This document shows positions 1 to 64,000 of a stretch of 64,000 nucleotides of DNA, piece after piece. The stretch's first letter is position 1, and every line of letters starts with the position of its first letter. The notes under the pieces were generated by a model. It saw only the letters and a list, made by a program, of their open reading frames with translations, searched no databases and was not told the origin of the DNA. The translations under genes were made by a program, and so were the position numbers. Origin of the DNA: Owenia fusiformis (lineage: Eukaryota; Annelida; Polychaeta; Sabellida; Oweniidae). The stretch covers positions 30,128,828 through 30,192,827 of the forward strand of contig CAIIXF020000010.1 of the NCBI GenBank assembly GCA_903813345.2, written 5' to 3'.

Positions 1-401
1 AATGTTGATATAAATATATAAAAAACTAAAATTAAAAAAAACTTTTAAGTTGACATGTGACACATTGATTTCATCAATATATTTAAAAGTTGGTCTCTGG
101 AAAGACCAACTTTGCAGATGGATTTAATAAATTATTGTATTATTGCATAATTTGCATTCAGTTTTGAACAAAATACTCATCGGCTAGATGCTTGCATTGA
201 AGATTGGATCAAATGTGGCTGTTGCATTACAGAATTCTTTCGTCCATTGTTTTCTTATAATTGCATCATTATATACATGGTTACTAGAACTGACTTGGGA
301 TTTCTTAACTTTACAAAGTTTCTGTCAATGACAATTAACGGGGGAAATACACACAATTAATATGTCTGAATCAAAAATTTGTTTGATTTTTATTAATTTA
401 C
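1..401. other. ATR intron, partial
   Basis: Non-coding intron sequence left of the last ATR exon in view. I see no exon, RNA or repeat that I can support. Confidence 0.6.
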
Positions 402-492
402 TTGATCCAGGTGTGTTCTTAAGTTGTCCCATTGACCTAATTTCCAGGCTGCCTCGACTCGGTATGAGTTCATTGTCCCATGCCATTCTGGT
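402..492 (-). CDS. ATR: ATR exon (window exon 32, FAT)
   Basis: Encodes PEWHGTMNSYRVEAAWKLGQ and WDNLRTHLDQ. It matches human LNTYRVEAAWKLSQWDLVE. Acceptor ttgcag, donor gtaaat. It is the last ATR exon in the window; the gene continues left of base 1. Confidence 0.95.
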
Positions 493-3400
493 CTGCAAAT
501 ATAAGAACCACTACATGTTAGAACAGAAATTGGATTCATTAAAAAAACTAATAAAAAGTACATCAACATATCTTCTGCTTTTCGAAGAGCTATAGCACCT
601 GGTGCTCTACTTGTCTTGAAATCAAGTAAAGTAAACAGATTTTCCAATTTTTTTTGATTAACTTGTAACAAGTAGGTATAACAAGAGATCTCAATTATTT
701 AAATATAGAAAAAACTGCAAAGTCAAAACCTGTTAATATTCAAAACTAATATACTAAATATGTAAATAATTTATTAAGTATAAATAATAGCAAATAGTGC
801 AGAACTTTTGGATCAACCCTCGTAGTAAGCATCTTACCATTCACTAGCATAAAACTGTATAATAGTAAACATTTGTATGAGAAAAAACAATCGCTATAAT
901 GCAACTTTTATTGTTCCATGCAGTAGCCTAATCATGTTTTGTCATTACATTGTATATTAGCAAATTGTGTTCTACAAATACACACACGTCATTCTCACTA
1001 ATACAAATATAGAGTATTCAGCTACAGTATATGTAATATAGATATTATATATATATTTGCGTCATAGCTATAAAATGTCATTTCATCAAATAAGGCAAGC
1101 TGAAATAACAAAACCTGGATGTACAGTAAAATTTGTCTAATCAGAACGCCTCTCAAACTAGCTAAGTGTTCAGATTAATAGATGCTCTCATTTCAAGGTT
1201 TTATAAAAATGTGAGTCAATGAGAGAAAATAATTTGGGACAGAGATAAAGTAATTAACATTGAGAGGTGTTCAGATTAGAGAGGTGTTTGGATATATTGG
1301 TTTTACTGTACTACATTTCAAGGTTTTTTAACATGCTAATCTATGCCAGATTAAGAAATCAGACTGAAAAAGTGTTCACATTGAGGGGTGTTCACATTGA
1401 GAGGTGTTCACATTGAGAGGTGTTCACATTGAGAGGCATTCACATTGAAAGGTGTTCACATTGAGAGGCGTTCACATTAACAGGTTTTCAGATTAGAAAG
1501 GTGTTTGGATAAAACAGCAGAGATTTCAACAGAGAAGGGGGTTCCAGAAAGAGGTTTTGAAAAAAGAGGATATTTTAACAGCAGAGGAACTAAGTCAATT
1601 AACAGTCATATGACATCAACCATACTCTGTAAAGTACATCATTAAAATGTTGTCAATGATCTGAATATATCAATCTTTATAAAATAGAAATTACTTATTT
1701 CAACCCTAAAGGTTCTGTATTCTCTAGATGATTTATTCACTTCCTAAGGCGCAGCATGTCTTTAATATTCCCAATTCTCTCAAAGTCACTGAAATCAACG
1801 ACTATGAATACAACAATTAAACCTGTCTATACTCCAAATGGAACTGTTCACATTTCAAGGGTTTTTAAAATGGGTGTCTCTAACAGATCAAAAATGGGAC
1901 CACAAAAAGAGTTCACAATAAGAGGTGTTCAGTTCAGAGAGGTGTTTAGGGATGCAGGTATTACTGTTTAGTATCTCATTAATTACAAACGCTTGATTGT
2001 GAACATTGCCATGGGAACTATGTACACAAAACAATATTTTGAGAATTATAATGGAGGTTGAAAGCAATTTTTTAAAAAGGTTTATGAGTTTTTGATACAA
2101 GGGGCAAAAAGGGTTGTATATCAATCTAACTAGGAGATATAAGTCTCCCATAGGTCGACACTGGCTGGGTCGAAGATTTTAACTGATACTGCATTATTAT
2201 GGTATTATTTTATATAATATGGCGTGAGACGTTTATAAATATTCATATATTTATACATATAACAAATGACATCACAAAACTGCTCATACAAGCTTCTTTG
2301 GTTCAGCAAAAGATGGCAGGGTTTATCAAGATTAATACACAGTACAAGAGTTCTTATCAAAGGAGGATCTGCTCCCAGCATTCATCACAATCTTCTTTTG
2401 ACTGGCTATAACCAATTTGGTAATAATATTACTATAATGTTCATCTCTAGAAAAACGTTTAGTTCCTATCGATATAATTTCACCAAAACTGAATTTTGAA
2501 TATATTGGTGTCCAGGCAATATTTATGTTTAATAATAATAATAAGACCTCCAAACTTGAATAGAGATTTATATTTTTATTACAGGACTATATCTAAAGAA
2601 CTGCCTAAAAGTAAATAAACGAAAGGCCATGAAAGGTTACAATATGATAAAACCACTGAATAAAGTATCACAGGTGTGATAACACAAAATAGCATGAAAA
2701 AGAATGAAATAAACCCCAAATTATGTAAACAAAACATATTGTAAATACTCTGAATCATATACAAATGCCAGAAATTAATGAATTCATCCAATGTTTAGAG
2801 AGAAGTAACTATAGCCTATTATAGAATGACGTTACGTGCACTATTTTTGTAAAAGTTAAGATAGTTTAATCTTAAATCAACATACTGAGTGGTAAGTATT
2901 GAACACTTATGTAGACTCTGATCATTGAGGAGACAACAGATTGAGAACGGAGCTGAACTAGAAAAACAGCAACTCCACGGAGTAGCAAATCCCACCGAAC
3001 GGCAGTTGAGTTACCAAAGATTACGAAAATGAAAATGAAAAATGGCAGCCATTCTGAAGCCTCTGAAGATCAGCCGCCATCTTAAAATTTTTTCTCGAAC
3101 AGAGCTACTGAGTTTCTAGGCATCAGCATATAAAATTTGAACCAAATCTGTTCACTGGTATTTGACTTATCAAAGATTACGTTTTTTCTTATGAAAAATG
3201 GCTACCATTTTGAAATTCAGCCACCATCTTGAAAAAATTTTCTCGAACAGATCTACTGTGTCCCTAGGAATCATCATATAAAAAATGAGCCAAATCTGTT
3301 CACTGGTATTTGAGTTATCAAAGATTACGTTTTTTTACGAAAAATGGCGTCCATTTTGAAATTCAGCCGCCATCTTGAAAATTCTTTCTCGAACAGATCT

Positions 3401-6400
3401 CCTTTGTCCCTAGGCATCATCATATAAAATTTGAGCCAAATCCGTTCACTGGTATTTGAGTAATCAAAGATTACCTTTTTTTATGAAAAATGGCTGCCAT
3501 TTTGAATATCAGGCTGCCATCTTGAAAATTCTTTCTCGAACAGATCTATTGTGTCCCTAGGCATTATCATATAAAATTTGAACCAAATCAGTTCACTGGT
3601 ATTTGAGTTATCAAAGATTACGTTTTTTTTACGAAAAATGGCCGCCATTTTGACAATCAGTGGCCATTTCGAAAATCCCATCTTGAGCGAAGCTCCTTTG
3701 TCCCTAGGCATAGGCATATAAAATTTGAACCAAATCCGTTCACTGGTATTTGAGTTACCAGAGATGTTTTTTTACGAAAAATGGCCGCCATTTTGAATTT
3801 CAGCGGCCATCTTGAAAATTGTATCTCGAACAGATCTACTGTGTCCCTTGGCATCACCATATACAATTTGAACCAAATCCGTTCACTGGTATTTGAGATA
3901 TCAAAGATTAAGTTTTTTTACGAAAAATGGCCGCCATTTTGAAATCTAGCCGCCATCTTGAAAATTTTTACTCGAACATATCAACTGTGTCCCTAGGCAT
4001 CAGCATATAAAATTTTAACCAAATCCGCAAACTAGTATTTGAGTTATTAAAGATTACATTTTTTACGAAAAATGGCGGCCATTTTGAATTCAGTGGCCAT
4101 ATTGAAAATTCCTTCTCGAGCAGAGGTCCTACACCCATAAGGCATAAGCCTATAAAATTTGAATCAAATCCGTGAAACGTTATTTGAGTTATCGCCCGGA
4201 CAAACAGACGGACGGACGGACGGACGGACGGACGGACGGACGGACAGACGGACGAACGGACGGACGGCTTTCCTATATCCCTCTCGAACTTCGTTCGGTG
4301 GGATAATTATAAAATTATGTGAACAAATAACTGCCAAAAGGTTTGTTATAGAATAAATGAATTGAGATTACATATCATTGTAATAAAAATGATGGCTGTT
4401 AAACAGTGTTCATGGTGCTGAATGGAAAAAAGCTAAGTAAGTAAGTTTAGATTTAGTTTGGGTGTGTGAACATTTCATTAAGATTGCAGTTGTTCATATT
4501 CCAAGATTTTTTAGCATGTGGTCAATGACTGATTACATGTAAAGGTGTTCAAATTGAGAGGTGTTCAGATATCCAAGTGTTGTCACGAGAAGGTATGAAA
4601 TTTTTGGGTTCCAAAGAATGACAAAATAAGCATTTTATTTATGACTTATCCAAAATGATGACTCATGTATACATTTTTTAATAAGAAGTCTTGTCTACGA
4701 ATTAAAACATATTATTGGTAAAAAATAATAAAGTGCTTTATGTGGGTTAGAAAACACCTACATTTTATTGATATTATTTAGGTGCATTAAGGCATGTTTA
4801 TAACCCAAAATAAAATTATCATGGTGATATGTTTTAAATGCAAAATAGAGTGGTAAAGAGTCGAATCAGCAAGGAATAAAGTAAACAGGCATGTAGTTAA
4901 CACTCTAAATTGTATAAAAATGCAAGAAAATCAGATAGTTCATTCAAATTTTAAGGGGAAATAACATGATATAGACAAAGAAAAGAGCAGACGGACACTT
5001 TAAAAGTGAAAAGAGGTCACGATGACATCATGGTGAATCACAAACAAATAGGACAAGCACATAAAAATAGTCCAAAGGTACGCACACGCAGAAATATAGG
5101 TACATAAACATAGAGAGTAAGAACATCAATGGACAAGGACGTTCGTTATTTCAAATATAATTTCAGGTGAGAAATATAAAACATTCTTTTAATTCTAAAG
5201 TCTCAAAGAATGGGTATATTATATTAAGACTAAAGATATTTGAGTGTTTTTACACATAATAATTTTGTGCATTTCGCATTTCCTTAAACTTTTAAGATAC
5301 TAAATTAGATTGTATGACATTGCATTCGAGGTTGAGAAAAACAGTAGAGATAATTTCGAAAAAGCAACAAGTCTATTATACGATTTATACATAAGACATT
5401 GATCCTCTTGTGTAACAAGTGCAATAGATACAATAGATATGATGTACAAAGAAGAACATGAAATGAGGTTTTTGTAGATTGTAATTTATATCTCAGGTCT
5501 CCACATTGAAATCTCACAAAAATGCTCCTCCAATATTTCTATGTGTTCCCTAAAATCCTCCATAAAAACCCTCAAAATGTTGCAAGAAAAATTCCAAATT
5601 GTTAAAAGTATGCACTAAAAATTTCAAAAACCTGAAATATTGCACAAAAAGTGCAGAGTTAAAAGTTTGTACAGGGGAGAGCACTGTACATGTATTCAAA
5701 TTCAGTATTAGGTTATGCCATTACCTTCTCTTTCAAAATTACAAATGGTAAGTGTCGTTTTTGATATTTTCAATTTTTCATTTATAAACAATTTTTATAC
5801 TGTGTGTATCAGGTAGCATTAAATAATGACAGTTTGCATTCAAATGGCAGATCAGCAACTGCAACTTATAAATAATGTCACCTAAGAAAGTTACTTGTTA
5901 TTAATGCAGTACCAGGAAGTAAGTTCACTAAAATCCAAACCATGATTGGGCGATACAACAAAATAAAAAATATTGTAAGACATACATGTATACAGGATGA
6001 CTATAACTCATTTTCAAAATAGGCTTACAGAATGAACTCTTAAAAAGACTTGTTTTTCTTAAAGGGACTTCTTAAAGGAATATTTCTATGTAAAAGATCT
6101 ACATAGAAGGGACTTGTCTATGTTACAGAGACTTGTTAATGTAAAAGGGACTTGTCAGTATTAAGAGAATATTTCTATATTAAATGATCTATGTTGAAGG
6201 GACTTGTCTATTGTAAAGGAGACCTGTCTATGTTAAAGAGACATGTTAATGTAAGAGACTTGTTTATGTTAAAGGGATTTGTGAACATTAAAGCAACTTG
6301 TTTATATTAAAGGGGACTGTTTATGGAATACTCTCCTACTGTCACCAATTAATTTGATCTCAGCAGCTTTTTAGATGCAAAAACCAGTGTAGTGGATATG

Positions 6401-9400
6401 TATAATGGTCTAAAAGTATAGCAAAAATCATTCCGTTTAAACTTGGTCACATTTGCACTGAACTTATTCAGGTACTAGGATGTGGTATATGAGTATGAAT
6501 TTGGGGATGTGGCACAATTTGTTTTCCTTTGCTATGGCACTATGGTTTAAGCCATGAGAATCACTTAATAGGGATTTTATTTATTTCCATATCAATGTCA
6601 ATAATTCTGCTGGTTAATTAATGGTCCACATGTGAATCAATGCACTTGAAATAGAACTCCCTTTATAATAGTTGTTCACAGATACTGGTTTTTCCATTGA
6701 TTAAATGGATCAATAAAAGCTGCATTGCACTGTAAGTACCCTATTTATATGTCTGTCTGCTCATGTTTATTCCACTGATTTCTCTTTAAAATTTGAATAA
6801 AGTGTCTGATTTTCTTGCATTTCCATACAATTTAGAGTGTTAACATCATGCCTGTTGATCTTATTTCTTGCTAATTCCATTCTTTTCCACTCTATTTCCC
6901 ATTACAAAACATGACCACAGTGCTATTTTTTGACAGAGAAATATAATGTTTACCTGCAACTTATCAGCAAAGAGTACATTAATGAATAAATATCGAACCA
7001 ATATCACTTTCAACAAATGAAGGCTAAAAGACGGGAAACAGCAAAAATATCAGCGTACATGTATATGAAACCTAGATGTTGGCGATAGAACAGTAAATAT
7101 TCGCTTCATTGTGATTAATTAAGCGATAGAGCTATCATGGATTAAGAGAGACAATAAGGAAAGAATTAAATTGTTCACAAAACATAGAACACTGAAGCTC
7201 ATCTTCATAGTTGTCATGGTTCAGTGTTACTGATACAATTTACCTTGTTTTACCTTTGAGACACTGAACTAACTTCCAACTCAGGTGAGTTACAGAAATA
7301 TAGAAAAAGTGTTTCAATGTAACAAATTTGGTTCCTCTGAAGTGTTCAATTTGAGAGGTGTTCTACTTACAGAGGCTTATCAAACATAAGGTCAATAGGT
7401 CATGAAAAGTGTTCTTATTTTACTGTATATATTTCTATGCTATAAGAAAATGAGAAAATCGTATTCTCAGATTTCATCTTAGATGCCATAATTAACCAAT
7501 TGCAAAAGAACAATAACATAATGCAGATGCATGATCTACTTTTATATGTCATACCATAACCCTATTATATTTATAAGCTACTTATACATTTATTCAGTAT
7601 ATATACATTCAAATCACCTAAAAAATCGATGTTTCTTGCATTTTGTAAGAAACTGCTTTGACATGATAAAAAAAATGCCAGGCTGTATAATTCTATTATA
7701 TCAAGATATCTGATACACATGGAATTGTTTAGCAGAAGCAAAAAACAATTGGCAAGTGAAGAAACATAAGCAATATAACATATATTGATTGCACTTATCA
7801 ATTGTCATGCAGTACAATATTCAATCACTCTGTTCATTCTTATTTCACTCATTTCTCTTTAAAATTTGAATAAAATTTGTCAAATGTTCAGATTTTTACA
7901 AAATTCCATGGATACACTTTGGCCACATTCACTAAATTCTTTGCAAAATCCTCCATTTTCTGACATATCAAGAAAATCAAAATAAAGCTTAACATTTTTT
8001 GTAAGGGTTCAATTCAATATCGCAAGACACTGAAGATTACAATGCTTTACAGAGACACATCCAATATACTACATGTATCATTAGATAGGTAGGATCACAC
8101 TTCTGATAACATAGGCAAGGTAAGTGCAGTCCTTTTATATATACATGAGTATGATACATGTAATACTATAGAAGTAAAATATATAACATACTAGTTTTAG
8201 TTAGTTTTGGGATATATCATACCCAAGGGTGAAGCAAGGTTCGTGAACAAGGTAAGGGAAATAAATAAAGGTGTGGAACAACATAAACCAATTAACGAGA
8301 AGATTATATTTCTAACGAGAATGATTATATTTCTGTGAAACATGATTTTTGCTCCTGTCTCATAGCTGACCACGCCTAGTATGAGAAATCCTTAATATGA
8401 CACAATAAGTAGAAAATAATCAGTATTTTGAGAAAAACTGAGGTATTATAAAAAATATTTCTGAAAATATGTTTCCAATAATATAGGACTACAGTAACCC
8501 TTCTGAGCACATACACTTCAAACACCATAAACTTTCAATACCATAAACATTCAAAACCATAAACAATCAACACCATAAATATTCAATACCAAAAACATGC
8601 AATATCATAAACATTCAAAACCATAAACATGCAATACCATAAATATTCAAAAACATACACATTCGAAACCATAAACATGCAATACCATAACAATTCAATA
8701 CCATAAATATTCAATACCATAAACATGCAATACCATAATCATTCAAAACCATAAACATTCGAAACCATAAACATGCAATACCATAACAATTCAATACCAT
8801 AAATATTCAAAACCATAAACATGCAATACCATAACAATTCAATACCATAAATATTCAAAACCATAAACATGCAATACCATAACAATTCAATACCATAAAT
8901 ATTCAAAACCATAAACATGCAATACCATAAATATTCAATACCATAAATATTCAATACCATAAACATGCAATACCATAATCATTCAAAACCATAAACATTC
9001 GAAACCATAAACATGCAATACCATAACAATTCAATACCATAAATATTCAAAACCATAAACATGCAATACCATAACAATTCAATACCATAAATATTCAAAA
9101 CCATAAACATGCAATACCATAAATATTCAATACCATAAACATGCAATACCATAATCATTCAAAACCATAAACATTCGAAACCATAAACATGCAATACCAT
9201 AACAATTCAATACCATAAATATTCAAAACCATAAACATGCAATACCATAACAATTCAATACCATAAATATTCAAAACCATAAACATGCAATGCCATAAAT
9301 ATTCAATACCATAAACATGCAATACCATAATCATTCAAAACCATAAACATTCAAAACCATAAACATGCAATACCATAACAATTCAATACCATAAATATTC

Positions 9401-12400
9401 AAAACCATAAACATGCAATACCATAACAATTCAATACCATAAATATTCAAAACCATAAACATTCAACGGCATAAACCTACACTTCAAAGACTGTACTAAA
9501 ATCTGTACTTGATTCTTTCAATTAAAGCAATTGCTACATCTCATTTAAATTATTTCAATTGATTTTAGGTTATGTTAACTTTTATAGAACTTAGGAACAT
9601 AGCTAATTTTACTGTAATAGTGTAATATAAAACTAACTTTCAATTCAGCAATTCAGTTTACTTTTCAGTAAGCACTAGGGGTGATCAATAAGTATAGAAA
9701 GTAAATAAGTTCAAAATAAATAGATGAAGGGAGAGACGCTATATGTGTACAGTGCACTATATGAATTATGCGTTAAATTTAGTTATTAAGGTAACAGATA
9801 GGAAAATCCTAAATGAAAACAGTTTAGTTCAGGTTTTTCATTAATTACTGGCTCAATTCAGTGAACTGAGGAAACTAGAATATATATCTTTTGATAAATG
9901 TATTGCATAGATCTGTGATGTTATAAGCAGGTTAAAAAATTTAGTATCAAGAAAACTGAGACATTTTTGATAATTAGTCTGTGGAAACAAATGTAAAAAT
10001 TAAAATATTGCTGAATAAACAAAAAAAAATTGTTAATGGATATCAATTTCATGACTTCGACTATTGAGATTAAACGAGATCTCTACATTTATATTCATGT
10101 AATCGTGTTCATTGATTTTTAGAGGCCAAGTGTGTATCACATGAAGCAACTATAGAAAACACATTTCCTTGTAGATTCCTTTACTTAATTACGAAGACAC
10201 CATTAAGTATCTCACTTGAAATTCAAAATGGCCTCTTTTTAAATTTCCAAATGTGCTCAAAATCTGTTCAGATCTTGGCGCTTATCTGCTTTTGCATAGG
10301 TAGAATTTTAAATCTAAATGGATAAACAGTTTTCTTGGCTGAGCCGCCCCTGTTCATTGGCACAAGATGATAACATAAATGTCATAATAATAATAAAAAA
10401 AGGAGAAAGAATTATACCTTGCTTGCCAGAACTCTTGAAATTGCATTTGTGAAGAGTAAAAATTCATTTTGACAAACAAACAAACAAAGCAATCAAGACA
10501 AACAACTAAGCAAGCAACACAATTGGCATGAATCAAGATACTTTAGAATATGATCGATCCCATGGGAAAATGCAACTTGTTGCTAATAAGATCAGAAAAT
10601 AATACAGATAATGTACATAATGAATAACAACCATTCAAATCTACAGAAGTGCTATATAGCTAAGACATATGATTCAGACAATAGAATCAATTGACAGAAT
10701 ATAAAACTTCATGTCGAAAACATCCGTCTGCTCATGCTTATTTCACTCATTTTCTCTCTAAAATTTGAATGAACAGCCTGATTTTCTTGCATTTCTCTAC
10801 AATTTAGAGTCTTAACTACAAGCCTATATACTTTATTCCTTGCTAATTCCTCTCTATGACATTCATTTTCACATTAATAAGCATGACCTATGAGAGGACT
10901 AATTTCCAGAACAATAATACAGAGAGCCATTGATAGTACATGTATTTGATTCAACATAGAATAATACAACAATAACTTTCCATGGTTTAATACAATCAAT
11001 ATGCAAAACAGAATCAATAACACTGTTACACAGATATTAAAGGCGTAGTCAGAATCTAAAATAGGTGAGCTAGGTTCAGATAAGCGAGGCAGCTAACTTA
11101 CAGGAAGAGACAATAAATAGGCAATGATATATAGAAACTGTCCTCTATCTGAGGCAGCTTGATCAAAATCCTTGACTGTTTTGAAATATGGACCACACTA
11201 TAAGAGATAAAGATGTGTGGTCACTTTATTCAAGCAATTTGCTAAAGGTAGTTGAGTATGAGTATCTTCAGACAGAATGACAGGTGAATTTCTGTTAAAC
11301 ACTGCAGAATACAGCATGGGGTTTCGAGAGTCTCATCATTGATGACTTCATTCTAAGTGTTTTCAATGATGACTTCGTGTCAATGATGATTTCATATAAA
11401 TGATGACTTCATTCTCAATGTTTTCAATGGGGACTTTGTGTCAAAAATGACTTCATATCAATTATAACTTCATGTTTAATGATGATTTCATGTCAATGAT
11501 GATTCATTTTTATGATGACTTCATGTTCAATGATGACTCAAATCAATGATGACTTCATATAAATGATGATTTCATGTCAATGATGATTTCATGTCAATGA
11601 TGACTTAATATCAATGGTACTTTTATGTTCAAAGACAACTCAATATCGATGATAACTTCATGTTCAATGATGACTTTATAAAAATGATGATTTCATGTTA
11701 TGATGACATTCAATGATGACTCAAAATCAATGATGACCTCATATAACTGATAATTTTATGTCAATGATGACTTAATATCAATGGTACTTTTATGTTCAAA
11801 GACAACTCAATATCGATGATAACTTCATGTTCAATGATGACTTTATAAAAATGATGACTTCATATCAATAATAACTTCATGTTCAATAATAACTCCACAT
11901 AAATGATGACTTCATTTTCAATATCAGTGAAAAAATGTTGATTAAATAATATTTTACAAAACTTTGGTGAGGTTGCAATGCCTCACAAAAACTTGATTAA
12001 ATAAAATGTTTCATATATAGAGAAAGAATCCTAAGTTAATGCTCTCTGGATTTAATAGTCTGCAACATAACACTGAAAAGACTAATCACAATTTCAAGGC
12101 AATGATTTTTTATTTATTGTTCCTGTCTTTGCAGATAACAACCATTTAAAATGGAAGGTAACAGTATTGAAGACCAATCTACTGGATTTAATCGCAATCC
12201 ATCGATCCGCGACACAAACTGGTGTAACAGATGCATGGATCGTATAATTGGAGGAAAAGTTAAAGTTTACGTGCCTTGTCTACATCATATGTGCTTTGAG
12301 TGTGTCAAAGAGTGCCATAAAGGTAAGGATCGGAGAAAGAATTGAATCAGCAAGACTTTTCAAAATATATTTCTATAAAATTTAGAGCCAATTTGTGATA

Positions 12401-15400
12401 TTAGGGAGTTTAAGCTTGCATATAAAATTGAAACGCCAACCCATATGTATGACCAATCACCCATACAAATGCATCACTTGAATATTTTCTGGTTAAGTTG
12501 TGAAAAACATTGCAAGCTTAAACTCCCTACTGTCTTAAACAGGAAAATTGTAAATGAGGGTTGAATTTCAAGATTCGAGACCTAAAACTGTAAATAACTT
12601 ATCTTTTTTCTCATCATTAGACCTTGCAAGGCCAATAAAAATGCATTTAATTATTTTACAATGAAAATTGGCAAATTATCAATTTCCATAATGTTTGACA
12701 CTGAAGAATCTTTAAAATAACTCAAAATACAATACAATTCTACATAATACAAGGCTATATTGTTATATTCTATTGTATAAGGCCTGGTAAGAAAGTTTCT
12801 ACTAAATACAGTCTCATTTTTTATTTTTCAATTTGGGGTTTCATTCTTCACCAGAAAATACCTGCACTTTTTAACACATTCAAAACATTTTATTTAAAAC
12901 CTTTGATTCGATTTTCATTACCTGCACACGCTAGCAACATCCTTTGAAAAAAATCATGATGGTCATATTTTAAAATGCAAAGTAGAAGACTAAATAGTAG
13001 AATCAATAAGAAATGAAGTACACGGGCATGAAGTTGGGACTCTAAATTATATAAAAATGCAAAAAAGTAATAATGACCAAACAGATTTTGTAGATAAAAC
13101 ACAAAAGAGGCTTGATCAGTTTAAAATTTCAAGCACGAGTTTTATCAAACAAGTCAAGTATATATATGTACCCTCTACAATATTCTTGTCAAGTATATTT
13201 TTCTCTCACAAAAATATATGTTTTAAATTGCAAAAAGTGAAATTTGGAACAAGCAAGTTGGGAAAATATACTCTAAATTGCAAGAACTTCAGGAATATTT
13301 TAACTTTCTCAAATAAAGATGGCACTGAGCAGGAATAAGCGTAAATAGAAAATATATGTCCCTTGAAAATAATTTCAGGCTTAGTAGAAACTAATTTCTG
13401 TATATTTAAAAAAATACATAGTAATGAAAAGAAACACTTCTTTTTCAACAAAAATATCCTTTAAGTACAACTTTATTTCATTTTAAAATTTTTAGGAATA
13501 TATTTTTTGAAAATTCAAGGAATCTTATGAGTGGGAACTTAGAGCTACTTATGTTATCTAAAGAGATGTATAATTTTAGTCATGTGTTTTACAAACTAGA
13601 TTTAGAAAGGGGTGGATTCTTAATTCATATAAATTCATACAAACAACATATACTAACTTTACTCCTTTGAATAGGAAAAAGCTGGCTATCTAGAAAGAAA
13701 GGTAAAACTTTTGATATTCTGGTTGCATGGATGGATTAATCAAATAGCTTAAAATACTTTGTTTTCATCATTCACTCTCAAATTTCTTCATTATTGTGAT
13801 CAAATAGTTACATGTATTTATGAATGTCTGCATGCATGTATATCTTTGGTCATTCTGATTTCATTTTCTTGTCTATCTACTCTGTTTCGTACATAACTTA
13901 CGTTTTTTTCTCTTGCGTAACGAGTAAGGGGTACAGCTTGAGTTTTTCAACATTTTGGCATTGATTCTCTATTCCATTTTCATTTTCTTTTGTCAGGACA
14001 GAAATGTTCTATTTTCTGATTTTCTTTCATTTTCAAATTGTGTTTACCCCTCATGTTCATCATCCTCTGCTAGATACATATTTTCATACATTGACCACTA
14101 ACAGCATGGGTAATGGCATAACATGAGGAAAGCATGGCACATGTGTGACATAAAAACCACTGGTTGATCTACAGACAATATCCAATGAATTTTACAAGGG
14201 ACAACGTAATAATTTCAACATAATGTTGTGGAGAACAGACTCAATATTCAATTTTGTATTTTTCAAAATCCTTATGAAACTTAAAAAACTTGCAAACAAA
14301 AATAAAATTGTGATAATGTCAATAACGATACACAATGATACAGCCGATGATAGGTGTATTTAATAATAAAAAATTATAAAAATAGAGATTATGAGGTTCA
14401 GGATATTGGGATTATCCCGAGGCCAATATAATATATTTGCCCGTACCAATCTTGTTCATCTGGTTCACATTGTTCAATCGTGGAAATATTTTAGAATATT
14501 CATGTCCAGTTTTGTTTTCTTGGCCTTGGGTGGATCTTCCTGTTCTCTCAAATATTCCCACATTTATTTTCTCGAATTTTTGATTGATTACGTGTATGCT
14601 CCTTCCCTTTTTTAAACCATCAAACAGATCCCGATTGTGTTTTCTCCATTGTCGTTTACAGTCATTACGCGAACGTTACAAAATTATGAACAAATATGCG
14701 AGTGGCGATTATGATGTAGCGGGCAGATATACTATATCTGCCCGCTCGGAGCGGGACGTAAAGCTATATCTGCCCACTGATGAAAATTTAAGTTTTTACA
14801 AACTTGCTTTATGTACCTGTAACACGTCCAAGTATGGGATAAAAGCTTTTAAGAAACAAGTACCAAAACATAATGCATTATATTTCACATTGACCCCCTC
14901 CCTCTTACTCAAAAATTGAATACTAGTTTTTACTGATTTAAAGATTCACTTTTATGCATAAGCAACAAAATTTATAGAATTTGACCCTTCCCTTCTAAAC
15001 ATAATCATGTCTGTTGAAAACCAAGAATTCTTTATTTTTTGATTTCAGATTCCCCCAGAAGTGCAGATGGCGACAGCGACTGTCCCATATGTCAAGAAAC
15101 CAACACTGATAATGACCAATCTCCAACAGATCTACCTCTAATTGAACCCAATGTAGCCCTTCCCATAACAGGACCCTTATACTCAAAAAAGAAGAGCACA
15201 CGAATGTTCAACCAACCAACGAAATTCCAAACAGATGTAAGATTACTGAACATTAACAGTGATTACGAATCCGATCCTTCAGTTGTGTATTCAAATCTTG
15301 TTGCGGAAAACAAAGATATTACTAACGGTAGAAAACCTGAGAATTGGATAATGATGGATGATGTAGATGGTGCCTTAACAAATGGGAGCAGTCCTCAAGT

Positions 15401-18400
15401 GCCTGTTTCAGAGTATAACATATCGTGGTGTGGTGTATGCCTAGAGAAGCTGGATGGTAAACGATACATTGAAGAACCCCTTTGTGGTCACATTATTTGT
15501 CATAAGTGTTTGAAACAGCATCAAAAAGGTGAGCAAATATAATTTGAGACCTTTTAGGAAAATAAAGTTCATGTAAATGTATTCATATCATTTATAGTAT
15601 AGCCCGTAGCTATATGTACCTTTTGCCAAGGGAGGTTTACTTTTCAAAAAATTCTTGGGGATTCACATTTGAGAACTGAGCCCAAAATCAATTGAAATAT
15701 CCTCAGAATGGTGAAAAACTGCATGAATTTGAAAATCTTTTTGGCCATGGGGGGGGGGGGCGCTCAAACACCACCAACCCCAAACCCCTGGCTACTGGCC
15801 AGACCTTTGAATAAAATAAGTATGGAATGTATTTAAGGTGTGTCTAATACTAATCTATAGATATTCATCCTTTGAAATTAACCTTGATCAAATTTTGTTG
15901 ATTCCAGGTATTGGCAGTAACAAGAGTAACAAAACATGTCCACAATGCAACAAAGAGAATGCTGGGAGTGTTCCTCCCTCATCTGGATACCACATTCCAA
16001 GTGCTCTGACTACAACATCAGATGTTACACAACACACAACTAAATCAAACTCAAATGAATCGAGTCTTTCCAGCAGGACAACTCAGAGATCAACTAGTAC
16101 CGTGGAGGAGCAAAACTGGACAAGATCAGTCGCGACTGGGCTGATTAAACCGAATAAATTAGCCAATGAAATCCTTCGCCAGAAATCGTCATCAAAGGAT
16201 AACCTCAAGTATGACTCTGAAGAGAGTATGGAAACAGTCGAACAGGACTCTGCCCAGGGATACATGGATTATGAATTACATTTATTACAGGGCCAAAAAG
16301 AACCCTTGGTTACATATGGAGACCCCTCAAATAGTTATAAAAACTCACTGCGGACAATGAACCCAATGTATGACAACATAGAAGATGATTATGCATCAAG
16401 GAGTTCGATGAATGCATCTGATGAAACAGAAATACAATATGGAAAACTATTATGTCAGATACCAGCAGTGAGCGATTATGAACGAAAATACGACACCATT
16501 AATCCAGTAAGTTATTTATCTGACATAACGTTTATATCAGACTCTGAACTGGCGGTAGTTGATCATTCCAACAAAATGGTTCGACTTTTCTACGCAATTA
16601 CCTTCCATGATTCAAATGGCAATGCTTTCCAGAAGTGGAATCCAAGGCTTTACACAATGCGACCAAATCGGGCAAACTCTCAATTTCTGAATCCTGTTCG
16701 AATAACAAACATACCAAGTTCTAAGTCATCTATTCGCACAACTGTCAATCACTGTGCTAAAGCCGCAAAAATAGTTGTGGCTGATGAATCAGGAAAATCT
16801 ATTCAATTTTTTGATACGAATGTCAGTCGAGCAATGGAGAGTATAAAATTGGATTATGCACCAATGGGAATAGCATATAACGCTTCCCTAAACCGCCTTA
16901 TTATACTCGACAAAAACAATGGAAAAGTCCAAGTGCATGACATAGAAAGTGAAAAACAGGTAACGACCATTGATCAACATCGAGGAGAATTATTATTTGA
17001 TGATCCAAGTTATGTTGCATGTGGAGCAAATGGCTCAATTATAGTCATTGAAGAACACCAAAACTCAGGGATCAAAATTCTAGACCATGACGGAAATTTC
17101 CGTTCCCATGTTGGCAGAGAGGGAAAAAACCCAGGGGAATTTTCCACTCCTCAAGGAGTCTGTACAGATAACATAGGGAATATCTATGTGGCTGATATGG
17201 GTAACGACAGGATCCAGAAATTTGACAAAGATGGTGGATTTCTTGGTGTTGTCTTAGACTCAAATGATGGAATTAAGAATCCTATGGGGATTTGTGTAAA
17301 TGGTTCAAACAAAATGGCTGTAACACAATCTCAGTCTGACATTATATGCATATATGATATCAACTAACATACTATAAAATTATCACGATGACCATGAACA
17401 TTGGTCACATGAAAAATAACAGTTGGAATAGAGATTATAAACAAAATGAGAACTGAAAAAACTTAGCATTTTTTGGGATTTTCAAAAACCGCATGGAAAA
17501 ATATCCCTGAAGAGTATATCAGAGACATGGGTTTTGAAATAAAAGATATCATAAAAACAAACTCAGTTGAACATTTTGATTTTTTAAAAAACTCTCAATT
17601 TTATAAGGAAATATTTTCATGTTTCAATAAATGCAAAGATAAGATTGAATTATCAAAACACTCATTTGGTGACATTGTTTGGTTTAACAACAATTTAAAA
17701 TGGAAAAAAGATATCCTTTTCTATAAAAACTGGATTAAGTCAGGATTTATATATCTGAAAGATTTTTTTGATGATAAAGGGATTTTTATTAGTGAAAAGT
17801 ATGTTTTTGACAAGTTGAATGACAAAAGAAATTGGATTAAAGAATATATGATAATTAGAAGTACTATCAAAATGGCAATGAAAAATATACAGACAAATAG
17901 AGCTCAATTCACTAATATATTTTATAAATGTGATTTTACAGTAAATGGAAAATATGAAAAATTAGAAGGAAAAAAGTCAAAGTTTTTCTACAATATATTA
18001 AGAAATAAACAGTTCGAGAGATCAAATTTAGAAAATGTTTGGAGTACAATGTTCAATTTTGAAAATACAAATAATTATTTCAAAATCATATACAGTAAAA
18101 CTTGTGTACAGTGAACATTTTTTTGCCAAGAAAAAACGTTCACTGTAGGTAGGTGTTCACTAGAGAGAGGGTAATTTATACAGAAGTCAGTGGACTATGT
18201 GCGTAGGAAGGGTGTCCACTAGGGACAGGTGTTCACTAGAGAGAGGTGTTCACTAAGACAGGTTTTACTGTACAGGCAAAAAATAAAAGAAATGCCATGT
18301 AAAAAAATTTCTGATTTTAATTTTAAAATTCTTCATAATTGTTTATACTGTGGATACATGATTAGTAAATGGAACAGAAATATAAGTTCAACCTGCATTT

Positions 18401-21400
18401 TTTGTAATGAAAATCACACTGCGAAACATCTTATTTTTGATTGCCAGAAGGTTAGAAATATTTGGGAAGATGTTGGAGATATTTTGAATTTTAATGTTCA
18501 ATGGAAACACATTGTTGTTGGTTTTAACATAATAGACAGAAAAACTAGAAACAGAAATATTATTTTAAGTATTATTGCAAATTCAATATATAAAAAATGG
18601 ACAAACCTTAATGAAAAGCCAGATGTCTTGAGACAAATTAATTTTAGACAGCAAGTTTTATCAGACCTTTTATCCTACAACAGTGTATTTCTACTAAATA
18701 AATTCAATATAGATTTTGATATGTTAAAAAGAATTTGTAATATTTTATAAGAAGTAAGTTTTTGTAATACTTTATAAGAAGTTAAGTGTTTTTCTGTACT
18801 TGTATTGTATATATATTTTTAATGTATTATATGTTCATATGTTATATTTTTTGGAATAAAAATTTTAATAAAAAAAAAAAAAAAAAGCATTTTTTGGGAA
18901 AATATCATGAAGCGATCAAATGGAGAAATACTGCATAACACTGGTGACCAGATTGGATATATGCCCGTGTAGTACAAGACAGGTATTCTTTGCCAAAATA
19001 TCAATTGAAATTCTTATATTCTTACTAATTTTTACACAGGCAAAATATTCTAGGGAGAAAGTGTATCAATATATTTTAGCTTTCAAAGGTATTCTTATAA
19101 AAAAGAAAATTTGAATAAAAAATAACATGGAATGTAAAATAAAGTAATAATACAAAAGTATAACATACAAAAAACTTATAATGTTAATAAGTGTTAAAAC
19201 AGGTATCAAATCACTGGCAATTTTTGATTTTAGGGGCCCAAAATGTTTCCCTTTTTTGACTTGAAATCCACCACCCTGGCCCCCACCTAATAATTTTCAG
19301 ACCAACCCCTGCAAAGTCATTCCATTTACACAGGTTTTACTGTATGTCTTAATTCACAAGAGTTCATTCAATTGTCCACTCTGTCACACCTATTAGCATT
19401 TAAAATTAACCCCATAATATTTGCGAAATGATTTACTCACTTTTTTGTGAGAATTCCATCTACCTGGCATGCCGCTGTCTCAAATTGGCCAAGTTCCATC
19501 TGACATTTTATGAGACCTTCATAATGTGATATACAGTTATTGTCTTGTTGTATGGCTCTCTCATAGCAAGCAGAGGCATCTCTTAGTTGACCTAAAATAT
19601 AATCAATTGAGTGAAATCATATCATATTCAAGAGATGCTGGTAATGTGATATACAGTTATTGTCTTGTTGTATGGCTCTTTCATAGCAAGCAGAGGCATC
19701 TCTTAGTTGACCTAAAATATAATCAATTGAGTGAAACCATCTCACATTCAAGAGATGCTGGTAATGCGATATACAGTTATTGTCATGTTGTATGGCTCTC
19801 TCATAGCAAGCAGAGGCATCTCTTAGTTGACCTAAAATATAATCAATTGAGTGAAACATTTTCATATCCATGAGATGCTGGTAATGTGATATACAGTTAT
19901 TGTCTTGTTGTATGGCTCTCTCATAGCAAGCAGAGGCATCTCTCAGTTGACCTAAAACATAATCAATTGAGTGAAACATTTTCATATCCATGAGATGCTG
20001 GTAATGTGATATACAGTTATTGTCTTGTTGTATGGCTCTCTCATAGCAAGCAGAGGCATCTCTTAGTTGACCTAAAATATAATCAATTGAGTGAAACCAT
20101 CTAACATTCAAGAGATGCTGGTAATGAGATATACAGTTATTGTCTTGTTGTATGGCTCTCTCATAGCAGGCAGAGGCATCTCTTAGTTGACCTAAAACAT
20201 TATCAATTGAGTGAAACATTTTCACACCCATGAGATGCTGGTAATGTGATATACAGTTATTGTCTTGTTGTATGGCTCTCTCATAGCAACCAGAGGCATC
20301 TCTTAGTTGACCTAAAATATAATCAATTGAGTGAAACATTTTCATATCAATGAGATGCTGGTAATGTGATATACAGTTATTGTCTTGTTGTATGGCTCTC
20401 TCATAGCAGGCAGAGGCATCTCTTAGTTGACCTAAAACATAATCAATTGACTGAAACCATATCATATTCAAGAGATGCTGGTAATGTGATATACAGTTAT
20501 TGTTTTGTTGTATGGCTCTCTCATAGCAACCAGAGGCATCTCTTAGTTGACCTAAAATATAATCAATTGAGTGAAACATTTTCATATCCATGAGATGCTG
20601 GTAATGAGATATACAGTTAAAATAGCAGGCAGAGGCATCTCTTAGTTGACCTAAAACATAATCAATTGAGTGAAACCATCTCACAATCAAGAGATGCTGG
20701 TAATGTGATACAGTTATTGTCTTGTATGGCTCTCTCATAGCTTTGTGTAAAGCACAGAAAACATAATGCCCCAGTAAATCTATCATCCCCAGCCGTCACG
20801 CCCCCTAGGAGTGGTGGCACGGTGAAGTAACAACCATTTGGAATGTTGCATTATTACTTGAAACATTGAACAAATGCATTTGGAATGTTGCATTATTACT
20901 TGGAACTATGAACAAATGCATTTGGAATGTTGCATATTTACTTGGAACAATGAACAAATGCATTTGGAATGTTGCATTATAACTTGCAACAATGAACAAA
21001 TGCATTTGGAATGTTGCATTATTGCTTGGAACAATGAACAAATGCATTTGGAATGTTGCATTATTACTTGGAACAATGAACAGATGCATTTGGAATGTTG
21101 CATTATTACTTGCAACAATGAACAAATGCATTTGGAATGTTGCATTATTACTTGGAACAATGAACAAATGCATTTGGAATGTTGCATTATTACTTGCAAC
21201 AATAAACAAATGCATTTGGAATGTTGCATTATTACTTGGAACAATGAACAAATGCATTTGGAATGTTGCATTATTACTTGCAACAATGAAAAATGCATTT
21301 GGAATGTTGCATTATTACTTGCAACAATAAACAAATGCATTTGGAATGCAGAATAATATTTTTTTTCAGTTTTTAGAATCTTATTTTAAAATGCTATATT

Positions 21401-24400
21401 TTATGATTTTCTTAGTGTCATCATTTCTCCAAATAGGTATATCTTAAGTTCGTAAAAGTTATATTCTGTTCAGTAGGGGTTTCTGAATGGACAAGACTCT
21501 TCTGGTTTCAAAAAACAAAAATGTCACTATGCAAGAATTACTGTATTGTCCCTTTTCTAGAGATCCTAGAAATTTTATCTCTAGAAATTACAACTCCCCT
21601 AAGTAACTAACTTGTCTTGAAGCCCGGTGATCAGTAAAATGGGATGGAGAGGGGAGCAGACAATTCTTGCTAAAGAATTCAATTCTGAGAGATTCATTTT
21701 TTCATTGTTAAATTGCTGAATGAATAGGCGCACAGTATGGCAAAACTATTTTATAAAGTCAGCAATTACATTAATTTTGTGATGATAATGTCACTTACAA
21801 GTATTTGTAACAGGTCATGTAGACCATTGTTGCTTGATTTCTGGCAAAAGCATCAGCTTTTGGCCCTTGATGTCACTGCACTTTTTTTTTATAGATCTTA
21901 TATTTTAAAAGTGTGGATAATATGCCCACTAGGATGTCATCCACCTTATCTGTATTTTTCACCAGATGTTTGAAAATAAATAAATGAAATGAACATGAAA
22001 AAAAGTGTATCAGTTCAAAAAAATTCAAAGAATATCTCACATTTTTCACCATACCATGCACCTATTCATTTAGCAATTCAACAAGTAGCTTTTACTTGAA
22101 AAAATAAATCTTCAAGATTTGTTGAGTTTTCTATGAGAATTTGCATTTTTTGCAGATTATTCCATTTTTCAGATCACCAGGCATGCTTATGGCTAACGTT
22201 TTTTTTGAAAAATTACTAAAACTGAAACTGAAATAACAGTATTTCATGACTTCCTTGTTTCAAGTTTCAATATAGGATAAAATGTATTAACAAATGCTAA
22301 CATTCTTTTGAAAAATTACTAAAACCGAAAGTGAAATAGCACTATTTCATGACTTCTTCGTTTCAATATAGGATAAAAAATATTAGCAAATAACTTCCGT
22401 GTGCATACAGGGAGAACATTTTCATCTAGCAGACAACACAAAATAAGTGAATACTGGTAGATAGAATAAACCCAACAAAATGGAAAGCTTCATTTTGATA
22501 TTATTTCTCAGTATGGGTTTCAATTTAACTGTACATGGAGAAGTAAATAAACAAGAAATTGGAGGGTTCAACCAGAACATATATAATGGAAGAAGTGATG
22601 TTGCTAAAACAATTGATCAATCATGTCAGAAGTGTAAGTGTAGTTTGTTGACTGCCGATTGTAGTTCTAGGAAGATCGAATCACTACCTTTGGATCTGCC
22701 ACAAAATATAACAACATTGAACTTATATGACAATTATATAACAGCTCTCCCAGATTTTCTCCTGGGTCGTTATTATAAAAACTTACAGACTTTGGACATG
22801 CGAGAAAACAAGTTGTCGACCACTGGTCAGTATACATTTCAAGGACTTGGAAAACTGCTTAATCTTCACATTACATGGAAAAGAGGAAGTATTATGCATC
22901 CATTGCTGCTTAAACCATTAAAGGAGATACAAATCATTGATGTGAATGGGGAAGGTGGAAATTTCAAAGGCAATGAGATTGAGAGAGATGCTTGGCTAAA
23001 TGCATTTGAAGGACTACAGAATTCTACCATTGAGAAAATAACTTATAAACAAGTCATATTCCCATTCATATTGAAAGAAAAGCATTTCACATATTTTAAA
23101 AACTGTCAGCTGAAAGAACTGCATTTGCCACACAATCAGATCTCTGCAATAGAAACAGGTTTTTTAAACCATCTTCCAAAACTGGAAATACTTGATTTAT
23201 CAAGAAATATGATAGCTCAGATTTACCCTACTTCTAATCTGAACTTTGCTATTCAATTATTAAAACTGGTTCATTTAAGAGTTATCCGATTTGATGAATC
23301 TGAAAGACGGGCCATTCTGGACCTAAACAATCCACACATTGATGATTGCATTGATATAGAATGGCCTCTGCCAATGGGACTTGAAGAACTCAATTTAAGA
23401 TTAACTCCTATTAGCCAAAGACCTGCATCAATCCCTTGTTCCTTTCATTTCCAAAGTAACAACAAACTCAAAGTTTTAATTGCTACGAGCAGTTACCTAG
23501 TAACTAACTTTGGAGGTCCGCTTAAAGGACTGGTACATCTGCAGCATTTCATTTACAATAACAATGATTGCAGAATTGTACCTGAATTCTTCACATGTGC
23601 AAGTGGCTATTTCGAAAGTTTACAAGTTCTAGATTTAGCCAACAACAGAATCTTGCTGTCTAATTCAAGCTCGAATTTTACCCTGTTTGAGAACTGTTCA
23701 AAGTTAATTCATATCGACATATCGTACAATAACCTGGCTTATGTTCCTTTTAACATCTTGAAGGACACATCTTCCATAGAGATTGTGAACTTAAGTGGAA
23801 ATAAATTGGTTGATCTTAATATAGACTTAAAAACACAAACTTCACTGAAATTGCTGAATTTGTCCAAGAACATTATCCAAAGACTTGGTGAATCTGCACG
23901 AAATAACATTAACTCTGCGTATGAGACATCTAATGGCAATTTTACTGTGGACCTTAATGGCAACCCATTTATGTGTAACTGTGACGCAATCTCATTCATA
24001 AACTGGGTGAAGGATCATCAAAATATTATTTACGAAGGGACTAATTTGTCGTGCCAGTACATAAATGGATCACAGGTCAAATTCACACACTTGGACCTAT
24101 CTTATATGAAGTTTGAATGTTGGAAGAGTGCAATTATGGCATCTGGGATATCAGTGGGATTCGTTCTAGTGATCGTTGGAATTGTCATCTATGGATATAA
24201 GCGAAGGTATAAGATTATATACATAGCCTTACACCTAAGAGCTTTACTGAGACGCAATCAGTTACAAGACATAGACTATGACTTTGATGGTTTCCTGAGC
24301 TATAGTTCTTTGGACAAGACCTGGGCTATTAATAACATCTATGGGCATTTAGCAACTCAGTATGGATATAACATTTGCGTGGATGACCACAACTTCAGAC

Positions 24401-27400
24401 CTGGATCATATTTATCTGACATCATTGTTGAGTGTATAAGCAAGAGCAACAAAATCATACTGGTTATCAGCCAAAATTTCCTTAGAAGTGGCTGGTGTAA
24501 ATTTGAAATGAATCTGGCAAGAGGTGAGTTGGCAACAAGGGGACGTGATTGCTTGATCTTGATTCTCAAAGAGCCAGTGGAATTACTTCCAAAAGAGCTG
24601 ATATCTCCCACCCTGCGGTCCCTGTTGGACACGAGGGTGTATCTAGAGTGGACCGAAGAAGAGGACAGAAAATTGCTGTTCTGGAGGAAGTTGAGGGATG
24701 CTCTAGGGAATCCTAGGTTCAGAGGAGAAGAGGATACTCCCTTTCTGTATCAGAACATTGATGAAAATGAGGAAATGCCTCAGAATCTAATAGAGTAAAT
24801 AGAACAACTATAGGAAGTTGAGGGATGCTCTAGGGAATCCTAGGTTCAGAGGCGAAGAGGATACTCCCTTTCTGTATCAGAACATTGATGAAAATGAGGA
24901 AATGCCTCAGAATCTAATAGAGTAAATAGAACAACTATAGGAAGTGGAATATCAACAAAAAAGATATACATACAACACTTTTCATACTGTAAGTTTATAA
25001 GTGGAACACTGTTTTAAGGTACCAAAGGTGTTCCACTTTCACAGGTTCCACTATCATAACATATGTAATTTATGTAATATATATAGATGGTAATTTTGCA
25101 TTATGTTCTCATATTTCCAAATCTCATTTTATCACTATCAAAATAAGCAATGAAAATAAAATAATTGGCTCATTATACAATTACTGTATGCTGTACATAT
25201 TCAAAATAGCATGAGGTGACGTCACAGTGTACGAAGGGTGATCAATAAGTAATGGACGCTTTTTTACACAGATGCTTTTTATAGACCAATCCCTTCGATT
25301 TTCTTACCAGTGATACATCATTCAATTATCTATCAACTCTGAAGATTTGAAGACAATATATATATTACATGTTGATATATCCTTATTTCCGTTAAGGAGG
25401 TACAGGTACCCCGGGACTGACATTTACGTCACATATTCTGAAGCTATTTTAGATTGTTTAACATGCAATGCAGTTGAATGCAGGCTGAACAAAACAAACC
25501 ATATTATGGTCATGACCCCATTTTGTTATGCCATAGTTGATTTTGAATATTTTATCATCACTATGTGGTATTCATGCCACATTCACTCCACAGGGCCCTC
25601 TAAATAGGTTCCATTAAGTGCTACATGTACACAATTCCTCATCTTCTTAACTCAAGATTGTGAGACAAGGCTGAATCCATTATCTGACATGGTAGCAAGA
25701 TGCAGTTGCATGGGTTGTTTTATTTCATCAATGTCAATAAACCTGCGTCCTTTCATTATAGAAATAAGTAGTATAGAAATACAAGTCACATGTGAGCAGA
25801 TCTGGACAATATGGTGCATTGGCCAAGGGCTCAATTTTGAGGTCCTGGGATATTGTTTTCTGAACATTTTGAGATCTGTGGGCAGGTGCATTGTCCATAT
25901 GGAGTAGGGTGTTCCCTTCTCTCACCAACCCCTTCTTCCACAATGCTTTCTCAAATTGACCTGCAAACCCCTTCCATACAACTCTCTGACATTACAATAT
26001 TTCTGTTTATAATGTTACCAGTCAGCAAAAAATTTTAAACAACACAGCACTTGTTGCATATAAAACGTTCAAATCTAACTGAAATTTACCAAACTGGCTA
26101 AAAACTGAATATGTGACGTAAATGTCGGTCCCGGGGTACCTGTACCTTCTTCGTGAAAATAGGGATATATCAATATGTATTATATCTTTTGTCTTCAAAT
26201 CTTCAGAATTGATAGATAATTGAATGGTGTATAACTGGTAGGAAAATCAAAGGGATTGGTCTATAAAAAGTATCTGTGTAAAAAAGCGTCCATTACTTAT
26301 TGATCACCCCTCGTACAAGTACAATAGATTCTGTATCCAACGCAAGGAATTACAGGATACAGTGATCTCCCCAGTATTTTTTTTCAGGTGGGTGCATCAT
26401 TTTCACAATTCAGACCATAATTGGTCAAAATATGCCAATTTTTCACGATTTCTCTCATTTTCAAGTGGCTGTAAATGGATTTTCAGGTAAGTGCAAGCCT
26501 ATTTTCAAAATCTCAGGTGGGTGCTGCGCCCACTTACTTTAATGCTGGGGAGATCACTGAATCTAATATGGTGCAAACAGCTACATATTTTTTACCATTG
26601 AATAAGGCCTGATACTTAGAAATGGTGTCTATTATCAACAGTTGTGGAATATACAGGGTGGTCCAAAAAAAAGTGAACCGTTGCAACCGACTATATTTCC
26701 CTTATTACCTGCAGGAATACTAGTGATTCCTGGTAGAGATAGAGACATTTTTGGTGAGGGATATCCTTTCATAGTTTCACATGTTGTAGAGGAAGGTCTA
26801 AAATTTTTGTTGGTACTATATATTTTTCTTAGTATTGAAATTTCCAGAAATTATAAGCCCTAACGAAACATCACTGAAAATGGGTAAAATGTGAACTTCA
26901 ATATCTGCGATTCTTCAACCCTTCAACAATCTTCCCATGGAAATCTTTTAAGCCGGAATCTGGCAAACCTAATGTTTTCTGACTTTGTTTGGTTTTGAAT
27001 CCCACAAAATATGATGTAAAAATTAGCATCCTACCTCTGTTAGTTGCAAAGTTATTGTGATCAAAAGAAATGTTCAATGTTTCCAAAGACAAGAACATCT
27101 TCTAGTGAAATCGCAACATAACCCTATATGGTCTTAACATGTCAATATCTTCATTAATCATGGACCAATTCTAATGAAATATGGCTCAAAACACTGAATA
27201 TTAGATTTCCTTTCCCTTTGTAAGATTTTATAAGAAGGGCTTCTCAGATTTTGGGTCACAAGGGGTAACTTTGCCCCCCTCTACCCGTTTGTGTAGGTAA
27301 CATGCCTCTAAACTGTTGAATGGTTAAAACAGCTTCAAAATGATCAATAAAAGTGTGAAATGTGTTTTCTGATCAAATAGTGTCCCATTTGTCATATGGT

Positions 27401-30400
27401 AGGGTTTGAACTTATAATCTCTCACTGAAAGCTTTTTCAAGATCATCCTATGTGTATCAACAATTTCCGTCAATCACATCGGTAAAATTTTGCACAAAAT
27501 CTAATTTGAGGCATGTTTGTTTAAGTCTTGTAATTTCTTAGAAATTCAAGACTGAGAATAAATTATGGTGTCAACAAAAATTTTAGACCTTTCTCTACAA
27601 GATGTGAAAATTTGAGCAAATTCATGCATGTATTATGAAAAATATAGCCTGTTGCAGGGGTTCACTTTTTTTGGACCACCCTGTAAACAAAGTTAATTTC
27701 TTATGGGGAGGGGCAAATGATGTTGTCGTTAGCGAATAGTGTTGATTTTTAATATTCAAGTGAAAGACAAAACAACATTTCAAAATTTCAATAGATGAGG
27801 GGAGGGGGCCATAACAAAATTAAATTCCTTTTCCCGCAAGGTTGATAAATGGACATGATCCCTTAATACATGTATATTAGCTAAATGTCACTTTGGAGGG
27901 CATTACAACTTACCAATACTTTCATGAGCTAGTATCTGTTCAGTTAGGGTTGGTTGATCCTCTCTTATTGCAATCACACTTGCAACACCATCTGGCTCAT
28001 CCATAGCTATATACAATTTCTGCAAAGATATTCAAAAGTTTGAGAATATTTTGAGTTAAAGCATTAATTGTGGTGCCAATTTTTAAAACTTAATACCAAT
28101 ATAATTTTAATTAAGTATTTAGCATATCAGGCACAAAGGCCTACCATTACAACTTATCCAAAGAAATGGTACATGTATATACATAGAGGTTATTAAAATT
28201 CACTATCAAATAAGCCTGAACAGTTTATTAATTAGCCAAATAATAAAGATATATTCCATATGACAAATGTAGTCACATAACTGACGATTGTATACATTTT
28301 GACATCCTCCGACAGGCCCGTAAGACACTTTTCTCAAAGGGGGGTGCGGTTTCAAATTTTGGGGGTGTCAAAGGGGGGAGGGGTGCCAGAGGGGGAGGTG
28401 GGGCTGGGGTGCCAGAGGGGGAGCAAGTGTTTGTCCCCCATATCAAAATTTACAATATCAAGGTGCTATTCTATGAGGTTTGGGCACTTTAAAAGTGTCT
28501 GTGCCTAAAAGTGCCTATTTCCCAAGAAAATTTATAATTTCAAGATGCTATTTGGTGCTTTCTGGGCACTTTCAAAGAGTATGAGTCAATAAAAAAATTT
28601 CAAAAATCTTTTTTTGGGGGGGGAGGGGGGGGGGTGTTAAGGGAGAGGGGCTGCCAGAGGGGGAGGTGGAGTCGGGATGCCAGGGGGCGAGTAAGTGTTA
28701 GTCTTCCAGAATCATTACCTTTATCAAGGAGCTATTTGATGATGTCTGGGCAATTTAAAAGTGTCTGAGACAATACATAAAAAAAATCCAAAAATATTTC
28801 CATTGTTTTGTTTGGGGTGTGAGGGGTGGCCCACTCCCCCTAGAAAATTGTACAATTTGACGACGCTATTTGGTGCTTTCTGGGCACTTTCAAAGTGTAT
28901 GAGTCAATTAAAGAATTTGAGAAAATCACATTTTTTTGGGGGGGGGGGGGGGGCGCCAGAGGGGGGGGTATGCAAGTGCAAGATGCAAGAGGGGGAGTAA
29001 GTCCCCCAGAAACACTAACTATATCAAGGAGCTATTTGATGATATCTGGGCACTTTAAAAGTGTCTGAGACAAAACTCTAAAATAAATTTAGAACTTTTC
29101 CATTGTTTTGTGGGGGGTGTGAGGGGTGGCCAATACCCCTAGAAAATTTTACAATTTTAAGATGCTATTTGGTGCTTTCTGGGTACTTTCAAAGTGTATG
29201 AGTCAATGAAAAAAAAATTACAAAAAAAATATTTTTCAAAATATTTTTTTTCAAATTTATTTTGGGGGGTGACAAAGGGGAGGGGGGTGCGGTCGCACCC
29301 ATCGCACCCCCCCCCCCCCATCTGACGGCCCTGTCCGATCACAGGGCTTCAAAATCCAGAATATACTTTTCCTCTTTAGCCCCTGCCATAAGGCTATAAG
29401 CAGTTAGCATTTTCTCGATTAAGAACTCGCAATCTGATTGGCTGTTGCAAAACTGCGACAGAAATCATGTATAAGTCATTGTGCATAATTAGATCACGTG
29501 ATTCAGTTTAATCGGGCACTTCCAAATTGGTTATAGCAGGAAGAAGGAGGTATGGATTCTGGATACCTGCTTAGGAGGATGACTCTGACAGAAATGAAAC
29601 ATTATTTCATAGGTTGTCATGGTACAAGTAATAGAAGAAAGCTGAATATATTTAGAGGTTATGTCACCATCGTTGCATATATGCCCGAGGGTTTCAGTGA
29701 TATATGGCCCGACCTTGGGAGGGACATTGATCACTGAGAACCGAGGGCATATGTGCAACTATAGTGACATAAACGATTTATAACATACCTATGATGATCT
29801 AGTCTGGTCAGAGAGTACCGTTTTCTTATCTAATTGACTAGCAATGGTTCGGAAATGATGATTTATTCCCATGTTTGTATCTTACAAATGTACGAGTCAA
29901 TTTGACCTAGGCCTAATGTATGACGTAGTCCCAGCGCTTGACCAATCAGAAAGTTAGCGGGCACAGGCTTTTCAAAAGTTATATTCTTGTGAACAGTTTA
30001 CACTATACATCATCATAGGTATGTTATAAAGGACATGTATAACTCACCTGATTCTGCACTGTCTCAAAATAAAATTGTATTCAAATATGTATGTACTCAT
30101 CATATAACCCCTAAATACATGTAAACGGAAATTAAAAACTTGATGAAACCAAAGTTTTACCTGAAAGAAATCCAAATGTTGGTGTATATTTTCCTTCTTC
30201 ATATTGATAAATTGTTCGAAGTACATCAAAGATCGCGTATATGCCTGGCAGTTGAACGAGGCGGAGGCAAGAATATCCAATGGTATCTTATCGATGAATT
30301 GTTTCACTGCTTTATATTTGCCGTCATTCTCATGATTATTCCCTGGAATTAAGACAACATTACGAGTGCAGAACTTTTGAATCAACCCTCATATTTCACT

Positions 30401-33400
30401 TTCAGACTCGTTACAGATATAGCTAAACATGTGTCATCAAGCAGTAATGTAGCATATGTGGAAATATTGTGTTTCATCTACACTATATTTTCACTGAACA
30501 TAATTTTTGAGACAATAAAACATGACATTATGCCTGTATGTGTAACCAGAACAACGGCAACGCCAAAGCGTAGCGAATCCCATCGAACAGCCATGGATGG
30601 CATTTTTACAAACAAAGTATATAGCAAAAATGGCAGACATTTTTCAAAATGGCCGCCTTCTTCCAAAAGTGCCATTAGACCATGTGCCATGCTTATAGTA
30701 TTCACATACCAAATATGAACAAAATCGCTCCACTACTTTTCAAGTTATAGTAAAATATGTTAAAATGGCGGCCATTTTTCAAAATGGCCACCTTCTACCA
30801 AAAGTGCCATTAGACAGTGTGCCGTGCTTATAGTATTTACATACCAAATATAAACAAAATCGCTCCTCTACTTTTCAAGTTATAGTAAAATACGTTAAAA
30901 TGGTGGCCATTTTGAAAAATGGCCGCCTTATACCAAAAGTGTCATTAGACAGTGTGCCATGCTTACAGTATTCACATACCAAATAGATATTTATATTTGA
31001 AAAACGGTCATTTTATTAGCATACACCATACCTGATCTGTTTTTGTGCTGAGCAGCAATGGCACTCAGGTACTGTATGCGGTGACGCTGCCATTTAACAA
31101 CCATTCCTAATATGGAAAAAATAGTCTGTGCAGCAAGATGACGGAAATCAGACGCCATTCCTTGTTGCGTGTCTGGTTGTTTGACATCGTTCAATACAGC
31201 TAAGACTTCATTGGATATCTGAAATAGTCAGGACAGTATGATCACTTTGAAAATACTGTACACGTCGATGCAATTCAAAAAATGGAACCAATGACAATAT
31301 ATCTTTACTTTTTGAAGGTTCTCACATTTATGGATTTTTGTCACTCTTATTGTTTGTTTTAAAAACTTTCTTGATGGTTCTCATACTTTAATAAAAATTA
31401 TGGTTTCTACACTTATTGGTGTTTCTTGGTGACATAGCTAATATAAATAATATGACATTAAATAAAGAATCTCCCCATGACAAGTTTTCTCTCTTTGAGA
31501 GTAGCAAGGTCAATCAATTTGGACCAGTAACACATATTAAGATGACCTCTATAGTACCGACCTGTTGAGTCTGATTAAAAGTGCCATCTATTAACGCCTG
31601 CACTATTATATTTTGAAGCAATTGTGATCGTATTTTACAACAATTAAACATGTTTGAGATGACCTCTTAGTACCAACCTGCTGCGTCTGATTAGCCGTAC
31701 CATCTTTTTATGGCTTCACTAGTATATTTGGAAGCAATTGTGATCGTGTTTTACAACAATTAATCATGTTTGAGATGACCTCTTAGTACCAACCTGCTGC
31801 GTCTGATTAGCCGTACCATCTTTTTATGGCTTCACTAGTATATTTGGAAGCAATTGTGATCGTGTTTTACAACAACTGAACATGTTTGAGATGACCTCTT
31901 CGTACCAACCTGCTGCGTTTAGCCGTACCATCTATTTATGGCTACACTAGTATATTTGGAAGCAATTGTGATCGTGTTTTACAACAATTGAACATGTTTG
32001 AGATGACCTCTTAGTACCGACCTGCTGCGTCTGATTAGCCGTACCATCTATTTATGGCTACACTAGTATATTTGGAAGCAATTGTGATCGTGTTTTACAA
32101 CAATTGAACATGTTTGAGATGACCTCTTAGTACCAACCTGCTGTGTCTGATTAGCGGTACCATCTATTTATGGCTACACTGGTATATTTGGAAGCAATTG
32201 TGATCGTGTTTTACAACAATTGAACATGTTTGAGATGACCTCTTAGTACTAGTGGTGTCAATTAACCGCTTGAGCATTAACCGGTTAACCGGGGGTTTTT
32301 ACCGGTTAAAGTCGGTTAACCGGCGGGAAATTTATAATTTCAAATGAAATCTTCATCTTCGATCTTGAAAGTTGAAAAAAATTGGAAAAATGATATATCG
32401 GCGTTTATTTTTTACGTTCGTCAAGCTTTACTCTATTCTATGTAAGTAAGCGCGGGAAAGCAATGTGGCAGAGATTAAAGTTGCTGATTGGATGTTTGTA
32501 AGGAATTATCGGACCTATCACATGTATGAGTAGCTCACATGAAACTGACGCTTGAAAAACAAACAGATTAAAATGCAAAGTAAGCGCGGGAAAGCAATGT
32601 GGCAGGGATTAAAGTTGCTGATTGGATGTTTGTAAGGAGTTATGGGACTTATGACATGTATGAGTAGCTTACGTGAAACTGACACCATAAAACCAAACGG
32701 ATTAGCATGCAAAATAAGCGCGGGAAATAACAGAATTATACACGGTCAACTAACCGCCCATAAAAACTCAGACCGGTCAAGGCATTATCGGCGGTTAACC
32801 GGTTAACCGGTTAATACTTGACACCTCTACTTAGTACCGACCTGCTGCGTCTGATTAGCCGTACCATCTATTTATGGCTACACTAGTATATTTGGAAGCA
32901 ATTGTGATCGTGTTTTACAACAATTGAACATGTTTGAGATGACCTCTTAGTACCAACCTGCTGCGTCTGATTAGCCGTACCATCTATTTATGGCTACACT
33001 GGTATATTTGGAAGCAATTGTGATTGTGTTTTACAACAATTGAACATGTTTGAGATGACCTCTTAGAACCAACCTGCTGCGTCTGATTAGCCGTACCATC
33101 TTTTTATGGCTTCACTAGTATATTTGGAAGCAATTGTGATTGTGTTTTACAACAATTGAACATGTTTGAGATGACCTCTTAGTACCAACCTGCTGCATCT
33201 GATTAGCCGTACCATCTATTTATGGCTACACTGGTATATTTGGAAGCAATTGTGATTGTGTTTTACAACAATTGAACATGTTTGAGATGACCTCTTAGTA
33301 CCAACCTGCTGCATCTGATTAGCCGTACCATCTATTTATGGCTTCACTAGTATATTTGGAAGTAATTGTGATTGTGTTTTACAACAATTGAACATGTTTG

Positions 33401-36400
33401 AGATGACCTCTTTGTACAAACCTGTTGAGTCTGATTAGCTGTGCCATCTATTAATGCCTGCACTATTATATTTGGAAGCAGATACAACGCAGTGTTATGA
33501 TCGTGTTTTACGACAACTGAACATGACTTGAAGATCATTGAAGCTTTTGTATCTTTAACCTGTAAAAAATATATTAGTGTTAATAAATACATGTATATTT
33601 GGAATCAAGTTGACAAAATTAAAATAAGTTTGGCATCTGTAGCAATTTGCAAGTTCGAAATCTGTAACAATTTGCAATAATTAGAAATTGCAAAAATAAG
33701 AACTTGAAAATTGTTACAGATGCCAAACTTACAAATTGTTATATATGCCAAACTCAGACCGCTGAACACCATGTACAAAAAATGTACAATATAACATTAT
33801 ATGTTACACGCCAGGGTATCGATTTTTTGGGATGGTTATGTTTTGAAATTGAAAAGAGAACTGAAAAGTAATATTAAGATTAAGATATCAAAAATGCAGA
33901 TTCTGAACAACATGTTGAGAAATGTATCCCACATTTTCACATAAAAGTATATTTCTCAAATAAAAGTAGACCACAATTTAGGCTGGTTGGCAAAAGCAGT
34001 GTTCACTTCAGTAGGTTTTTCTATAAACATAATACACATATTTCTTACCATTGTTATGAGGTATCCAGTCCATGTTGAGATCCATTTCTCAAAATATTTG
34101 CCTTTATGGCTGCCATAGATGACCTTGGGTACCTGAGACCAGTTCTCACTGCTTGTCACCTTATACCTGGAAAGTGTGAAGTGAAAATTTCAAAATGGCC
34201 ATCAAGTATTTTACCAAAACCTAATAAGATTTTGAGGTCTACTTTTGGATTCAACCACATGAATAAGTGTGTGACTATTAGTCTTGTTATACTGTACATG
34301 TATAATCAGAATCATTGTCTTCAAAATACACCACCCATTGAGCATGCAAAGAAAAAAGATAAGAAAATTAGAACAAAAATCAACTCCTCCACTTCCCCAT
34401 AACTTGATTAAATGATAAAGGAACTAACTTTGAATGTAACAGAGGAACCAGAATCTCCTGTATATGGCCAGGGAACCTCAACCAAAGCTTCTTGCCAGCT
34501 GTGTGGTTTCCAGCTGTGTTAGAAATACCATACACACTGGCAATTTCTTGGAGAGCGTAGGCGGAACAATCCTGAAATACACATGTAATTTACCATATCT
34601 TATTCATTATGTGTATGACATACGGATGGATGTACGGATGGACAAACAGACGCCCCAGTCTGACAATCCTGAAATGCAGATGTAATTTACCATATCTTAT
34701 TGATTATGTGTATGACATACAGATGGACGTACGGACGGACAAACGGATGCCCCAGTCTGACAATCCTGAAATGCACATGTAATTTACCATATCTTATTGA
34801 TAATGTGTATGACATACAGATGGATGTACGGACGGACAAACGGACGCCCCAGTCTGACAATATGGGCCCACACTATGCAATGGAGACATAAAAAGGCAGG
34901 GGACTTGAATGTCCATGTGTGAATACTCAAAAGAACACAGGGCTCCTTCAATGTGAGGTTCCTGAATCAGACTTTTTTAAAAAGGAGCCTATCGCCCTGA
35001 AAGGTATTACGTAAAAGGGTTCCATGTGGAGCCTATCGTCTCGAAAGGGTAAATAGTACTGCTCATGTTTATGGAACGTTATAATACAATTCAATACAAA
35101 ACAATACAATATAATATACACATAATGCAAAGGAACACAGTACAATACAATGCAATACAACACAATACAATGCATTAATTTCGTACTTTGTTTCTTTTAG
35201 GTAGTCTTTCAGTAAACGCATGGCTTTTTCATTAGCTCTCTTCGCAGCCTTTGGCGTCATTTCTTTATGTTTTATTTCAATGTCAATGTCATTAATTGGC
35301 GCAAATCTTGTAGCGGTGGTTTGCACGTCCATCCTTGTTGAAATCAATATGTGCTGATGACTTAAACCTCATTATTATTATAACGTAATTTCCTAGGTAT
35401 CAAGGTGTGTGACGTCAGTTTGAATAGTGTAACGTCACTACACTGGAACTTTCACTTATATGACGTCAGTAATTAGTTACCACTAGTTACATGGTTGTGA
35501 TACGGGAAATACCAGGAAGGCTACAACCAATCAGATCACTGGAATTTTACATACTATGTGATAAAATGCAATACAACACAACACAATACATTGATACAAT
35601 TAAATATAATACCTGTGTCTCTGTGTTTTCTGCAGCAAGGAAGGCTCTGACAAGTTCATTGATGAGATCATACCCATAGTTGTCATCATTGACATCTGCA
35701 TGGAATTTGGCCATATCTTTGTTATCATCATTGACATTTAAATCCAATCTGGAATTACAATATAATAATATCTTTGTAATCCGAACTCAAATCATGGAAT
35801 AATATCTTTGTTATCATCATTGACATTTAAATCCAATCTGGAATTACAATATAATAATATCTTTGTAATCCGAACTCAAATCATGGAATAATATCTTTGT
35901 TATCATCATTGACATTTAAATCCAATCTGGAATTACAATATAATAATATCTTTGTAATCCGAACTCAAATCATGGAATAATATCTTTGTTATCATCATTG
36001 ACATTTAAATCCAATCTGGAATCACAATATAATAATATCTTTGTAATCCGAACTTGAATCATGGTATAATATCTTTGTTATCATCATTGACATTTAAATC
36101 CAATCTGGAATCATGATGTAATATTTTTATCATCAATTATATTTAAATTCAGTCTGAAATCATGATATAATATTTTTGTTATCATCAATGGCATTTAAAT
36201 TCAGTCTGAAATCATGATATATTTTTGTTATCATCAATGGCATTAAATTCAGTCTCAAATCATGATATATTTTCGTTATCATCAAAAGCATTAAAATCTG
36301 GAATCATGACATATTTTTGTTTTCATCATTGACATCCATCCATTGACTTTTGCGATGTTTATAACTTGGTCAAAAGCTAATTTTGGCCTACTTGGCAAAT

Positions 36401-39400
36401 GGAATGATTACTCGCCCAACCATGACCAAATATCAATGAATGATATATCATTGTAAAGAGGAGACACATGGCCTTATGGTGCATTGAATGAAATCAATGC
36501 TGTTATCACTGGTTTTGTGCTTTTCAAAGATAACAATCTGTTTTTTGATACGCACTGTAGAATGTTCAAATGACAGGTTTTAAAAATGAAACTAATGTTT
36601 CCAACCTTTAAACTCTCTAATCTTTTATCCAACTTCAATCTTAACTATAATTTTAGCATAAAACCTTAAATATCTTTATAATCAAAAAATGAATAAAACA
36701 AACATGTATAAAAGTCCCTTATACCCATATTCATCTCAAAGCTTACCTTCCTGGATCAACTGCCCCTAGTTCACCAAGACATTCCCCCACAAGATTTCTA
36801 GCAGTAGGATCAGACTCCCTGCATCCAGATAGCAACTAAATAATAGGAAATCATTCCAATATTATATTCAATTATAAATTCAACACTTGCTTTCTCCGAA
36901 ATGATGGTGTTAAATAATTTATGTTTAATTCTATTTTTTGAAAATTAAATCTCAAAATTTCCCCATTGCAAAGCTCGCACCATCAAAATAAAATTTTTTT
37001 AAACTACTTCACTTACAGCTGACACAAGTTGCGATATTACAGGATCTGATGTCTCTTTCCCCATCACCATGTAATGCAGCTCCACCTGGTGAGTGTGCAG
37101 GAGCTGGCGTAATTTTTTGAGCGCTCTTAAACGCACATCCAAGCTCTCATGACTGACACCATTCAGTAAGTGGGATATCTGAATCTGTAGACTAGCTCGT
37201 CTAAAATAAGAAAAAGAAATAACAAGGCATGAACATAAAAAATGTGATACGGTGACATTTTACAAGTAAAAATTAATTGTCTTCAAATTTTCACAGACTG
37301 TGTTTTATATACCCTTAATTATGTGTGAAAAGTTTCATCAAATGTTTACTTGCCATTTACTAAAGTTGTTAAAGGGTTTTCTCAAGAGAAAAATAATTAT
37401 AATACAGGGGGAATATTTTTAACATAGCTCAGCGCATAAATAAACATAAGTTATTGCTCTCATGTATGAGCGCAATCTCTCTCTTGTTTAAAGTACTTTA
37501 CTTTAACTGTTGCTTTTTCCACAATAAACTACCTAATTCAAAACAAGATTTTTTTATGCACATATGCTTAAACACATAATCATTTCTCAAAATGAATGTG
37601 TAAATTAAACCTACTTTGAGTGTCCTGCTGTAAATTTCGCCAACACCTCATTAATGTCTGCTAACTCTCGACTCTCCGGCATGAAGTACAGCTCATGAAA
37701 ATGAGGCTCTAACTGGACACGATTCTTCACAATGAGGAACCTGAATATCTCCGCCACTTGGTTCGGCAGTTGGTTGAATAGAGGTAAGAGGATGACTATT
37801 ATCTGAGATAGCATGGGGCCAAGAGATGCCATATCCAAACTGAAATAGAGAAATAATTGCTTTTATTAAAGATGTTACTAGTACAAAACAAAAATTTCAA
37901 AAAGGCTTACATTAGTTAAAGCTTTAATGTCCTGTTTAAGAACTGTACTGTAGATATGCAGGATGAAATCAATTCCATCCCCATTATAAGTCAATGGCAC
38001 CCTTGCTGAAGTCCTCATTTTCCCAGAAGAACTCAAGTTGATCGCGTCTCAACAAGTAGATTCATGTTTTGCTTGAATCCACTTTCAATAGTTAGAATAG
38101 GGGTTCTTAAGCAGGACATTGGGCTTGCTTTTTAGAACTTTTTATTGGTACTAAATATTAAATGAACCTCTATAAGTTGAACACCTCCCAAGTTTAACAT
38201 TTTTTAGATGAACCAAAGGTGTTCCACTCATACAGGTTTTAGTGTATATACAATTTTGACAAATTTATAATTTCTGATTTTAATAGCATAGGGCCCAGAG
38301 ATGCAATCTTAATACTGCAGTAAAGAATTTCTTTTATTAAAAAACAAATATCTAAAATACATCTTTACAAATCTTCTGTCAACAATCATTGATTCTCATA
38401 AAATTAAATTCTCATAAAATTATTTAGCTTTGGTCATTTTAAATAAAATAAAATATACAATATGCATATATCTAAAAATATCTGTATTATCATACAGATA
38501 TTGCTTTACACACCTGATATCATAGTGATCAGGGGTGATGTAGTGATCATGGTATAACTACATGAACTTACCTCTTTACAAAGCACTCCCAGGCTCTACA
38601 GCAAACACTTGGGAATGCCTTCTCTTTGAATCTGAGTACTATCTTTAATGTTGCCATGAGCTTAACTCTAACAGGGGTAATGTAGTGATCATGGTTTAAC
38701 TCCATGTTCTTACCTCTTTACAAAGCACTCCCAGGCTCTACAGCAAACACTTGGGAATGCCTTCTCTTTGAATCTGAGTACTATCTTTAATGTTGCCATG
38801 AGCTTTACTCTAACAGGGGTGATGTAGTGATCATGGTATAACTACATGTACTTACCTCTTTACAAAGCACTCCCAGGCTCTACAACAAACACTTGGGAAT
38901 GCCTTCTCCTTGAATCAGAGTGCTATCTTTAATGTTGCCATGAGCTTAACTCTAACAGGGGTGATGTATTGATCATGGTATAACTACATGTACTTACCTC
39001 TTTACAAAGCACTCCCAGGCTCTACAGCAAACACTTGGGAATGCCTTCTCTTTAAATCTGAGTACTATCTTTAATGTTGCCATGAGCTTAACTCTAACAG
39101 GGGTGATGTAGTGATCATGGTATAACTACATGTACTTACCTCTTTACAAAGCACTCCCAGGCTCTACAGCAAACACTTGGGAATGCCTTCTCCTTGAATC
39201 AGAGTGCTATCTTTAATGTTGCCATGAGCTTAACTCTAACAGGGGTGATGTATTGATCATGGTATAACTACATGTACTTACCTCTTTACAAAGCACTCCC
39301 AGGCTCTACAGCAAACACTTGGGAATGCCTTCTCTTTAAATCTGAGTACTATCTTTAATGTTGCCATGAGCTTAACTCTAACAGGGGTGATGTAGTGATC

Positions 39401-42400
39401 ATGGTATAACTACATGTTCTTACCTCTTTACAAAGCACTCCCAGGCTCTACAGCAAACACTTGGGAATGCCTTCTCTTTGAATCTGAGTACTATCTTTAA
39501 TGTTGCCATGAGCTTAACTCTAACAAGGGTGATGTAGTGATCATGGTATAACTACATGTATTTACCTCTTTACAAAGCACTCCCAGGCTCTACAGCAAAC
39601 ACTTGGGAATGCCTTCTCTTTGAATCTGAGTACTATCTTTAATGTTGCCATGAGCTTAACTCTAACAGGGTTGATGTAGTGATCATGGTATAATTACATG
39701 AACTTACCTCTTTACAAAGCACTCCCAGGCTCTACAGCAAACACTTGGGAATGCCTTCTCTTTGAATCTGAGTACTATCTTTAATGTTGCCATGAGCTTA
39801 ACTCTAACAGGGTTGATGTAGTGATCATGGTATAATTACATGAACTTACCTCTTTACAAAGCACTCCCAGGCTCTACAGCAAACACTTGGGAATGCCTTC
39901 TCTTTGAATCTGAGTACTATCTTTAATGTTGCCATGAGCTTAACTCTAACAGGGGTGATGTAGTGAGCACCCATCATTTTCATTAATGATATCAAACTCT
40001 CCAGGGCCTACATAGATGAAACAAAAAATTAATTGACATATATATCAAAAAATAACAAGCAAGGGGTCATTATTTTGATGTTGACATAATGATGATACGT
40101 ATCCTTCCAAGTGTTCTTTTAATTTACTATGAATTCTGTATCCACAGCAGACCTATCCAACTGCTCCTGACGCCTTTAAAGTCTCCGATAAATCGGACTA
40201 GATATACCGCCGTGTTTACATTAGGGGATTAGAAGAGTTTATTTTTATCTAGGTATGCAAGCAATATCAATATTAGGCCTTCATGCATGTACTCGTGTGT
40301 ACAATCAGCATGCCCTTCAATATATCATAAACCAGGCTATTCAAGTACTACATAATGTACACTATTTATGTGTGTACTACATGGGAATACGATTCCCTGG
40401 GAAACAAAACACAAATACTTTTTATATGTTCAAAATGAGCCATTTGATTGATGCATACACTTAATAGCTCATAAATAACATCTACAAAGTATATCTAATA
40501 GTAATTTTCAATTTCAATGGTGAAACTTGCCTGTTTACGATTATACGGGAAATCAACATGGGACGAAGATTGTTCACCTTCCTGACTTACCTCTGAAGCC
40601 TGTACCTTGTAATCTCTTTAAATAGGTTAGCGAGAGCGCTGCGCCTGCGCAGTTTTAAACTTTGGCGCACACTTTAAGTTAATCAGAGTAATTAGAATAA
40701 ATTGCCTAGATTTATGACGTTATACTTTGCAAAAATGGGTCTTTGTGAACAAAATTTCCTGAAGTTTCTATAAATTTGCATGCATTAAGTAAATCTTTAT
40801 TTCTACCCATTGACTGGATAAGAAAGACATCAAAAGATAGTAGTAGATGGCATAGTTTACTTGACTGGTCGATTGATTTGGGAATCATATACCAAAAATT
40901 TCTAGATATCACCTCAAGTTTACTTTAACTTAATGAGTTTATAGAAGTATATACCATCAGTTTTTCTTCCCATGGAATTGTTTTGTTAAGGAATTTTGAA
41001 TCAAAATATGCCAGAAATCCCAGAAGTCGTGGTTGAAGAAATGCTGCCATTTGGTCCTTGGTTTTGATATCTTTAGGTCCTTTATACTCCAGCTCATCAT
41101 ACGATGCCACCATGGACAGCCCTTTAAACATCTACAAAAACACAATGTGACACATGGTAAAGGATTTAAGCCATGAACTCAATGCATTCTGGGCTGGTTT
41201 CATCCACAAAGGTGTTATTTACAAACCTTTGCATGAATGATATAAATAAGCAGAAGATGATAAAATGAACTATTATATTGTACAGAAAATATGAGAAAAT
41301 GAGACATGTCTTTCAATTTTTCAAGAGCAATGGAAAGGAATAAGCAAGAGTAGATTGACATTCAGAAATCAATGAAATGAATGATGGCAATGATTTTAAT
41401 ACAAAAAAGTGTATCAAAGTGAAGAAATAACAAGAAATAATGTAAACAGACATGTAGTCAACACTCTAAATTGTATAAAAATGCAAGAAAATCAGACACT
41501 TCATTCAAAATTAAGAGGAAAATAGAGAGGAATAAGCATGAGCAGACGACATTCAGAAATTACGCTTGGAATACCTGTGCGTAGTTATAACAGAAATAAA
41601 ACAACAGTTCGTGATTTCAAATATAAAAAATGAAGAAACAACGAGAAAATAGTAAACAGACATGTAGTCAACACTTTAAATTGTACAAAAATGCAAAAAA
41701 ATCAGACACTTCATTCAAATTTTAGAGAGAAATGAGGGGAATAAGCATAAGCAGACGACTTTCATAAATTACACTTGAAATACCTGTGTGTAGTTATCAC
41801 TGAGATGCAACAATAACTCATTCTCAACATTCTGCATATCTAATCTCAGCAGACTCCCTAGCTCCAATCCAGTCTCTTGCTGAAAACAAAATCAAAATAA
41901 TGAAGAAATATTTGTAGGAAAATACTGTATAAGTGGTATTTAATCCGAGTGGTTAATTTGCTGAATGGTCAAATTTTATCATTTTCCTAATTCTAATTTT
42001 CCTAATGACAAGAAACTTCCCATTTTTCCCAGTTTTCTGAAACAAATCAAAATAATTAGAAACATTAATGAAGTAATATGAGCAAACTGCGCTCAGGTTG
42101 TGTTGCAGAGATGGAAATTCAAGTTATGCTGCAAATAATTTTAAAATAATGAATTACCTTAATCTTTGATTGAATGCAAGAACTCTAGTTTTGCTGAGAT
42201 ACTGTTTCACCACCAGTCAAAGTAAACTGAATTTCATAGGTAACTTAAAAGTTATATTTTATAGTAAATTTATTGTTCCGTTCAAAATATTTACAAACAT
42301 ATTATAACAATATGACGCAGAGCGTAAATTGTATTTAAAAGGACTAAGGTCATGTAAAAGTAGGTTTTCAACAGGGTGGCATGTAATTTTTCACCCTTTT

Positions 42401-45400
42401 CAACATGGTGAGCACCTGCTTGATCTAACGCTGGGACGATCAGTAAATTATTGGAATTTTTATTATATCTTTTATCGACTCTTTAGATGTCATATCATGA
42501 CATATTAGTCACTTAGGTAGAGCAGTTCTTCCCATTGTCGAGTTGAAGAACTGGTATCTTTATCCTGGCTAGAACCATAGACAATTCTAGCCAGCGCCAG
42601 CCTTTTATCGAGTCAGCAGCACTCTAGTACGAATCAATTCACCATCAGAAATATGAAGTAAGTTAAACCACGATTGATTGATTCAAACAACTTATTACTT
42701 CAAAAAATGCAATGTTAATGTAAAATCAAACTTCACTTACTCTCAGAAAATGGAGCGCCTTGTCATACTGTCCTGGCCTCCCTTGGCAGAAGCACAGCAA
42801 ATATGAAAATATGTAAGCTGTGTTTCTCGTCAGGCATTGTCTTTTAGTCTGAAGTTGGATTAAACTAAACTTTTAAACAGGAAAATAGAAATAGGTCACA
42901 TTTTACATATGGACATTAACAAAACTATGGACTGAGAGCATAGATGGACTTCAATGGGGGGTACATGGGCCAACCGGGAAGTCAATCCAATTTTAAAATG
43001 AGTTAAAACCAAACCGTAGATCTATTTTTAAATGTGAAAGTTTAAATTATATTATATTCAAATTCATTTACTGCTAAATTATATTTGCTTTAAATGGGCA
43101 AGTATCAGCCTTTTGCAGATTATTGACATAATCATAGAGAAAGGCCATTTTAACCCTGAATCCAAATGGTCATAAATATTAGGTTGAAGAACAAAATTAT
43201 ATCAAGACAAAAGTTGGTCTCTAATTGAATTCGCTAGTAACAACTGTTATCTCAATTACCTTGTCAAGCTGTGATGCGATTAGTTTTATGAGTGCACTGG
43301 CCTTGGCGGTGGCTTTGCTCACCAGAGGGGGCAACATGTAGATCTCCGTACTCTGCAAATATAATGTAAAAACGTAAATGTAATTTACATAATAATATTG
43401 ACATTAAATGTAATGTACATAATAATATTGACATTAAATGTAATGTAATTGATAATATTGACATTAAATTTAATGTAAATAATAAATTAACATTTAATGT
43501 AATGTAAATAATAAATTGACAATAAATGCAATATAAATAACAATATTGACCTTAAATGTAATGTAAATAATAATATTGACATTAAATGTGCTCTATTTTT
43601 GTCCTTGACATTTACAGTTGTGCATTCTATTTTTATATGGATCTTAATAATTTCCAAACAATGCCTTAGTGAAAGAAAAACCATTTTCTCAATAAGAAAT
43701 CTGTCATACAATATGAAGTGACGCTTCATGTCACATACCTGAAGAAATGTCTTCACATCATCATAATTGAACAGTATCGCAACTTCATGTAATATACCTA
43801 GTGGCTCCTTTCCAGAGCCAGAGCTGGGCTCAGAGTCATATACGCTATCAACTATAAACTAAAAAACAAAAGATTCATATAATGTAATTTAAAAATACAG
43901 AATAGATGAGTTTATCAAAAATAAAATAAGACTCTGACATGATTTCAGATGTAAAAATATTCAATGTTCTAAACATTCCATAAATAGAAATAACTTTTTC
44001 TAGACATTGCATTACATTTAAAGTGTGCGCCTGACCCGGCTACGTATAGCACAGAGTTTATACTGGCGGATTAGACTAGTTCATTTTTTATATGTGTGTG
44101 AAAGCTTTCTCTTATTTACGTTTTTTCGTTTAGTACGGTTTTGTTATAATTGCCGAGGTCATATAACCGGGATAAAACAATGATTATCGTTGACTGCCCA
44201 CACACAAAACATACGTTGAGTGAACAGTGTTATTACAAACAACAGGCTTTAGAATACAAAGCGTAGTGTGATAATAAGCTGCACACTACCACTGCTGCAT
44301 GTACATATTACTAATTTACTAGGGCTCCCAAAGAGTGGATAGGGAGGTTGTGTTTGTCACTTTTAAATTTTACATTTCAAAATTGTCATTTTACATGTCA
44401 TAATTTGTTGGTTTCATTCGTTTAGCCAATCAAAACATTGTAAAACAATAAATTGTCTGTTACGTACAATCAATTTTGTTCAGTTTTGATTAGTTGTCAG
44501 AATAAAGTTACGTTCATCTGAATCCATGTATGAAAACAAAAATCCTATTTTCACTTCAATATACTTCAGTGAGATGAAGGCTCGGAATTGTCACATGCAA
44601 TAACTTATTGTCGTATTCGTTATTTTATCTTCTCCATAGTAGCATTTAGTCGCACATTTGATGCCAGGTCACCTTGTCGCGTACCTCTTGGGGAACCCCA
44701 CATTTATGTGTGTACTCATGGAAGTAAATTCCCCGGTGTAGCCGAGAGCCACAAACTTTTCAACAGGTTCGAAATGACCAATTTCTCTCATATATACTCT
44801 AAATATTTTATTATTTAGCACCAACAAAGTATTGCTAATAACCATATGTAATTTCAATAAGGAAACTTATCTGGCTACATATAAATTCAATATCAACACT
44901 AGCTGTTCTCTCAACACGTCCTGGCTTACCTTGTGGTGACAAACCCTGGGTTTTCGCTATTTATAGTTTATCAACACCTGGACGCATGCGCATTTTATAC
45001 TTTATCGGGCACTTTAACAAGCATATGGATTAAAATTACATTTTCTAGCAAAAAGATAGACTTTTCCAGGAAAATCGTCCAGCAGTAAATGACTTATTCT
45101 GGCTGCATTCTTTAAGTATCAAAAGGAGCTAACTGTACCTGGCATATGCTCTTCCTATGCCTTTTAAACAGATCTTGAAGTGTGACGTGTTTGTGGTTGG
45201 CCAGGTCTCTCAGCTGTTCATGAGCAACAGCTGCTATGAAAGGCTGTGTTGATATCATACTCTTTAGTAGACTAATCAACACCACAAGCTGTAATTTACC
45301 CTCTGCGACTCTGAAAGGCCAAAGCAATGTGGTCATTACAATAAAAAAAGATAATTCCGAGCCTTCTAGCATGGGTTTTATTAGCAACAGCCAACAGGCA

Positions 45401-48400
45401 ATTTTCAGTTATTTTCACAAAATCGCCTGTTGTTTTTAAGGACCTTTCAACTTTTCCTTGTTAAATTCATGATTTCCATTAATTTTGCCTGTTGTTTCAT
45501 TTATTTAGCCTGTTGTGATTCTAGTGACACACCTGCTTCTAGACTATTCTAAATAGTTCAATTAAAGCATCTTAGGTTTCTCCCCCAGAAAATCAGAAAT
45601 GTCCCATTATAATAGCTCCTATAATATCATACAATATCTTAGATATATGTTAGGAACAAATTATGGGCATCACTGATATATTTATAGTAAATCAACAGAA
45701 CAACAAACTGTCAGCATTAAACGCAATTACAGTAAAACATGTCTAATCCGAACACCTCTTGGACCAGCCATAAATTTACCTGATTGCGGGAGATTTATAG
45801 TAGGGGGTATCAAGGGCTTGTTGCTATACTATATTTGTATTTTGGATGTATTTTACTATGGTTGAACTTAGTTAGGCTTGTATAATTGTAAAATATAACC
45901 TGTTTAATTCAAACACCCCTTGGACCAGTCAAAAGTGTTCAGATTAGCAGGTGTTCAAACTTCAAGGTTTTACAAACAATTGTGAGGCAATTTTGAGCCA
46001 AATTTGGTACCTAGAAAAAGTGTTCATATTGAGAAGTGTTCAGATATACAGGTTTCACTGTAGTCCAAAGCAACACACAATCATTTTATCTATATATTAA
46101 AACTCATGAAAGCAATAAATATAACTGTCATGCAGAACAATATTAAATAATGTGTTGTGATTCAAGAATTAAAAAAAGCGTCACTGTCGGGATTCAAACC
46201 CTACTTCTCATGGTTGGAAGGTGGATGCTCTAAAGACTTCACCATTCTGCGTAGTCTGTCTCCACTGAAACATTTTGTAAACTAGAGATCAGCAACTCCA
46301 CGGAGTAGCAAATCCCAATGAACACTATATTCATGAATATATGTCACAATTTAATATTTACCATCTTCTGTACCCTTGATTAAATTGGCAGATATTAAAA
46401 GACATTAGAAGTACGTACATTAGAGAAATATCTGAATTTCCACTTATTTAAGCATTTGGGTGACCATTCAGGAGTTTCACAGGCACAAATCGTAATGGCA
46501 ATAGAGTATTTTGATTTGATTTGAAAACTATACTTATTCTGGGTAGCTCTAACAGTACAAGACTGGTCTTCCAAGAGGCCCAGTAATATTTTACAATTAC
46601 AATCTACACAATTGAGATCTAATAGAGTACAATATACTGTAACCATACTTTGAAGAGATCTCTAAGAAATAATGAATTCTTGCTCTAGGCAGCAATTCTG
46701 AATCAGAAAACAATACCCATAATTGTGATCTACTCTAGAATTCCTTCAATTTGAGTATAATATAGCCATACTTTGAATAGATCACAAAATTTTTGCGAAA
46801 TCGAACATTAGGCAGCCATTTTGAATTTTACGAGGCCCAAATCAGAAAAACGATACAATATTCACTCTTAATTGCCTTTCCTTTGTGTATAATAATGCTA
46901 TACTTTAGAAAGATCTCGAAATTAATGAAAATGCCTGTTTTCCAGACCTCCATACAGCCCCCTTGGGGATTAGGGTGAAAAACACAGAATAAATGTAAAA
47001 TAGATAGATGTTGTGAATATACTTCCAAAATTTCAAACAATAATATTTATTACTTTGTTTTAAATGAAAAATAAGATTTTCGCGAAAAAGGAGTTGGGTA
47101 AACAAGGCCATTTTAAGCCCCACCTGATTTTCAAGTTTTCTCTTTATTTTATTAATCTATGTGATATATGTGTTTCAAAAATGTATGAAAATTTAGGTCA
47201 AGGTCATATTCCCCAGGTCAAGGTCAAATTAAAAAAATTCATTATTTTCTACCAAAATATACCTTTTTGGTTAAAATATCACAAATATCTGTAGGAATTT
47301 AGTCTCATAGAGGTTGGAATTACAATATATAGTAAATTGGCAATTTGCCAATAATATTTATATTAATATATTCCGCCCTTCCCACGCAACACTGAAAGAG
47401 AACAAAAGTACCTAAAATAATGAAAATACTTTATTATTTTTAATTCATTTAAATTCAGAATGTACATTTCATGATTTGACTCGTAAAGTAATGTTTATTT
47501 TTTATGAGAAATATGTCCTGCTTCCTGTTAGCGACATAGGGTATGCTAAAAACCACACACTAAACACACACACTGTATATATTGTAATTCAACATAATGA
47601 TATTATTCAACATAATTTTAAAGCAACTATTAAGTTTATTATCAATCATTCTGATAATGTCTAGGAAACAGTAAGTACAGATAACGGAGATAATCACTTC
47701 TTGTAGATCACCTTAAAGGTGAAAAACATCTAAAATTTCAACACATTTCATCATTGGCTTGTTAATGAAATAACAATGAAACATTTTCTGATTAGTTTTA
47801 CTCATCATCACTTGAACTACCTGATTCAGATGTTGTGCACATATAACCACTTGATGTTTCAGGTATTTTAGCATCTAAAATTTTATAATGCCCTGCTTCC
47901 TACATATGCAGCATGAATAGCATTTGGCCATTTTGAATAATCAACAAAAATGGCAGGCAAAATTTTCTATAAAGTTCTAAAATTCACATTGAGCATAATA
48001 AGTCTCCATCAAAATTATTCTTTGTATGTAACAATATAACATTTATGTAACTAAAGAAGCACTTATTCACCCTATGCAGACAGAGCCTGTGGGAAATATT
48101 GGGTGCGGCGCAAATGAGCGGAGGGTGCGGAGCTAACGGTCATTTTTGAATTTAAAATTGGGATATTTCTGAAACTAAGCCGTTTTGGGACTTCAAATAT
48201 ACCAAGATATGTGTATTTGACACCAAATATCAATAAAATTGTGAAAATAGTAGTGCAATTCATTTTATAGCGACGCAGTATGCCTTAAACATTTCCCAGA
48301 CCTATATATTTTGAGACTATCCTTTTAATACTGCGTCCATTTTTTATGAATGCTGGGGACTCAGTATTAAAAGGATAATTACAAAATATATAGGTCTGGG

Positions 48401-51400
48401 AAAGGTTTAAGGCACACTGCGTCGCTATAGCATGAATTGCGCTACTATTTTCACAATTGTATTGATATTTGGTGTCAAATACACATATCTTGGTATATTT
48501 GAAGTCCCAAAACGGCTTAGTTTCAGAAATATCCCAAATTTAAATTCAAAAATAACCGTTAGCTCCGCACCCTCCGCTCATTTGCTCCGCACCCAATATT
48601 TCCCACAGGCTCTGTCTGCATAGGGTGTTATTAGAGTGGAGACTTGTTATGCTCTATGTGAAAACACTCAAAGGATTACTACCTCCAGTGAATAAAAATG
48701 TCACCCAGACTCAGCATGAAATGTTCTTTCAAAGCTTTACTTACCTCTAAACTGTACATATTGTTTAAATCAATTGTATGTATGGATCAAATAAATATAT
48801 ATTTACATAATCCTGGACAGATAAATCAAAAACATTCATTCATAGCTGAGTAAATTGGAATTCATCAAGAGGGTTGCAAAATATGTGAATTTTTTTCCTT
48901 CTGGCCCCCACCCTCTTTGAAGGTCTCCAGACACCGTAACAATTTTTTCTAAATTTTTTTAGAAATACTACCCAAAAATATAGACTTCAATCTATGCATT
49001 TCTGATGTTTTTTTCTCCTATTCTTAAAAAAAGTTTTTTCACACTTCAATTGGGGCACTCTCTGTTGCTAGTTTACCCAACTCCTTTCCCAACATTTTAA
49101 AAGTGGCGACCATATTGAAAAAAAATTTTAGGATAAAACTTGTTACCAATATACATCTTTCCACCAAATATGAAAGAAATCAGTCTACTAGTATTTGAGT
49201 TTTCTTCCAGATGGACTAACAGATGGATGGACAAACGGAGGGTTTCATATATCCCTACAAAACTTCGTTTGTTGGGACGTTAATAAATAAATGCAATGCC
49301 AAGGCATAGCAAATTCCATCTAACAGCCAAGGCTGCCATTTTGGGAAATATTAGCCAAATTGTCACTAGACAGTGTAATATCTCACTTAAATGTGACAAA
49401 AGTGCTGACATTTTTATTATGTATTTCTTTACAAGTTAGTCACTTTATTTCTACCGATTTTCCATTTGTTGATTCAAATCCCTTTTTTATATTGTTATGT
49501 GACAACCAGGAAGTAATAAGATTCTGTAACAATAGCTACATTTCTCCAGGTGTTGATAATCTTTTTATTTTATTCAAAGGACATACCTCCCTAATTGTCC
49601 TAAGGTTAGTATAACAGTCTCAAGTAGGTGTGGATGCACATGATCATGACTCTGCATGATGCCAGCTAATTTAGTGACTATTAACTGGTCAGTTTCACTA
49701 GCTGATTCACTGCTTGAGTCTCCCAGCAAAAACTGAACAACTTTACTGAAAGAAAAATATGAACAATACTTAGATAATGATTATGGAAAATATTTTTTAT
49801 AAAAAGTATACGAGGGATATGTCTATTGTCGTTTTAATTCCTTATCAGAAAAAGTATAAAATACTGAATTGAGGGAGGGAGGGATTGTTTTAATATATAC
49901 CAAATAAGTAATTTAAGAAGGAAAACAAATTCCAATTGTAAATACTGGTATCTTGCCCTATCATCAAGTGCTGCCATCTATTTATCCTACTATAGCAAAT
50001 GTGCCTTTTTACTGAATTAATTTTGCTGGAGAAAATTCGGGGAAAAGGGGGGAAATGTGACTAATTGATTAAGATTTTAATACCTGAACTCAACTCTAGT
50101 CTGGTAGTCAGGGTCTTCTATGAGATTTAGGCAACTATTTAACATGTTCACTGTGGCTTGGTTGTTTGAGCGAACCTCTATGTGACCAAACATCTTAGAC
50201 AGACTTTGCGTGAGGCCTACAATACAACGTATGTATGCATGTGTCAACATTAAAATGTCATCTTCAAACATTTTAGATAGACATCATAAATACAGTAATA
50301 TTTTTCAGTGACAAAATATTATACTTAATGAAAATTCCAAATACAGCTTCATTCTACTTGCAACCCTTAAATGGATTGGCCCTACATTTTTCATTTAAAG
50401 AAATGTGCTGGCCAGGCACCCAATTCGAATACCATAAAACCTGCGTAAGTGGAACAGCTTTGGTATGTGAAAACAGTGTTCCACTTAGGATGTGTTCCAT
50501 TCACAGAGTGTCAAGTACATGACTTAATGGGTTACTGGACTTCAAAATGTCATCTTACGGAGGTGTTCCTCTTATGGAGGTGCTCCCCTTATGGAGGTGT
50601 CCCACTAACAGAGGTGTTCAACTTTACAGGTTTACTGTATATATTTATTTACCTAATTTTATGTCTCTGGTAGCAGTGAGTAGTTGTAGAAATGGCAAAA
50701 ACATTGCTGGGTCTACTAGTTTAGGTCTTGCTCGAGGACTGGACACATTGGACCCATCTAGAAAATATCAAACACAATATGGTCATATATGGAAATATAC
50801 TGTAAAATATAAAGTAAACAACCTTAAAGATTCTGGTCTGGCCAGGGTTCAGGACTAGGGTTCAAACTATATTGCTACAACTAATAAATATATTGGCATT
50901 GGGTCCTTTGCCCAAGAGGCAACCTGTTTTTGTCACGATCGAGTGAAAAGTATTTGCAACTGACAGTCAGAATCCTGAATCTGACCATTTTTTAGTTCCA
51001 CTGACCCTCATGTTAAGCATCAAACAGAGTGACTAAAAATAATATACCTCAAAGTCAAAAATGGCCGATTAAAAATTTACCCAGCATGCCAAAATTCGGA
51101 TCTACTTTTCGCAATGAGATATAGCCCAGAAATTTTTTTAATCAATCCATCAAGCATTTTGTCTGGCACATAAGAAAAATGAAAAAGCCTCCTTACCAAT
51201 GTGACATCTACCTTTATTTTATCTTTTTTTCCGGCGCAAGTTTTTTCTACTTTAATATATTATTATGTATATTGTGTATAATGTAAATGAAATAAATGGC
51301 TATAAAAGCCGAAAAAAAATGAGATGTAGCTGACAACAATACCATACCTGAATTTTCCTCACAACACAAACATATCAGTGAAATGTTGCAATAAATCTTT

Positions 51401-54400
51401 CCATCTTTGCAGCTAAGGGGTCTCTGGAGTACAGCCTTCCTTGATACAACACATGCTAAGGGGCCCGCAATAGTGGCTAGAGCTGATAAGACAACTGGTG
51501 ACTTATCTGTCATTAGGTTGCTGTAAAATATGTAATAGAGATACATGTTTGAAAATTCCAATCTATTTTTCTTAAAAAGATACTGTCTGTAAGGCATTTA
51601 GAAAAATTGGAACATATAACAATATGCCACCACTTTTGGGTGGGGATGTTTTTTTCAAAAGTATTTTCACTCAGTATATCTTTTTTCTTTTTTTAATGAC
51701 AAATCTGATTTCTCTTACAGTTTCTCACCCCTGCGGACAGTGCTAAACAAAAAAAGCAATGTATTCAAAGTAAGAATGGAAAAAATGAGCAACGTGACAC
51801 TTTAACAAAACAGAAATTCCAGGCACTGGTCACCTACTGGAGTAAATCGTAGACCAGATGATTAGCATTGGGTCCTAGAAGATGTAAGATCAATGGGAAA
51901 GCCTTGATTCCCGCCATGCGAACATTTGCCCTAGTATCAGTCTGGAAGAGAAAGAGTCGATTAACAATGCACAAAATACTAAAGAAGGCTATACTGTACT
52001 GTATATAGTATAGTATATTATACTGTTTACCTGAATCTTACTTAAAACAGTCATGCATGTACACCTATATTCATTTTTAATTATCAAAAATATGTAAATC
52101 ATTGGCTTCAAAATATTCGTAATAAACTGTTATTACTTTATACATAACATATCTATCATTTATTACTATCAAATAAATCATTAAACACCTTTTGAACCAA
52201 AAAGGTGCAAAATGAGATTTCCTCTTTGAGACGCATAATTTAAATGGTTAGTAAAAGAAATGTGTATAATAGTAAAGAGACTAGAATAAGGGGTGTAAGG
52301 TATGAATACATACCAGGGTCATTTTGAAGACGTGTACTCTCCATTTTGGTGTGCATTCCTTTGGCAGCAGGCTCAACAGGTGGATACAATCACACACACT
52401 CTCCTCAGCTGGAAAATTCAGTTGGATTAGAAAAGATACTGTTAATGCAATGAAACCTGTCTGTAAGGAGCACCTCTTTGTAAGGAACACCTCTATATGG
52501 AACAAAACAAGTCCCATTAAAGGTGCAACAATTAGTGCAGAGGGGCCACAACCATTCAACGATCATGGACAAGTGTCAAAATATATAGTTTTGATATTTC
52601 ATCAAGATTTACATTTATTTTTATTATCTATAAAGAAACCCCTTGGATAAACATTATTTCAGCTGATATTCCTCTTGAAACATGGTGGATCTTAAAAATA
52701 TAAAAGTGGATTTCCCCTTTTTGAAGCTTTGAACTGGATTTATACTTTTTAATGCTAAAATTGATAGTTTATCCATACGTTTTAAGAAAATGGGTATGTC
52801 AAAGAAGATGTTAAGCCAAATGTTGCCTTGATAGCTCAGAAAAAGTTTAAACTTTCCTATTTTCTCTCTACGGGCCTTTTTGACCCTTAACTTGCAGGTT
52901 TATGAACCCACTAATCAATATGAGAGACACATGTACATAAAGAACATTTACATGGAACAATTTTAAAAACAAGAAAATAAATAAACAGTCTAACAAAGAT
53001 ACCAGTACACAGAAAGCTACTCTGGCTAATAAGATAGGAATTTGAAGTAAGAAATAATAATATGAATTGCTTTGCCATGCTGATTGCATATTAACTCGAA
53101 TACTCAATATGTTTGATCACCAAGCTTTTGTTCTCACTGCAAAGTCAAGCCAAGAACATCCTTTACACCTTATGTAGTATAGTAAACAATCCTTAGACAA
53201 TTCAATTTAAGTCTTAAGCTATTACTTACATATAAAGTCTAGCCAAGTAGAGGCCACTTGTGCAACTTGTCTACTGTTATGAGGCTTCAAATCAAACCAA
53301 CTGGCATCATTTGGCAGCAAATGTAGGGATATGATCCATGTATTATACTTACATATAAAGCCTAGCCAAGTAGAGGCCACTTGTGCCACTTGTCTATTGT
53401 TATGAGGCTTCAAATCAAACCAACTGGCATCATTTGGCAGCCAATGTAGGGATATGATCCATGTATTATACTTACATATAAAGTCTAGCCAAGTAGAGGC
53501 CACTTGTGCCACTTGTCTACTGTTATGAGGCTTCAAATCAAACCAACTAGCATCATTTGGCAGCCAATGTAGGGATATGATCCATGTATTATACTTACAT
53601 ATAAAGTCTAGCCAAGTAGAGGCCACTTATGCAACTTGTCTACTGTTATGAGGCTTCAAATCAAACCAACTGGCATCATTTGGCAGCCAATGTAGGGATA
53701 TGATCCATGTATTATACTTACATATAAAGTCTAGCCAAGTAGAGGCCACTTGTGCCACTTGTCTACTGTTATGAGGCTTCAAATCAAACCAACTGGCATC
53801 ATTTGGCAGCCAATGTAGGGATATGATCCATGTATTATACTTACATATAAAGTCTAGCCAAGTAGAGGCCACTTGTGCCACTTGTCTACTGTTATGAGGC
53901 TTCAAATCAAACCAACTAGCATCATTTGGCAGCCAATGTAGGGATATGATTCATGTATTATACTTACATATAAAGTCTAGCCAAGTAGAGGCCACTTGTG
54001 CCACTTGTCTACTGTTATGAGGCTTTAAATCAAACCAACTAGCATCATTTGGCAACCAATGTAGGGACATGATCCATGTATTATACTTACATATAAAGTC
54101 TAGCCAAGTAGAGGCCACTTGTGCAACTTGTCTACTGTTATGAGGCTTCAAATCAAACCAACTGGCATCATTTGGCAGCCAATGTAGGGATATGATCCAT
54201 GTAAATGTTTGTAATATCTCCCCTGGTATTTTGTTCACATCTGAAATGTGTATAATATATTTAATTGATAATACAAATACTGGTACACAGCAAACATTTC
54301 TCAATGTTGATTTAACAAAAAATCAACCTTGATTTAACATTGATCTTCTCAAGCATTGAAAAAGCAATATTTGCCCAAGTGTTATTTCAGTGCTGAATCA

Positions 54401-57400
54401 AGCTTGATTCAGGCTTGAAAAAATCAATGCTAAATCAAGGTTGAGAATATTTTGGGTAAATCAAGGCTAAATCAATGTTAAATCAAGCTTAAAATAAGCT
54501 TAATCAAGGCTGAGGATATTAATGCTAAATCAAGGTTGATGATATTTTGGGTAAAATTATGGTTGAATTAATGATCAATCAAGCTTAAAGTTAGCTTAAT
54601 AAAGGTTTAGAATTAATACTAAATTAAGGACTGATTTAATAATAAATCAAGCTTGAAACATGCAAAACAAATGCTAATTCTATGTTTTTTTTATTCAAAA
54701 ACATAATAAACACACAATTTTATCGAAATATATATTATAATTTATTTTCCCATAACTTATTTACATTGAATTTAGTATGTAAGTACTACTAATCTAGTAT
54801 ATCTATTTGGCCTGCTCGCTATCTCTGCGATTCTCTCTTTAAGTATTTGTGTAACAAAGGAACACATTTGTTTCGGAAATGATCAGCAGTCTCTATAATA
54901 TTGTCAAAGTTGCTGCACAGAAGGATATACTACTGTCTATTCGTCTGAAGTCCTTGTATTTGTCATGGCGATGGCTTCTGTTTGGATCTTTTTAAGGTCC
55001 TCCCATCTTGTGTGGTAACTGGAATTATGAATGTCCTATACATTAATACACTGTAAGTATAATATTCTTTACCAATATTATTACAAAATTATGCATAAGC
55101 CTTCTACTTATTATTACTTATCATGTTATGTTTATTACTTTTGACTCAATGTGTAGACTTCAAAGGTAAAAAATTTTTTTTATCAAGTTCAATAATTTTG
55201 AATTCTATTACCATTGGAGTAAGATTGCTGGCATATAGGGCACCATATATAGGAATTACAAAAGTTATTTTTATTAGAAGTGTGTAAATTAAATAAGTTT
55301 AAAAAGTCCATATTGCCCATTTACACTTACCGTTGAGCAACTCCTTTGACATCCTCAAAGAAGGATGTTGAATCCTTTAGGCCTTTGTTGCCTTCTACAC
55401 TTTCCCATAATTGGGACATATCTGTTGCCTTCCTCTGAAAGAAGTATTTGATTCCATATTCAAAATGCCCTTTGTATGCACCATTCAGAAAAGGAAAGTG
55501 AATGCTTCCACGCTCTCAATGTCTATCTATACATTTGTTGACACATTCAAAGAAGTTATTTCACATTAGGCCTACTTTTCAAATTATTGTTAAATGTTCA
55601 TTGTTAATTAACTGATTCTTCAATGGATATATTAACTAGATCACCTATAGGCTGTATAGTGTATAGTACCCCAGACATCTTCAATGGAACAACTATTCTT
55701 CTTGAAATTTTTAAGATTCATTCTGGAGGCAATTTCCAACATGGAAAACTGTATTTTATTGACACTGAAGTGTTTTTTAAAAAAGCTATCAAAATCATAA
55801 GATTATGAATTTTGATACAATATTTAATTTACAAGTTGGAAATTGTCTCCAGAATAAATCCTGAAAATGTCAATAAGATAAGAACACGACTGCATCATTG
55901 AACCTGTTCTAATAATTGTATTTTCCAATGCTATAATACTCACCATTGCCATGAGGCATTGCTGCACATCCTCTTCTGAAGAGGTGCCAGTTGGAATGTT
56001 ACTAAATACAGCTCTTCTTAGGTGTAGTAATGTTTTACCCTGCATATGCTTGCCCTTTTGGTGCATCTTAATTGTGAATTAATCAATTAATTTGATAAAT
56101 CAATACATACCTCGTGAACGTTGTTCATAGTTTAACCATCCTTTTGGGTTTTTGCTCCACCCCCACAAGCTTTTTGTTGTTATAACTGATAACAGTTACC
56201 TGAAAATATAGTTTTCTATGAACATTGGCAGATTTGCTTACCATAATAGTTAATGTAAATTAAAGTTCGAAATAATATCTTTGAACAGAGAATTCAGTTT
56301 GCATACACAAATTGTTTATAATATTTTAACAGGGGCCAAAAGTAAATATATAATGCTAGATTATTTTGTCATAGTTAGGGTTGACATACAGTAAAACCTG
56401 TCCGATGAAATACCTCTCTCAGGGGCGTAGGAAGGTGTAAATTCAACACTACGCCAAAAATCCCGCCAAAAATATGAAACAATTGTGTCAATATTCTATA
56501 TCAAAACGCCTATTTTATGCTTGTAAAATATCATTTTATGATAACAGAGATTTTAAGCTTGCAATGTTTTCCACAACCTAAATGTGAACGGAAATACTGA
56601 AGCGATGCATTTGTATGGGCGATTGGTCATACGTATAGGTTGGCGTTTCGATTTTATATGCAAGCTTTAAATCCCTGATACCTTTTTAATGTGCTTTAAA
56701 ATGTTCGAATGATTTTCATCATTTAAAATCACCTTAGAAAGCCTATCTTTTAAATCTCGACACAAATCATTCTCACTTTGCTAATGTCTCGAACGATTGA
56801 GACGGCCAATTTCCAAAACAATAAGAGATTTTTTAATAATTTTCTAATAATTGAATTTAGATATATAGTATTGTCTGATTCCATCGTGTACCGTGCAATA
56901 CAATACGGACAGATTAAAGAAACTAGTTTGATCAATTGATATGAAGAAACGCATTCGTGATCAATGAAACAAATAAACACCCCCACAACAAAGGTCAAAT
57001 CGAGGTCAACGTGACTTAGGGGGTGCCAAAAAATGTTATAAAACAAGAATCTATTATTTTTCAAATGAAAAAAAACTAGGTAATCGCTTTTCTAGGACTG
57101 AAATCAATGAAACGTGTTATTGAATAATCAGCATTTTCAAGTTGTTTTTGTCTTTAACATTCATATTTCAAGAAGTACTGCTAATAACAATTAGTGATTT
57201 AGTAAGAAAATAGATAATTGCTGACTTAACTATAATTTCTGTCTATGATTTTGCATAGCAACGGAATATAAATCGATGTAATGAAATTGAAAAATTGGGG
57301 TAGGGGAGAATAAAAAAATAGACATCTTTTAAAGAGGTTCATCATTATAATCATATTATACCATAGTTTGCATAAGCATTACGGAACATGCAGAAAAAAT

Positions 57401-60400
57401 GAAAAAACAGTTTTTCTCTCAAATTCGTGAAGAGAACGCGATTCACGAATATTTGGCGAAATTGTATTTTACTTTTAAAATTCATAAGATAGTCAATAGT
57501 AGCTCGATTTTCATGAAATAAAGCATGTTGGTAAGGGAATTCAATCTGTTAAATGATATTTGCCAGACAGACCAATAATGATATGGTATCCACAACACAT
57601 TTCTTTAGGCTAGTGTGCTCGAGATTACTTTTACAATTTATGAACAATGAGAAAATATGACTAAAGAACATAGGAAAATTAATAAGTCTTTTTTATTCTC
57701 ACTTTTCAACACTACGCACTGGCGTTTTGGCGTACATTGTTCCTACGCCACTGTCTCTGTAGGGAAAACCTCTGAACAAGGAATGCTTTTCAAAAGAACC
57801 GAATATTTTTCCATTCACTTACATGTTAATGGACCCTCATTGTAGGGAAAACCTGTGAACAGGGAACAAGGAACACTATTTTGGGGCAAATTATGAAAAT
57901 TCACCTGTGAACAAGGAATATGGAATATTGGTGACACTGTATATTCCATTATTTTTCAGAGGTGTGAAAGTCTTAAGCCAATATCTGAATATAAAAAGCT
58001 TGGATTAATATGATTGAGATTAAGATAAGCCAATTGTTGACATGATGTAGCATCCCACCCACTGTTAATTACCCTGATTTATTTTAAAACTAATACTAAT
58101 CTGTCTGTTACTTATTATCATGACACCAATTCTTCCTTTCAAAAACCTAATTACATCAAATCAGTTGTGATAATCTAGGGACTGACACAATTGTTTTATG
58201 GAGATAACAGATAAGTACATGTGTCATGTTGAGCCAAATCTCTTTAAATCTTTTACTGATCTAATTTCTAGATTATCAATGATTTAAAATGGGGTTGATG
58301 AAACTTGAAATTTAGTTCTTAGCAATATATCTCTACACATCAAATCAATAATTACATCAACTAGACATCATCAGACGCTAGCAGCAGCTAAAATCAACAT
58401 GGGGAGAACGTCACCAAGTATGGAGTCCGCATTTGTACAATCAATCAATACATACAAATATGCTTATTTGGCAATTTTGCTGAGAGTGCGGCCCCTCTCT
58501 ATAGGGAAAACCTCTGAACAAGGAAACTTTCCTCCAGTCCCAAGAGCATTCCCTGTTCGCAGGTTTTACTGTATTCACAATTTCATTATAGCCCTGTGAG
58601 GAAGCATAGGCTATTAACATGTTGAATTGGTGATATGACATGAGGGCATAATAAGGTTATGAACATGGTAGCATGATGAAATGAATGGTGATATAACATT
58701 GGGGCATGATGATATAAAACAAACATGGTGATATAACATGGGAGCAGGTAATATGAAATGAACATGGTGACATAACATGGGAACATGGTGATATGAAATG
58801 AACGTGGTGATAAAAAAGGGTACATGGTGATATGAAATGAACATGGTGATATAACATGGGATCAAGGTGATATGACATGAACATGGTGATATAACATGGG
58901 AGCATGGTGATATGACATGAACATTGTGATCTAACATGGGAACATGGTGATATGAAATGAACATGGTGATATAACATGGGAACATGGTGATGTGAAATGA
59001 ACATGGTGATATGACATGGGGGCACGATTCCAACGATACGCTGAATAAGCAAAATAAATTATTATTAGCCTAGATTTCATAAAACTGTTAAAACGTTTAC
59101 TCTACGCACCTAGCCTAAATAGCTATTCCCGGTTGCATTCCACATTGCTGATACATGGCCCTCCATCCATTGATTATGTAATTATTGTATTCTTCACTGC
59201 CTTCACTCCTCATGATATGCCAACATCTGACCAATGCCAACATCAAGTCTATAAAATAAAAAGGTAGCCTAGAAATATCACTCAGAAATTACATTTTGGC
59301 CAGGATTTTGGCCCATGTCTGGCTTCATTCAGAAAACGTTATGCATTGCAGATTATAAATATCTTTTTTAAAACTCCATAGAACTAGCCTATGCCCTGGA
59401 CTTTTAAGACAAGACTTTCAGTGACTTTGAAATTTTTTTTTCAATTTCTCCTGAATTTATATTTAGATCTATCTTTGAATTTCACCCTAGCCTATCCCAT
59501 AGAGCCTATCTGGTATTTGAAAGTCTGTCTATATAATAGGTGCACCTAAAATATGCTCATTTATTCATAACAAAACAATCAAATATATACTTACAAGTGA
59601 AAATTGCAGACAGATGGCAGAGACTGGCACAGAAATCAAAATTTAAAATATGTGGCTTCTCAAACTCCCTGTATGAGTCATAGAATGTGTGACGTCATAG
59701 GTCAAAAGTTCAAGGGGATTTCCCAGGGATTTCCCTAAGATGTCAAACTCAATGAAGAAATCACAATAATGAATGTTATTTATAATAAAATATTTCAAAC
59801 TCTAAATAAGTAATATCAATATTGCTACATTCAGTCAATAATACTGTAATAATAGTCAGAAAAAATAGAAGTTTTGTTAGTGCTAAATCAGTACTAACTT
59901 AGCACTAAATAAGCACTACTAAGTTAGTGCTGATTTCGCACTAACTGAGGTTTGTACTGATTTGGTACTGATTTATTAGCGCTAATTCCACACAAACATT
60001 ATTTGTACCAATTCGGCGCTAAATTAGTGCCAAAAAAGATTAGCGCTGATTTAGCGTGGAGTTATTTTGGCAGTGTTGATATATCCTGTAATCCTGATTT
60101 TGAGGTTTCCATATCCAGAACCTCCAAATCTCCCGCCATATTCCCCGGCTTCCGAGCATATCTTCCCGCTTCAGGTAATTGAAAAAAATGTTAATTTTTT
60201 TTTTTAATTTGAAAAACAAATTGAAAAAAATTTTGAAAAAAAAAATTTTGGAAAAAAAGCTGAAAAACTTCGAAAAAAAAATTGAAAAAAAAAATTTTGA
60301 AAAAAAAGTTTAAAAAAAAGTTTGAAAAAAAAATTTGAAAATAAAGTTGAAAAAATCTGAAATATGTCCTGAATCAAGCCCGAAAAAATCAAGCTTGAGA

Positions 60401-63400
60401 AAATCAACATTGATTCATGCTTGATTCATTGTAGACTTTGGCTTGAAAATCTCAAGCTTGATTCAGTGTTGATTTTTCAGGCTTGATTCAAGCTTGAGAA
60501 TATCAATGTTTAATCAAGCTTGATTTTAAGGTTGATTCAGCATTGAGGTTTTTCAATGTTGAATCAAGCTTGATATCAAGCTTGAATCAACCCTGATTTG
60601 CCATCAACATTGATTCAACCTTGGGAAATATTTGCTGTGTATGGCAGCAATCATGCTTTCCTGTCAATATTTTTACTTAAAGGCCTACTATGATCTTTGG
60701 CAAAATTAAAACAAGAGTTATTTAAAATTTGCACTTCGTCAAACATGGGAGTGCACTACTGTTGATCTTTGAACTTCAAATTTTTTTTCTATGTGTGTAC
60801 TTGGTTCTTGGTTCAATATTAATGCAAATCAATCTTTGTATCATATTTAATTGAGTGTGTAACATGTTTCAATGATTATTTTATCCTTTTTTCTTCTAAA
60901 GTAACGCATAATGGGGCTTTAAGTCTGCCACTGGCATGGTTCACTAGGACAGGACATCTTTATTTCATTTTAGTCTTCTCTAAAAGTTGAATGAAGTACA
61001 TAGCATTTAAGAGTCTTGTTTACATTCCTATTATCTTCAATCCTTGCTAATTTCTCTTCAATCCTTGCTAATTTCTCTTCAATCCTTTCTAATTTTTTAA
61101 ACATTAACAGTATGTCAATGAAAACGTCTCAAACCTTTCACAAACAGCACTGTGCCAATCATCTGGACAATCTTTGAATACATCTCTGCCATTTCTGGTT
61201 GTTTCATTGATGGGGTCTTCTTCACATAAGACTGCAAGAACTCCTTGATCATATTTTCTACTGCCTTTAAGGTTTCATTTGACATCCACAAGGAGTATGT
61301 ATCATCAGCTAGCATGTATTTTATGGGAGTAGTTGTGTTACCACTGAAATTATTTACAGGAATCGTACTGAACTACAGTATATTCTATGAGTGTGTGTCT
61401 TAAGACTGATATAGGATTACCACTGAGATAATTTTTAGGTATCAAAAACAAATTTTTGACATTTCTAAGCTGCATGTGCATCTCACTTTCCATTTTAAAC
61501 CATCCTAGTATTTGGTCACAAGAAACTGCACAGACTAGTTTATCAAAGGTTTAAAGCCCTATGCATAGTTTAAACTTCTTATAGGGCCTTTAAGCATTAA
61601 TCTTCCACACTTACATTTGAGACAGAGACACATCCAGGTTCTCAGGATCGTAAAGGATCATTAAAGGCCCTGTGCAAGGTTTAAACTTTCCATAGGACCT
61701 TTAAGCATTAATCTTCCACACTTACATTTGAGACAGAGACACATCCAGGTTCTCAGGATTGTAAATGATCATTAAAGGCCCTTTGCAAGGTTTAAACTTT
61801 CCACAGGCCCTTTAAGCATTAATCTTCCACACTTACATTTGGGAGAGAGACACATCCAGGTTTTCAGGATTGTAAAGGATCATTAAAGGCCCTGTGCAAA
61901 GTTTAAACTTTCCACAGGCCCTTTAAGCATTAATCTTCCATACTTACATTTGGGAGAGAGACACATCAAGGTTTTCAGGATTGTAAAGGATCATTAAAGG
62001 CCCTGTGCAAAGTTTAAACTTTTCATGGGACCTTTAAGCATTAATCTTCCATACTTACATTTGAGACAGAGACACATCCAGGTTTTCAGGATTGTAAAGT
62101 GTAGCGCACCATGATGTCACTGTCATTATGGTATGGATTCCCTCAACAGTTCCACTGTCAATTTTCTAAAATTTGAAAATCAATTTTCTAAAATATGAAA
62201 ATCAGAAAACATGGTTAATGTTCTTAGATTGTTTTGAGATAATGTTACCATTCAATGGTCTTCAAAAGTTACAAGGCTTAAGTAGGACCTAGGAATTTCC
62301 TTAAAAAAACGAATTGCAGTTTTTATTCATGCGATAAATTACCCTACCTTATCAGTAATGAGTTGTTGTAGCTTGAGAAACAGAGTTTTATACACGGACG
62401 ATCTTTGACACATATCTGGTAAGCCCGAACTGAAACACAAATCCACTAATGGTACTGTATTTGTTAGACATGGGGAATATTTGTCTCGTGTACTTTATGT
62501 ATTGTAAAGTAATGTAAATATTTTCTGTATAATTCGTGTTAAGTAGTATATTGACTAATATGTCATGTCATGGGGTCTAAGCCAATAGAAGGTAAAAGTA
62601 TGTATATATTATATTGAATTAAAAATACAAATTCACCAACATGTTGGATGTAATGATGCAATATATGGTTGCTTTCTTCTTGGGCTATCATATTGTACAT
62701 GACTGGAACTTTTTCTTTGCTAGTTGTTCTACAGCTACATTTTTAAGGTGAGATAAAGATGAATTTTTTGTACATACGAAGATCTGTACAATACATACTC
62801 TACTGAGTGGGCGTCTTGAACTGTCAATTTCCTCTTTCTGTCCCGCCTCTCACTATCATGACTGTCCTCTGATTGGTCAGATGTCTTAGATGGTTGACAA
62901 GTGGGTGGAGCTACTTCTACATTCAACTCATGAAGAATCAATTGAACGAGACATTTCACCCAATGCTGAAAAAATAAATTTTAAAACTTCTACTGATATT
63001 CCATTTTAATCATACAGGAGCACAAAAAATGCATAAAATGTTAGAATTCCCACTGACAGTTATCTTGTTCTGTTCATTATAAATTTCTAGATTAATTTTA
63101 GTTTTGGTATATAAGTATTAGTGGTATAAGTTTTGGAAATATTACTGTCATAAAAATAGAAAAATAAAAACTGTTTTGAATTCATCATCAATCTAGTCAA
63201 TATTTGTAATTGTTCTTTAGTGTAAAAAGAAGACTGAAATATATGTGCATATTTATATATATTGGAATATATAGGTCAAGCATTCTTATACTAGTTTCAC
63301 TAATGATCAACACCTGTGTATGGTCCAGGTTTCCCATATCAATCAAGACAGCTTTCATGATGTCCTGTTTTATCTGTGCCATTTTAGGGTTCAACATTCT

Positions 63401-63851: not shown

Positions 63852-64000
63852 CTGGAAAAATTAGACAAATAGGCATATTTTAAGATACATTTGTAATCAA
63901 AATTGACCACTCTAGTAAATCATGCAACCTATATTTGGTATGATATCATTCTTATGTTCTCAAACAATTAAAAATACCTATGACAATATGATATCATAAA
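63852..64000. other. ATR intron, right edge
   Basis: Intron sequence upstream of the first visible ATR exon; nothing else seen. Confidence 0.6.

Follow-up and report, generated by a model that had tools for sequence, protein, structure and literature searches.

The window (the whole 64,000-nucleotide stretch of the Owenia fusiformis genome analysed here) contains exons of an ATR gene on the minus strand. Within the window, the translated exons match human ATR at chain positions 575-1784 (E=1e-252, alignment to the PDB sequence), and exons to the left of the window match chain positions 1811-2402 (E=1.5e-195). The exons upstream of 54091, including the one anchored at 62059, are outside the stretch aligned to the PDB sequence and are taken from the gene model alone. 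Array copies were called as exons by the initial gene-finder run; the extra copies were masked and the prediction was repeated.

There are eight loci in the window at which ATR exons carry tandem arrays, as a sequence-only reading had claimed. Self-BLAST recovers all eight and Tandem Repeats Finder (TRF) recovers seven, the array at 41784 being found by BLAST only. The features are as follows.

61551..62099, minus strand: donor-edge array at exon 62059-62165 (gene model); 111-bp unit with 41 exon bases, found by TRF and self-BLAST; 4 full extra copies and a decayed fifth.
53223..54203, minus strand: donor-edge array at exon 54091-54240 (aligned to ATR); 123-bp unit with 113 exon bases; 7 extra copies.
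41416..41813, minus strand: donor-edge two-copy duplication at exon 41784-41879; unit of ~211 bp with 30 exon bases; 1 extra copy, 86% identical.
38530..39969, minus strand: donor-edge array at exon 39850-40007 (aligned to ATR); 142-bp unit with 117 exon bases; 9 extra copies.
35713..36335, minus strand: acceptor-edge array at exon 35613-35748; 89-bp unit with 36 exon bases; 3 clean extra copies followed by decayed ones.
34566..34861, minus strand: acceptor-edge array at exon 34429-34571; 97-bp unit with only 6 exon bases; 2 extra copies.
32830..33480, minus strand: donor-edge array, first block, at exon 33422-33559; 116-bp unit with 59 exon bases; 11 extra copies over the two blocks, the highest number among the eight.
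31537..32249, minus strand: second block of the 33422 array, found by TRF and self-BLAST.
19522..20741, minus strand: acceptor-edge array at exon 19441-19591; 120-bp unit with 70 exon bases; 8 clean extra copies and decayed ends.

Each unit includes exactly one splice site, five being donors and three acceptors, and the extra copies range from 1 (at 41784) to 11 (at 33422), both as the sequence-only reading had it. The anchors that it gave are correct for the donors, whereas its three acceptor anchors (35613, 34429 and 19441) mark the opposite end of the exon, the repeated edges being at 35748, 34571 and 19591. It had also put the 41784 unit at 209 bp, slightly short of the length listed above, and its statement that the units contain exon sequence applies only barely to the 34571 array. 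The splice dinucleotide (GT or AG) is retained in 43 of the 46 aligned ATR copies, and the three losses are in terminal, poorly matching copies.

The units do not appear to be pieces of exon spread by a mobile element, since seven of the eight have no off-locus match in the 332 kb searched, a minor fraction of the genome. The only off-locus matches in this sequence are to the intron part of the 41784 unit, which contains a dispersed repeat. A search with the piece 62000-62300 against the whole of this one assembly gave no match away from its own locus. An ATR intron also contains a nested, intronless reading frame, which we take to be of Toll-like-receptor type and whose stop codon is straddled by a 127-bp, 2.1-copy, 98.5% identical duplication (24685..24948, plus strand).

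Edge arrays are found across the genome, in ATR and in unrelated genes on several chromosomes. A ninth ATR array (122 bp x 9, C10:30111394-30112494) is located outside the window and is the only one at the 15 other ATR exons to its left. An independent sample of 135 exons was assembled from motor and helicase genes by taking stop-free matches in listed order, and eight of these exons carry edge arrays. DNA windows were used for the counts because family searches are too insensitive, giving low scores to short pieces of exon and leaving some candidates unscored. The match lists for families PF00270 and PF00118 showed no tandem partial exons.

Several choices define the sample. It omits 17 further copies in a kinesin array, in which an apparent whole exon is repeated 18 times, as well as a myosin exon cluster on C9 and SNF2 array copies. 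An SNF2-family exon (C2:4915297) that also carries an edge array is outside the 135, its match containing stops, but is inside the variation test described below. L096 (39 bp, 79%) and L183 (71%) are included only in the loose count. L004 is uncounted because the array there is that of the next exon. L061 is counted despite a unit that begins at the donor and contains practically no exon sequence, and L075, an apparent whole-exon repeat, is counted once.

The background was taken from 40 random windows of 2.5 kb (100 kb). There are direct repeats of 45-700 bp spacing in 20 of these, and 14 with a period of up to 250 bp were counted as arrays, occupying 10.4 kb per 100 kb (~10%). From this density, with array spans and identities entered by hand, 4.06 edge arrays are expected at the independent exons, so that the eight observed represent an excess of about twofold (P=0.055); the looser criterion gives 10 versus 4.77 expected (P=0.024). 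Among truly tandem arrays in the exon windows, 8 of 19 are on an edge against a null of 20% (P=0.023, counts and null derived by hand), and the looser count is 10 of 32 (P=0.09). One way in which the excess would rise is if arrays away from edges were mostly borne by mobile elements, but 12 of the 14 random-window arrays have no match outside their own window; L147 and L149 match each other.

The excess is larger in the ATR window, although this locus was chosen as striking and its tests are post hoc. Eight of 23 arrays there are on one edge where 3.2 are expected (P=0.0096), or 8 of 18 where 3.0 are expected for periods of 60 bp or more (P=0.005), and the random-window density predicts 1.2 edge arrays (P=4e-5). 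Similarly, 8 of 34 exons in the window exceeds 8 of 135 in the sample (Fisher P=0.005), the window having been chosen for this cluster. The sequence-only reading had named repeats that are just as common away from splice sites as the observation that would count against it, and this is largely what the random windows show. Its suggestion that exon boundaries are prone to duplication is borne out weakly at best, and the data only partly support the view that exon edges are special as array sites. Its other suggestion, that duplicated splice sites are tolerated, is supported by the arrays at the independent exons and at one further ATR exon.

The leftover exon copies vary like protein-coding DNA. 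Variation was scored among extra copies only, in 12 arrays from ATR and other genes; the 41784 duplication and L041, L061, L072, L082 and L127 were not used, the latter five being too few in copies, too short in exon or too irregular. Variable columns make up 62 of 821 in the exon part and 88 of 543 in the intron part (P=9e-7). Exon-derived changes comprise 35 synonymous and 29 non-synonymous, where a ratio of ~15:49 (76.8% non-synonymous) is expected under neutrality (P=5e-8), and the synonymous rate is the same as that of the intron part (35 observed versus 33.2 expected). The changes are distributed 13:12:39 over codon positions 1, 2 and 3, and the two shifted reading frames look neutral, with synonymous to non-synonymous ratios of 11:53 and 9:55. 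Every P value is 3e-5 or less when arrays are left out one at a time. The unit length is often not divisible by three, and the ratio is 22:16 in arrays where it is and 13:13 in the others (hand sums, Fisher P=0.61). Singleton changes, expected to be the newest and neutral, show the shift as well (17:19, P=0.002).

Stop codons are not depleted in the extra copies (4 stop-creating changes versus 5.8 expected), and in the ATR arrays alone there is no difference in total variability between exon and intron parts (P=0.17, and 0.19 in a second test). For seven ATR arrays the extra copies were compared with the edge unit, and in six of them no difference in the exon part sets every extra copy apart from it. 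Divergence from the edge unit, followed in seven arrays, has no consistent trend with distance. Concerted evolution that excludes the boundary unit is clear at the 33422 array. There, a stop codon in the exon part is common to 10 of the 11 copies, including the interior ones, and the far-end copy is the nearest to the exon in its exon part. All 11 copies of this array give 8:11 synonymous to non-synonymous changes, which does not depart significantly from the other arrays (P=0.29).

Arrays of this kind have been described in amphioxus globin genes as boundary-spanning minisatellites called mirages (PMC3087553, which cites Canestro 2002 on Adh3). A mirage unit spans an exon-intron border and carries splice signals, and either border can be duplicated; inside the array there is concerted evolution with boundary units excluded, splicing is undisturbed, and copy number varies between haplotypes or cells. 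The ATR arrays match mirages in spanning the border, in carrying splice signals and in duplicating either border. They differ from the globin cases in lying in a non-chordate (annelid) genome and at many exons of one gene, and in being counted against random DNA with coding-like variation measured. In line with an annelid source, the genome has 3 above-threshold matches to Eryth_link_C, the annelid-specific linker domain of annelid haemoglobin. The globin study had RT-PCR of splicing and a haplotype comparison, whereas the present data are the DNA of one assembly. Mirages are already known from amphioxus, and it is the coding-like variation of the leftover copies that is unexpected here.

There are other precedents. 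Exons 3 and 4 of lancelet PGBD5 similarly have 60- and 108-bp imperfect tandem repeats abutting splice sites, in this case at two exons of one gene and with one repeat annotated as a possible extra exon (PMC3902484). Human paralogs in segmental duplications also have minisatellite-type repeats at exon-intron borders, but PMC2812944 describes units averaging 30 bp, in recent primate duplicates whose transcripts have novel introns or retained repeats. The model of intron gain by tandem duplication outlined in PMC3087553 likewise involves extra splice sites beside exons as raw material for introns and exons; the Owenia arrays are known here from DNA.

We consider it probable that the arrays are tolerated tandem duplications, or mirages, in which unequal exchange keeps re-seeding the units from the selected exon. 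Such minisatellites would arise by ordinary tandem duplication of ~57-211 bp in a duplication-rich genome. A piece with exactly one splice site could persist because the site joined to the intact exon would still be used, leaving the extra exon pieces intronic. The arrays would then expand and contract by unequal exchange, which in most of them, we infer, takes in the functional edge unit and different haplotypes. As a consequence, extra copies would keep being re-seeded from exon sequence cleaned by selection, so that copies without function would vary as coding DNA does. If exchange with the edge has stopped in part of an array, perhaps inside that at 33422, the copies there would drift and gain stop codons.

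Simulated turnover beside a selected edge unit gives a non-synonymous share of 0.68-0.75, against 0.45 observed, and adding edge-haplotype swapping with parameters of our choosing gives 0.17-0.52. Because plain turnover misses the observed value, re-seeding fits only with fast exchange and high polymorphism, both of which are assumed. Also weighing against it are the shift among singletons, the lack of a distance trend in divergence, the similar total variability of exon and intron parts within ATR, and the unexceptional ratio over all 11 copies at 33422. The twofold edge excess, if real, is also unexplained by pure neutrality. Moreover, the border repeats of human paralogs are reported to change splicing (PMC2812944), and thus tolerance without use cannot be assumed.

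That precedent lends some weight to direct use of the extra copies, in which alternative splicing draws sites or exon pieces from the arrays under protein-level selection. The excess of synonymous changes, their concentration at third codon positions, the retained splice dinucleotides and the kinesin whole-exon repeat all suit this reading. We nevertheless judge it rather unlikely, given that stops are not depleted, that arrays not divisible by three show similar constraint, that each ATR unit has only one splice site, and that nearly all copies at 33422 share a stop. A broader version is a little more plausible, if still tentative: exon-edge arrays may be a living reservoir of exon sequence, with units that move into and out of the functional edge or take part in the splicing of some transcripts, making them intronic DNA under protein-level selection.

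Another idea is that, in this genome, a process linked to transcription or splicing promotes tandem duplication at exon edges. The window excess by either expectation, the twofold excess at independent exons and the share of truly tandem arrays on edges are what such hotspots would produce, but arrays are common in random DNA, the looser count is weaker, and a small excess might arise because arrays that are re-seeded from a conserved exon last longer; we find this explanation unlikely. Purely neutral minisatellites that touch edges by chance, with no exchange with the exon, would account for an edge density within about twofold of random and for equally variable exon and intron parts in ATR. 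Isolated neutral copies should not produce the codon-position pattern and its frame controls, and simulations with the edge unit isolated yield a non-synonymous share of 0.75-0.79, so this already disfavoured view seems very improbable. Multiplication or insertion of copies by the assembler is the least credible of all: copy numbers come from the assembly, but in most arrays there is a pattern in the changes that distinguish the copies, and arrays built alike occur in unrelated genes across several chromosomes. The sequence-only reading had listed such an artefact as a way for its proposal to fail, and it is not favoured here.

Arrays of this sort place many working splice-site copies beside the real one, and so provide a test of how splicing picks the right site. 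They have also been proposed as a source from which new introns and exons form. With about one sampled exon in 17 carrying such an array, both questions become testable in Owenia. Finally, the coding-like variation of the copies means that array copies in introns can be mistaken for exons if evolutionary constraint is the only guide, as happened in our initial gene prediction.

The window spans C10:30128828-30192827 of a genome assembly that comprises 498.3 Mb in 525 contigs, of which 12 contigs account for 477 of the 498 Mb; an annelid haemoglobin linker domain is found in this genome, and the G+C content of the window is 33.6%. Amphioxus genomes have about the same size, with 19-20 chromosomes and higher G+C. 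The minus-strand gene of the window is ATR: its joined exon translations match positions 575-1784 of the human ATR chain (E=1e-252), and exons in the 20 kb adjoining on the left align with positions 1811-2402 (E=1.5e-195). The exons upstream of 54091, which are N-terminal and include the anchor exon at 62059, lie outside the ATR alignment and are based on a self-trained gene model.

The sequence-only reading had reported arrays at eight ATR exon edges, and each of the eight loci indeed carries tandem copies spanning a single ATR splice site together with some of the exon. Donors are involved in five cases (named by window position 62059, 54091, 41784, 39850 and 33422) and acceptors in three (35748, 34571 and 19591), in agreement with that reading, as is the range of extra copies beyond the edge unit, from 1 at 41784 to 11, in two blocks, at 33422. 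Units are 89 to 211 bp long and contain 6 to 117 bp of exon, with the exon only barely touched at 34571. The 41784 array is a two-copy duplication (86% identity) with a dispersed repeat within its intron part. Splice dinucleotides are intact in 43 of the 46 aligned copies. Outside the window, the donor of ATR exon C10:30112402-30112504 carries a ninth array, with 9.0 copies of a 122-bp unit. At 19591, a 392-codon open frame (window 19620-20795, minus strand) runs over about nine units of 120 bp, a multiple of three, and its stop comes shortly before the real exon.

These arrays match the 'mirages' of amphioxus, which two papers describe as boundary-spanning minisatellites of the Adh3, globin, troponin C and PGBD5 genes that need not disturb splicing and are a possible source of new introns (PMC3087553, PMC3902484). 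Border (exon-intron) internal tandem repeats that are retained or form novel introns are reported for human paralogs (PMC2812944). Our literature search returned no report of such arrays from annelids or other non-lancelet invertebrates, which is weak evidence of absence. The ATR edge arrays are structures of a known type in a new setting.

The frequency of such arrays was assessed with 120 exon-centred 1.2-kb windows (kinesin 60, SNF2 25, myosin 35; stop-free matches chosen in listed order) plus 15 dynein exons, and with 40 random windows of 2.5 kb searched by the same method. The sample is limited to four gene families and includes windows that overlap; profile matches and splice signals, rather than transcripts, defined the exon edges. 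An edge array is present at 8 of the 135 central exons, or 10 with two weaker ones; edge arrays are common genome-wide. In 100 kb of random DNA there are 14 arrays with periods up to 250 bp, and together they occupy 10.4 kb. When each array was collapsed to one unit and 270 edges were tested against the random-DNA arrays, the strict count was 8 versus 4.06 expected (P=0.055), and the count with all arrays was 10 versus 4.77 (P=0.024). Arrays are thus everywhere, including random DNA, and the proposal that exon edges are special has partial support, as an excess of at most about two-fold. The ATR window, which was picked for its arrays, has them at 8 of 34 exons, above the exon sample (Fisher P=0.005); 8 of its 23 arrays lie on edges versus 3.2 under its own null (P=0.0096) and 1.2 at random density (P=4e-5). 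One of 15 further ATR exons to the left of the window has an edge array. This part of ATR is a chance-rich or locally array-rich example.

Other duplications and neighbouring elements are as follows.
Window 22465-24795: intronless receptor-like reading frame nested within an ATR intron.
Window 24685-24948 (+): 127-bp duplication (98.5%) across the stop codon of that frame, a tolerated gene-end duplication parallel to the splice-edge cases.
Window 15018-17364 (+): putative TRIM/NHL-like reading frame within an ATR intron.
Window 25737-25991 (-): remnant presumably resembling a mariner-type transposase.
Window 3006-4193, and sampled window L161 at 2139-3176: at these separate places, tandem units of 145-146 bp resemble one another and form a dispersed repeat that is internally tandem.
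Genome (G000) C12:24489641-24489983 (-), window L168: dynein exon with one partial copy 154 bp upstream (94% identity), a further edge duplication, detected via its tandem match and hence outside the exon sample.
G000 C9:37986009-37994334 (-): 12 irregularly spaced matches to one myosin head stretch, probably a large cluster of mutually exclusive exons in a muscle myosin gene.
G000 C9:7082562, 7083728 and 7087077 (+): one dynein AAA stretch matched three times within 5 kb, perhaps alternative exons or gene copies.

The analysis of variation covered twelve arrays, of which eight are from ATR, one from SNF2 and three from kinesin; extra copies were compared with each other and the functional edge unit was excluded. 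Variable columns number 62 of 821 in exon-derived parts versus 88 of 543 in intron-derived parts (P=9e-7), a difference due mostly to the four non-ATR arrays (ATR alone, P=0.17). Exon parts hold 35 synonymous and 29 non-synonymous changes, against a non-synonymous share of 76.8% predicted from the intron substitution spectrum (P=5e-8). The synonymous changes are as frequent as those in introns (35 versus 33.2 expected), the non-synonymous ones about a quarter as frequent (29 versus 109.8), and codon positions 1:2:3 are hit 13:12:39. The two wrong frames on the same columns give 11:53 and 9:55, near neutral. The pattern is not driven by any one array (leave-one-out P at most 3e-5) and is found in ATR arrays alone (22:23, P=1e-4). 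Four of the twelve arrays contribute little or nothing: exon changes number zero at 35748 and at 34571, one in L057 and four in L045. Leaving out the whole-exon kinesin array gives a ratio of 27:27 (P=1.5e-5). This array (G000 C2:23266359-23269174, minus strand; windows L075 and L163) has 18 matches to an apparently complete exon at 159-bp spacing; neighbouring copies are separated by only about 34 bp, and the 17 extra copies show 8 synonymous to 2 non-synonymous changes.

The intronic copies therefore bear the footprint of protein-level selection. This might mean that some extra copies are directly used. However, stop-creating changes in exon parts are not depleted across the twelve arrays (4 versus 5.8 expected), constraint is alike whether the unit is a multiple of three (22:16) or not (13:13; P=0.61), and one stop is common to 10 of the 11 copies at 33422, where the far-end copy is still exon-like. 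Thus, the extra copies do not look as though they are needed as protein, and re-seeding from the functional edge unit is favoured. Units would be copied from, and exchanged with, that edge unit, so that much of the variation between copies would already have passed selection. A simulation with the selected edge unit as template gave a non-synonymous share of 0.68-0.75, too high for the observed 0.45. Only the addition of exchange between haplotypes, at parameters that we chose, reached it (0.17-0.52), and we therefore regard re-seeding as possible. It is the coding-like variation among the extra copies that deserves a second look.
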